Shown piece after piece: positions 1 through 64,000 of a stretch of DNA of 64,000 nt. Position numbers and translations under genes: made by a program. Under the pieces are notes generated by a model. It searched no databases and was not told the DNA's origin. It saw nothing but the letters and a program-made list of their open reading frames with translations. Source of the stretch: Hirudinaria manillensis (taxonomy: Eukaryota > Annelida > Clitellata > Hirudinida > Hirudinidae); NCBI GenBank assembly GCA_034509925.1, contig CM067537.1:827001-891000 (forward strand), in the 5' to 3' direction. How positions within the stretch are numbered: position 1 is the stretch's first letter; every line of letters begins with the position of its first letter.

Positions 1-27
1 GAAGTTTAATATTAAATATTCTATTAG

Positions 28-88
28 CCTAAAAGGAGAATCACAGGGGGGAAACTACTTCGGTACCTTACGCAGTTTCGGTACCTAG
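28..88 (+). pseudogene. Last exon (type III cytoplasmic tail) of the gene upstream of the window, frameshifted
   Basis: The acceptor ...ctattag at 21-27 is followed by a copy of the type III tail exon found intact at 26514-26589. Here a G run has six G (46-51) instead of five. The reading frame leaves the conserved tail after LKGESQG and stops at 86-88. The 26514 copy continues through a Ser/Pro/Val tail to a TGA. The sequence therefore shows a one-base insertion that replaces the last two thirds of the tail. It could be an inactive cassette, a tolerated tail variant or an assembly error in a homopolymer. The matching TM exon lies outside the window. Confidence 0.6.
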
Positions 89-876
89 TACGGCCTCAGC
101 CTGATCGACCTGGTTGCAATGTTAATCAATTTAAAGAAGTTTAAATCGTCGCTATCATCGATAGCAAAATCTTGCCAGTTTTATTTAAAATTACAAAATA
201 CTTATTTAAAAAAATGACTTTTTAAAGCTCGAACGGAGTTTTCGTTAAACTACTCGGCGTCGATAATGTTTTAAATAAATACCTTACTTTTGCGGAGTAC
301 ATAGTCACTTCCCAGAATGGAATTATATCGATTAAAAAGAATTAGAGAGCAATAGCAAAAATGTTAGGGGTGCGTTACCTAATAAATTCAAAATCGGAAA
401 AAGCAGGTTTATAGAAATGTTTAAATTGGATTTTGGTGTTAAATATTGCGATGAAATTGATTGATTGGAGCTGTTGAACCTGATAATGTTGGTTCATTAA
501 TTAAATGATGTATCGTGCTGTTTCATAAATTCTTAGATAGGTTGATTATTATTTTATTGAACAATTCAAAATGGAAAAATTCAGATCGATACATATTGGA
601 TGAAATCAAACCCTTAAGAAGTTTGGAAGTTTATATAAAATATCTGCATAAATTAATTAATATCCATTCCGCAATGAATGTAAATCTAAAATGGTTACGG
701 ATATTCTACCAGATTTTTATATGAAACATATACTAACTATTGTACAATTTTTTTAAAGAGTCCTTATACATTCCGATAACGTCATAAAAACGTAAACAAT
801 GGTAACAACGGCTTGCTAACTCAAAATTAGCGATGATGTGAAAAATTTGGTTTTAAAATTGATTACTTTATTCACG
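89..876. other. Upstream region of gene A (unit duplicated at 26590-27361 and partly at 13490-13839)
   Basis: No exon of the receptor family is visible here. The whole stretch is nearly identical to the region before gene C (26590-27361), and its last 330 bases match the region before gene B. It therefore belongs to the tandem unit and probably holds promoter and 5' untranslated sequence. I cannot place a TATA box or start site with confidence in such AT-rich sequence. Confidence 0.4.
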
Positions 877-3800
877 ATGCCCATATATCCGCACAAGTTA
901 TATTACACAGTTGTCATTTTTTACTTTCTAGCAGGTCAGTCGTTGCCGAGTTATTGATAAAGTTGCAGTCACGTTTTTGTCCTTAACAAATAAAATAAAA
1001 AATTTCTTAAAAATTTACTCGCGAATTCATCCAGAGCCAGATGCAAAAAATGTGGCCTCTACGAAATCAGGATCGTTCTGCAATAAGGCGGTGTCAAACA
1101 AAATATTCGACGGAGTCATAAATTATAAGGATAGTGTCATTATGGAAGATTGTGGTCATTCTACTATGATGATTAATTTAAAAAAGGCATACAGCATACA
1201 GTATGTGGTTGTTTACCATGGAGAAAGTAAGTTTTGCGTAATATTAATATCCATAATTACAGTTATTAATAGTGGCATAATCACAGAAAGATAGCGGGCT
1301 TGTAAGCCAGCCAATTAAAATAGCACACACATTTTAAAAACTAAGTGAGCGTCATTTATTTATTTTATTAGAAATCTATTTTTATTGCAAATGATATTTT
1401 TATTATAAACATTCAAATAATTAACGTCTTACACGCAGAAAGTGAAGACGCTCTGGATTTCTTCAGCGTTAAGTTGATAGTTGATGCGAACACTGAAACT
1501 TGCGGATTTCACCCTAGCAAAAGCTTACCTGTTGGTCAGGGCATAAGAATCAATTGCCGTGACATAAATAAATTATTTACAGACGTAAAACTAGAGCTGC
1601 AACAACCGAAAGCTTTAGACTTAGCCGAAATTGAAGTACACAGCTTTGGTAAGGCCCAACTTTTTAATTTCCGCTCCAATATTCCGAAATTTCGTAAAAT
1701 TCCCGAAAAACTTCATTTTAGCTTTAGAATCGGACACCTACGTGCTATTATATCAAGGTTGCTACGCATTTGTTGAAGGCCAAACTCATAAAATGAGTTG
1801 GAAGGATTGTCAACGGAAGTGCTTCGATGAAAATTATGTATTTGCCGCCATTAAGGTAGAAAATTTCAGATTTCCTATTTTTTAGTTTCAGATAAATATG
1901 TTGCAGTGAATACATTATGATTGCTTTAATAATTGCAACGTTGATATAGGTATTTATTTGCAATAATTTACGATTTTCATTGATATTGCTGTATTTTGGT
2001 GACTAAAGAATCAATTATTATTATTTGAATAATTTCTATTAAAGTATAATTATGACGATCACTTGGAATTAATTATTATATATATCGTGGACTTATTTCC
2101 TTTTATTAATCATTTCATCGATGGAGATAATAATATTATTGTAATAACCCGGGGTCCTCAAACTAATTATAGAACGTCAGGTTTATTGAAAGTGTTCAGA
2201 TGCCTTGGAAGATGAACAATGCTTAATTGATTAAGTCTTGAAATCTGCTGTTTCTCTAACTCTCGCTCTGCTTTCCGAGATAAATCTATTTGTCGAGGTT
2301 CATAACCAAAGAGTCTGAATAGCAATTAATTATTTAATTATAAAATTAAATTGCCGCTAAATTTAATTAATTACTAAATTAATTAATCAGCAATTTAATT
2401 TTAATTATTCTTCAATTATCTGGATCCAGGGATCCAACATTATTATAGATAATTATATTATTGTTGTAACCCGGGGTCTGATGAATTAATTAACGTAAGG
2501 ATATCTTTATTGGAATTAACTAATGGCAAATACGGCTGGACGATTTGGTCTATTGCAATTGCTGTCCCGATCGGAACTGCCTAATGACTCGAATCGCTAG
2601 ATACAACTTTGATATAAAAGATTCTGAATATTAACTAAACTTAATTAGTTGATTAATTAATGTCAAGGATCCAGCATTGCCCCCTCCTTAAATCTCCCTC
2701 CCGAATGTCATCTTTGATGGACTGATTCCTGTCGTTTTATGCACGGCTATTCGGTAGGCCATAAGGAAAAGTGGCAGGTATCTGTCCCAGTCATCTTGCT
2801 GTCCACTTACCATTTTTGACAAATACTGTTCCATGGTCCTGTTAAATCTCTCGGCCATACCGTCCGATTGCGGATGCAATGCAGTGGTTCTTATGGATTC
2901 CAAGGTTTTCGCATAGCTCTTGAAATATTTTCGACTCGGAATGCCTTCCTTGGTCCGAATGTAACTCTAATGGCACCCCGAATAGACTAATCCAATTATT
3001 TCCGAGAAATCTGTTGACTGTCCTGGATGGGCTAAGTATGCGAGTCTTCTGACGTCAGCTTCTAATTCTTGGAGTGATTCGCCCTGTTTTTGCGTACGGT
3101 TTTTTAATTCGTTTTTATGTACTTCCAGCATGTGGCCATTCCCAAATCTTTCCATGGCTTCTGCTATTTCTTAATAGGCTTTACAGTGCAGCATTGTTTG
3201 CAAAAGCTCGGCTGCCCTTCCTCGCAGTACCATTATCAGCTCTGTTGATTTTTGCTTTTCGGTGCACTTGTTACGTTCAGCGGCAGTTTCAAACTGATGT
3301 CTGAACACTTCCCATGGCCCTTGTCCGTCGAATAGTGGTGGTCTCGTCGTTTTCTCTCTTCTATATGTCTCTATTTTTGATTCATTGTACTTCTTAAACT
3401 TCTCTATTTCCTTCCTCTGTTCTTCTTTTAGTGCATCTAATTCTGCTTTAACCTTTCTAAGGTCGGCCATCTCCTTCGATGATCTGAGGTTGGCTACGTC
3501 AGTTTTTACCTCTTCCCGCAGAACATCCATGGATGTCTGGAATTCGGCTACGTCTGTCTTTACCTGCTCCCGTAAAACATCAATGGCTACCTGGAAGTTG
3601 GCTATATCGGATTTCATGTCTGACCGCAAAACATTATTGTCGGATTTCATATCCGACCGCAAAGCATTCATATCGGATTTCAAAGACCGAAGGGCTTCAG
3701 AATCTTCTTTCTTTTTTGGATCCTCAAAACCATACTCTGATGGATCATAATTATTTTCCAAAAGCCATTTCTCGAGCCATTCTTGTAGTTCGGCTTTTAG

Positions 3801-6800
3801 ACCATTTGCATCCAGGCCTCGATTCCTTAGTTCCCGTTTTAAATCGGGAACTCGCAACTCGTCCAGTATCTTAAGTCCCATTTCTGTCGTTAAAATTCGC
3901 TCTAGTGAATCGAAATCCCTTTACGACGTTAAATCCCACTCCTGACACCAATGTTTCAACCCGGGGTCTGATGAATTAATTAACGTAGGGATGTCTTTAA
4001 TGGAATTAACTAATGGCAAATACGGCTGGACGATTTGTTCTATTGCCGTATAAAGTTTTGGTTGGTTGAAATTTCGCAACATGGCTCGCCGACATTCAGT
4101 TGCAGTATCTGCGGTGGAAATCTTGGCAGATCGATCGAATTAAACAATTCTGTTGGATATTTAACTGCTTCATCTGCTTCCACAACATTGTCGATGGACT
4201 TAAACGTGACTGCCTCGCTTTGAATGATTAATATTGCTCAGTTCATAGACGTATTCTTGGCCTCAATAATAGCTCGTTCACTCAGCCAATCATGATTCTA
4301 TATTTGGAAGTACTTTTTCAACCAATTCTTTTGACGTCACGAAATTACAGAAATTATGAGGCAACGAAATTCGTCCTGAAGCCAGATCAACCATTTCGCA
4401 TTTGCATTACTGCTAACTTGATTATATCTTATATGGATCTTCTGTATAAATAATGTCCATCATATACTGTAACTGCTATTAGAGACCAATTATGATGTTT
4501 TTTTCCTTTGTCTATTATGTTTGTTTTTAATCCTAGATTTCGTGTTAATAAATGTTAATTTTGTTGAATCCCGAACTTTTCCTATACCAGTTATATTGGT
4601 AAATATTTGAATAAAATGAACCATAAACTAGACAGAGTAGTGAATTACCATGAATATTGCGGATAATAATTTGTTGATGACGTTGAAAAATATTTAAAGG
4701 CAAATAGTCTTTGTTCTTGCACAAATGCCATTGAAGCCAGATTTGTGTTAGATGAAACACAATGTAAAATTGCATGTAAAGGTCAACAAAGATATTGCGG
4801 GGGAAAAATTGGTTTTTCCATTTACTTGAGTAAGTATGCAAATCTTAACATTTCAATTGATTTCATTTGCCGTGGTTAGAAAGTCGTGATTGGTTTTAAA
4901 TCCAAATTTTTTAATAATACATATTTAATATTTGTTATAGTCAAGCCTCCTCTTCCTCATTACGTGGAATGTTATAGTCATGGTCGCAATCATACTGGTC
5001 TGGAGCTGAATGTACCCATAGAAGCGTGTCTGAACATGTGCATTAATTGGACATATTTTGGCTTGAAGGTAAAAACATCATAAGAAAAAGATATCAATTT
5101 CTGTTTTTAATTCTGTTAGCTTTTTATAATTGACCTTAAAGCATTTGTTAAATTGTTAATTTTCGATTTCAGCGGTTTTTACTTTTATTAAATTAGCTTA
5201 AATTCGTGAATACATATTGTAATAACCCGGGGTCCTCAAACTAATTATGGAAGGTCAGGTTTATTGAAAGTGTTCAGATGGCTTGGAAGATGTACAATGC
5301 TCAATTGTCTAAGAATTGAAATCTGCTGTATTTCTTACTCTCGCTCCTTTTTTCGAGATAACTCTTTGTCGAGGTTCATAACCAAAGAGTCTGAATAGTA
5401 CCCTGAACATTAAATAATTATTAAATTAATTAATTAGCAATATAAGTTTAAATATTCTTTAATTAACTGGATCCAGGGATCCAACAATATGATCTAAACC
5501 AAAGTTTCGGACTACGAAGCTCGATGGTCAGATGACACGACCAGAGTGAACTTTTTATTTATGTATTATTTTGAAATTTACATTTGGCGAAGAAGCCGAT
5601 TTGGTATTTTTGAGGGATTTCTTGAAACTGTCAGATGTTCTGGGAATTAAAGTATAGGTGACATTAGTTGGTCAAATGGAGTGTTTCACTGAGTTTGTTA
5701 GACGTAAGCAAGGGACAGAGCTTACTTTTTAAAATAGGATATAATTAGCGCTTTTAATATGAATAAAACAAAACGTGATTTAGATTTAAACTGAATAAGT
5801 TAAATATTGAGAAAGTAATTGTCTATTTTTATATTAGTTTGGGGATCGATGTGTATGCATGGGCGCTATACCAGAGACCGAGGTCGTTTCTTCCCAAACA
5901 TATTGTGTGTCGAAATGCTTAGGTGACCCAAATTGGCTTTGTGGAAGTATGAATGGAATGTCTACATATATAAGTAAAAATACAATTCTTTCACTGGAAA
6001 TTATAATGTCATTGTCATTAAAGAAATAACAGAGAGCTAAGTTGGCATTGAAACATTTATTTATTTTTATTTATTATTTTCTTGTCAGCTTGCAAGAGAG
6101 ATAATTCAATGAGTTGTTTAGACATAATTCGTTGCAAAGACGAAATGGACAAGTTTGGGGTTTGCAAGTCAGGTTGTAAAGAGGGATTCCTTGGTGAACA
6201 TTGCATGGAAAAAGGTGAATTGAATTTTATTTCATTTTTGACTTTTAACACAACTATAGTTTTGTGGTTAGATATATTATTGCACAATTATCCCATTCTA
6301 CAGCTTCTAATTAATATCCTAGTTGTTAATATATATAAAAATTATTTTTAACATCATGAATAATGTCTTTGAGAAGCACCTCGCACTCATTTAGTTTCAG
6401 TTTTTGTTGATGAGCCAACATCCACGCAGATGGAAACTAACACGTCTACAGATAGTGGTATGATTCTCTATTAATCTGTAACTCTATTAATCTTACCTAT
6501 TACCACTGATGTATTAAAATAAGCCGAGTGACCAATTAACAAAATTAATAAGTGAAACTTTACTGAGTGATTAATGAGTTTGAATATCACCACAAAATTA
6601 GGTGCATGTAATCTTGGCGCCTTATATCTTTTGGATTTTTGTCATAACTTACCGGTCACTATTAAAAATAATTTCAAATAATAGATTAAATTATTAATAT
6701 CATTATAATTTAATTCCGGATTGAGAAATCATTCTACACATTTCCCAATTAATTTTCTTTTCGTCAATATCTCCAACAATGTTATTTTTTACTTTTTGCA

Positions 6801-9393
6801 TATTCCTTTTATTGACTATTAGACACTAGAATTCATTTGCACTTTACTTTAGCATTTATCTATAATCACTAAACAAATAACTGCAATTGGTCATCAGATA
6901 ATCCTATATATAATATTGTTGTGAGCCGGGCTACTCAAACTAATTATGGTAAGTCAGATTCATTGAAAGTGTTCAGATGGCTTTGGAAGCTATTCAATGC
7001 CTAATTGTCCAAGTCGTGGAAACTGCTAATTCTCTCGCTCTCTGCTTTCGCTCCGTTTTCGCGATTACATGATTTGTCAAGATTCCAATCCAAACCTAAC
7101 CAAAGACTATGAATAGCACTCTAAACGTTAATTAAATATTAATTAAATTAAATTGCCATATAATTTTAATTATTCGTTAATTATCTATTTTCAGGGTTAT
7201 AACTTTGCCCCTCCTTAAATCTGTTCGTCCCGAACAGACATCCATTCCATCTTCATTTTCACTTTTAGAACATGATCTGATTGCTTCCCGACAATCTTTT
7301 AACTGTAAATCCCAGATCCTTTTGCTTTGTTCTCTTTTGGGATTTCTGTTTCCTCGGTTCTGCTCCTGTGTCCCGCAACTTTCAGTCGCGGAACATAGCC
7401 ACTTCCAAGTTCACCCTCCTGATCCACCATGTAGCCAGATACCAAACTCTCTACAGGATCACCTGCTCCACCTTCCATACGATGCACTGTCCCATCACAC
7501 CCGAAATCCCGAGCACTCCCTTTTGTTATCTCCAATGGAGCCGAAACATCTGAAGGCTCCACTGGTGTAGCTGGTTCCATGAGCTCAGCTGTTAAATCCA
7601 CGAGTTCTTCCAAAAACTCCACCTGCTCATGTATTAACACCGTGTGCTCCACTGGCAACTCTATAAGCTTCATCATTAACTCCTCGGGCTGCACTAATAA
7701 CTCCACAGGCTCTGCTGGTAAATCCATGGGCTCTTCCAAAGGCTCCACTTGATCCACTAATACCTTCGTGAGGTCTCTGGGCTCTGTTGTTGATTCCATG
7801 TGTTCCAATGGCGAGTCTTCTGAGTCCGCCATCATACACAGAGTTTCTGGAGACACGCACGCACTATGGTTGGATGGGTCTTTTAATGACCTCATCCTAA
7901 TGCTACCAGAAACTGTACCTAGAACAACGGTTATGATTTGTTCTTCATTGAGACCTTTGCAGGGTTCCTCGCAACATGGAAGCACCACTATGCTCTCCTC
8001 AAAAGAACCAGCAGGACTCTTCTCGGTAGAGTTTTCGCCTGAGACAAACGAGGCACCCTGACACAGAACCGCTAGGTCTTCCAAATCGCCCCTAATACTC
8101 CTCCTAAATTCATCTCTGGTCTTTTTCATAAAATCACAAAATTCCTCCATTATATCCAGTTTTATGACAAATATTTTCTCAAGTTAATATTCCTCCGGGT
8201 CATGGCCATTCTCTGTCAGCCATGCCCCAAGTCGCTCCTGCAAATCGGCTTTTCGGCCTTTCCAATCCAGGCCTCGATTTTTCAATTCATGTTTCAATCG
8301 AGACACTTCCAATTCTTCCAAGTACAAGATCATCTTTCACTTTTAAGTAATAAAGTCTCAACCTTAGTTGGATTACCCTTCAACTCTAGATCCAACTCCT
8401 GACACCAATGTAATAACCCGTGTTCCTCAAACTAATTATGGTAGGTCAGGTTTATTGAAAGTGTTCAGATAGCTTTGGAAGCTATTCAATGCCTAATTGT
8501 CCAAATCTTGGAATCTGCTAATTCTCTCGCTCTCTGCTTTCGCTCCCAATTCCCGATTACATGATTTGTCAAGGTTCCAATCCAAACCTAACCAAAGACT
8601 ATGAATAGCACTCTAAACGTTAATTAATTATTAATTTAATTAAATTGCCACATAAATTTAAATATTCGTTAATTATCTATTTTCAGGGTTATAACAATAT
8701 ATATAATAATATTATTAATATTAATTTTAATATTATATTAATTAATATTAATTAATATTATTAATATTATTAATAATAGTATTATAATATAATAACAATA
8801 ATAATATTGTAATATCCCGGGGTCCTCAAACTAATTATGGAAGGTCAGGTTTATTGAAAGTGTTCAGATGCCATGGAAGATGTACAATGCTCGAATGTCT
8901 AAGTCTTGAAATCTGCTGTTTCTATTACTCTCGCTCTGCTTTCCGAGATAAATCTATTTGTCGAGGTTCATAAGCAAAGACTCTGAATAGTGCCCATTAA
9001 TTATTTATCAAAATTGTATTGCCAATAAATTTAATTAATTACTAAATTAATTAATCAGCAATATAATTTTAATTATTCTTCAATTATCTGGATCCAGGGA
9101 TCTAACAATATATATAAAAATAATATATTATATACATTTTGTGACTAATTAGGAAATTGCAATTTCCATCAGGCATGATTGAGACCGGCGTTATGAAGAA
9201 TATGAAGAATGGTTTCTATTTATTCCTTGCGATCTTTAGTCTTTACTGTATGGCATGTTTATTTTGGTAAGTGTCAATCATGCTATCCATTCATTCATTA
9301 TCACGTTTGAAGCTTAATTTTAATGTTTATGTTAGCGTAAAAGAAGACTCAGTGGGGGATAGTGTTTCGGTGCCTGTTACTGTCTCATCCTGA
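877..9393 (+). CDS. Gene A: WSC-domain membrane receptor (discoidin-like, two WSC, EGF-like, TM)
   Basis: Exons inferred from splice sites and phase: 877-934, 1035-1226, 1439-1648, 1722-1855, 4700-4829, 4941-5068, 5838-5973, 6089-6214, 6395-6457, 9173-9266, 9336-9393. They total 1329 nt, an open frame of 442 residues. Residues 1-19 (MPIYPHKLYYTVVIFYFLA) form a signal peptide. Residues about 20-153 are a discoidin/F-lectin-like domain (NVA start, FDG, IRINC, AEIEVHSFG end). Two WSC domains follow (about 155-241 and 243-329), each split by a phase-0 intron and with eight cysteines (GCY...C...C, LCSC, C...C, YCGG). Then come a six-cysteine EGF-like module (330-371), a Thr/Ser linker, a TM helix and a tail ending VSVPVTVSS. 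WSC and discoidin folds bind carbohydrate in other proteins, so a surface lectin-like receptor is likely; the ligand is unknown. Introns 4, 6 and 9 are swollen by LTR elements. Splicing needs transcript support. Confidence 0.8.
2140..2439 (-). mobile_element. Solo LTR, 300 bp, with TTAT target duplication
   Basis: The sequence starts TGTAATAACCCGG and ends GGATCCAACA, so it has the TG...CA termini of an LTR. It is flanked by TTAT (2136-2139 and 2440-2443). It belongs to the same LTR family as the copies at 5218, 8808, 25970, 41630 and 61208. Orientation is given by analogy with elements in which the coding frames run on the minus strand. It lies in intron 4 of gene A. Confidence 0.85.
2462..4047 (-). 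mobile_element. Internally deleted Gypsy-type LTR retrotransposon
   Basis: A left LTR (2462-2676, TGTTGTAACCCGG...CCAGCA) is followed by a purine-rich tract on the minus strand. Next comes an integrase fragment (2688-2903, with HPQSDG and FNRTMEQYL), then a Gag piece (2967-3155). A 236-residue Gag N-terminus (3171-3881) follows, with a SAP-like start (DLKRELRNRGLDANGLKAEL) and a long coiled coil of repeated SDM/VLR units. After that are a tRNA-Leu primer-binding site and a right LTR from 3952, cut off near 4047. Gag runs directly into integrase, so protease and reverse transcriptase were lost by internal deletion. It sits in intron 4 of gene A. Confidence 0.8.
4048..4390 (-). pseudogene. Helitron/PIF1-type helicase fragment, unit A copy
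   Basis: On the minus strand, short frames read FCNFVTSKELVEKVLPNIES, then LSERAIIEAKNTSMN, then SIDNVVEADEAVKYPTELFN and FPPQILQLNVGEP. This order matches the C-terminal helicase region of Helitron-encoded PIF1-like proteins (SERAI..KN, SID..V..DEAV.YPTEF, PPH.L.LK.G). Frame changes and stops show it is dead. The same remnant is in units B (15328) and C (29030), so it was present before the units duplicated. Confidence 0.7.
5218..5486 (-). mobile_element. Solo LTR in intron 6 of gene A, ATAT target duplication, empty site in units B and C
   Basis: The TGTAATAACCC...GGATCCAACA element is flanked by ATAT (5214-5217 and 5487-5490). The sites at 21743-21760 (unit B) and 30423-30440 (unit C) read GAATACATATGATCT without an insertion. 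This gives both the exact ends and the order of events: it inserted after the unit duplication. Confidence 0.9.
7299..8150 (-). CDS. 283-residue ORF of the non-autonomous LTR element, acidic Pro/Glu/Leu-repeat protein
   Basis: This is the main open frame inside the short LTR element. Residues 1-30 are charged (MEEFCDFMKKTRDEFRRSIR). The middle (about 110-200) is a degenerate repeat built on VEP/VEL-LEEP-(M/V)DL units of roughly 7-9 residues, strongly acidic and low in complexity. The end is Gly/Arg-rich. I see no nucleic-acid-binding knuckle and no enzyme motif, and do not recognise the family. It lies just downstream, in the element's direction, of a 49-residue SAP-domain frame (8184-8333), so it may be a remodelled Gag. 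A fragment of its sequence recurs at 15211-15330 and 28913-29032. Confidence 0.5.
   Translation of the reverse strand: MEEFCDFMKKTRDEFRRSIRGDLEDLAVLCQGASFVSGENSTEKSPAGSFEESIVVLPCCEEPCKGLNEEQIITVVLGTVSGSIRMRSLKDPSNHSACVSPETLCMMADSEDSPLEHMESTTEPRDLTKVLVDQVEPLEEPMDLPAEPVELLVQPEELMMKLIELPVEHTVLIHEQVEFLEELVDLTAELMEPATPVEPSDVSAPLEITKGSARDFGCDGTVHRMEGGAGDPVESLVSGYMVDQEGELGSGYVPRLKVAGHRSRTEETEIPKENKAKGSGIYS
8184..8333 (-). CDS. 49-residue SAP-domain ORF (Gag N-terminus) of the non-autonomous LTR element
   Basis: Read on the minus strand it starts MILYLEELEVSRLKHELKNR and contains the SAP-like pattern L..LKHEL..RGLDWKGRKADLQERL. It ends in a stop after HDPEEY. The same segment opens the full Gag of the larger elements (minus strand near 21374 and 3881), which continue into a coiled coil. 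Here a stop cuts it off before the 283-residue frame. SAP domains bind DNA or chromatin in other proteins. Confidence 0.55.
   Translation of the reverse strand: MILYLEELEVSRLKHELKNRGLDWKGRKADLQERLGAWLTENGHDPEEY
8808..9107 (-). mobile_element. Solo LTR, 300 bp, ATAT target duplication
   Basis: TGTAATATCCCGG...GGATCTAACA, flanked by ATAT at 8804-8807 and 9108-9111. It lies in intron 9 of gene A, shortly before the TM exon. Confidence 0.85.
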
Positions 9394-10047
9394 TCGATCT
9401 GTTTGCAATGTTAATCAATTAAAAACGTTTAAATCAATTAATTTAGATGTTTGAATTGAAATAACTACCACGTAAATAACAATTTACGAGCAGGTTTACG
9501 TCAGCAGCTGTTGGAATATTTAGAAGTTCAGAATAAATCTTATTACCATCTTCATCGTGAACATAGAAGTGCTGATTGAAATGAATTTTAATGAGAAATA
9601 ACATTCGTAATAAAAAAAGCAACTGATTTGTAATATAACAAGTAATTTGTCGGAAGGGATAAAAAAAAACACTATAATTGAATTTACGATTTGAACCAAC
9701 TACCCTTGTGCTGAAAGAATCGATCTCTGGAGCTCCCATTGCATCCCTGCATCTTTTACATCAATGTCTTCTTGCTGATCGACTTTTGGTGCTTTCAAAG
9801 AAACGTTATTTGCAAATATTTCATTCCTGTTAATATTTTGAATATCTGTGGTCCCTCTGCTTCTTCTGAGCTGGTTTTTTAATTTCTTGAAAATTTAATT
9901 ATTCTTCTTCATGAAGTTCTTGCAATATTCCAATTGGAGTCTAACTAATATCTTATATAAAAGCTGTACGGTGATTGCAGCATGCAATACAGAACTATGA
10001 AAAGGTAATGAATAACAAAGGTACAAGATTCATTAAATAAAGAAACC
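9394..10047. other. Spacer after gene A; no exon recognised
   Basis: This follows the stop of the type I tail and is repeated after genes B (23359-) and C (32153-). It probably holds the 3' untranslated region: an AATAAA lies near 9531. No receptor-family exon or repeat family is clear. Confidence 0.35.
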
Positions 10048-11417
10048 AACTTGGATAATTCACAAGATGTTAATTTAATGTTCGGAATTATTACAAGAAA
10101 CATTAGATGCCTCTTTCTTAGCTGCACCTGTTTGTATATGTTTTGAGACTTTGTTCCGATCACGGGTAGAATTTCAAGTTCTCACGGGCAGCGGCTTAAC
10201 AATAACATAACTGCGAGGCTGAGTGAACCAAAGTCCAGCGATTCGTTCGCCTGAAGCAATCTGTTTCGGCACCCCGGCTCGACTCGGTCATATAAGTGAC
10301 ATCCCACTCCAGCTGGCGGGTTCTTCCATCGCCCCTTTGCGGACAGTCAGGAATCTGGGGGTCTACTTGGACTCTTCCCTTTCCATGAAGTCCCATGTTA
10401 ATCGGGTTTCTGCTGCCTGCTATGCCAAGCTTGTCATCCTCAAGGAGGCGAAGCCATTCCTACCACCTGAGGCTTTCCGGTCTCTCACTATTCAATTTAT
10501 TCCAGCGCGGCTTGACTACTGCAACTCTCTGTTGGTAAATTTCAACCACCAAGTCATCAGCACCTTCCAGACCGTCATGAACACGACCGCCAGGCTCATA
10601 CAAGGAGGGAGGCTATCGGACCATATCTTCCCGGTACTTGCTAATCTTCACTGGCTGAAGATCCCGGAGCGGGTACTATACAAGACTGCCCACCTAGTCT
10701 ATAAGGCCGCCACAGGTCAAGCCCCTCGGTACTTGACTGAACTACTGACTAGTACCAGAGCTGTCCCTGGCAGGGCATCACTCCGCTCATCCAAGACCAG
10801 GACCTGGGCGTTCCACGGTCTCGCAGTGTCAGGCAGGGTGATCGGGCCTTCTATGTCGCCGCTCCTGTGATCTGGAACCTGCTTCCTCCGAACATTCGTC
10901 TGGTTCAGTCGTCAGAAGCCTTCAAATTCGGACTGAAAACCCATCTATTTGCGACCTCATATCAATAATTCTTTAATCTATAGTTTGCCTTTTTTCCCTG
11001 TCTCTATTATTTTATTTTATTCCATTTTGTTCACTCACTTTTATTTTAACCTTATCTTATCTTATTTTTTATTTCATATTTCATAGAATGCAAATATGTG
11101 AGCTCTTGTCGCCGTGCCTTTACATCCCTTCGGGATTACATCGAGCACGTAAAATGTTAGATAAATAAATGTAAATGTAAATGTAAACTACATTGAAACA
11201 AAACATTTTGATAACTAACTTGGATAATTCACAAGATGTTAATTTAATGTTCGGAGTTATTACAAGAAACATTAGATGCCTCTCTCTTAGCTGTACCTGT
11301 TGGTATATGTTTTGAGATTTTGTTCCGATCACGGGTAGAATTTCAAGTCCACACGGCCAGCGGCTTAACAATAACATAAATGCGAGGCTGAGTGAACCAA
11401 TGTCCAGCGATTCGTTC
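10048..11417. repeat. 201-bp direct repeats (10048-10248, 11217-11417) either side of a LINE fragment
   Basis: Both copies begin AACTTGGATAATTCACAAGA and end CAGCGATTCGTTC, with scattered differences. The sequence right after the second copy (AAACTACATTGAAACAAAA) also follows the LINE tail. So a segment of about 230 bp was duplicated in tandem and the LINE lies inside the first copy. In units B and C only the end of one copy is present. Confidence 0.75.
10249..11190 (+). mobile_element. 5'-truncated CR1/L2-like non-LTR retrotransposon, 3' end
   Basis: The frame 10223-10870 carries the C-terminal part of a CR1/L2-type reverse transcriptase: VRNLGVYLDSSLSMKSHVN, LDYCNSLL, LHWLKIPERVLYKTAHLVYK, QAPRYL. 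After one frame change it continues through VIWNLLPPNIRL and KFGLKTHLF to a stop near 10969. It ends in repeated TGTAAA units (about 11170-11187), the simple-repeat tail typical of this clade. The catalytic YxDD part is missing, so it is a dead 5'-truncated copy. Confidence 0.8.
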
Positions 11418-12390
11418 AAACTACATTGAAACAAAAAATTTTGATATGCTTAGAGCAAAATTTATGATGTGAATCACAAGAAATTTGGTGGTTTACTGAA
11501 ATAGCCGATTGATAATGAGCTTCCGATATAATTCCAACAAAACGTTTTAAACATCGACTTTGCCTCGGTTCAGATCTATTGTTTACAATATATAAAGTTT
11601 TGGGCATTTGCCAAAGCACAGCTATGGTTCTGATATTGAATATGCATAAATATTTTGAGGTAGTTTTCATTACGGAGATTCTTTTTATATTTTTATTTTT
11701 TGCGCAAAGGCTGCTCTATGACCTGGATATTTTCATGGCATTGTATAAAATTTGTTAGTTTTATCCATGAGGTGTTTACATGAGATATTTCGACAAGAAT
11801 TTATGACATACTTCAAAATGTATTTTATTTTAGTTGTTATTATGAGTAATAGTAAATATTTTAAACCAAATTTTTACAATAACTTTGGCTAAGAAATTAG
11901 TTCAAATTTGTGGACGTGGTCTGTCACTGTTTACTTTGCGAAATAGGAAGTCATCGATTTAATGGAAAAGAAATGATATGCATTACTGAGATAGTTGATT
12001 TGAAAACATATTTAGTAATATATATATGAGGACGAATGTTTGTACACATATTGCAGTTACATTCTTCTGCAAATATATTCAGCTTGTTTAAAACGATTGT
12101 GATATCTGCATCACAAGTAGCAATATAACCTAGTATTTGAATATTTAAAAATCAACCGTTTGAGATAAAAATGTTTATTTAAAAAAATGAATGTCGGAAT
12201 CTATTTTTTGAAGATCTCAAAAATCGGGAACATTTTTTAATTAATAATAAAACCTTTAAAGCCGACTTTATATCCTGGAGGCTTCCGGCTTCAAATTTCC
12301 AATCGTTCAAATCATTGTAAACAAGCAAATTTAAAATAAATATATGCCAATGAAAGGCAAATAAGACGTGCGTCTGCAGTAATAAGTTAG
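11418..12390. other. Spacer conserved in all three tandem units
   Basis: The same sequence is found near 23905-25143 and 32695-33730. It has no receptor exon I can support. A minus-strand frame of 85-100 codons ending near 11416 recurs in each unit, but the units are too similar for that to prove coding. In units B and C a segment with AACTCTACCTAACGGCCCTAG is present (24335, 33135) that unit A lacks. Confidence 0.35.
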
Positions 12391-13184
12391 AAGAATCTTC
12401 CTTTGTTGAAGAAAGTGCTTATAGGTTCAGGGAAAATGCCTTCAGGAAAGCTAATTATTCCTGCCAGATGATTGCAATCACAACAACTATACCGTATGAT
12501 AATAGAAGTAATGCGACAGAAAGTGGTATGACTTTATAGTCTCATTTCTTTTTATTAACGCAACTGCCAATTTTACGAGTACGTTTATTAAACAGCTTAT
12601 GGCGCCAGATGTTGAGAAAGAATTAGGTGCATAAGATTGCCTGAAATCTTGAAGTTCACTTATCTTCTGTAATGTCTATTATTGGTGTTATGGCTTATTT
12701 CACTACTGATATTTAATACCGGCTGTTGTTAAAAGATCTTTAACGTAGCGAACAAATTAGTCAATGGATCATCGGTAATTTAAAAAAAAAACAAAAATAA
12801 ATTGTTTGATGTAACGATTTCGTATCTTATGAATATTCCTTTTCTCGAATATTGAAAACTATCAGTTATTTATAGGGTCGCCGGTATAAAATAAAAGTCT
12901 TTTAATATTTAAATGAAATAATGATCAAATGGTCATCGGAAAATTTGACTAACTGAGAAAATCTTAGGTTCCAGAAAACGTAACCGATATCGTTTTATGA
13001 AAAGAGTGAGGAATATTTTTTACGTAGTCATTCGAGCAGCATTTGCAACCTGCCTATTTTGCTTACTTTGGTAATTGTCATATTAAACAATTAAAAAGTA
13101 TTAATAAGAATTTGTGTAATTTTAAAATTTATTTTCAATCAATCTAGCACCTCCGAGTCGGAATCGGATACGATAAGAACTTGA
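12391..13184 (+). CDS. Type II membrane-anchor cassette (linker, TM, tail) of unit A
   Basis: Three exons with the splice phases used for gene A's own anchor: a 135-nt linker (12391-12525, phase 1 to 1), a 103-nt TM exon (12968-13070, phase 1 to 2) and a tail (13148-13184). The linker is ionic and then Thr/Asn-rich, ending ATES. The TM exon has a very basic stop-transfer start (RKRNRYRFMKRVRN) and a hydrophobic run ending in Cys after splicing. The tail reads TSESESDTIRT then stop. No ectodomain exons stand between gene A's tail and this cassette. It is either an alternative 3' end of gene A or the remains of a deleted gene. All three exons are open here; in unit B the same cassette is broken. 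Confidence 0.6.
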
Positions 13185-13839
13185 ATGGGATGAATTTGGA
13201 ACGGCACCAATTTGACCGAATAGTTCAGCATTTTCAAGATGTTTGAATCATTGAATTTGTTGAGCTTCAGAAATTCATTTAATTTCACACTTTGAGGTTT
13301 TTTTTTTTTAAATTAATAAAGAATGGAAGTCATTTAAAACTCATGCCAGAAACTTCACCAAAAAAAAAGAAAGAAAGACAAACACATCATTAAATTCTTA
13401 TCATCATGATCACAACCATCATTATCATCATAAACACGAACTGCAAGTTGAAACGAATTTTAGTGACAAATAACTTCCTGATATGGCAATAAAAAATATT
13501 GCGATGAAATTGATTGATTGGAGCTGTTGAACCTGATAATGTTGATTCATATACATATTGGATGAAATCAAACTCTTAAGAAGTTTGGAAGTTTATATAA
13601 AATATCTGCATAAATTAATTAATATCCATTCCGCAATGAATGTAAATCTAAAATGGTTGCGGATAATCTAACAGATTTTTATATGAAATATATACTAACT
13701 ATAGTACAATTTTTTTTATAGAGTCCTTACACATTCCGATAACGTCATAAGAACGTAAACAATGGTAACAACGGCTTGCTATCTCAAAATTAGCGAAGAT
13801 GTGAAAAAGTTGGTTTTAAACTTGATTACCTTATTCACG
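13185..13839. other. Junction between units A and B and upstream region of gene B
   Basis: After the type II tail the sequence runs into a short piece resembling the region that follows type I tails (about 13400-13480). At about 13490 it joins the upstream region seen before genes A and C. The type III anchor cassette expected here is missing, so a deletion or unequal exchange joined the two units. Confidence 0.45.
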
Positions 13840-16800
13840 ATGCCCATATATCCGCACAAGTTATATTTCACAGTTATCATTTTTTACTTTCTAGCAGGTC
13901 AGTCGTTGCCGAGTTATTGATAAAGTTGCAGTCACGTTTTTGTCCTTAACAAATAAAATAAAAAAATTTCTTAAAGTTTTATTCGCGAATTCATCCAGAG
14001 TCAGATGCAAAAAATGTGGCCTTTAAGAAATCAGGATCGTTCTGCGATAAGGCGGTGTCAAACAAAATATTCGACGGAGTCATAGTTTATAAGCAAAGTG
14101 TCTTTATGGAAGACTGTGGTCATTCGTTTGTAATGATTAATTTAAAAAAGGCATACAGCATACAGTATGTGGTTGTTTACCACGGAGAAAGTAAGTTTTG
14201 CGTAATATTAATATCCATAATTACAGTTATTAATAGTGGCATAATCACAGAAAGATACCGGGCTTGTTAGCCAGCCAATTAAAATAGCACACACATTTTA
14301 AAAATAAGTGAGAGTCATTTATTTATTTTATTAGAAATCTATTTTTATTGCAAATGATATTTTTATTATAAACCTTCAAATAATTAATATCTTACACGCA
14401 GAAAGTAAAGAGGCTCTGGATTTCTTCACCGTTAAGTTGATAGTTGATGCGAGCACTGAAATTTGCGGATTGCACCCTAGCAAAAGCTTACCTGTTGGTC
14501 AGGGCATAAGAATCAATTGCCGTGACATAAATAAATTATTTACAGACGTAAAACTAGAGCTGCAACAACCGAAAGCTTTAGACTTAGCCGAAATTGAAGT
14601 CCACAGCTTTGGTAAAGCCTAACTTTTTAAATTTCCGATCCAATATTCCGAAATTTCGTAAAATTCCCGAAAAACTTCATTTTAGCTTTAGAATCGGACA
14701 CCTACGTGCTATTATATCAAGGTTGCTACGCATTTGTTGAAGGCCAAACTCATAAAATGAGTTGGAAGGATTGTCAACGGAAGTGCTTCGATGAAAATTA
14801 TGTATTTGCCGCCATTCAGGTGGAAAATTTCAGATTTCCTATTTTTTAGTTTCAGATAAATATGTTGCAGTGAATAAATTATGACTGCTCTAATAATTGC
14901 AACGTTGATATAAGTATTTATTTGTAATAAATTTGCGATTATCTTTGATATTGCTGCATTTTGATGCCTAAGCATCAATTATTGTTATTTGCATAATTTC
15001 TATTAAAGTATAATTATGATGATCACATTGAATTAAATACTAAATATATCCTGGACTTATTTCCTTTTATTTATCATTTCATCGATGGAGATAATATTAT
15101 TATTATAGATAATTATATTATATTATATTGTAATAACCCGGGGTCCTCAAACTGATTATGGAAGGTCAGATTTATTGAAAGTGTTCAGATGGCTTGGAAG
15201 ATATACAATGCTGCCAGAAACTGTATCTGGAACCACAGATATGATTTGTTCTTGTTTTTACAGAGTTCCTCTCCTATTTCCTCGCAACATAGAAGTATCA
15301 CTTTTTTGTATAGTTTTCAATCGAAAGCAATCTGTTGGATATTTAACTGCTTCATCTGCTTCCACAACATTGTCGATGGACTTAAACGTGACTGCCTCGC
15401 TTTGAATGATTACTATTGCTCAGTTCATAGACGTATTCTTGGCCTCAATAATAGCTCGTTCACTCAGCCAATCATGATTCTATATTTGGAAGTACTTTTT
15501 CAACCAATTCTTTTGACGTCACGAAATTACAGAAATTATGAGGCATCGAAATTCGTCCTGAAGTCAGATCAACCATTTCGCATTTGCATTACTGCTAACT
15601 TGATTATAACTTATATGGATCTTCTGTATAAATAATGTCCATCATATACTGTAACTGTTATTACAGACCAATTATGATGTTTGTTTTTCCTTTGTCTATT
15701 ATGTTTGTTTTTAATTCTAGATTTCGTGTTAATAAATGTTAATTTTGTTGAATCCCGAACTTTTCCTATACCAGTTATATTGGTAAATATTTGAATAAAA
15801 TGAACCATAAACTAAACAGAGTAGTGAATTATCGTGAATATTGCGGATAATAATTTGTTGATGACGTTGAAAAATATTTAAAGGCAAATAGTCTTTGTTC
15901 TTGCACTAATACCATTGGAGCAAGATTTGTGTTAGATGAAACACAATGTAAAATTGCATGTAAAGGTCAACAAAGATATTGCGGTGGAGAAAATGGATTT
16001 TCCATTTACTTGAGTAAGTATGCAAATGTTAACATTTTAATTGATTTCATTTGCGTTGGTTAGAAAGTCGTGATTGGTTTTAAATCTAAATTTTTAGTAA
16101 TACATATTTAATATTTGTTATAGTCAAGCCTCCTCTTCCTCATTACGTGGAATGTTATAGTCATAATAACAATTATTCTGGTCCCGTACTGCCTGTAACC
16201 ATAGAAGCGTGTCTAAACAGGTGCATTAATTGGACATATTTTGGCTTGAAGGTAAAAACATCATAAGAAAAAGTTATCAATTTCTGTTTTTAATTCTGTC
16301 AGCTTTTTATAATTGACCTTAAAGCATATTGTTGTAACCCGGGGTCTGCTGAATTATTTAACGTAAGGATAACTTTATTGGATTTAACTAATGGCTAGAA
16401 GATCTGGTCGATTGCTTGTCTTGATCGGAACTACGTAATGACTCGAATCGTCTTCGAAATGAAAGATTCTGAATATTAACTAAACTTTAGGGATTAATGT
16501 TAGGGATCCAACATTGCCCCCTCCTTAAATCTGTTCGTCCCGAACAGGCTGATCTGTTTCTCCGTGATATTTTGCTAATCGATTGCTGTGAACCACTTTC
16601 TTTCTAGTGCTTGTTGACTTCTGTATGCGGTATATCACGTCGTTTATTTTCTTTATGATTCGGTATGGTCCTTCCCAATCTTTTTGTAACTTTGGTGACT
16701 TTCCTTTTTTTCGTAGGGGGTTGTATAGCCAGACTAGTTCATCTTCCTTAAAACTTACATCATTGGCTTGCCTATCGTATCTCGCTTTGGCTTGATCGCT

Positions 16801-19800
16801 ATTAACACTAATATTTTTCCGGGCAACCTGATGTGTGTCGGCCAGTGTATTTCTGAGGCTTGAAACGGTAGTCACATGTCGACTTAGGTTCCTCTGCTCT
16901 TCCGAACATCATATCGGCGGGTAGACGAATCTCCCTCCCGAATGTCATTTTCGATGGACTGATTCCTGTCGTTTTATGCACGGCTGTCCTGTAGGCCATA
17001 AGAAAAAGTGGCAGGTATCTGTTCCAGTCATCTTGCTGTTCACTTACCATTTTTGATAAATACTGTTCCATGGTCCTGTTAAATCTATCGACCATACCGT
17101 CTGATTGCGGATGCAATGCAGTGGTTCTTGTCTTATGGATTCCAAGGTTTTCGCATAGCTCTTGAAATATTTTCGACTCGAAATTCCTTCCTTGGTCCGA
17201 ATGTAACTCTAATGGTACCCCGAATCGACTAATCCAATTATTTACGAGAGCATCAGCATACATTCTCCGCCTCCTGATTTGGCAGTGCAAACGCTTCAGT
17301 CCATTTGGTGAAGTAATCGCTGATCAATAATATGTACCGATTTCCCTTCTTTGATGCAGGGAATGGTCCGGCAATATCCAAAGCTATTCTTTCAAAAGGT
17401 ACTCCTACATTATACGGTTGCATTAGACCTTTAGTCTTCTTTTGAGGACCTTTACTGGTTGCGCAATTATTGCAATTTCTACACCACTCCTCAACGTCTT
17501 GTTTGTAGTGCAACCAGTAAAACCTCTCCCTCACTTTCCTGATGGTTTTATTCACTCCTAGGTGTCCGCCTGAGGTTCCGTTATGGAATTCTTGTAACAC
17601 CTCAGAGACGCAAGATCTCGGGAGTACTATTTGAAGGTGATAGTCGGTGCCATCCTCTGTTTCCCACTTCCTATGTACGAGTCCATTACTAATTCTCAAG
17701 GAATCCCACTGTGCCCAATAGGACTTATTAACTTCTCCGTGCTCCGCTATCTGTTGCCAATCTGGTTTCACCCCGGCCTCCATCCACTGTAGTATGGGTG
17801 CAAGTGCTTCGTCTCTTAATTGTAGATCTCGTAACCCGCTTTCCGTCCAGGGTTCGGGAGCCGTGATACGAATTCGTCGATATTCTTCGGTTTCCTCTTT
17901 TTTCTCTGCGTTGTTGCAGTGTTTGCAGTTAAGTTGACAAGGATGTCGTGATAGCTCATCAGAATTGTTGTGTATTTGACCTCTCCTGTGTTCAATATTG
18001 AACTGAAAACCCTGTAGTTTTTCAATCCACCTCCCCATTTGACCTTATGGGTTTCTAAAGTTTAACAGCCACCTCAGAGAGGCGTGATCCGTTCTTAGCA
18101 AAAACGGCTGGCCCAAAAGATATTTCTGGAAGTGTTTCATGGATTCTACTGCTGCTAGTAATTCTCTCCTGGTCACGCAATAGTTTCTTTCCGCTTTAGA
18201 CAGTGAACGGCTATAAAATGCTAGAACTTTTTCTTCATTTTCAACCTGCTGGGAAAGAACTGCCCCGATTCCACAGTTACTGGCATCTGTATCGAGGATA
18301 AAAGGTAATCCGGGGATAGGATATGCCAGGATCGGTGCCGTTGTCATAGCTTCTTTCAGATTATCAAATGCTTTCTCACAGCTGTCGTTCCAGATAAATG
18401 GCTTGCCTTTTACAGTAAGCTCATGAAGGCTTTTTGCGATGTTTGAAAAGTTGGCAATAAATCGTCTGTAATAGGTACAAAGTCCTAAGAAGCTTTGAAG
18501 TTCTTGGATATTTTTGGGTACAGGCCAATTTTTTACTACCTCGACTTTATCTGGATCTGTACTAACACCTTCAGAAGACACGATATGGCCAAGGTATTTG
18601 ACTTCTTTTTTAAAGAGTGAGCATTTCTTTGGACTCAGTTTCATGCCTGCCTCTCTAATCCTACTAAATACTTCTCGGAGGTTGACTAGATGTTCTCCAA
18701 ATGTTTTTCCGACAACAATTATGTCATCCAAATATACTAGGCATATTTTCCAATTGAGTCCCCTTAGTATGTGTTCCATTAATCTTTCAAACGTCGCTGG
18801 GGCATTGCATAGCCCGAACGGCATGACAGTGAATTGCCATAATCCTTCACCTGTCGAGAAGGCCGTTTTTTCTTTATCGTCAGGATGTAACTCCACTTGC
18901 CAGTAACCACTTTTGAGATCTAATGTGGAAAAAATGTTTGATCCCGAGAGAGTGTCTAAAGTGTCATCGATTCTAGGTAAGGGGTAGCTGTCCTTAAGTG
19001 TCATTTCGTTCAGCTTTCTATAGTCGACACAAAAACGAAGTGATCCGTCTTTCTTCTTAACGAGTACCACCGGTGAGCTCCAGGGGCTATTTGACGGTTC
19101 AATAACCCCTTGGTCTTGCATTTCTTTTATCATTTCTTTGGCGTTTGCTCTTGTAGCTAAAGGAAGTGGACGGGGGTTTTGTCGAATGGGTTTAGCACCG
19201 GCCGTATTTATTTGATGTTGCACGAGGTTAGTTCTACCCAAAGGGCTGTCTTGTTCAGCCATTATATACTGAAATTCGCTAAGCAGATTTTTTGCTTGTT
19301 GATAATCTTCTTTTTGTAGGGTTTTGTTAAAATCTTTCAGGAGATTGTCTATCAATGGTTTAGACATGTTATCTCTTTTTGTATGCTTACTTGCACTTCC
19401 ATCTAATGTTAATACGCGTTCCAAGTTCCTGCACAGTGCGATAGGTGTTCCTGTCTTGATCTGTTGTTCCCGATCGGATAGATTCATTACCCTTAGTGGA
19501 ACTCTGCCGGTGTTTAGTTTGACTAGGGCTCGTCCTATTAGTAGTCCTTGGCCAATGCCCGAATGATCTTCGACTGCTCCTATACCACATTTTATGTAGT
19601 CGCCTTCTAGTTCGCCCCAAATTAAGCTATCGGACTGTGCCGGGATGGTTTCGTTTCGTAATACCTTTACAAATGTGTCTTTGACTTCTGCACTTCCGTA
19701 GTGTAGAGGGATTTCCATCGCTCCTTGTTGATGCCGCCTTGTATGTCAATGGAAATTCCATAGCGTCGCATGAAATCCAATCCCAGTATACATTCATCTG

Positions 19801-22800
19801 TGGTAAGGGCTATCATGAATTCTTGTTTGAACGACTTGCCTCCTAGATCTACTGTAATAGTTTTGGTTCCCTGGACTGGTACTAATTCCCCTGTGGCTGT
19901 TTTTAGCTTGTAATTTCTGGCAACGGTTATTTTACTGCTTTCTGCTAACTTTGGTTGGATAATGGATGTAGATGCCCCTGTGTCTATTACAAGGTTGTAT
20001 TCCTTCCCTCCTATTTTCCCTTTAACTCCCAGCGATGATTCTTTCCCTAGTGCTGTAACGTGAAAGATGAGTGAGGCATTTCGAGTTTGATGAACCGGTC
20101 TTCGCCCCCCAAAACCGGTAGCTTCTAGTTTTCCTGATTCTGCGGTCTTCCCCAGTACTGTTGTTTTGGGGGGAATGTCGTTCTGCAATCTCGGGCTAAA
20201 TGGCCAGGCTTGTTACATCGGAAGCACCTTGGTCTTCTATCTACTTCTTGGAACCTTGATTTTCCTTGAGGTTTGCTGAGGTTATTGATTTGTTGGGATA
20301 TTCTTCTAATTATCTCATTGTCTTTATTATTGTCATTCTCCTTCTCTTTGCTTTCCTGGGCTTCAATTTTCTTTACATTCAAGCTGTATTGAAGCTCTTG
20401 CTGCCTTCATTGAGAGTGTAAAAGCCAATGCTTCCCATGAATTTTTAGTGCCATTTTGGTTTCCGCATCCCTTATCCCGTCAACGAAGGCGTCAGTTACG
20501 ATGTTTTCAATGAAATCCGTTGACTGTCCTGGGTGGGCTAGATATGCGAGCCTCCTGACGTCAGCCTCTAATTCTTGGAGTGATTCGCCCTGTTTTTGCG
20601 TACGGTTTTTTAATTCGCTTTTATGTACTTCCAGCAGGTGGCCATTACAAAATCTTCGTTCCATTGCTTATGCTATTTCTGAATAGGCTTTACAATGTAA
20701 CATTGTTTGTAAAAGCTCGGCTGCCCTCCCTCGCAGTACCATAATCAGCTCTGTTGCTTTTTCTTCCTCAGTCCATCTGTTACTTACGGCGGCAGTTTCA
20801 AACTGATGTCTGAACACGGCCCATGGTCCTTGTCCATCGAACAGTGGTGGTTTCGTCGTTTTCTCTCTTACGCACGTTTCTAATTTCGGCTCGTTTTACT
20901 TTTTAAATTTCTCTCTTTCTTTTCTCTGTTCTTCTTTCAGTGCATCTGTTTCTGCTCTGACCTGTTTTCTTAAGTCGACCATCTCCTGTTCCGTGTATGA
21001 TATGAGGTTGGCTACGTCAGTTTTACCTCCTCCCGTAGAACATCCATGGCTACCTGGAAGTTGGCTATATCGGATTTCACATCTGACCGCAAAACATCCA
21101 TGTCGGATTTCAAAACATCAATGCCGGAATTCATATCTGACCGCAAAACATCAATGCCGGAATTCATATCTGACCGCAGAGCATTATTGTCGGCTTTCAT
21201 AGCTGCCTGAAATTCTTCCAATTTTTTTTCTTTTTGATCCCCAAATTCATAATCCGACGGATCATGATTATTTTCCAAAAGCCATTCCTCGAGCCGTCCT
21301 TGTAGTTCGGCTTTTAGGCCAGTTGCATCCAGGCATCGATTCCTTAGTTCTCGTCTCAAATCGCGAACGCGCAAATCGTCCAGTATCCATTTCTGTCGTT
21401 AAACTCGCTGTCTTTACCTTTAGTGAATCGATATCCCTTTACGACGTTAAATCCCACTCCTGACACCAATGTTGTAACCCAGGGTCTGCTGAATTATTTA
21501 ACATAAGTATAACATTATTGGATTTAACTAATGGCAAAGATGGCTAGAAGATCTGGTCGATTGCTTGTCTTGATCGGAACTACTTAATGATTCGAATCGC
21601 TAGATACGTCTTCGAAATAAAAGATTCTGAATATTAACTAAACTTTAAATAATTAATTAATGTTAGGGATCCAACAATATGTTAAATTGTTAATTTTCAA
21701 TTTTTGAGGTTTTTTTACTTTTATTAAATTAGCTTAAATTCGCGAATACATATGATCTAGACCAAAGTTTCGGACGACGAGAGTGAACTTTTATAATTAT
21801 GTATTATTTTTAAATTTACGTATGACGAAGAATCCGATTTGGTATCTTTGAGGGATTTCCTGAAACTGTCAGACGTTCTGGGAATTAAAGTATAGGTGAC
21901 ATTAGTAGCTCATATGGAGTGTTTCAAGAGTTTGTTAGACGTAAGCAAGGGACATAGCTTAATTTTTAAAATGGGATATAATTAGCGCTTTTAATATGAA
22001 TAAAACAAAACGTGATTTAGATTTAAACTGAATAAGTTAAATATTGAGAATGTAATTATCGATTTTTATTCTAAGATAGGAGATCGATGTATATGCATGG
22101 GCGATATGCCAGAGACCGAAGTTGTTTCTTCCCAAACAAATTGTGTGATGAAATGCTTAAAAGACGTAAATTGGCTTTGTGGAGGTTTTCGTGGAATGTC
22201 TACATATAGAAGTAAAAATGTGTTTCTTTCACTGGATATCATGATGTCATTTCCATTAAAGATATAACAGAGAGCTAAATTGACATTTATTTATTTTTAT
22301 TTATTATTTTCTTGTCAGCTTGCATGAGAGATAATTCAATGAGTTGTTTAGACATAATTCGTTGCAAAGACAAAATGGACAAGTTTGGGGTTTGCAAATC
22401 AGGTTGTAAAGAGGGATTCCTCGGTGAACATTGCATGGAAAAAGGTGAATTGGTTTTTATTTCATTTTTGACTTTTAACACAACAGTTATATTTTTGTGG
22501 TTAGATATATTATTACACAATTATCCCATTCTACAGCTTCTAAATAATATCCTATTCGTTAATATATATATAACAATTATTTTTAACATCATGAATAATG
22601 TTTTTGAGAAGCACCTCGCACTCATTTAGCTTCAGTTTTTGTTGATGAGCCAACATCCACGCAAATGGAAACTAACACGTCTACAGAGAGTGGTATGATT
22701 CTCTATTAATCTGTAACTCTATTAATCTTACCTATTACCACTGATGTATTAAAATAAGCCGAGTGACCCTTAATTAACAAGAGAAACTTTACTGAGCGAT

Positions 22801-23358
22801 TAATGAGTTTGAATATCACCACAAAATTAGGTGCCTGAAATCTTGGCGCCTTCTTATATTTTATTAAAAATAATTAAAAATAATAAATCATTAATAATTA
22901 ATATCATTATAATTAAATTCCGGATTGAGAAATCATTCTACACATTTCCCAATTAATTTTCTTTTCGTCAATATCTCCAACAATATATATATATCTATAT
23001 ATAATAATAATATATATATATAATTATTGTATTATATATATTATATTATATATACTATATTATATATATGTATATGTATTATATTGTATATTATATATAC
23101 ATTTTGTGACTAATTAGGAAATTGCAATTATCATCAGGCATAATTGGAACCGGCGTTATGAAGAAAATGAAGAATGGTTTCTATTTATTCCTTGCGGTCT
23201 TTAGTCTTTACTGTATGGCATGTTTATTTTGGTAAGTGTCAATCATGCTATCCATTCATTCATTATCACGTTTGAAGCTTAATTTTATTGTTTATGTTAG
23301 CGTACAAGAAGATTCAGTGGGGGATAGTGTTTCGGTGCCTGATACGGTCTCATCCTGA
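13840..23358 (+). CDS. Gene B: WSC-domain membrane receptor, tandem copy of gene A
   Basis: Exons by splice site and phase: 13840-13897, 13999-14190, 14402-14611, 14686-14819, 15884-16013, 16124-16251, 22076-22211, 22319-22444, 22630-22692, 23138-23231, 23301-23358. Lengths are identical exon for exon to gene A (442 residues). Domain order is the same: signal peptide, discoidin-like, WSC1, WSC2, six-Cys EGF-like, linker, TM, tail ending VPDTVSS. The main differences from A are in the discoidin exon 2, the WSC2 first half (SHNNNYSGPVLPVT instead of SHGRNHTGLELNVP) and the WSC2 second half. Exon 4 ends CAG before gtgg where the others end AAG before gtag. A complete Gypsy element (16330-21676) sits in intron 6 and does not break any exon. 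A type III anchor cassette (26341-26589) lies downstream and could serve as an alternative end. Confidence 0.8.
15129..15330 (-). mobile_element. Truncated LTR joined to an internal piece of the non-autonomous LTR element
   Basis: The first 84 bases are an LTR start (TGTAATAACCCGG...). Sequence matching 7900-8040 of the non-autonomous element follows (CCAGAAACTGTA...CCTCGCAACATAGAAG). The same junction is present in unit C at 28832-29032, so the composite predates separation of B and C. Confidence 0.65.
15328..15620 (-). pseudogene. Helitron/PIF1-type helicase fragment, unit B copy
   Basis: The minus strand again reads pieces such as VTFKSIDNVVEADEAVKYPT and LSERAIIEAKN with stops and shifts. 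It is shorter than in units A and C because the segment upstream (C-terminal side) was replaced by the LTR-element piece. Confidence 0.65.
16330..16513 (-). repeat. 3' LTR of the Gypsy element
   Basis: It starts TGTTGTAACCC and ends GGATCCAACA. It is 184 bp against 207 bp for the partner LTR, and the difference is small deletions. The LTR pair is otherwise very similar, so the insertion is not ancient. Confidence 0.88.
16514..16528 (-). promoter_or_regulatory. Polypurine tract of the Gypsy element
   Basis: On the minus strand a purine run (AAGGAGGGGGCAA) directly abuts the 3' LTR, the usual primer for plus-strand DNA synthesis. The same run adjoins the LTR at 2676 and, in related form, at 7203. 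Confidence 0.75.
16525..18038 (-). pseudogene. Integrase region of the Gypsy element, frame-broken
   Basis: Read on the minus strand in three overlapping frames (18038-17253, 17290-16808, 16875-16525). The first has the zinc-binding N-terminus (HNGTSGGHLG...CRNCNNC) and the start of the catalytic core (LDIAGPFPASKKGNRYILL). The second has the core end (LHSDQGRNFESKIF, ALHPQSDGM). The third has the basic C-terminal barrel-like region (LVWLYNPLRKKGKSPKL, WEGPYRI). Two frameshifts separate them, so a single integrase chain cannot be made as it stands. Confidence 0.85.
18045..19718 (-). CDS. Reverse transcriptase/RNase H of the Gypsy element
   Basis: A 557-residue open frame. It has the RT palm with FCVDYRKLNEMTLKDSYPLP, then STLDLKSGYWQ, FGLCNAPATFERLME and the catalytic YLDDIIVVG. 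A thumb/connection segment follows, then RNase H with LDTDASNCGIGAVLSQ and FYSRSLSKAERNYCVTRREL. Length and order fit Metaviridae. It overlaps the protease frame at its start and ends a few bases before the integrase frame in another phase. Confidence 0.9.
   Translation of the reverse strand: MEIPLHYGSAEVKDTFVKVLRNETIPAQSDSLIWGELEGDYIKCGIGAVEDHSGIGQGLLIGRALVKLNTGRVPLRVMNLSDREQQIKTGTPIALCRNLERVLTLDGSASKHTKRDNMSKPLIDNLLKDFNKTLQKEDYQQAKNLLSEFQYIMAEQDSPLGRTNLVQHQINTAGAKPIRQNPRPLPLATRANAKEMIKEMQDQGVIEPSNSPWSSPVVLVKKKDGSLRFCVDYRKLNEMTLKDSYPLPRIDDTLDTLSGSNIFSTLDLKSGYWQVELHPDDKEKTAFSTGEGLWQFTVMPFGLCNAPATFERLMEHILRGLNWKICLVYLDDIIVVGKTFGEHLVNLREVFSRIREAGMKLSPKKCSLFKKEVKYLGHIVSSEGVSTDPDKVEVVKNWPVPKNIQELQSFLGLCTYYRRFIANFSNIAKSLHELTVKGKPFIWNDSCEKAFDNLKEAMTTAPILAYPIPGLPFILDTDASNCGIGAVLSQQVENEEKVLAFYSRSLSKAERNYCVTRRELLAAVESMKHFQKYLLGQPFLLRTDHASLRWLLNFRNP
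19667..20188 (-). CDS. Aspartic protease of the Gypsy element
   Basis: 173 residues with the active-site signature LVIDTGASTSII and a downstream ECILGLDFMRRYGI, which matches the ILG.DF block of retropepsins. It overlaps the zinc-knuckle frame at its start (20125-20188) and the RT frame at its end, as expected for Gag-Pol read by frameshifting. Confidence 0.85.
   Translation of the reverse strand: MQNDIPPKTTVLGKTAESGKLEATGFGGRRPVHQTRNASLIFHVTALGKESSLGVKGKIGGKEYNLVIDTGASTSIIQPKLAESSKITVARNYKLKTATGELVPVQGTKTITVDLGGKSFKQEFMIALTTDECILGLDFMRRYGISIDIQGGINKERWKSLYTTEVQKSKTHL
20125..21374 (-). pseudogene. Gag region of the Gypsy element (SAP start, coiled coil, zinc knuckle)
   Basis: Three frames in order on the minus strand. 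21374-21012 is SAP-like (RVRDLRRELRNRCLDATGLK) followed by repeated ALRSDM/VLRSDM coil units. 20664-20407 is the capsid-like part (QGESLQELEADVRRLAYLAH). 20382-20125 holds a CCHC zinc knuckle (CFRCNKPGHLARDC). Stops and shifts between them disrupt the protein. The related copy at 3171-3881 keeps 236 residues of the first part open. Confidence 0.8.
21451..21468 (-). promoter_or_regulatory. Primer-binding site for tRNA-Leu
   Basis: The plus strand reads ATCCCACTCCTGACACCA, identical to the 3' end plus CCA of animal tRNA-Leu (CAG/CAA type), one base from the 5' LTR. The same site occurs at 3933-3950 and 25951-25968, and with one change near 8390-8407. Confidence 0.85.
21470..21676 (-). repeat. 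5' LTR of the Gypsy element
   Basis: TGTTGTAACCCAGGG...GGATCCAACA, 207 bp, next to the primer-binding site and followed by the ATAT flank. Confidence 0.88.
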
Positions 23359-25143
23359 TCGATCTGTTTGCAATGTTAATCAATTTAAAGTCTTTCAAAT
23401 TAATTACTTTATTTGTTCGAATTGAAATAACTACCACGTTTACGAGCAGGTTTACGATACAGCTGTTGGAATATTTAGAAGTTCAGAATAAATCTTATTA
23501 CCATCATCATCGTGAACGTAGAAGTATAGATTGAAATGAATTTTAATGAGAAATAACTTTCGCAATAAAAAAAAAGCAACTGATTTGTAATTTAACAAGT
23601 AATTTGTCGGAAGGGATAAAAAATCACTAAAATTGAATTTACGATTTGAACCAACTACCCATGTGCTGATAGAATCGATCTCTGGAGCTCCTATTGCATC
23701 CCTGTATTATTTACATCAATGTCTTCTTGCGGATCGGCTTTTGGTGCTTTCAAAGAAACGTTATTTGCAAATATTTCATTCCTGTTAATATTTTGAATAT
23801 CTACGGCCTCTGCTTCTTCTGATCTGGTTTTTTATAAGCATTTTATAAGTTATGCTAACATAACTGCGAGGCTGAGTGAACCAAAGTCCAGCGATTCATT
23901 AAAACTACATTGAAAAAAAATTTGGATATGCTTAGAACAAAATTTATGATGTGAATCACAAGAAATTTGGTGGTTTACTGAAATAGCCGATTGATAATGA
24001 GCTTCCGATATAATTCCAACAAAACGTTTTAAACATCGACTTTGCCTCGGTTCAGATCTATTGTTTACAATATATAAAGTTTTGGGCATTTGCCAAAGCA
24101 CAGCTATGGTTTTGATATTGAATATGCATAAATATTTTGATTTAGTTTTCATTACGGAGATTTTTTATATTTTTATTTTTTTGCGCAAAGGCTGCTCTAT
24201 GACCTGGAGATTTCCATGACATTGTATAAAATTTGTTAGTTTCATCGATTAGGTGTTTACATGAGATATTTCGACAAGGTTTAGATATATCTTGTTTCGG
24301 TAATCTGGAAGAGTAAGCCTTGTTGAGTATTAACTAAACTTAACTCTACCTAACGGCCCTAGCGACTGACCATTAATTATTGTTGAAATAAACCTCGAAT
24401 ATATCGAATTCAAAGTAAAACTAGAACAAACCATCTGTATTTACAGTAAGAAGCGAAACAATAGAGAGTGGAATCAAAAACCATTAATATAATAATTCAA
24501 ACTATTTTAACAAAATAAGTTTTTAAGCATAAAACTCAAGAATTTATGACATACTGCAAAATGTATTTTATTTTAGTTGTTATTATGAGTAATAGTAAAT
24601 ATTTTAAACCAAATTTTTACAATAACTTTGGCTAAGAAATTAGTTCAAATTTGTGGACGTGGTCTGTCACTGTTTACTTTGCGAAATAGGAAGTCATCGA
24701 TTTAATGGAAAAGAAATGATATGCATTACTGAGATAGTTGATTTGAAAACATATTTAGTAATATATATATGAGGACGAATGTTTGTACACATATTGCAGT
24801 TACATTCTTCTGCAAATATATTCAGCTTGTTTAAAACGATTGTGATATCTGCATCACAAGTAGCAATATAACCTAGTATTTGAATATTTAAAAATCAACC
24901 GTTTGAGATAAAAATGTTTATTTAAAAAAATGTAGACACTCTAATGAATGTCGGAATCTATTTTTGGAAAATCTCAAAAATCGGGAACATTTATTAATTA
25001 ATAATAAAACCTTTAAAGCCGACTTTATATCCTGGAGGCTTCCGGCTTCAAATTTCCAATCGTTCAAATCATTGTAAACAAGCAAATTTAAAATAAATAT
25101 ATGCCAATGAAAGGCAAATAAGACGTGCGTCTTAATAAGTTAG
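23359..25143. other. Spacer after gene B, homologous to 9394-12390 without the LINE
   Basis: It carries the same post-tail sequence as units A and C. No receptor exon is visible. It includes an extra stretch of about 270 bases (24280-24540) that unit C shares and unit A lacks. Confidence 0.35.
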
Positions 25144-25652
25144 AAGAATCTTCCTTTGTTGAAGAAAGCGCTTATAGGTTCAGGGAAAATGCCTTCAGGA
25201 AAGATCTTTAACGTAGCGAACAAATTAGTCAATGGATCATCGGTAAATTAAAAAAAAAAAAATAAATAAATTGTTTGATGTAACGATTTCGTATCTTATG
25301 AATATTCCTTTTCTCGAATATTGAAAACTATCATTTATTTATAGGGTCGCCGGTATAAAATAAAAGTCTTATAATATTTAAATGAAATAATGATCAAATG
25401 GTCATCGGAAAATTTGACTAACTGAGAAAATCTTAGGTTCCAGAAAATGTAACCGATATCGTTTTATGAAAAGAGTGAGGAATATTTTTTAGTAGTCATT
25501 CGAGCAGCATTTGCAACCTGCCTATTTTGTTTACTTTGGTAATTGTCATATTAAACAATTAAAAAGTATTAATAGGAATTTGTGTAATTTTAAAATTTAT
25601 TTTCCATCAATCTAGCACCTCCGAGTCGGAATCGGATACGATAAGAACTTGA
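25144..25652 (+). pseudogene. Broken type II membrane-anchor cassette of unit B
   Basis: The linker exon starts at 25144 but runs only to about 25203. There it jumps into sequence that in unit A lies about 285 bases further on, so the linker end and its donor are deleted. The TM exon (25437-25538) has lost one base (TTTTTTAGTAGTC where unit A has TTTTTTACGTAGTC). This brings a TAG into frame before the membrane segment. The tail exon (25616-25652, TSESESDTIRT) is intact. The cassette cannot be used as in unit A. Confidence 0.75.
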
Positions 25653-25812
25653 ATGGGATGAATTTGGAACGGCACCAATTTGATCGAAAAGTTCAGCATT
25701 TTCAAGATGTTTGAATCATTGAATTCATTGAGCTTCAGAAATTCATTTAATTTCACACTTTGGGGTTTTTTCTGTTTTTTTTTTTTAAATTAATAAAGAG
25801 TGGAAGTTAAAA

Positions 25813-26260
25813 TTTTCCAATCCAGGCCTCGATCTCTCAATTCTCGTCTCAATCGAGGCACGTACAATTCATCCAAGTACCGCGGCATCCTTCACTTTTC
25901 AACTAAACAAGCTCCTACCTTAGTTACTCTTGGATCCCCTTTAACTCAAAATCCCACTCCTGACACCAATGTAATAACCCGGATTCCACAAACTAATTAT
26001 GGAAGATCAGTTTTATTGAAACTGTTCAGATGGCTTGGAAAATGTACAATGCTCAAATGTCTAAGTCTTGGAATCTGCTGTTTCTCTTACTCTCGCTCTG
26101 CTTTTCGAGATAACTCCATTTGTCGAGATTCATAACCAAAGACTCTGAATAGTGCCCATTAATTAATTATCAAATTATATTGCCACTCAATTTAATTAAT
26201 TACTAAATTAATTAATCAGCAATATAATTTTAATTATTCTTCAATTATCTGGATCCAACA
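25813..26260 (-). mobile_element. LTR plus Gag-start fragment of an LTR retrotransposon
   Basis: The LTR is 25970-26260 (TGTAATAACCC...GGATCCAACA) with ATAT following at 26261-26264. Before it are the tRNA-Leu primer-binding site (25951-25968) and the start of the SAP-type Gag, cut off near 25813. Only the element's 5' end (minus-strand sense) remains. Confidence 0.8.
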
Positions 26261-26340
26261 ATATTTATGATCTAAGTAAATATATCAAAATCTTTATATA
26301 CGGTAATTGTGACTAATTATGAAATTGCATTTTCCGGTAG

Positions 26341-26589
26341 ACATAACTGAATACAGCATTCTCAAGCAAATGATGACAAATTTCTATTTATTCATAGCGG
26401 CCTTAGTACTTTTCTGTTTGGCATGTTTACTTTGGTAAGTGTCCATCATACTATCCATTCATATAATCGGATGCATTAACAGGTTTGAAGTGTAATATTA
26501 AATATTCTATTAGCCTAAAAGGAGAATCACAGGGGGAAACTACTTCGGTACCTTACGCAGTTTCGGTACCTAGTACGGCCTCAGCCTGA
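26341..26589 (+). CDS. Type III membrane-anchor cassette (TM and tail) behind unit B
   Basis: A 94-nt TM exon (26341-26434, phase 1 to 2) encodes a short spacer and the hydrophobic run LFIAALVLFCLACLL. After a 79-nt intron, the tail exon (26514-26589) encodes LKGESQGETTSVPYAVSVPS and a few more residues, then TGA. Phase and length match the type I TM exon exactly, and the TG/C junction again makes a Cys. No ectodomain lies between gene B's tail and this cassette apart from the broken type II. It could be an alternative 3' end of gene B. A frameshifted copy of the tail is at the window start. Confidence 0.6.
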
Positions 26590-27361
26590 TCGAGCTGGTT
26601 GCAATGTAAATCAATTTAAAGATGTTTAAATCGTCGCTATCATCGATAGCAAAATCTTGCCAGTTTTATATAAAATTACAAAATACTTATTTAAAAAAAT
26701 GACTTTTTAAAGCTCGAACGGAGTTTTCGTTAAACTACTCGGCGTCGATAATGTTTTAAATAAATACCTTACTTTTGCGGAGTACATAGTCACTTCCCAG
26801 AATGGAATTATATCGATTAAAAAGAATTAGAGAGCAATAGCAAAAATGTTAGGGGTGCGTTACCTAATAAATTCAAAATCGGAAAAAGCAGGTTTATAGA
26901 AATGTTTAAATTGGATTTTGGTGTTAAATATTGCGATGAAATTGATTGATTGGAGCTGTTGAACCTGATAATGTTGGTTAATTAATTAAATGATGTATCG
27001 TGCTGTTTCATAAATTCTTAGATAGGTTGATTATTATTTTATTGAACTATTCAAAATGGAAAAATTCAGATCGATACATATTGGATGAAATCAAACCCTT
27101 AAGAAGTTTGGAAGTTTATATAAAATATCTGCATAAATTAATTAATATCCATTCCGCAATGAATGTAAATCTAAAATGGTTACGGATATTCTACCAGATT
27201 TTTATATGAAACATATACTAACTATTGTACAATTTTTTTAAAGAGTCCTTATACATTCCGATAACGTCATAAGAACGTAAACAATGGTAACAACGGCTTG
27301 CTAACTCAAAATTAGCGATGATGTGAAAAAGTTGGTTTTAAAATTGATTACCTTATTCACG
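26590..27361. other. Upstream region of gene C
   Basis: Near-identical to 89-876 before gene A. A frame of 69 codons at 27000-27209 (copy at 515-724) is preserved only because the units are recent. I see no domain and do not call it a gene. Confidence 0.4.
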
Positions 27362-30300
27362 ATGCCCATATATCCGCACAAGTTCTATTACACAGTTATC
27401 ATTTTTTACTTTCTAGCAGGTCAGTCAGTTATTGATAAAGTTTCCGATAACGTCATAAGAACTTAAACAATGGTAAGGCTTGCAACTTACCGTAACTCAA
27501 AATTAGCGATGATGCTGGTTTCAAAACTGATTACTTTATTCACTATGCCTATATATCCGAACAAGTTATATTACACAGTTATCATTTTTTACTTTCTAGC
27601 AGGTCAGTCGTTGCCGAGTTATTGATAAAGTTGCAGTCACATTTTTGTCCTTAACAAATAAAATAAAAAATTTCTTAAATTTATATTCGCGAATTCATCC
27701 AGAGCCAGATGCAAAAAATGTGGCCTTTACGAAATCAGGATCGTTCTGCAATAAGGCGGTGTCAAACAAAATATTCGACGGAGTCATAGATTATAAGCAA
27801 AGTGTCTTTATGGAAGACTGTGGTCATTCGTTTATGATGATTAATTTAAAAAAGGCATACAGCATACAGTATGTGGTTGTTTACCACGGAGAAAGTAAGT
27901 TTTGCTTAATATTAATATCCATAATTACAGTTATTAATAGTGGCATAATCACAGAAAGATACCGGGCTTGTTAGCCAGCCAATTAAAATAGCACACACAT
28001 TTTAAAAATAAGTGAGAGTCATTTATTTATTTTATTAGAAATCTATTTTTATTGCAAATGATATTTTTATTATAAACCTTCAAATAATTAACGTCTTACA
28101 CGCAGAAAGTAAAGAGGCTCTGGATTTCTTCAGCGTTAAGTTGACTGTTGATGAACACATTGAAACTTGCGGATCGCTCCCAAGCCGCAGCTTTCCTGTT
28201 GGTCAGGGTATAAGAATCAATTGCCGTGACATAAATAAATTATTTCCAGACGTAAAACTAGAGCTGCAACAACCGAAAGCTTTAGACTTAGCCGAAATTG
28301 AAGTCCACAGCTTTGGTAAAGCCTAACTTTTTCAATTTCCGCTCCAATATTCCGAAATTTCGTAAAGTTCCCGAAAAACTTCATTTTAGGTTTAGAATCG
28401 GACACCTACGTGCTATTATATCAAGGTTGCTACGCATTTGTTGAAGGCCAAACTAATAAAATGAGTTGGAAGGATTGTCAACGGAAGTGCTTCGATGAAA
28501 ATTATGTATTTGCCGCCATTAAGGTAGAAAATTTCAGATTTCCTATTTTTTAGTTTCAGATAAATATGTTGCAGTGAATACATTATGATTGCTTTAATAA
28601 TTGCAACGTTGATATAGGTATTTATTTGCAATAATTTGCGATTATCATTGATATTGCTGCATTTTGGTGCCTAAGCATCAATTATTGTTATTTGTATAGT
28701 TTCTATTAAAGTATAATTATGATGATCACATTGAATTAAATATTAAATATATCCTGGACTTATTTCCTTTTATTTATCATTTCATCGATGGAGATAATAT
28801 TATTATTATAGATAATTATATTATATTATATTGTAATAACTCGGGGTCCTCAAACTGATTATGGAAGGTCAGATTTATTGAAAGTGATCAGATGGCTTGG
28901 AAGATATACAATGCTGCCAGAAACTGTATCTGGGACCACAGATATGATTTGTTCTTATTTTTACAGAGTTCCTCTCCTATTTCCTCGCAACATAGAAGTA
29001 TCACTTTTTTGTATAGTTTTCACTCGAAACCAAGGGGTCATTCTGACATGGATCCGCTGTGGCTTCCAAAATGCCCTAATACTCCTCCTCCAGTCATCTC
29101 TACTCCTCTAATTGTAATCTTAAATTGAAATGGCACATCTGTTGGAATCATAGGAGCGCGAGAAATAAACATATCTTCACTTTTCAAAATATGTCTTTTC
29201 AACATCATTTCTTCTAGTACTTAATGCTCATTAATGATTAATTGCAAGCCACGTTCCGTACAAAGCTTTGGTTGGTTGAAATTTCGCAACATGGCTCGCC
29301 GACTTTCAGTTGCAGTATCTGCGGTGGAAACCTTGGAAGGTCGATCGAATTAAACAATTCTGTTGGATATTTAACTGCTTCATCTGCTTCCACAACATTG
29401 TCGATGGACTTAAACGTGACTGCCTCACTTTGAATGTTGGAATGATTTATAGTGTTCAGTTCATATTCTTGGCCTCAAGAATAGTTCGTTCACACAGCCT
29501 ATCAATGATTCTATATTTGGAAGTACTTTTTCAACCAATTCTTTTGACGTCACGAAATTACAGAAATTATGAGGCAACGAAATTCGTCCTGAAGTCAGAT
29601 CAACCATTTCGCATTTGCACTACTGCTAACTTGATTATATCTTATTTGGATCTTCTGTATAAATAATGTCCATCATATACTGTAACTGTTATTAGAGACC
29701 AATTATTATGTTTTTTTTCCTTTGTCTATTATCTTTGTTTTTAATCCTAGATTTCGTGTTAATAAATGTTAATTTTGTTGAATCCCGAACTTTTCCTATA
29801 GCAGTTATATTGGTAAATATTTGAATAAAATGAACCATAAACTAGACAGAGTAGTGAATTATCGTGAATATTGCGGATAATAATTTGTTGATGATGTTGA
29901 TAAATAATTAAAGGCAAATAGTCTTTGTTCTTGCACTAATGCCTTAGAAGAAAGATTTGTATTAAATGACACACAATGTGACATTGCATGTAAAGGTCAA
30001 CAAAGATATTGCGGCGGAGAAAATGGTTTTTCCATTTACTTGAGTAAGTATGCAAATGTTAACATTTTAATTGATTTGATTTGCCCTGGTTAAAAAGTCG
30101 TGATTGGTTTTAAATCGTAATTTTTAATAATACATACTTAATATTTGTTATAGTCAAGCCTCCTCTTCCTCATTACGTGGAATGTTATGGTCATACTAAC
30201 AATTATTCTGGCACATTTCTGCGAAATGTTCCCATAGAAGCGTGTCTACACATGTGCAATAATTGGTCATATTTTGGCTTGAAGGTAAAAACAGCATAAG

Positions 30301-32152
30301 AAAAAGATATATAATTCTGTTTTTAATTCTGTCAGCTTTTTATAATTGACCTTAAAGCCTTTGTTAAATTGTTAATTTTCAATTTTAGCGGTTTTTTTAC
30401 TTTTATTGAATTAGCTTAAATTCGCGAATACATATGATCTAAACCAAAGTTTCGGACGAGGAGAGTGAACTTTTATAATTATGTATTATTTTTAAATTTA
30501 CGTATGACGAAGAATCCGATTTGGTATCTTTGAGGGATTTCCTGAAACTGTCAGACGTTCTGGGAATTAAAGTATAGGTGACATTAGTAGCTCATATGGA
30601 GTGTTTCACGAGTTTGTTAGACGTAAGCAAGGGATAGAGCTTACTTTTTAAAATAGGATATAATTAGCGCTTTTAATATGAATAAAACAAAACGTGATTT
30701 AGATTTAAACTGAATAAGTTAAATATTGAGAAAGTAATTATCTATTTTTATATTAGTTTGGGGATCGATGTGTATGCATGGGCGCTGTTCCAGAGACCAA
30801 AGTTGTTTCTTCCAAAACATATTGTGAGATGAAATGCTTAGATGACGTAAATTGGCTTTGTGGAGGTTTTTTTGGAATGTCTACATATAGAAGTAAAAAT
30901 GTGTTTCTTTCACTGGATATCATGATGTCATTTCCATTAAAGATATAATAGAGAGCTAAATTGACATTTATTTATTTTTATTTATTATTTTCTTGTCAGC
31001 TTGCATGAGAGATAATTCAATGAGTTGTTTAGACATAATTCGTTGCAAAGACGAAATGGACAAGTTTGGGGTTTGCAAATCAGGTTGTAAAGAGGGATTC
31101 ATCGGTGAACATTGCATGGAAAAAGGTGAATTGGTTTTTATTTCATTTTTGACTTTTAACACAACAGTTATATTTTTGTGGTTAGATATATTATTACACA
31201 ATTATCCCATTCTACAGCTTCTAAATAATATCCTATTCGTTAATATATATATAACAATTATTTTTAACATCATGAATAATGTTTTTGAGAAGCACCTCGC
31301 ACTCATTTAGCTTCAGTTTTTGTTGATGAGCCAACATCCACGCAGATGGAAACTAACACGTCTACAGAGAGTGGTATGATTCTCTATTAATCTGTAACTC
31401 TATTAATCTTACCTATTACCACTGATGTATTAAAATAAGCCGAGTGACCCTTAATTAACAAGAGAAACTTTACTGAGCGATTAATGAGTTTGAATATCAC
31501 CACAAAATTAGGTGCCTGAAATCTTGGCGCCTTCTTATATTTTATTAAAAATAATTAAAAATAATAAATCATTAATAATTAATATCATTATAATTAAATT
31601 CCGGATTGAGAAATCATTCTACACATTTCCCAATTAATTTTCTTTTCGTCAATATCTCCAACAATGTTATTTATTACTTTTTGCATATTCCTTTTATTGA
31701 CTATTAGACACTAGAATTCATTTGCACTTTATTTTAGCATTTTTCTATAAATACTAAATAAATAATTGTAATTGGTCATCAGATAATTCTATATATAATA
31801 ATAATATATAAATATAATTATTGTATTATATATATTATATTATATATACTATATTATATATATGTATATGTATTATATTGTATATTATATATACATTTTG
31901 TGACTAATTAGGAAATTGCAATTATCATCAGGTATAATTGAAACCGGCGTTATGAAGAAAATTAAGAATGGTTTCTATTTATTCCTTGCGGTCTTTAGTC
32001 TTTACTGTATGGCATGTTTATTTTGGTAAGTGTCAATCATGCTATCCATTCATTCATTATCACGTTTGAAGCTTAATTTTATTTTTTGTGTTAGCGTACA
32101 AGAAGATTCAGTGGGGGATAGTGTTTCGGTGCCTGCTACGGTCTCATCCTGA
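27362..32152 (+). CDS. Gene C: WSC-domain membrane receptor with a duplicated first exon
   Basis: Exons: first exon 27362-27419 or 27545-27602, then 27703-27894, 28106-28315, 28390-28523, 29914-30043, 30154-30284, 30757-30892, 31000-31125, 31311-31373, 31932-32025, 32095-32152. This gives an open frame of 443 residues with the family order: signal peptide, discoidin-like, two WSC, six-Cys EGF-like, linker, TM, tail ending VPATVSS. WSC2 is one codon longer than in A (GHTNNYSGTFLRNVP). Exon 3 is a mosaic: its first half matches gene D (TVDEHIETCGSLPS), its second half genes A/B (DINKL...LELQQPKALDLAEIEVH). Either first exon gives a valid signal peptide (MPIYPHKFYYTVIIFYFLA or MPIYPNKLYYTVIIFYFLA). 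The coding part is undamaged and the gene is the most compact of the tandem three. Confidence 0.8.
28832..29032 (-). mobile_element. Truncated LTR plus internal piece of the non-autonomous LTR element, unit C
   Basis: Same composite as 15129-15330: LTR start (TGTAATAACTCGG) cut after about 85 bases, then sequence related to 7900-8040, ending near CACTCGAAACCAA. Confidence 0.6.
29030..29680 (-). pseudogene. Helitron/PIF1-type helicase fragment, unit C copy (longest)
   Basis: Minus-strand frames read FCNFVTSKELVEKVLPNIES, SIDNVVEADEAVKYPTELFN, RNVACN and then LKRHILKSEDMFISRAPMIP with TDVPFQFK. This extends the C-terminal match (the SVFIPRI.MIPTD.PFQFKR block of Helitron helicases) beyond units A and B. 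Stops and shifts show decay. No Rep/endonuclease part or Helitron ends are visible. Confidence 0.72.
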
Positions 32153-33735
32153 TCGATCTGTTTGCAATGTTAATCAATTTAAAGTATTTAAATTAATTAC
32201 TCTATTTGTTTGAATTGAAATAACTACCACGTTTACGAGCAGATTTACGATACAGCTGTTGGAATATTTAGAAGTTCAGAACAAATCTTATTACCATCTT
32301 CATCGTGAACATAGAAGTGCTGATTGAAATGAATTTTAATGAGAAATAACTTTCGCAATAAAAAAAAGCAACTGATTTGTAATTTAACAAGTAATTTGTC
32401 GGAAGGGATAAAAAATCACTAAAATTGAATTTACGATTTGAACCAACTACCCATGTGCTGATAGAATCGATCTCAGGAGCTCCTATTGCATCCCTGTATT
32501 ATTTACATCAATGTCTTCTTGCGGATCGGCTTTTGGTGCTTTCAAAGAAACGTTATTTGCAAATATTTCATTCCTGTTAATATTTTGAATATCTACGGTC
32601 TCTCTGCTTCTTCTGATCTGGTTTTTATAATAATTTTATAAGTTATGCTAACATAACTGCGAGGCTGAGTGAACCAAAACTCCAGCGATTCATTAAAACT
32701 ACATTGAAAAAATATTTGGATATGCTTAGAACAAAATTTATGATGTGAATCACAAGAAATTTGGTGGTTTACTGAAATAGCCGATTGATAATGAGCTTCC
32801 GATATAATTCCAACAAAACGTTTTAAACATCGACTTTGCCTCGGTTCAGATCTATTGTTTACAATATATAAAGTTTTACGCATTTGCCAAAGCACAGCTA
32901 TGGTTCTGATATTGAATATGCATAAATATTTTGAGGTAGTTTTTATTGCGGAGATTTTTTATATTTTTATTTTTTTGCGCAAAGGCTGCTCTATGACCTG
33001 GATATTTTCATGGCATTGTATAAAATTTGTTAGTTTTATCCATGAGGTGTTTACATGAGATATTTCGACAAAGTTTAGATATATCTTGTTTCGGTAATCT
33101 GGAAGAGTAAGCCTTGTTGAGTATTAACTAAACTTAACTCTACCTAACGGCCCTAGGGACTGACCATTAATTATTGTTGAAATAGACCTCGAATATATCG
33201 AATTCAAAGTAAAACTAGAACAAACCATCTGTATTTACAGTAAGAAGCGAAACAATAGAGAGTGGAACCAAAAACCATTAATATAATAATTCAAACTATT
33301 TTAACAAAATAAGTTTTTAAGCATAAAACTCAAGAATTTATGACATACTGCAAAATGTATTTTATTTTAGTTGTTATTATGAGTAATCGTAAATATTTTA
33401 AAGCAAGTTTTTATATTTTGGCCAAGAAATTAGTTCAAATTTGTGGACGTGGTCTGTCACTGTTTACTTTGCGAAATAGGAAGTCATCGATTTAATGGAA
33501 AAGAAATGATTTGCGTTACTGGGATAGTTGATTTGAAAACATATTTAGTAATATATATATGAGGACGAATGTTTGTACACATATTGCAGTTACATTCTTC
33601 TGCAAATATATTCAGGTTGTTTAAAACGATTGTGATATCTGCATCACAAGTAGCAATATAACCTAGTATTTGAATGTTTAAAAATGTTTGTTTTAAAAAA
33701 ATGTAGACACTCTAATGAATGTCGGAAACTATTTT
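32153..33735. other. Spacer after gene C, homologous to spacers after A and B
   Basis: It ends abruptly near GAAGATCTTAAAAATA, where unit B continues toward the type II cassette. From there a LINE fragment takes over, so anchor cassettes II and III are absent from unit C. Confidence 0.4.
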
Positions 33736-34620
33736 TGGAAGATCTTAAAAATAGCTCTCCTCCACACCATCGATGGCGTCACTTCGGCCAGTAAATACGG
33801 TTGCACCATGTTAATAACACTTGATCTGTCGGCCTCTTTCGACGTTTTCGATCACAGCATCCTGGCCCAGCACTTATGCTCTGAATTTGCAATCAGAGGA
33901 TCCGCACTGTCGTGATTCAAATCCTACCTCGACCTCAGTTTGTCAAACTGGATTAAAGTTCAACCGATCTCGTCATCATCGACGTCGGCGTACCTTAGGT
34001 CCTTGGGCGACTTGATCTCCGACTTCGGCTTCATGTAAGTTGGTGACACTAGCATTCACATATATGTCTCTTTCTCGAACACGGCTGAGGACCTCCGCAA
34101 GGCCAATACATGCATACGGACGATCTAGGAGTAGCACATGGCTAACCAACTTTAGTTAAATCCATCGAAGTTCAAGGATATGTTGCTGGGGGCCACCCAG
34201 AGCATATCAATGCTTGGGCTCAGCCTAGCCGTCGCAACCATATCCTTGAATAGCAATACCAGGCTCCTCGGTATCGCCCTCGAGTAGCAGTAGCCTCCGT
34301 TTGGCCGAAAACAACTCTTCGGTTATCAGGTCGTGCAACTACCACTTGAGGGCTCTAGGCCACATCAGGCACCTCTTGATACCCGATATCTCCGCGACAC
34401 TCTGTCGATGCCTTGTTCTGTCAAGGCTCGACTACTGCAACGCCTTGCTCCATCGGCTACCATCCGGTAGCTTCAGGAAATCCAAGACAAGGCGGCCTGT
34501 CTGGTACTCGGTGGAGGAGCCGACCCTACCGACTCCTTGAGGTGGCTCCAGTTGTTTCCAGTTCGAGAGAGAGTCCAATTCAAAATAGCCCTACTGGCGC
34601 ACAACTTGAAATATTATTAA
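33736..34620 (+). mobile_element. Decayed CR1/L2-like LINE fragment
   Basis: Frames read LLHTIDGVTSASKYG and LITLDLSASFDVFDHSIL (the LDLSAAFDT.DH block of CR1/L2 reverse transcriptases). Further on come LRALGHIRHLLIPD and CRCLVLSRLDYCNALLHRLP, then a shifted LLEVAPVVSS. It is GC-richer than its surroundings. It is broken by stops and shifts and differs in sequence from the 10249 copy. Confidence 0.7.
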
Positions 34621-35735
34621 GGAATTGTAAAGAAGAAATAATCGAGAATTTCAGCAATTACATGCTATGGTTATTCAGAAAACTAGATAAATGTGTAAAA
34701 CAATGGATGCTGCGTTATTCTTGCATTATAATATCAAAAATTCATATATCTATTTTTCATGATTTTGCATATCAGATTTATAAAGTGTGATTATTGGGAT
34801 CATGTGTGAGATGGATGCATAATTTGAGAGGGTCGGTTTATAAAACGGTAATTGGCGGGCCGGCTCTTACCTAACTTTCAAATTTAGAGGGCGGCTGATC
34901 CAGGTGGGCATGACAAATCTGAGAGAGGGCCGAGCTTGGACAAAAATTCGGCATTTGCTGGTCTCTAATTTCGACTACGTGTCGATGTTAGTGCATTAGT
35001 GATACTTCCTCATATTCTTTGACATGAGAAATAATAGTAAGTAATTTGAAATTAAAATAATTTGTTTATGTATTTATACATTATTTACATTAATTGAATT
35101 TCTCAATTACGGTTGAAAGCAATTGGAGCCTTCTCAGGGAATTTTTTATTTTATTTATTAACGGAAGTCATCATCTCAGCAGCAACGTAACAACTCTCAC
35201 GAAAGTACAAGAAATAAATGGAACGATCATCGTCGCTAGCAACATCTTGCCAGTTTATTTTTGAAATTACAAAATACTTATTAAAAAATGACTTTTAAAG
35301 GTTACGTTAAACTACTCGCCGTCGGTAATGTTTTAAATAAATATTTTACTTTTGCGGACTACGTAGTCATTTCCCAGAATGGAATTATATCGATTTAGAA
35401 AGCAATAGCAAATAGAGTGCCGAAATATGTTAGGGTGCGTTACCAGAATAATCGGTATTACAAATTCAAACTGTGGACCTTCCAATGGTGAATTTATATC
35501 AAGCATAATTTTTAATTTTAGTATCATCGGAAGAAATGTGAATAAAAAATGGTTACGGATATTCTACCAGCTATTTACATGAGATATAGTTAGTATACAA
35601 TGTTTATAGAGTCTTTGTGTATTCCAATGACGTCATAAGAACGTAAACAACGGTACGGCTTGCAACTTACCGTAACTCAAAATTAGCGATGATATTGTGA
35701 AAATATTGGTTTCAAAATTGATTACTTTATTCACG
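34621..35735. other. Spacer before gene D
   Basis: About 34830-34990 is a GC-richer piece (GGCGGGCCGGCTC...) that looks like inserted repeat sequence I cannot classify. From about 35220 the sequence resembles the upstream regions of genes A and C, with several deletions. Confidence 0.35.
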
Positions 35736-38700
35736 ATGCCCAGATGTCCGCACAAGTTATATTACACAGTCATCATTTTTTACTTTCTAGCAGGTCAGTC
35801 GTTGCGGAGTTATTGATAAAGTTGCAGTCACGTTTTTGTCCTTAACAAATAAAATAAAAAATTTCTTAAATTTATATTCGCGAATTCATCCAGAGCCAGA
35901 TGCAAAAAATGTGGCCTTTAAGAAATCAGGATCGTTCTGCAATAAGGCGCTGTCAAACAAAATATTCGACGGAGTCCTAAATTATAAGCAAAGTGTCTTT
36001 ATGGAAGACTGTGGTCTTTCGTTTATGATGATTAATTTAAGAAAGGCATACAGCATACAGTATGTGGTTGTTTACCACGGAGAAAGTAAGTTTTGCGTAA
36101 TATTAATATCCATAATTACAGTTACTAATAGTGGCATAATCACAGAAAGATACCGGGCTTGTAAGCCAGCCAATTAAAATAGCACACACATTTTAAGAGA
36201 GTCATTTATTTATTTTACTAGATATCTATTTTTATTGCAAATGATATTTTTATTATAAACATTCAAATAATTAACGTCTTACACTCAGAAAGTAAAGACG
36301 CTCTGGATTTCTTCAGCGTTAAGTTGACTGTTGATGAACACATTGAAACTTGCGGATCGCTCCCAAGCCACAGCTTTCCTGTTGGTCTGGGCATGAGAAT
36401 CAATTGTCTTGACATAAATAAATTATTTACAGGCTTAAAACTAGAGTTGCAAATATCCGATGGTTTAGACTTAGTCGAAATTGAAGTCCACAGCCTTGGT
36501 GAGGCCTAACTTTTTCAATTTGCGTTCCAATATTCCTAAATTTTGTAAAGTTCCTGAGAAACTTCATTTTAGCTTTAGAATCGGACACCTACGTGCTATT
36601 ATATCAAGGTTGCTACGAAATCTTTGAAGGCCAAACTCATAAAATGAGCTGGATGAGATGTCAACGGAAGTGCTTCGATGAAAATTATATATTTGCCGGC
36701 ATTAAGGTAGAAAATTTCAGATTTCCTATTTTTCAGTTTCAGATAAATGTGTTGCTGTGAATCTATTATGACTGCTTTAATATTTGCAAATTTGAGATAG
36801 GTATTAGCAAAAAACCTAAAAATCATTATATATTTCTATAATTTGCGATTTGCCTTGATATTTCTATTTTGGTGACTAAAGCATCAATTATTCTCATTTG
36901 CATAATGTCTAATAAAGTATAATTATGACGATCCGTCTTTCTTGTCGTATTAAATTTTCAAGATTTCTTGGACTTAGTTCATTTTATTGATCTTTTCTTC
37001 GAATTATTACCAATTATAATTATATCTTATTTTTATTAATATTGTTATATTATTAGAAGCAACATCCAGTGACCTACTAGAATATGTTACCAGAACCATA
37101 AAAAAATAAATTATGTTAAAAAGCATTAGTAACACTTTTAGTAAACTGATCCATAAACTGGACATGAATAATGAATAATCGTAAATATTGCGGTTAATAA
37201 TTTGTTCATGACGTTGATAAATATTTAAAGGCAAATAGTCTTTGTACCTGCATTAATGCCTTAGAAGAAAGATTTATATTAGATGATACAGAATGTGACA
37301 TTGTATGTGAAGTTGAACGAAGATATTGCGGAGGAGAAAATGGCTTTTCCATTTACTTGAGTAAGTATGCAAATGTTAACATTTAATTGATTTGATTTGC
37401 CCTGGTTAGAAAGTCGTGATTGGTTTTAAATCCAAATTTTTTAATAATACATACTTAATATTTGTTGTAGTCAAGCCTCCTCTTCCCCTTTACGAGGAAT
37501 GTTATTATCATTATTATGATTATGATGGCGAAATGTTCCGTGCACCCAGAGTGTCCGTGATAGAAGAGTGTCTAAACAGGTGCAATAATTCGTCATATTT
37601 TGGCATGAAGGTAATAAAAACATCATACAAAAAGATATTAAAATCTGATATTAACTCTGTAACTAATTCCGTCAGCTTTTTATAATTGCCTTGAAAGCAA
37701 TTGTTAAATAGATAATTTTCAGTTTCAGCAGTGTTTTAATTTTATTAAATTACCCTAAATTCCTGAATTAATATGGTATAAACCAATGTTTCGGACTGCA
37801 AAGCTCGTTGGTCAGACGACATGACCAGAGTAAACTTTGATATTTATGTATCTATTTGAAATTGACGTATGACGAAGAAACCGATTTGGTATTTTTGGAG
37901 GGATTTCCTGAAACTGTAAGATGCAAGGGAATTGTGGTATTGGTGACGTTAGCAGCCCAAATGGATTGTTTCATTGAGATGGTAGGACGTAAGCAAGAGT
38001 TTCTTGAAGCATTAGAATAATTATCTCCATAGGCTCATATTTTCATTTTTTTCACTCATGATTACGGAATGTAGCATTAGGAAAATGAATAATTCAGTAG
38101 ACAAAAACGACTTGAGATAGTTGAAATGTTGAAGTGGACAAATAATGCTCAGATAATGACTTAAAATAAAGATGGTGGTTTGAAAAGTGAAAAATAGTGA
38201 AGTTGCGATAGAGCTTACTTTTATAAAATAGGATATAATTAGCTCTTTTAATATGAATAAAATATTGACCTGACCGGCAAACATTAGCAGCAGTCATAAT
38301 ATAGATTTAAAATTAATAAGTTGATTGCGAAGTAATTATCGATTTTTACTCTAAGTTTGGGGATCGATGTGCTTGTTTGATCAAGCTTCCCGTTACTAAA
38401 TTACATCAGTGTACTGAAAAATGTGCAGGTGATGAAAATTGGATTTGTGGGAGTACAGAAGGAATGTCTACGTATAGAAGTAAAAATACCATTCTTTCAC
38501 TGCATATTATAATTTCATTGCCATTAATGAAATAATAGATTCCAGCAGTTAATGATTGTAATAATTATCGATACGTTTTCCAAATTTAACAATTGAGCAG
38601 AACATTAAAAAGTAATTTATATATGAAAATAGATTGAATTTTGATGTTTCATTTTTGATGCAGTTGTGCATGAATTTAGCGCCTGTTGCTAAGAAGTTAA

Positions 38701-39330
38701 AAGGAGTTAGAAGCCTAGAAAGAATATTTATCGAAATATTTATTTTTATTTATTGTTTTCTTGTCAGCTTGCAGGAGACAAAATTCAATGGGTTGTTTAG
38801 ACATAATGCGTTGCAAAGACAAAATCAACATGTTTGGGGTTTGCAAATCAGGTTGTAAAAAGGGATTCCACGGTGAATATTGCATGGAAAGAGGTGAATT
38901 AGTTTTTATTTCATTTTTGAGTTTTAACACAACAGCTATAGTTTTGTGGTTAGATATATTATTGCACAATAGCTCATAAAAATTACATTACATTAAAATT
39001 TTCACTAATTCACATATTTAATAATCCAATACATTTTAACCCTTGTATGCCTGAGGGAAGGGGTGCAATTGTATCCCAACGGTTGTTTTGTTTAAATCCT
39101 CGCTCCCAGATTTATCAATCCCCTCAACACTATATATAATAATAATATTAATAATAATAATAATAATAATAATAATTCAGTTCATTAAGGTGGCTTATGT
39201 CCGGTTGACTTCAAAGCCACTGAGAGGAGTGAGGGTGACTTTCCTCTTCAAGGAAAGTCTTCAGGGCTGAGTGGAAGTCGGCTGGGTCGGATATGCAGAA
39301 TCAATTTAATAGATCTATAAATTTTTATTA

Positions 39331-39367
<37 letters not shown>

Positions 39368-40561
39368 GCAAAAACAGCACTGCATCCATTGTGGGAGTGT
39401 TGTATACTGTAATATATGCAAATATGGGTTGAGAACATAACGGCCCGCTTTAACGCCTCGTTGGGCCGGGGCGCCAATTTCTCTTAAGTCGGCTAGCCCG
39501 GCCGGTCCAGGTTGTTCCTGAACAGGAAAATGATTGCTGTGCGATCGAGTTATATTGAGTTAAAATTTATAAAAGTATTGCAGTTTTATTTGAAGATTTC
39601 TATCTAGAAGTTTAGATCATAATAAAATTATATACGTTATGGCGATAGACTGAAGAAATGTGTAAAAGAAGAAAAGATGAAGAAAATAAAAAATATTAAA
39701 GCTTTTATTAATTGAACAGTAATTATAAACTTTAATTAGTGATGTAACTAGATTTTTGTTGACAACGAAAATGAGCGATTTTGTCTTGTTGCTAGACATA
39801 CACGTCTATTTGATTATGTTTGGCGCCAAATAGTCAACAATTATTTGCGAATAATTATTGGAAAATATAAATTTTAGTTGTTTATGTACAAAATATTAAT
39901 TTTAAAACAATTTCAATTGGTAAAACTCAGCATGGCACTACTCCCTGCAGAGATACTTTGTAAACGCTGCCACGCGGTACTGTTTCCTAATTATATTTTT
40001 ATATACCCTGGACCTATTGACTGCTTATTGACTAGTAAAATATTTTTAATAACAAAATTTCGGTTGACGCTCAATAACAACAAATGTGTTGGGGTACCCT
40101 AGTAGCCCCCCTGGGCTGAAAGTGGAAGTTGTGTTTACCTTGGACAACCAAGGTTTAAACAAATAAACTTTCGCAATGCCGATGTCATATTTTTTAGATT
40201 TTGTGGTAACTACTCGAGCGCCATCGAGGACAACGGAATTCTTTAGCAGAAGTAAGTTAAAAATAAAATTAAGTTAAAAATGTTGTATTTAAAATTAAAG
40301 CCAGTCTATAATTTAATGAATTGCTTGTCGTTTTGAATAAGTTTGGATTTTAAATCTTACTAAACGGAATTGAATATTTTTAGCCCCGGATAAGAAAGAT
40401 ATGGAAAGTTATTCCCCGATACATATGGCCCTTGCTCTTATAGCAATAATAGGCTGCTGTGCTGTACTAGCAATGTGGTATGTTTTTAAAATCAAATCGC
40501 ACTTTACATATATATATATATATATATATACATGTCTTGGAAGATATGCAATGCCTAATTG

Positions 40562-40611
<50 letters not shown>

Positions 40612-40923
40612 CATATGTCTTGGAAGATATGCAATGTCTAATTGTCAAAGTCTTGAAGTCAGCTATTTCTTTCACTCTATGTTCTTCAAATTACTACATT
40701 ACACTATTGTCGAGATTCATAACCAGACTCTTAATAGTACCCTGAATATTAATTTAATTATGAAATTAATTAATTCGCATTCTAATTTAATTATTATTTA
40801 ATTAATGGGTTAATTACTTAATTATTTGATTACAATAATATAATTTGTTATGAATTTTATACATGCAAAACATCTTTTCTTCCTAGTTTCGGTGGTGAAT
40901 CGGACTCTTCTTCGACATCTTGA
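35736..40923 (+). CDS. Gene D: WSC-domain membrane receptor, diverged tandem copy
   Basis: Exons: 35736-35793, 35894-36085, 36289-36498, 36573-36706, 37231-37360, 37471-37610, 38356-38479, 38768-38893, 40198-40251, 40384-40477, 40887-40923. This gives an open frame of 432 residues. The signal peptide is MPRCPHKLYYTVIIFYFLA. The discoidin-like domain and WSC1 are close to A-C. WSC2 has a longer variable loop (ECYYHYYDYDGEMFRAPR) and a shorter second half. The six-Cys EGF-like module is close to A-C. The linker (TTRAPSRTTEF), TM (MALALIAIIGCCAVLAM) and tail (FGGESDSSSTS) are unlike type I, II or III, so D has its own anchor. Introns 8 and 10 have been enlarged by repeats and a decayed LTR. The TM exon is again 94 nt and the tail junction again makes Cys. 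Confidence 0.78.
39128..39560. repeat. Microsatellites and unclassified GC-richer repeat in intron 8 of gene D
   Basis: An (ATA)n run at 39128-39176 and a (TTA)n run at 39328-39366 bracket a 150-bp segment. It is followed by a GC-rich segment (39420-39510, GGCCGGGGCGCC and GCCCGGCCGG). The arrangement suggests one or two inserted retroelement ends with simple-repeat tails. I do not recognise the family. Confidence 0.5.
40509..40840 (-). mobile_element. Decayed solo LTR interrupted by (TA)n tracts, intron 10 of gene D
   Basis: The LTR phrase TCTTGGAAGATATGCAATG occurs twice (about 40533 and 40618), separated by a (TA)n run of about 45 bases (40563-40608). After the second copy the rest of an LTR can be followed: AAGTCTTGAAGTCAGC, then TCGAGATTCATAACC and TTAATAGTACCCTGAAT. 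This looks like an LTR of the same family broken by microsatellite growth. Confidence 0.55.
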
Positions 40924-42269
40924 AGTTCTTTAAATGTAACATTCAATTGTGGATCGACCAACCCCAACCTTGTTCAATTATTCTGCTAAACTGAAAGTAA
41001 TTACCAGAATCTCAAAACTCTTGATGAATGTAGACTCCTGATGGGCAGACACTTACAGATTTATGATTTTACCGATTATTCTTCATAATGATGCCCGTTC
41101 GGACGACGTTTAAAATTAAAAAAAAAAAAAGATTCAATGCAGCTTTAAATTATTTTTAATAAACAAACTATTTTCGAAATTTTTTTGGTTTTTTGGTGCC
41201 CCGGAATGGCAACAGTTATTGCTATGATGTATTGGTTAAAAGGCAAGCATTCTCGGAACGAAAAAGTGATAGCAAAGTGAAGCATACATGTCAACTATTT
41301 GCCACACACTTAAATTAAAACCACACATACCAACTAGGTATTTTATATAAAGTTACAAAGTAGGTTTTATATAAAGGTACATACTGTTTAGCAATCACAA
41401 CTTTTATTAACAGGATGGCAATCCCCTATGACTAAACCTTGAAGTGAATGACGTTACTAAATTTGCCTGTGTTATTTTATTGTTTTCAGTTCAATAAAAA
41501 AAATTATGTCACTTCGTAGGACTTCTGGTCTACTCTTGAAACACAATACGACATGATTATAGGGTCAGTTAGATTTTGAACACAAAAAGTGTCCATAAGG
41601 GCAGATTGCCCTTTTTATCAGGTACATATTGTTGGATCCCTGGATCCAGATAATTGAAGAATAATTAAAATTATATTGCTGATTAATTAATTTAGTAATT
41701 ATTTAAATCTATTGGCGATATGGTTTTGATAATTAATTAATGGGCACTATTCAGAGTCTTTGGTTATGAACCTCGACAAATAGAGTTATCTCGAAAAGCA
41801 GAGCGAGAGTTAGAGAAACAGCAGATTTCAAGACTTAGACATTTGGGCATTGTACATCTTCCAAGGCATCTGAACACTTTCAATAAACCTGACCTTCTAT
41901 AATTAGTTTGAGGACCCCGGGTTATTACAATATGATAAACTATGTTGAACTTAAGTAAAGTCAGTCCAGGTTTTACCCTATTCTCGGTTAACCCATTTCG
42001 GATTTTACTACACATTTAAGCCTTAAAAAAATGCATAGTTTTCATTTATATGCATGGCTAGTCGATCTTTAACCTAGTTTTTTTGATTTTATAAGGACAT
42101 TCGAAAATACGTCTGTTAACATTGACATTGCAATTCGATTGTTTATTTCGAAATGTAAACAAACATCGCAAACAATAACTGAAATGAGTTTTAAACGCCT
42201 GTGAACTTAAAAGATAACTTATAAACATAATTTTCGCAAATCAGAAATAATTCCGCGACAGCTTATGTC
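40924..42269. other. Intergenic region between genes D and E
   Basis: An AATAAA near 41158 could end gene D transcripts. A solo LTR lies at 41630-41929. Nothing else coding is supported. Confidence 0.35.
41630..41929 (+). mobile_element. Solo LTR in opposite orientation, ATAT target duplication
   Basis: It reads TGTTGGATCC...GGGTTATTACA on the plus strand, the reverse complement of the other copies. It is flanked by ATAT at 41626-41629 and 41930-41933, and is exactly 300 bp. Confidence 0.9.
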
Positions 42270-44082
42270 ATGTTAGTTGGCCGTTTTCCAAATAAGGCTG
42301 CTCTTTATCTCCTTCAAATCTGTGCAAGTTGGTTGAATGCAACCGGATTGTTATCAAGTTGTAATAAAATAATACATGTTCAGACGACATCTCATGCCTA
42401 GAACTTTATAAATCGTAAACGAAAAATATTAAGCTGGATGCCGTGAGATAAATTATTTTCTAAACATATAATAAGTGTTAAAACAAATTTGTGTTAAACC
42501 ATGAACATCTAATGACGGACTTTCAATAAAGTTATGAAAATTAATGCCAATTAAGAATTGATATTCTAGATATCCGTTATGCAATTACACTATCATTTTC
42601 AGCTGTAACGGTATCTTCACTGAACGTTGCTCTCAATAAGGAAGGCAAAATGTGTGATACAAGACTTACTCCCGAAGTGCTGGATGGTGACACTTATTAC
42701 AAAAACTATAAGGGCATGGTTATTATGTGCGAAGGTGATGCTTTTTTTGTAATCAATTTATGGGACGACTACAGTATACAATACGTCACGATCTACCACG
42801 GAGAAGGTAAATATTAATGCGTATTCATTCGTCTAAATTTTCAATTTTCAATGGACAAATATCCTGAACTTATGAATATATTGAAAACTATTAATATGGT
42901 GAATCGTTGTTGTACGATAATGTTAAACATATATGCGATAAATTGGCTAAATAGGTGACGTGTCCAGGATTTTAAAATTGTCCGACGCAGGGATACAAAT
43001 CTTACTTAGGTGACTGATGATGACCTTTTTATCTTGCTTTTCATATACAAAAAATGAAGCTTAATGATGGAATTACGGGATTTGCTGCACCTTGCCGTCC
43101 CTATAACCAGACCATTTGGACACGAACCTCCCATAGCCAAAGAAAGAGATTCAATAAAGGAGATAAAAATATAAGAACTTATTGCTGATCAGCATATGCG
43201 TCCTATCCTCCCGATAACTTAAGAACTATCGTAGCATTGGCTAAGCGACGTTCGGTAAAAGACCGAGTGACTACCGCAAGGAGATGGATACTAATGGATA
43301 ATCATCGTATTCAAATCGGGAAATTTGAAATTTTGGAAAAGGTCGCTGGCAAGAAATGCAAAAGGTAAATTCAAAAACATAAGCGGAATATGCCTGGCTA
43401 CCGATTATTGCATAGAAAAGTCCTCCACCGATTTTGGAGGAATTAAGTTCTCTCGGATAAGATATTTGTACGGATAAAGAAAAGACACTGGATAATGGAT
43501 GTTATTTGACAATGATAAAGGATTAGCGAATTTATGCAGCACCTTGAACGTGAAGCACTACTCATTTGACTAATTATTTGGCGCACTCTCACGTAGGTGC
43601 TTTGTGGATATGCAGGCCAGATTTCAAACACCTGAAGAAACTACCTTCTCTTTTAAAATGTTGACGTTCGTATTAACGATACCTGCTTGGTCCTAAATTG
43701 AGACGTAGAAGTCCATTGGATAATTAAAAAACAAATTTTTATAAACTGTATTGAATTATTAAATTGAACAGAGAATACTAGAAAGCAACTTGATTACATT
43801 GAAATAACGTTATATGAATCACCTGATGAAGAAGAACATGTGAAGTGCTCAGAATATCCGTTTCAAATGCCCGTGCCTGGTCATCATATCAGAATCAACT
43901 GCAAACCAACTCATCTCTTATATAGAGTTGTTAGAATGACCTCCAGTATTAATATTGGTTTCTGGATTTCAGAGATTGAAGTACATACGCTCGGTAAATT
44001 ATTATTATTATTATTATCATCATCATCATCGTCATCATCATCATCATCATCATCATCATCGTCATCATCATCATCGTCATCG

Positions 44083-44116
<34 letters not shown>

Positions 44117-46885
44117 TGCACACAGCTGCTTAAGCGTTAATGTACTTTTTCTCAAATGTGGTACATCAGCAACTGGATTACCAATCATAAAACATGTTCT
44201 GCTGTATCGCGGATGCTTTCAAAGCTTTGGTAAAAATGATGTCGAACTTGACTTGATTGAGTGCCAGCAACAATGCTTGAAGGATGGACATTCATTTATT
44301 GGGATTAAGGTAATAATCTGTATTGTATGATTATTAATCTTAGGAATGCATTTAAAACTACTTATTAACTCTATTAAGTGTTTTACCCGTAACGACGAAT
44401 GGAACTTAATTAATAATAATTGTACCAGATCACTTGTGTAACCTTTGATGCGACCTTCGATAGTCTACGAAGTTACTTTCTAAGGTTCAGAATTGTTTTA
44501 CATTTCTATGGTCTGCCTAATAACTACGACCACAAAAAAAGTCCTTTTAGGATGGTGCTTTCATAACGAGATTCAAAGCTGAGAGGCAGTCAGTCTTAAA
44601 CATCAGGCCAAGCGGGAATAAATATATTTATATTTGATTTAATTATTCATTTCAAACAAAATCGAAGTTTACTACTTGTATGACCAACAAATACATGCTA
44701 TCAAACAGAATATATAATAGAGCTGCACTCGGAGAAGTTTAAAATAAATTTTTGATAAAGTTCTTTTCATCAAACATAGTATTATGTAAAACCTTTAAAA
44801 ACCATTTGCCACATCTGATAATTTTTTAATGGCCAGAATTGATTTGTTTTTCGTTTAAATTCAAAAAGCCTTTGTGACACGTAAATGGTAAAAAAATATG
44901 TTTGATTTAATTTCATATTAACTCCATTAATAATTGAAAGGGCAACAAGCATTGCGCTTGTGCTAATGATTTCGACGTTAATAAAGAATTGCCAAAAGAA
45001 AGATGCAAACTGAAGTGCAAGGATGGCATCAGATATTGTGGAAGTTTAAATAGCTATTCTGTTTACTCAGGCTCGTACCTCTAATTACTGGACTGGCGTA
45101 ATATTATAACTTATTACTGGTCTATTACAGTATTGTAACGAGATTATTGGTCACCAATGTAACTTTAGCTTGGACATATCAGATATTGAATGTTGGTTAA
45201 TTATTACTTAATTAATTAATTCTAGTCAAGTGTTAGTCATTAATTTAAACTACAAAGACTACTTGCTAAGCAATGACTTGTCGGTGGTCCCTATAAATGG
45301 GAGATAGCTAGCCACGGGACTAGAATAACGTCCGATGATCCGACTTCATGCTCTTACATATATACGTTTAATAGGTACATACGTTATTCTGAAAATAAAA
45401 ATTAAAATTCCATAACGCCATAAAATGTCGTTACATTGACGTAATTAATTTACACAATTTTATTTATTTAAACGGTTCATTTTATATTACAACAGTTAAA
45501 CCTCCGCTTCCCTATTATGTGGGGTGTTTTAGATACCCTACTGCCTCAGATGGTACCCTTTTGACAGGTGACATGTCGGTCATCAGATGCTTATATCAGT
45601 GTGATCAATTCAGATTTGCGAAACTTCAGGCAACTATCTTGTTTCTGAATTAACTTGACAATAGTGGCAATATATTGAGTACAATTTAGAAAAATATTCA
45701 GATATCGTTGGATATCATTTCCGCAATATTCTCACATAATAGTTAACTACTTTGAACAATTTATAGGATGGAGATCGTTGCATTTGTGAAGAAACAGTCG
45801 ACGAGGGTAAAGTAGAGTCAAGCAAATGTGATAAGACATGCACTGGCGATATGTTGATAACTTGTGGCGGACCTACGTATGCGGCCGTATATGCAAGTAT
45901 GGTAATGATAGTAATGGAATGGACTTGAAATGGATTCCCTTAAATGTATCTCTTTCCAGCATGCAAACAGGGCGTTGAAAGCAAATTAAAATGTTCCGAT
46001 TATCTTCAATGTAGAGATGGTTTTGCCTTTGACATGTTTGGATCTTGTTCTCCTTGTAAACAGGGATTTGTTGGAGATTATTGTTTTCAAATGACAGGTA
46101 CATTCATTGCCACTAAGCCATACAACGATCCTCAATTATGCGTATTTAAAGGTGCATTCTTTCAATTAATATAATAACGTCAAAACAAAGAAAAGTGAAA
46201 GACTGATATTGCTATTTCATTACTTAATTAATATTTAATGTACTCAGGATACCATTATCCAAAAGAATTATGCAATTTTCTTGTTCATTTAACAGTCTAA
46301 TTCGTCGACTATTAGCTAAAAAATGAATTTATTAGTTTCTTCGGATAACTATAATTTGCTAATATTGTGTTATTCTTGTCATTATTTCTATTTAGATTTG
46401 ACTATAACTATATCGACATTAAACCCAACCACGACTGAAACGGCAGCAGTCAAAAGTATGTCTACACGCTTATTATATGTTAGCCTAGGTTTCTTCGATT
46501 GTTATTATTTAGATTTATGATGTTAAGTGAATTATTGTATTATAATTTAAATTCAATTAATAAATGAGTTTTAAAATATAGCTTGACTTTGATTTATGAT
46601 AACAACAAATTATTGTTAACTACCAATTACACATCACAACATATTAATATTAACCACCAGATCTTGAGGATTTATTGAAACGTACAAAACAGTACGCACC
46701 CTTCATAATTCTGGCAACGATAATTCTCTGCTTTCTAACGACGTTGCTCTGGTTTGTTATAACAGATTTTAAAACAACTTTTTGTTATATTTTCATTATA
46801 ATTATTGATTCTTGGTCTTATTATCATCAGTGGAGGTGCAACAGAGGAGGACAGTTCAATACAGTCCGCAGCAATTTCGGAATAA
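42270..46885 (+). CDS. Gene E: diverged WSC-domain membrane receptor
   Basis: Exons: 42270-42327, 42603-42806, 43772-43993, 44170-44309, 44941-45070, 45496-45629, 45767-45896, 45960-46097, 46396-46455, 46661-46751, 46831-46885. This gives an open frame of 453 residues. The first exon is again 58 nt (MLVGRFPNKAALYLLQICA). The discoidin-like domain starts SLNVALNK and ends WISEIEVHTLG. WSC1 (GCFQSF...HCAC...YCG) and WSC2 (GCFRYP...RCIC...TCGG) keep eight Cys each. The EGF-like module has six Cys. The linker is Thr-rich. The TM is PFIILATIILCFLTTLL and the tail acidic (CGGATEEDSSIQSAAISE). The donors after exons 5 and 6 read GC rather than GT (CAG/GCTCGT and CAG/GCAACT), at exactly the family positions. 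The gene may use GC-AG introns or may be losing splicing. First-exon donor gttggt is weak. Confidence 0.72.
42830..43760. other. Intron 2 of gene E; unrecognised 600-bp insert-like segment
   Basis: Between about 43020 and 43680 base composition is more even than the surrounding AT-rich intron. It contains phrases such as GACCGAGTGACTACCGCAAG without an open frame. It may be an old mobile element; I do not recognise it. Confidence 0.3.
43999..44116 (+). repeat. (ATT)n/(CAT)n microsatellite just after a 5' splice site of gene E
   Basis: The donor of exon 3 is at 43994. (ATT)n starts five bases later and passes into about 100 bases of (CAT)n with a few CGT interruptions. Frames through it give poly-Ser, poly-His or poly-Asp and are not coding. 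Confidence 0.9.
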
Positions 46886-47410
46886 TGAGACACACATATA
46901 CCATATATACCAGAACCCTTGGCTAGAATCAGATATATCTGAAAATTCCTCTTTCCAACGACCAATTATGGCTACCAAATGTGACTACTTGATCGAAAAA
47001 TGTCATGTTTTACAATTTATATTACAGTTATGTTAAAGTTTATCTAAAAGTGCTGATCGGGAGAATTACATTCGTGACAAATTTGGACTATTTGCTGACA
47101 AAATCTTTGTGAATTGAAATCGAACTGAGTTCCACTTAGTCCCAACTAATGAAAAATTAAATATAATTTAAATATAAATTAAATTTATTTTTTGATGTTG
47201 ATCACTCTTAATTCTAAATGGCACAAATCAGAAATGAATAGGAGGTATATATATTATTTATTCTTAGGTTTAATTATATTATTTCTGAAAAGTAAAATAA
47301 AATTTGGATAAAAATAGAGCAAGTCATAAAAGTGGAGTTACAACCAAACAAAGATGTAAAAATCGATACCCTTCAAGTCACTGATATAAACGTTTAATAC
47401 TTAAAATATT
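46886..47410. other. Intergenic, downstream of gene E
   Basis: AT-rich. I see no exon, repeat family or clear signal. Confidence 0.3.
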
Positions 47411-47838
47411 ACTAATAACAATTAATTTAATTAAGTTCTTCAAATGATATTAACAATTTAATTATATTTCTATTTATAAACAAATTTATAAACATTGAAA
47501 CTGATCGCCACAACGATTCAAATAATATAAACAAACATTTCAGCTGCTTCTTTGACAAATTTTGGCAATGCTTTTTGTATTTTAAGTCATACCTTGGACC
47601 TTTATTAATGCATACAATCAATAAATTGAAGATATCAACCAATAAATTATTAGATATAAGAATCTTGCTCAACCAACAACCGAAAACTCGGCTAAATTAA
47701 CTTAAACTTTACTTACAAATTTCATGGCAATAAAATGTTTCATTTTCAAACGAAAAACAAAGACCCTTTTAATGGCTATAGTTCTTCGATTTCTTTCAGG
47801 TTAATTAATAATTAATAACTTCGATGTTTCTCACAATG
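47411..47838 (+). repeat. Left arm of a ~430-bp inverted repeat flanking gene F
   Basis: The arm is the reverse complement of 52825-53257 with small differences, for example AATTTAATTAAGTTCTT at one end and TTCGATGTTTCTCACA at the other. Both inner ends run into (TAA)n/(GTT)n simple repeats. Each arm contains the same first exon of the receptor family. Confidence 0.8.
47724..47799 (+). pseudogene. Orphan first exon of a WSC receptor gene
   Basis: ATG to the donor (TTTCAG/GTTAAT), 76 nt, encodes KTLLMAIVLRFLS at its end. It is near-identical to the first exon of gene F at 52861-52936 but on the opposite strand. No family exon follows on the plus strand before gene F's own 3' end, so it is left over from a duplication or inversion. 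Confidence 0.55.
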
Positions 47839-48714
47839 ACCAATATTATTATTATTATTTTTTTTTATTATTATTATTATTGTTGTTGTCTTTTCTTCTA
47901 ACTCAGTCGGAAGATATTGCCATTCTAACATTTGACCAACTGCATTACTTGTTTCTTGAATAAGTTTTAATTCTACGTACGATACTTTGATTACAGTCAA
48001 ATCTGTTAATATAGGCTTGCGATTGTACAATATAATGTGAGTTAAAAAAGTTGTAAGATATCAGTTTAGAAATAATTTCAGAAGTAAACAGGGAGACATT
48101 ATGGACAAGGAGTTTATGCTTGATGAGTGGATGGTTAGAATTATTACCTCCAAAATAGTCCGTTTGCACATATGATTATTCTAGTGTTAAATACTATTTC
48201 TCTGATTATCTCTGATTTTGGTTTTGTTTATATGCTGAAATCCGAATTAGATTCCAATCCGATGCATTGTGGCTAATTACTATTATTATTATTATCATTA
48301 TATAAGTCTATATATTATAAGTTATTACTATTATTAATTACTACTATTATTATTATGTTTTTTTTTTGTCTTTTTAAAAGTAAACAAACATCTTAAACGA
48401 AAACTGAAACCGTTTTTTTTGCGTCTAGCAATTCAATTTATTTGTTTTCGGGAAATCGTTAACAATTTTGAAACAAAAGTATTCCATGGATAAAAAATAA
48501 AGCCATCTTCATCACTTATAATCATTAAATCAACATCTATTAATAATAATTCAGACTAATTGGAACAAACCTTTGCTTTCCCCTTCCAGAATGGATGACA
48601 ACATATAGTAGAGAGTTTGCAAATGTTAACAGAAATTAAGATTTTAAACAATGGCAGTGATTTTTCCAAGATTAGTATGAACGTATGAGCTTCAAGATTC
48701 TAAGATGAACTTTG

Positions 48715-51700
48715 TTATGAACTCGCTGTTCCTTCGGAGCCGCTAAACGGAAATTTTACAAAATACAAATAAAAGTGGAAAGAAATTTTAAAACGAAATA
48801 CGACAGACCCAAGCATCAAAAAGCAGGTCAATAAAAGCAAAATCAGGATGATTAGAGGCATAATAATTTTGGCAAGTTCAAACAACTCGTTTTGTTCACC
48901 TGAAAGATATTTTAATATTGATGATCAAAAATGTTCATTATCATCAATTCAAATTTTGGTAAATATAGGATGACAGTTTTATCTTTTTTTAACCCTGTTA
49001 TTTTAAAGATACAAACTGAGGCAACAAACATTATTTTAATTATCCATTATCCAATTTGTTAATGCCCGGTCAATTTCAGATCAAAAATGATTAATTTGAA
49101 AAAAATATTTTACTTTTCTCCGTTACTTTTTTTTGCTCCGTTTCTTCTGTTTTTAATGCAGGTATGTTTAGATCTGAAATCGAAATCGTGTTAACATTGG
49201 TAGATGCTTCTGCCACAATGAACTGATTAACTTCAATAAATAACGAAGGAGAATTATAAGTTGATTTAGAGATTCCACAAGTTCATTGAGAAAAATGATG
49301 CTAATTAGATTACGACGCGATGTTTTAGTGAATCTACATTTTAATAGCACCAATGCATTTACCCAAGGACATCTTGATAATAATAATACTGAATCAAATA
49401 TTCTAAAACAAATACCTTTGTGCATGCAGTGATCGCCCGAATAACCCGGTTTGCAACCGTCTTCACATCGTCCATACATATCGTAATGATCATCTTTGCA
49501 TTGCAAGATGGACTTGCAATCCATGGAATTGTGTCTCACGCATGCTGGGGAGAGATGTTGTGCGAAAGTAAATAAATCTTCTTTTTTTTATTTTCGAAAG
49601 GTGAATACTATGATCATCCAAGAACGACGCAATTCTATAAATGGTTTGGATATTTCTGATCCAAAATAATACTTGAGTGTTCTTAATCGGGATCTTCCGA
49701 CACCGTCCAATTATGCGACTATGCATAAGAGTATGGAAAATTTGTTTCTTACTTCTGTACAAAGATAATCCATTTTTGCCGCCACAATTAACTCTATTGT
49801 CTCCATTACACACCATTTCACAATTCTTGACGGAAGATCGTACGTAATGTGATTCTTGATATTGATGACAGAGACATCGTCTGTTATCCTTTGAATAATA
49901 TCTCAATGAATATCAATGATATTTTGAAGGTATGATATTTCACTTTCAAATAAATGTTGCGATAACAATTAGTAAAATTGTAAATGATATTCAAACGTCG
50001 TTACCTGTATCCCGATGAATGCTACATTAGGGCACTTTCTCAAACATTTAGTGATACTGATATCTGGTATATCAAAACCTTTATCCGTTATTAGATCAGG
50101 GTTAGATATAATGCACGAATGATAATATGGAAGAGGAGGTTTGACTGGTAAGCATAAATTATAAAACATCATACTAACTGAGGCAGTTTATTAATAATTA
50201 AATAAATTTGTTGATGCCATTAACATTGTGTATTTTAATATTTAATTTATTATATGCGTTTTAAAGACGCTAATAGTGTCAGATGATGAAGACCTCGCAT
50301 AATGTCGTGTTCAGTTTACCGCATTATTCATATATAATGGGAGAACACGTTTATTTACGTAAATCATGTAATACAAACAATGGAGAACACTTAAATTTTG
50401 GTATGCCGTATAAATTATGTTTCGCAAGTTATATATAGGATTTGGTGAGTTGCTATCTTTAAATTATTAAATCTCTTAAAATTGTTTTCTCGGCGCCCCA
50501 AAATGATGGCCGACGACACATATTTTTAAGAAGACATGTTTATATTTTTCTTTGACCTCATTCAATTATGTTTCCATTTTACTCTTATTTAGTATTTAAG
50601 AGACTATTTTATAAATCCACAAATAACTTCCATCTCCTTCCTGGCTTTCCTGATGGCATATTCTAAGTCCGATTTTAATTTGAATTGTTTCAAAAAGATA
50701 TTTATTTGTTCTAACCTATGCCAAACAAATTCCTTTTCTATCGAATTTTTTGTCTCTAAAATCTATGTGAGCATTCATCTAATTAGAAATAACCGGTTGG
50801 ATCCTTTTCTTCTTAATTGTATTATATTCAGTGACAATGCTTGAAGTTTGCAACTATGTAAGTTAAATTTTATAGGTCATTTATGAATCTCTTCCTACCA
50901 ATATTAGGCAGGTCAATATTTTAACGTATTTTATATTTAAGTAGACTTAAGAAGATACGGCGAGGTTAAAATGAGATCGAGAAGGGATAGCTATTAAGAA
51001 TTATTAAATTCACTATTAAATAATGAATTACTCACTTATATAAACAGAAAATCCATCTAAACCACCGCAGAATCTTTGACTACCTTCGCATAATATGTCG
51101 CACTTATCATCAGGCAAACTATCTTCTGGATTTATATTATTATTGCAGCTGCATAGCTTATTGGCCTGTTTAAAATTAATTTTAATAATAATATTATTAT
51201 TGTTATTAATATTAATATTATTTTATTATTATTCCATTGCATCATTGATGTATTACAGAAAGACATATAGGATATCCAACTTTTCGTTTCTATGTCGTGG
51301 TTTATTGCAACAACATGAAGTTAATACCATATTAATATATTTTTAATGTTTGGTTTGCGTTTCGCGGCATACTTATATATTCAATAGTCAAGACATATGA
51401 CATATTTTAAATAAAATTCTCTGAGGCGAAAAGATGTTCTGGAAAAATTGACAATAAATTAATTGGCTAAGCCGATGGTGTGTAGTTGTCCATATGTTTC
51501 CTTTTATATTTTACATAGTCTCTCGTCAACTTAATATTGAGGACGAATGGGTTTTGGTTATTTTAGTTTAACGACTAATTCAGCTTGTAGCGGTCGAGTT
51601 CGGAGAGTCAACGAAATACTTCATAATAAATGAAAAATATAACCTTTATACCGACAAATACGAAATTTTCAAAGAAACACTTTCTCTGGCACTTTTGCCA

Positions 51701-52684
51701 ATCTTGCTCAAAGCTTTGACCACCAAGTTTCGCATAACATCCTCGATGAAGGAGTGCGAATTTGTCAGTTTTCAAAGCTAAGACAAATTATAGGAACTAT
51801 ATAATAAATGACTTTAATTAAATTATCTATGTAATTTATTTAATGTATTATTATTATTATTAAATTTGATCACTAAACCTAACCCTAATCCTAACCATAA
51901 CCCATAACCCTAGCCTTAACCATAATCCTAACCCTTATATATTTGATAAAAATATATAATAATAATATAATTATTAACATATCACTAGTTTATGAAATGG
52001 AATACTAATTATAGCTATTGTTAATAATATTAATTTCTCCTTAATATCATTTATTATCACCTAAGGTGTGGACTTCAAATTCGGAAATATCTATATCTCC
52101 ATTTTTAATCCTCAGTTGAACGACCGAAAACAAATAGGTTACATCTTTACAATTTACTCTCATAGGCTGCCCAACTTTTGCCGTACTCGGATATTCTCCA
52201 CATGCTTCACTTTTATGTCCTTCAACCATATCAATGTCAAAGTAATCCAAGTTTGCTGCAAATTCTGGAAATTTGTGATGGTAATAACCATACTGTCACT
52301 AATTTGTTTATATTTAAAATACAATTTCGTTTAGGAATGTATTATCTGTAAAAAGATCTTGGGCTGACGACCGATATCCCAATCGCCGTTACAAAATGAT
52401 AAACGAATTATGATTTTACAACAATATAAAAAAAAATAATAGTTTATGATAAATATTTACACCATAAAATAATTCCAACCTAGGCCATGATGGATTACAA
52501 CGTATTGAATGCTATATCGTTTTGCCAAATCAACTCTCAGTCTTGATGTTTCGCATTCATTCGTCAACTCAACGCTATTCTCCGTTTCACCATCAAATAT
52601 CTCTTTATCGACTTTATCACAAAACAAACCAGATTTTCCCAAAGCTATGTTGATTGCAAATGTTCCTTTTGATCATAAAAAAAT

Positions 52685-52776
<92 letters not shown>

Positions 52777-52936
52777 CAACAACAACAACAATGGTCAAAA
52801 GAATACTTGAATTCCTTTACATTATGTGAGAAACATCGAAGTTATTAATTATTAATTAACCTGAAAGAAATCGGAGAACTATAGCCATTAAAAGGGTCTT
52901 TGGTTTTCGTTTGAAAATGAAACATTTTATTGCCAT
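48715..52936 (-). CDS. Gene F: WSC-domain membrane receptor on the minus strand
   Basis: Exons in reading order: 52936-52861, 52665-52480, 52264-52061, 51777-51644, 51165-51036, 50144-50005, 49888-49753, 49544-49416, 49209-49114, 48899-48809, 48742-48715. This gives an open frame of 449 residues. The signal peptide ends TLLMAIVLRFLSG. The discoidin-like domain runs from INIALGKSGLFCDKV to SEFEVHTLG. WSC1 (GCYAKLGG...LCSC...FCGG), WSC2 (KPPLPYYHSC...RCLC...NCGG) and a six-Cys EGF-like module (CVRHNSMDC...GDHC) follow. Then come a Thr/Lys linker, TM (IIMPLIILILLLLTCFLMLG) and a short tail (GSEGTASS). Exon phases match genes A-E throughout. Here the TM/tail junction gives Gly rather than Cys. 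A (TAA)n run sits in intron 1. Domain order and exon lengths make the call firm; the first exon and linker are the weakest. Confidence 0.75.
51878..51937 (-). repeat. Degenerate telomere-like (CCCTAA)n tract in an intron of gene F
   Basis: CCTAACCCTAATCCTAACC and further variants (CATAACCC, TAGCC) run for about 60 bases in intron 3 of gene F. It may be an interstitial telomere-type repeat or a simple-sequence coincidence. Confidence 0.6.
52684..52791 (+). repeat. (TAA)n then (CAA)n microsatellite in intron 1 of gene F
   Basis: About 90 bases of TAA repeats followed by six CAA units. The equivalent tract beside the left inverted-repeat arm (47848-47890) is shorter. Confidence 0.9.
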
Positions 52937-53257
52937 GAAATTTGTAAGTAAAGTTTAAGTTAATTTAGCCGAGTTTTCGGTTGTTGGTTGAGCAAGATTC
53001 TTATATCTAATAATCTATTGGTTGATATCTTCAATTTATTGATTGTATGCATTAATAAAGGTCCAAGGTATGACTTAAAATACAAAAAGCATTGCCAAAA
53101 ATTGTCAAAGAAGCAGCTGAAATGTTTGTTTATATTATATGAATCGTTATGGCGTTGTGTCGATGAGTTCCAATGTTTATAAATTTGTTTAATAATTAAA
53201 ATAAAATTAAAAATTTTTTTAATATAATTTTAAGAACTTAATTAAATTAATTGTTAT
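52825..53257 (-). repeat. Right arm of the inverted repeat; holds gene F first exon and probable promoter
   Basis: Reverse complement of 47411-47838. Because it covers gene F's first exon and about 320 bases upstream of its ATG, it probably carries the promoter of F. Confidence 0.75.
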
Positions 53258-53905
53258 ATTTCGTAGATATTTAAAGGCTAGTGGTTTCGATGGATGGCGG
53301 TTAAACTAGGGTTAAAAATTTATGGATTTGCATTGCTATAAATTCTATTCCCCGCATGAAATATAATTAATGTAATATTAATCTTAAGACAATTAGATCC
53401 AACAGGTTAGGGTAAGCTTTGAATAGCTACATATACAGCTTTCAATAGGGTATTAGCTTTGAATTTGGAAATTAAATAGAAAACTTAATTAAGCAAAGAA
53501 ATATTTTAAAATAATTAAATTCTTAAAACATGTAAATCACGCTAAAATATTTAAATAATGGACATGTTTGATGTTATTAGATGACGTAACTTTGTTAAAG
53601 CCTAAAACGACCACATCAGTCGTTGCCACGACAACATCAAAAGCTTTATGAAATGCATATATTATTAAATTAATTAAAAATTGAATTTCCTTTTGACTCA
53701 AACTTCAGTCGAACATTTTAGAAATAAAAATTCGACTTTTTATCCATATAAATTCCGCCCAAGAAATTTATTACTAAATATTTAGGATCATTGGGTTCAA
53801 ACCTAAGAACACGTCTACTTTTCACGCGAATACACCTCAGATAATTCCTACCAGAGAAAATTAAAAAGTCGTATAAGGAGTTTCCCAAGAACAATTGTCT
53901 ATCTT
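53258..53905. other. Intergenic between genes F and G
   Basis: AT-rich; no exon of the family and no repeat recognised. Confidence 0.3.
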
Positions 53906-54104
53906 ATCCATCCATCCATCCGTCCGTCCGTCCGTCCGTCCCTCCATCCATCCATCCATCCATCCATCCATCCATCCATCCATCCATCCATCCATCCATC
54001 CATCCATCCATCCATCCATCCATCCATCCATCCATCCATCCATCCATCCATCCATCCATCCATCCATCCATCCATCCATCCATCCATCCATCCATCCATC
54101 CATC
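53906..54104 (+). repeat. (CCAT)n tetranucleotide microsatellite, ~200 bp
   Basis: Perfect CCAT units with a CCGT block near the left end. Frames give WMDG or HPSI repeats; these are not genes. Confidence 0.97.
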
Positions 54105-54778
54105 GTCTTATTCTGATGTTATTTTGTACGTTGGAGAAGTAGTTTTTCTTCCTTGGCTCTTTGTGCATGCAGTGAATTTCTCGAAGATTTTCTTTACAAC
54201 GGTCAATGAATACATAAACATGGCTAATAACATTGAACGATCCAAGAAGAAATGCCAAACTAATAAAGACGCTTATTGGAAATCCACCCATTTTCGCTGG
54301 GTTAGCGACTTCAAAATGAATGTTTCAAGCAAAAAAGGCAAATCATGGAACGTCTGCATCAATTTTTGTTCCTCAACATCCTCATCATCCTTCGAGCCTC
54401 TGCTAGGGCAGGATCGACATTCGAAGAAATGCTTCAAAATATAAAATATAAAAGTCGACTGAATAAATGTACAAATTAAGATTATTTTAACGATGTTCAA
54501 AGTTTGAATGTAATACATTTGCATTGGAAAGTTGCCTTAAAGGGTTAAGTCCCATCAGTATATTATTATGATAGTTAAGATTATAATGAAATATACAAAG
54601 TCATTTATTATTATAAGAATTGAACTTATTGTATAAATTCTTTTGTCTTGAAACCGGCTTTTTGAACCAATTAGCAACCGGTCATTTTCTTGACTTCTTC
54701 ATCCAAATATCGTCCAGTTATCACATCAATTAAATTTATCAGTTAAAGTTATTTTAAATGTTCTTATATCGTTGAATT
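54105..54778. other. Spacer downstream of gene G with an ambiguous membrane-protein-like frame
   Basis: On the minus strand, 54524-54273 encodes two hydrophobic runs around [19 protein letters not shown]. Then a frame one base off (54291 onward) encodes [20 protein letters not shown] and a charged end. Joined by a single-base shift this would be a small two- or three-pass membrane protein. A plus-strand frame (54124-54444) covers the same DNA. Neither is convincing. Confidence 0.25.
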
Positions 54779-57700
54779 TTAACTTAATTTCACAATAAAG
54801 CACTTATACCTGCTCGATGTTGAGGTACTGGAATCAGTGCTATCATCCGAATCTGACCTCATGTATAACGCCCTCACCAAGCAATCAAAAGTAAAACATT
54901 TTTAATAATGTTATTATACTTACATCGTTATTTGTTTATGGATTTATCAGCACTTACCAGGTTATCAAAAGCGACAACAACGGCAACAATATAAGAACAG
55001 CAATTTGATAGGGGCTGGGTGTCTTAGTATTTGGGAGATCCACCAAAGTGAGGTTGCCTTGATAGATAAAATGTTTTCTTATTTATTAATTAATTCATAT
55101 AAATATGGTCATCTAAAAAATTTTAAGTAAAAGTTTATTTAGCAGTTGATGTTCGTTTGCTTATAAATAAATAATTATAAATTAATAAATAAAGTATAAA
55201 TTACTTTATTTATTGGGCTTAATCGAAAGAAAAACGTTATAGCTTTTACAACTTTAAAAATATAAATTCATAGCTAAGCTTTTGTTCAGGCCCAAACGTT
55301 ATGCCAAATACCAATTAATATACGAAAATGAACGAGAATTGAAGTCAACGGACCAAAGGGCAAACCTTTGAAAAAACAATGTTCACCAAAGAAAGCCTTT
55401 TTACATCCGTACGGGCACTGCCCATATTCGTTCCACGAACAGTAAAACAGTGAGGAACACGAGACACGGTAGGAGGCACTTCCGCTACAAGCTGGCAAGA
55501 AATTAATTACCGAAATATTATGCATTTGATAAATTACAATAGATATAATAGTAATAAATTATAATAAAATGAAACATATCAAATTAAGATTTAAAATTGT
55601 AATGAATTCCAATAAACATAACATTTGTATGTAATTAATAGTAATAACATAAATCGTTATATAATAAATACAAATGTTTAACTATCAAATCGTGGAAAAT
55701 AATTATAGATTTCTCAAAATAAATTTCTGTCCAACTTTTGTAAACAGAAACGTGATCTTCAGCCCCGCAGAAGGAATCCGAATCGCCTGGACAGGTGACA
55801 CTGCACAGTTCCACGTCCGTCTTTTCAATCGAAATGTTCTCCGAATTGCTACACATACAGACCGAGCCGTTCTGTGACAATCATAAGCGATGTCCGACAT
55901 CAGACATGCATTACGGGGACGTGCTTTCGAATATCATGAAAGCTTGGATAACGAATGCAAAGGACAATTCATTTATAAACTTTTCATATCATCTCAAACC
56001 TTAATTATTACTTAATAAATATAAATAAGTTTCAATTGTTGACTGAGATTTCAGACTCTAAGGTGAATCGAGTTTCCAAAGCCCAGTGACAATGGATCTA
56101 AAAAAATATCAATTGCAAAGTTTGTATTTTTCGTAAATCACAATTTATGAAGTTAAGAAGTAAAATCGACAAAAATGAAATCCCAGTCTGAAACACAAGC
56201 CAAGGTTCAAGACAGAAATTCCAGTTAACCGTTATCAATGCATAATAATCGAGCTCGCAGAAATGAAGACACGTTGAAACGTTCATGGTTTCCAAATTGA
56301 GCCTTCTCAATTTACCAAATGTAGTTTGATATTCCACGCATCCGACAAACCGAGGCAGATAAATGTTGACTTCAAATAAAAAAATAATGAAATATCTATT
56401 TAACAAATTCTAAAAGGTTTACACTAAATTGTACAGGGCACGCTTACGGTGCCCCATCTTGGTTTTACCTATAATATGACATTATACTACATTACTATAT
56501 AATAATAAATGCAAATAATCAATAATATTTCCCACCGAGATAGATCGAGTAGGCCTCCTCGCCCCCGCAAAGATACTCCTCATGGCCTTGGCACTGGTAG
56601 TAACACTTGGAATCGCTAACTTCGTACTTCCCTTCGTATTTCAAGCCGCAGTTGCAATCGTCCCCTGCCTACGGATTTGTCTTCAAACGTTTGCTTGACG
56701 TTCTTAACATTTCGTATCGCTCAATCTAACCGGGCACACTATCTGATAATATCTCATGTCTGCCCACACTCCAAACCCCATAAACTTTGGAGGGTGGGTC
56801 TTGCGGGAAGAAATACCCCCTCGTTACTTCGTTGAAAAGGTCTTATATCTAACTATGTCCATTAGATAATTCATTAGGTTTCTTTCTATACCTACGGTGA
56901 CAAACTTCATAATCAATGTTTGACTTACCTTTACTGCTAGGAAGATCGTCTTTAGAAAAACGCAAAGACTTTTGCAAGAATCCAGTGAAGTGTACGCCTG
57001 GAAGATGCTGCGAAAAGTCGACACGCATCCGTAGGGCACAAAAATGCCTTTGCTGATCGTTCCAGAATCTGATAAGAAATTGATGACTGAAATTTAAATG
57101 TTATTTGAAAATGATTTAATCACTTTATGTGGTAGATGCTAGACTTGAAAATACCTTGTGAGGTATAAAATGTGATAATTACAAAATAATTACTCTCTTG
57201 TCCCCTATGTACACCTATTTCGTGCTTTTCTGAATTAAAAAAATCAATTAAATTTGATTTACCAAAAGTGTGAACCTCAATTTCAGATATGTAGAAGTCC
57301 TTCTTTTTCTTCGTCTTCAATTGGACCGCGTTAACGCCGTGTGGATTGTCGCAATTCACTCGCATTCCTCGATGGTAGTCTGCAAAATTTCTAGTCGATT
57401 TCTTAGGATATTCGGCACATTGGCGGCTATCTTTGTCATAGTAGTTCAGAATACGAAAGAAGTCCAAGGCATCGTCTCTGACTAACCAGGAAAGAAATGG
57501 TGACTTGTAATTTGTATAAATACTTATAGTTTGATTTAAAATCGGTTTTATTTGAATACCAACCACATTTCAAACTGTTTTAAATTTTTAAACTATTACC
57601 GACCAGTGTATTACACCGCATTAAATATATTTAAACATCGTACTTCATGGCATCAGACCAACCATTATTCCAATCTATGCCCTCATACACGACTACATAA

Positions 57701-57918
57701 TGGACTTGGAATGTTCCAGAAAGGCCGATGCTGAGGTAAGGCTCTGGCAAGCAATCGCTTTCAATCAATTCAAAGTTGACCATGGATTTGTCACCATCTG
57801 TGATCAGATCAGATGTTTTGTCGTTACAAAAGCTTGCACCTTTCTTCAGAGCTACATTAACGGAAGCTACAGAGACGTGGCCGACTATGCTAAGCAATGT
57901 CCAAATCATCAAAGTCAT
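54779..57918 (-). CDS. Gene G: WSC-domain membrane receptor on the minus strand
   Basis: Exons in reading order: 57918-57663, 57481-57263, 57068-56929, 56668-56536, 56369-56230, 55871-55736, 55491-55366, 55057-54958, 54857-54779. This gives an open frame of 442 residues. Signal peptide and first discoidin half share one exon (MTLMIWTLLSIVGHVSVASV then NVALKKGASFCND). The second half ends ISEIEVHTFG. WSC1 (YGCVSTF...CNCG...LCGG), WSC2 (VNIYLPRFVGC...VCMC...FCG) and a six-Cys EGF-like module (CSGSASYRVSC...GEHC) follow. No separate linker exon is seen. The TM exon (100 nt) has a Thr/Pro stalk and IAVLILLPLLSLLIT. The tail is Asp/Ser-rich (SDSDDSTDSSTSTSSR) and runs on to a stop at 54779, or a donor inside it may give another end. 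The fused first exon and GC-richer codons set it apart. Confidence 0.75.
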
Positions 57919-58610
57919 CAGACTTATCTACGATTTCTTAGGAACAGGCCTGGCGAAGTTGTTTCAAACTGAACCGAGAAGTCAATAATGTTGTTTTCAA
58001 TCGACCTCATATATGCGTGTTTATGCTTTATGATGACGTTTATTATTATAATTGTTATTATTATATTTGTATTGCAAACACAAAAACAATTTTGATTTCT
58101 GGAGACTTGCAACTTTTTAAAATAATTATTGACTTTCCATGACATGTACTCGGAAGGTTCAAAAAGTGCTTGATAAAGATGAAATGCTTATATTAAGAAA
58201 ATATGAAAACTAATAATTAATAATTATTTTCTTTTATTGTCATTGATTTAATTTGATTTTGTATGACGAAGCATTTTTAGACCAAGTTGAAACTTGTTTT
58301 GCTGCTGCAAAGCGGAAAAATGAAAACAAATTATTCAATATGACGTCACTCGACAATTCTAAAATCAACAAACCTGGAAGAAATGAGTAACATTTTCTGA
58401 TGTATTACGTGACATTTACTTGAAAAAATTAGCTTAGAATTAAGTTTTAATAGAGTTTCATTGCCGCTCTCTAAAGCGATAAATTTTTGGCTCCACACCA
58501 AGCCTAAGGCCGTCATTCGACCAACCACCCGTCCGATCGGGCCGAACCAATCAGTTCCATTCAGTAATTAACATAATTAATTAGTATAATTAATGAAGCC
58601 CCAATCCCAG
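57919..58610. other. Divergent intergenic region between genes G and H
   Basis: About 690 bases between the start of G (minus) and the first visible exon of H (plus). It could hold promoters for both. A hydrophobic start (MMTFIIIIVIIIFVLQ, near 58040) was considered as a first exon for H but has no donor in the needed phase. Confidence 0.35.
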
Positions 58611-60094
58611 GATGGGACCTGGAGAAACAAATTGTCTCGTTTCAAACTCTTGCACCGTTTTGCCGAACTCTGAATGTATTTCATTCCAAAATGGTTCCAA
58701 TTTGTGCGTTTGTAAGCAAGGATACTCGGACAGTCACGGAATGTGCAAAGGTATAAAAGATTGTAACTATATATATATATATATTATAATAAACTTGAAT
58801 AATATTGTTATATTATTATTATTATTATATAATATATTATTGTACTCAATAATATAAAGTCTATATTAAATATTTTATAAGATAACTTAACAATATAATA
58901 TAAAATGTAATAATTCAAATGCTGGTTAAAGACAATTTGTCTGTATGAAAATTTAATGAGTTAAATTTTAATATTAATCTTATTGGATCGACATAAAAAT
59001 GGCCGATAATAATATAGAAAATGGTTTAATATTGGTCGGTGCATTGGAAGGTCATGGAACATAAACTTTTCGAAAAAGGACTTTTCTATAATTACAATAA
59101 CTTATTGCTTTTATAATAAGTTATTTATTTATTTTAATAATAAATTATTAAACGACATCATTTCACAAACACGAACGAGTTGATTCATTCCGCTATTGCC
59201 CCGTCACTAGAACATTATGTAATAACATTATTTATTATTATTGTTGTTGATATTGTTGTTGCTGCTGTGGTATTGTTGTTACTGTTGTTTGTTGTTGTTG
59301 TCTTCGTCGTTGTTGTTCAATTTTTTTTTCATTTTAGACATCGATGAATGTTTATTCGAGCCATGCGATGGAAGATATTCTTACTGCAAGAACAAAAACG
59401 GATCTTACGATTGTATCTGCAACCCCAACTATCGGAGAACTGCTGACGACCTTTGCGAAAGTAAAATCCTTTGGGACGTTGTATCATTTACGCATATAAG
59501 ACGCACACGATTATAAAGATATCTCGATTTGTATGCATTGATGCGAGACTACGCCAAGGTTATTAATTTCAATTTAAGATTACATATTCAGATTTAAAGT
59601 CCTCTGTATTATAGGCGTTTTATTATTATTATTCTTATTATTTTTTATAATTTTATTACAATAATTGTTTCATGTTGTTAAATTTATATTTTTGCATAAT
59701 TTAACCAGTTCAGGATGCATTCACTGATAAAAAGTCAGACTTCATGTCATTCCTACCAAACAGTTTTCTCATTTTCCTAGCCATTTTGTCGGCTCTTGGT
59801 CTGATGGCTGTAATTTTGTGAGTATATATATCTATTGTTTCGTTTTCTACTATATTATATTACATCAATTCCATCATTTTACTTTATCCTTTATCTATTA
59901 CAAATAAAACTACTGATTCTAACAGACATAATGTTATTGATATTATAATAATCCTATCTTACTGAAAAAAGATGTTTTTCTTTGTTTGATTTTTTAATAA
60001 ACGATATTTGTATAGCAAGATGAACCGTGGGCCGTCGCCTAAAGATCCTACGGCATCCCGGGTGTCCGTGGCACCCTCCATTCCTTCGCTATAA
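58611..60094 (+). CDS. Gene H (3' part): EGF-like / calcium-binding EGF single-pass membrane protein
   Basis: Exons: 58611-58750 (EGF-like, six Cys, CTVLPNSECISF...CVCKQGY), 59338-59460 (calcium-binding EGF, DIDECLFEPCDG...DCICNPNY), 59709-59817 (stalk and TM, FLIFLAILSALGLMAVIL) and 60016-60094 (tail, MNRGPSPKDPTASRVSVAPS, stop). Phases 1, 1 and 2 agree at the three visible junctions, and the last donor is a perfect GTGAGT. The frame of the first exon (G before ATG) needs a phase-2 exon upstream or a start at 58612; no signal peptide is seen, so the 5' end is missing or unrecognised. The TM/tail exon plan resembles the WSC receptors, but no WSC or discoidin domain is present. It may be a related membrane gene that lost or never had them. 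Confidence 0.62.
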
Positions 60095-60568
60095 TTTAAA
60101 TAGATTAATTTTTAAGTTAATATATATTAACTTTTAAACATTATTCTGAAAATAGGTCAACAACATTTAACATCGTGGACATTTTTCAACTTCATCCTTG
60201 CAACCGTTTGCAATTTAAAAAAAAAAACTCGATGAACAACTGAAATTACGTGCGTATTTATTCTTTGCATTTTAAATTTGCACAAATGTCTCTTGGGGAA
60301 CAGTTTAAAACATCGATCTGCTTTGTTGAACTTTAAAACATCGACCTGCTTTGTTGATCGCGATTCACTTTTCATTCCAATGAAAATCCAGAAAATAAAC
60401 AATTTGTTCGTCCATTAAAAGCGTTTTTTCACGAGATGATGGCTTATAGGTCCGAAAATGAGTTTATTTTGTATTTTAAGTTTAATTTGTTTCGTTGGTG
60501 TACATAATTGTTTGTTCAATTGTTTGTTCAATAAACTCTAAACTCTCAAAAAAAAAAAAAAAAAAAAA
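60095..60568 (+). other. 3' region of gene H with polyadenylation signal and genomic poly(A)
   Basis: AATAAA near 60530 is followed about 15 bases later by a run of about 19 A (60550-60568). A signal plus a genome-encoded poly(A) at mRNA spacing is what a retrocopied 3' end looks like, though an A-rich intergenic run is possible. Confidence 0.45.
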
Positions 60569-61207
60569 GTTAGGAACTAAAGAAGTTCTCCACGGTTCTC
60601 CAAGGTTAGCCAAAATGGCCGACTGGTACAGCATGGTCAATTGTTAAATGTATATTTAATAATGTAACACCATCCACGGAAATCTTGGTATAATTACGAG
60701 TACTCATTATTACTCGTATTGGTCATATTTATTACTTCTTGTAAACCTCAATGCCATCCCAAGAAATGAATGAGGAAAGCGATGTTATTATAACAAGAAT
60801 TTATTAATAATTAATCAAAAAGCAACAATCAAATATCAAGACAAGTATAATTAAATAATTCTCAACTTGAAACTAAAACAAATTTTAATGTAATTCTTAA
60901 ATTAAAATAATTAATTTAAAAAAAAAAACTATCTAATCACATAAATAAGTCTCCAAAAAAGGTCTAGCACCTCCGTGCGCATTTCTCCCGTAGAATTTTC
61001 AACGGCGAATTATCACCAAGGTGACGAAACTGTAATCGGTAGGCAATAAAAAGAAATTATAATGATACTATAATATGTATATTTTTATCACTGTAATACT
61101 TCAAGAATTTAATTCGACATTTAATACGATAGTAAATTCATCGTAAGATATAATAATAATAATATATTACACCATATATATTAGTAACATATATATTAGT
61201 AACATAT
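60569..61207. other. Intergenic; nothing recognised
   Basis: AT-rich, with short direct duplications just before the LTR (ATATATTAGTAACAT twice). No coding signal. Confidence 0.3.
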
Positions 61208-61504
61208 TGTAATAACCCGGGGTCCTCAAACTAATTATAGAAGGGCAGGTTTATTGAAAGTTGTCAGATGGCTTGGAAGATGTAAAATGCTTAATTGATT
61301 AAGTCTTGAAATCTGCTGTTTCTATTACTCTCGCTCTACTTTCCGATATAAATCCATTTGTCAAAGGTACATAACCAAAGAGTCTGAATAGCACCAATTT
61401 AATTCTCAAATTATATTGCCACTAAATTTAATTAATTATTAAAATAATTAATCGGCAATATAATTTTAAATATTATTCAATTTATTGGATCTAGGGATCC
61501 AACA
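61208..61504 (-). mobile_element. Solo LTR, 297 bp, ATAT target duplication
   Basis: TGTAATAACCCGG...GGGATCCAACA, flanked by ATAT at 61204-61207 and 61505-61508. Confidence 0.9.
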
Positions 61505-61578
61505 ATATATTAGTAACATAATATAACATATCATAATAAACCTAGTGCACTCTTAAGCTTAAAATATTTATAATGAAA

Positions 61579-61822
61579 TTACGAATTTTCACTCTCGTAG
61601 GTAATCCTCACTTGTAGATGCCGACTGTTGCAGCCGAAGAGAGCACTGGCACCAGGATGAGTATCCATTTGGTTCAAATTGATATCCCTATGATCAGTCA
61701 ATAAATACGAAATTGCACAGCTCTTTGATGAATGATCTGCCAGCCATAAAATGTATTCACCGGAATCAGTTTCAACAGCAGAGAAAACCGAATTAGTTGT
61801 TTGACGATAAAGAAACGTATAT
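61579..61822 (-). CDS. Orphan 3' exon of an unrecognised gene
   Basis: On the minus strand an acceptor (tttttaaaaccccgaccaag) opens a frame of 80 residues to a TAA. It contains TNSVFSAVETDSGEYILWLA, then CAISYLLTDHRDINLNQMD and FGCNSRHLQVRITYESENS. Codon use is balanced and the frame has an acidic, polar surface-protein look with two Cys. It starts after an in-frame stop, so it must be spliced. No upstream exon was found within the window. I do not recognise the family. Confidence 0.4.
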
Positions 61823-62218
61823 CTTGGTCGGGGTTTTAAAAAGACGGTTCAGTTGCTAAGACGTCATTAAATGTTTGGATGACGCTAGAATGGTTCCTAA
61901 CGTTGCAAAGTAAATAGAAATGTTAAGGTCATCGCAGAAAGTATTTTGTCCCTCTTAGATGTTACGATTCGCTATGATAAGCGAATAGTACATTATACTA
62001 TTATCAGATAATAATTAATAATATTTATTTTACTCAGCAATTTCAGCCCACGTTATCATGGATAGGTCCCAATTGGATTTTAAATAATCAGGTAAATAAT
62101 CGGTATTTTAAATCAATCAGGTAGTTTTACTGTGATAATAATAATAATAATAATAACAATAATAATGATAATAATAATATTAATATATTAAGAAGGCATT
62201 AATTTAAGGTAATTATAA

Positions 62219-62816
62219 GTTCTTGGATGAATTGCTGAGAGCACTGGTAGTGCTCAGCATTCATTCATCACCGGCTGTGAGACCGAGAAGAAGCAGGAAA
62301 AATGTGTATAATAATAATAATAATAACAATAATAATAGTAATAATAATAATAAATATATTTCATATTCCTTAATTGTCATCCATGACAGGAGATCCAAGT
62401 CTTGCCTGCTAAACGATGTTTCAGTCCCGGATGATAAGAACATCGCGCTCAAAGAAGCTGAAAAAATTAGCAAATACAAGGACCTGGAGATTGAAATCAA
62501 CCGGATGTGGAAAGTGAAGTCTAAAGTCGTTCCGGTAATTGTAGGAGCGCTCGGAACGCTAAGAAAAGACTTTACAAAGTATGTAGAGTTGATACCAGGA
62601 CGACCAAAGACTTCGGAGATTCAGAAGATCTCCTTACTGGGCACTGCCCACATTCTTCGGAAAGTTCTTGGATGAATTGCTGAGAGCACTGGTAGTGCTC
62701 AGCATTCATTCATCACCGGCTGTGAGACCGAGAAGAAGCAGGAAAAATGTGTATAATAATAATAATAACAATAATAATAGTAATAATAATAATAAATATA
62801 TTTCATATTCCTTAAT
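62219..62816 (+). mobile_element. Tandem non-LTR retrotransposon 3' ends with (TAA)n tails
   Basis: A 155-bp sequence (GTTCTTGGATGAATTGCTGA... to a TAA/CAA microsatellite and CATATTCCTTAAT) occurs at 62219-62374 and 62664-62816. Between them a frame encodes a reverse-transcriptase C-terminus (KYKDLEIEINRMWKVKSKVV, then IQKISLLGTAHILRKVLG and stop). This is a block common in invertebrate LINEs, often labelled R2-like. So two 5'-truncated copies lie head to tail, each ending in the same 3' untranslated region. Confidence 0.7.
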
Positions 62817-63240
62817 GAAAATTACCAAAATCATCTACATATTTTGTATGCTTTACAAAGTCCTCTAGGCCGATAACAATAAATGCAGGAGGTAGGAGAG
62901 TCCTCACCCAAAATTTAGCAGATGAAACTTTCTAAACCTAACTGAGCCAACCCGAGCTTGATTCCCAAGTTTGTACATCAAAACTGCTATTATAAATTTT
63001 TTTTTATTCAGGAACTTAGAATTAAAACAACATTTTTTTTAAAGTCAAAGATGAATTGTTATTTTACTTTTTTCCAGAATTAGATTGTTGCAATTTTTAA
63101 ATAATTCCGAACATTGAAAGGAAAATCCAATTAAGGTCATTTTCAGAATTTATTCTTCGACAAATGTCTTCCTCCAGAAGACTTCTTCAGCTAAAGATAG
63201 ACATCTTTCTTGTATTTGTATCATCTGTATCATTCAATTT
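62817..63240. other. Intergenic; nothing recognised
   Basis: No frame, repeat family or signal I can support. Confidence 0.25.
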
Positions 63241-63528
63241 TTATCGAACGGTATCCGCAGCAGAGTCAGTTCCGCTAGCCAATCTATCTTTTTTTCCTGA
63301 CTTCAGCACGGCATGTCTCGCATCCATTATGGACGAGAGGTTGCTAGTTGTTTTACTTATAGTTGTTGTGACACTTGTCAACTTTTTGTTCCACCATTCC
63401 CTTAAATTGTCATTTAAACCACGTTCCGGTGCTTTGGCGCCATGTTTTCTTTTCTTGCCTTTCTCTTTTCCGGTCAAACACTGTAGCAAGTCCATACTCG
63501 TAGCTGATGGTCTGTATCTGGTGGTATG
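63241..63528 (-). CDS. Possible minus-strand exon, basic hydrophilic peptide
   Basis: A minus-strand frame of 84 codons from an ATG at 63495, open a little further upstream, encodes a basic segment (GKEKGKKRKHGAKAPERGL). WWNKKLTSVTTTISKTTSN and a Ser/Asp-rich end follow. The plus-strand frame over the same DNA (63164-63529) is hydrophobic and less plausible. It is more GC-rich than its surroundings. I see no known domain. Confidence 0.3.
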   Translation of the reverse strand, partial: HTTRYRPSATSMDLLQCLTGKEKGKKRKHGAKAPERGLNDNLREWWNKKLTSVTTTISKTTSNLSSIMDARHAVLKSGKKDRLASGTDSAADTVR

Positions 63529-64000
63529 AATGAAATCATGAAGATGAAAGGCATGGTGAAAAATTGAAATCGTTTATGTTGTGGATAATGTAATAATATT
63601 GTAAGAATTTATTATTACTTAAGTTTATTACGATAATATTCAGAATCTTTTTATAGGCTAGTGTAATGGCACATTCTTGATAATAAAACAGCTTAGTATC
63701 TCCAATGCCCAAAGTAGTCCTTAATTATCAAGCAAGTAATTCAAGATACAACAGTTAAGTTTGTCATTACTACAAACTCGTTGATCTCACCGCAGTACGA
63801 GTCCAATGATAATTAATAGCGTCAGAGGAAATATTAAAAGCCAATGAATTTCTAATTCGTCCAAATAACAAAGCAGTGATTCTTTGTATGAATCGTCGTA
63901 ATCTAAATTTTTTTTCATAAACTTTCATTAATTTTAAACTAATTTTAAATATTTCAATAATTTTTTAATTATTTAATTTTTATTTTTCAAATTTAATTTT
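63529..64000. other. Right edge; nothing recognised
   Basis: AT-rich sequence without exon or repeat signals. Confidence 0.25.

Follow-up and report, generated by a model that had tools for sequence, protein, structure and literature searches.

A tandem array of putative recognition receptors combining discoidin-like, WSC and EGF-like modules in the leech Hirudinaria manillensis

Mollusc FREPs and the echinoderm SRCR and 185/333 genes are expanded invertebrate recognition families; annelid cell-surface recognition is, to our knowledge, little charted. Among proteins with a WSC domain, Kremen carries a kringle and a CUB domain next to a single WSC domain, and we know of no discoidin domain in Kremen and of no tandem Kremen family. 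F-type lectins have a fucose-binding motif consisting of a His followed by RxDx4[RK], and the F-type lectin chains FBP32, Sm-hPAF and fucolectin-related protein are not known to have a WSC domain. An account of kremen 2 describes its WSC domain as interrupted by a phase-0 intron (PMC3927609). Glycerotoxin of Glycera, a venom protein of about 1257 residues, belongs to an annelid multigene family and has a signal peptide, two WSC domains, one EGF domain, a CCP domain and an extended C-terminal part in which no domain is known, the order being that of a list in the paper's text, which reports no discoidin domain (PMC5336659). Full-text searches of open-licence PMC papers, some of them directed at leeches, returned no architecture of discoidin, two WSC, EGF and transmembrane (TM) modules.

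The window analysed here, 64,000 nucleotides of the leech chromosome C12, holds at 877-57918 an array of seven genes, five on the plus and two on the minus strand, that share an identical exon order and phase series and are 28-88% identical to one another. The gene models are given below in window positions; D1 and D2 are the discoidin-like exons, and W1a to W2b are the halves of the two WSC domains.

877..9393, plus strand: gene A; signal 877-934; D1 1035-1226; D2 1439-1648; W1a 1722-1855; W1b 4700-4829; W2a 4941-5068; W2b 5838-5973; EGF 6089-6214; TM 9173-9266; tail 9336-9393; 421 residues; WSC E 5.6e-16
12968..13184, plus strand: second TM and tail module of gene A, downstream; TM 12968-13070, with an Arg inside the hydrophobic stretch; tail 13148-13184; phases as in the first module, open; use would yield 417 residues
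13840..23358, plus strand: gene B; signal 13840-13897; D1 13999-14190; D2 14402-14611; W1a 14686-14819; W1b 15884-16013; W2a 16124-16251; W2b 22076-22211; EGF 22319-22444; TM 23138-23231; tail 23301-23358; 421 residues; WSC E 1.9e-16
25486..25652, plus strand: second TM module of gene B; frame broken (by-eye comparison with A); tail frame 25616-25652
26341..26589, plus strand: third TM and tail module of gene B; TM 26341-26434; tail 26514-26589; open; use would yield 427 residues
27362-27419, plus strand: additional signal-like exon of gene C
27545..32152, plus strand: gene C; signal 27545-27602; D1 27703-27894; D2 28106-28315; W1a 28390-28523; W1b 29914-30043; W2a 30154-30284; W2b 30757-30892; EGF 31000-31125; TM 31932-32025; tail 32095-32152; 422 residues; WSC E 9.5e-16
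35736..40923, plus strand: gene D; signal 35736-35793; D1 35894-36085; D2 36289-36498; W1a 36573-36706; W1b 37231-37360; W2a 37471-37610; W2b 38356-38479; EGF 38768-38893; TM 40384-40477; tail 40887-40923 (by-eye choice); 414 residues; WSC E 3.3e-11
42603..46885, plus strand: gene E; D1 42603-42806; D2 43772-43993; W1a 44170-44309; W1b 44941-45070 (GC donor); W2a 45496-45629 (GC donor); W2b 45767-45896; EGF 45960-46097; TM 46661-46751; tail 46831-46885 (by-eye choice); WSC E 1.9e-16
48809..52665, minus strand: gene F; D1 52665-52480; D2 52264-52061; W1a 51777-51644; W1b 51165-51036; W2a 50144-50005; W2b 49888-49753; EGF 49544-49416; TM 48899-48809; WSC E 5.9e-17
55366..57918, minus strand: gene G; in-frame ATG 57918 and signal-like stretch within the D1 exon (to 57663); D2 57481-57263; W1a 57068-56929; W1b 56668-56536; W2a 56369-56230; W2b 55871-55736; EGF 55491-55366; WSC E 4.1e-15

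No signal exon was found for genes E and F and no tail exon for gene F, and no TM exon was accepted for gene G. Retroelement-like frames lie inside introns of genes A and B.

In all seven genes the two discoidin exons have phases 1-1 and 1-1, the WSC halves 1-0 and 0-1 (twice) and the EGF exon 1-1, so that every WSC domain is split by a phase-0 intron; a TM exon with phases 1-2 follows in six of the seven. All 49 ectodomain exons have an open frame, and their proposed borders are AG at 49/49 acceptors and GT at 47/49 donors, against frequencies at random window bases of 0.043 for acceptor AG and 0.049 for donor GT, the two remaining donors being GC and both in gene E (W1b, W2a). Among positions within 15 bases, the chosen site scored highest at 46 of the 49 acceptors and 47 of the 49 donors, but because the sites were picked with the phases in mind, and scored with a rough matrix of our own making, these ranks show how well the models fit and do not amount to a blind assessment. 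Thus the exon models of all seven genes bear out the first-pass annotation in its count of copies, exon order, intron phases and both ends, the signal exon of A beginning at 877 and gene G having an ATG and signal-like stretch from 57918. The open frames that it had proposed are complete in A, B, C and D, with lengths of 421, 421, 422 and 414 residues instead of the 432-453 given there.

Pfam WSC (PF01822) scored above its curated cut-off in all seven joined proteins (43.7-62.1 bits versus 27.8), with two stretches in each. The discoidin-like domain is more remote: F5_F8_type_C_2 matched one of the seven full joined proteins (gene F, E 0.0013, 19.8 bits versus a cut-off of 27.8) and, at E up to 0.1, two of 11 isolated domains (best E 0.00013; the member shown lies below the cut-off). 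A first PDB search with discoidin profiles returned no matches, and a second gave two (E 0.74 and 0.84) that we attribute to chance; neither search reached a discoidin chain. The domain is reached instead through L008, a paralogue on chromosome C11 with the same domain order, whose own domain passes F5_F8_type_C_2 (31 versus 27.8 bits). In hhalign, our 11-row profile (A3) aligned with the L008 domain at a probability of 93.1% (E 3.2e-7, 125 columns), and the seven-row profile (A1) at 63.7% (E 6.7e-5, 90 columns). L008 in turn aligns through its discoidin domain with the F-type lectins FBP32 and Sm-hPAF (E 3.9e-8 with 3cqo), and through its second WSC domain with Kremen-1 chains (best E 1.3e-8). 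The seven genes would therefore carry, to judge from this homology and not from a direct profile match, a degenerate, F-type-lectin-like discoidin domain. None of the 14 distinct C12 domains carries the fucose motif, which leaves it doubtful whether the discoidin domain binds sugar; L008 carries His..RxD, the full motif being absent.

The EGF-like module has six invariant cysteines across the seven aligned rows, and five of the seven exons match EGF_STAB1-2 at sub-threshold level (best E 0.0028; again the member shown is below the cut-off), a full-length Pfam scan of the seven joined proteins giving no EGF family. The domain make-up proposed in the first pass thus holds strongly for WSC, for which a profile search had been suggested beforehand, through the paralogue for discoidin, where the suggested F5/8 type C search stayed below threshold, and weakly for EGF. 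Its short-tailed membrane anchor is supported by the complete frames of A-D, in which hydropathy and open frame give a signal, one TM helix and a cytoplasmic tail; the set is incomplete in E, F and G. A uniform search accepted the TM exon in 2/7 window genes, 3/9 flanking C12 units and 0/5 units of C2, C4 and C11, the TM exons of A, C, E and F resting on looser hydropathy or similarity. Predicted tails are 12-25 residues long, and genes A and B have additional membrane-tail modules; inspection of the tails, by eye for motifs, recognised no signalling domain.

The seven genes of the window make up only a small fraction of their family. Within 261 kb there are 24 units (grouped by eye). At a threshold of E<0.02, 18 of them contain every one of the seven exon types and six are short of one or two; isolated exons are scattered between the units. 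Genome-wide there are at least 87 D2 exons, 78 of them on C12 and one with an internal stop. This is a lower bound, since the D2 query recovered 15 such exons in these 261 kb, against 20 for our own profiles at E<0.02. Extrapolating from 15 D2 matches for 24 units, the whole family probably exceeds 100 genes. In two further searches, 150 of 333 candidates were scored for WSC and 108 of 369 for the whole protein.

Modules diverge unevenly between copies. In the pair u780/u788 the four WSC exons are near-identical, with one amino-acid and one silent change, and non-synonymous change reaches 0.150 in D1 and 0.133 in D2 (silent 0.090 and 0.207). In WSC2 of A, B and C, non-synonymous divergence is 2.8-4.0 times intron divergence (Fisher 3.3e-7, 2.5e-6 and 3.5e-7), the intron count excluding the short D2-W1a intron, which has no match of 80 bases. 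Silent divergence is raised as well: N>S is significant in no module of A, B and C (WSC2 p 0.34-0.44), and codon models of A-D give omega different from 1 in no module (WSC2 omega 0.77). Exchange between paralogues could thus explain the WSC2 divergence, and we do not claim positive selection on WSC2 of A-D. On four-taxon trees that we fixed, seven of eight codon-model tests miss 0.05, the sole exception being the EGF exon of a sub-array of four units at 897-946 kb (omega > 1, p 0.0018 versus 1, with omega at its upper bound of 33); for this sub-array D2 was left out and W1a of u897 was taken as 908475-908597.

We give a probability of roughly 0.5 to the reading that the seven genes belong to a large leech family of type I membrane proteins that act as recognition receptors of cells, microbes or hosts and spread by tandem duplication. 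Duplication would enlarge the family, each gene bringing its own signal peptide, followed by the degenerate discoidin domain, a pair of WSC domains, an EGF-like module, a single membrane helix and about 12-25 residues of tail. The sequence itself shows the gene structure, the WSC domains, the link to discoidin, the short tails, the size of the family and its uneven divergence. We infer that the genes are expressed and that their products reach the cell surface, where the discoidin, WSC and EGF surface would most likely recognise glycans or proteins, whether on other cells, on microbes or on hosts, and copies differing in single modules would form a repertoire. Because the tail has no recognised signalling domain, a signal would need a partner or clustering; alternatively, the proteins would serve adhesion or uptake. 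The many tandem copies and their uneven divergence would fit a recognition or immune role, and the array may be a diversifying set of putative recognition receptors. A fuller version, offered tentatively and at well below even odds, has more than 100 receptors of undescribed architecture, diversified module by module and alternatively spliced to interchangeable membrane-tail cassettes, working in defence or self/non-self recognition.

A membrane anchor, short tails in which no signalling domain was recognised, and the numerous paralogues in one tandem array would also suit homophilic or heterophilic adhesion molecules that pattern nervous system or epithelium, with diversity serving cell identity and not defence. 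Recent copies, however, diverge unevenly from module to module, and one test signals positive selection; both are less expected of a conserved adhesion code, and we consider the adhesion reading rather unlikely. It is improbable that unequal exchange has left the array mostly as pseudogenes, with only a few functional genes and a family size of little meaning: the frame-broken TM module of B, the GC donors of E, the lack of an accepted TM in G, the incomplete units, the stray exons and the retroelement-like frames all point that way, but every ectodomain exon in the window is open, A-D are complete and three-quarters of the units (18/24) keep all seven exon types.

The genome also encodes erythrocruorin linkers and hirudin, in line with a leech origin. 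Other leech salivary families act on prey blood or platelets, and the ectodomains might do likewise if shed or secreted, an improbable reading. Hirudin is itself a point in its favour, as is the alignment of L008 with a platelet aggregation factor of F-type lectin fold. Glycerotoxin, too, combines two WSC domains with an EGF domain in an annelid venom, but it differs in its CCP domain, its long C-terminal part and the lack of a reported discoidin domain in the paper's text (PMC5336659). What also argues against secretion is that six of the seven window genes, and three of nine flanking units tested, have a TM exon, with phases 1-2 in the window genes. Taken as recognition receptors, the family would supply defined candidates and exon models, and its sub-arrays of recent copies a place to test ligands and selection.

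Compared with known systems, the leech family has the WSC domain in common with Kremen-1 and kremen 2, by way of the second WSC domain of L008. Through L008 it likewise has the discoidin domain in common with the F-type lectins FBP32, Sm-hPAF and fucolectin-related protein, but differs from them in the fucose motif, absent from all 14 distinct C12 domains. Kinship with glycerotoxin was dropped; the leech proteins have a TM exon (six of seven genes), no CCP domain in the Pfam scan and 414-422 residues in A-D. With the FREPs, SRCR and 185/333 genes the leech family shares numerous tandem, diversifying copies; its domains are others, and recognition is its putative function.

The exon order proposed in the first-pass annotation, in which two discoidin-like exons (D1, D2), two halves of each of two WSC domains (W1a and W1b, W2a and W2b) and an EGF-like exon precede a transmembrane (TM) exon and a short tail, was recovered in the window, C12:827001-891000, as seven sets by tblastn with exon fragments as queries, three half-domains being taken from listed frames and added to the matches. 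Splice-site scoring relied on a rough, self-made matrix, and the sites were picked with knowledge of the intron phases claimed in the first pass. Among the 49 ectodomain exons of genes A to G, all acceptors have AG and 47 donors have GT, and the chosen site is the best-scoring one within 15 bases at 46 acceptors and 47 donors. The two GC donors both belong to gene E (exons at window 44941-45070 and 45496-45629), where they may be genuine GC-AG introns or else the first signs of decay. Pfam profile searches of the joined proteins, whose pairwise identity is 28-88%, place WSC above its cut-off in all seven, with two matched stretches apiece. A phase-0 intron cuts every WSC domain, an arrangement also reported for kremen 2 (PMC3927609). 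The EGF-like module is weakly supported: its exon has six invariant cysteines, and five of the seven copies have EGF matches below threshold.

Genes A, B, C and D each possess a signal exon, a TM exon of phases 1-2 and an ATG-to-stop open frame (421, 421, 422 and 414 residues, respectively). A further signal-peptide-like exon is present upstream of the gene C signal exon, at window 27362-27419. For gene E a TM exon and tail were found, and a search for a signal exon found none; gene F has a TM exon with a weak donor, and its tail exon was looked for and not found. In gene G the signal stretch is located within the D1 exon, and none of the hydrophobic frames listed at the TM position was accepted, including by a uniform TM search. 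That search accepted exons in two of the seven window genes (B and D), three of nine flanking family copies, or units, on contig C12, and none of five units of contigs C2, C4 and C11; the anchors assigned to A, C, E and F are therefore based on less strict hydropathy criteria or on similarity. The short last exon was located by conservation in A, B and C and picked by eye in D. In all seven completed modules (A to E, and extra ones of A and B) the first tail residue is a cysteine formed across the splice, in a search that permitted solely cysteine or tryptophan there. Tails are 12-25 residues long, this cysteine included, and abundant in serine and acidic residues. The second TM-tail module of gene A has an arginine within its hydrophobic stretch. 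Gene B has a broken second module and an open third. Such extra modules may provide alternative 3' ends, or they may be remnants of duplicated copies.

Features of other kinds also occur in the locus:

window 2688-3920, minus strand, retroelement-like fragment in the gene A W1a-W1b intron
window 16525-21398, minus strand, retroelement-like frames in the gene B W2a-W2b intron
window 51873-51935, short telomere-like CTAACC array inside the locus
window 58623-59820, plus strand, small gene of another kind beside gene G, inside the array

The retroelement-like frames include a 566-residue reverse transcriptase-like frame, judged by eye, and integrase-like ones. The small gene matches EGF_CA (33.9 bits against a cut-off of 27), with an EB/EGF-like stretch below cut-off and a hydrophobic frame resembling a TM exon.

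An exon profile search of the 261 kb around the window, of which 15,000 bases are N, yielded 24 units, the grouping being done by eye. All seven exon types reach E<0.02 in 18 of these units and five or six types do so in the other six; a few stray single exons lie between them. Across the genome searched (148.4 Mb in 23 contigs), one D2 exon as query gave 87 matches at E<=0.05, 78 of them on C12 and 62 of these within 0.54-1.47 Mb. Since this query recovers 15 of 20 D2 exons in the checked 261 kb, the true genome number exceeds 87. Among the matches listed, WSC exon clusters occur on C11, C2 and C4 too, and the C4 unit examined has the same order, with a marginal D1 (10.3 bits, E 0.3).

Non-synonymous divergence of WSC2 among A, B and C is 0.12-0.15, or 2.8-4.0 times intron divergence (Fisher test of the excess for the three pairs, 3.3e-7, 2.5e-6 and 3.5e-7), and that of WSC1 (0.02-0.05) and EGF (0.02) is low. 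Silent divergence of WSC2 is also raised, to 0.09-0.12, so exchange between paralogues explains the pattern as well as selection does. In a self-written codon model (one omega, four taxa, fixed tree), no module of A-D has an omega different from 1 (discoidin-like 1.32, W1 0.53, W2 0.77, EGF 1.99), nor do D1 (2.16), W1 (0.75) and W2 (0.62) of four units at C12 897-946 kb. The EGF exon of the latter, with omega at its upper bound of 33 (p 0.0018 against 1), gave the sole result under 0.05 among eight tests. When these four recent copies (C12:897000-947500) are compared in pairs, the EGF exon has as many as 19 differences that change an amino acid and no more than 0.5 that are silent. In another pair of units D1 and D2 carry the change instead. 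Divergence is thus uneven among the modules.

Markers of leech origin were also sought. The erythrocruorin linker family, to our knowledge annelid-restricted, has eight genome matches, seven above cut-off, and none in 14 control genomes. Hirudin profile positions 1-16, 17-42 and 42-64 are matched one after another on a single strand in a span of 421 bases. The third match is below cut-off (E 0.009), and the second has a stop within the matched stretch, which may be intron; the control genomes have no hirudin matches. A leech that carries hirudin is thus the most probable source.

Among open-licence full texts, searches judged by titles and abstract starts turned up no description of the discoidin-WSC-WSC-EGF-TM combination, and they returned no paper on leech, WSC domain and genome jointly. 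The combination is not described in the passages covered of PMC5336659 (glycerotoxin), PMC10087013, PMC4581086, PMC3927609 and PMC6767649. The word WSC does not occur in the text of PMC10087013, which gives published leech assemblies as 157.5-203.7 Mb with 11-13 chromosomes. Judged from sequence, the predicted architecture, the membrane anchoring of A-D and the tandem family are well supported. A role as recognition receptors is the most probable interpretation, with odds that are roughly even; its rivals are adhesion, a salivary function and a mostly decayed family.

The identity of the discoidin-like domain is supported by way of a relative, but not by its own profile match, which is under cut-off. 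Gene F alone of the seven matches F5_F8_type_C_2 (E 0.0013, below cut-off), and two of 11 domains in a wider set have a match (best E 0.00013). The fucose motif of F-type lectins (histidine, then RxDx4[RK]) is present in none of 14 distinct C12 domains. The relative, L008, is a C11 paralogue with the same piece order, modelled by a script supplied with the phases; its discoidin domain passes at 31 bits against 27.8, and profile comparison ties the C12 domains to it (E 3.2e-7, 125 columns). L008 lies at C11:2664484-2667591, and its discoidin domain recurs six more times within 40 kb (C11:2.627-2.665 Mb). The less degenerate domain of this cluster is perhaps nearer the ancestral form, and that of L008 gives alignments to structurally characterised F-type lectins, among them FBP32 (E 3.9e-8).
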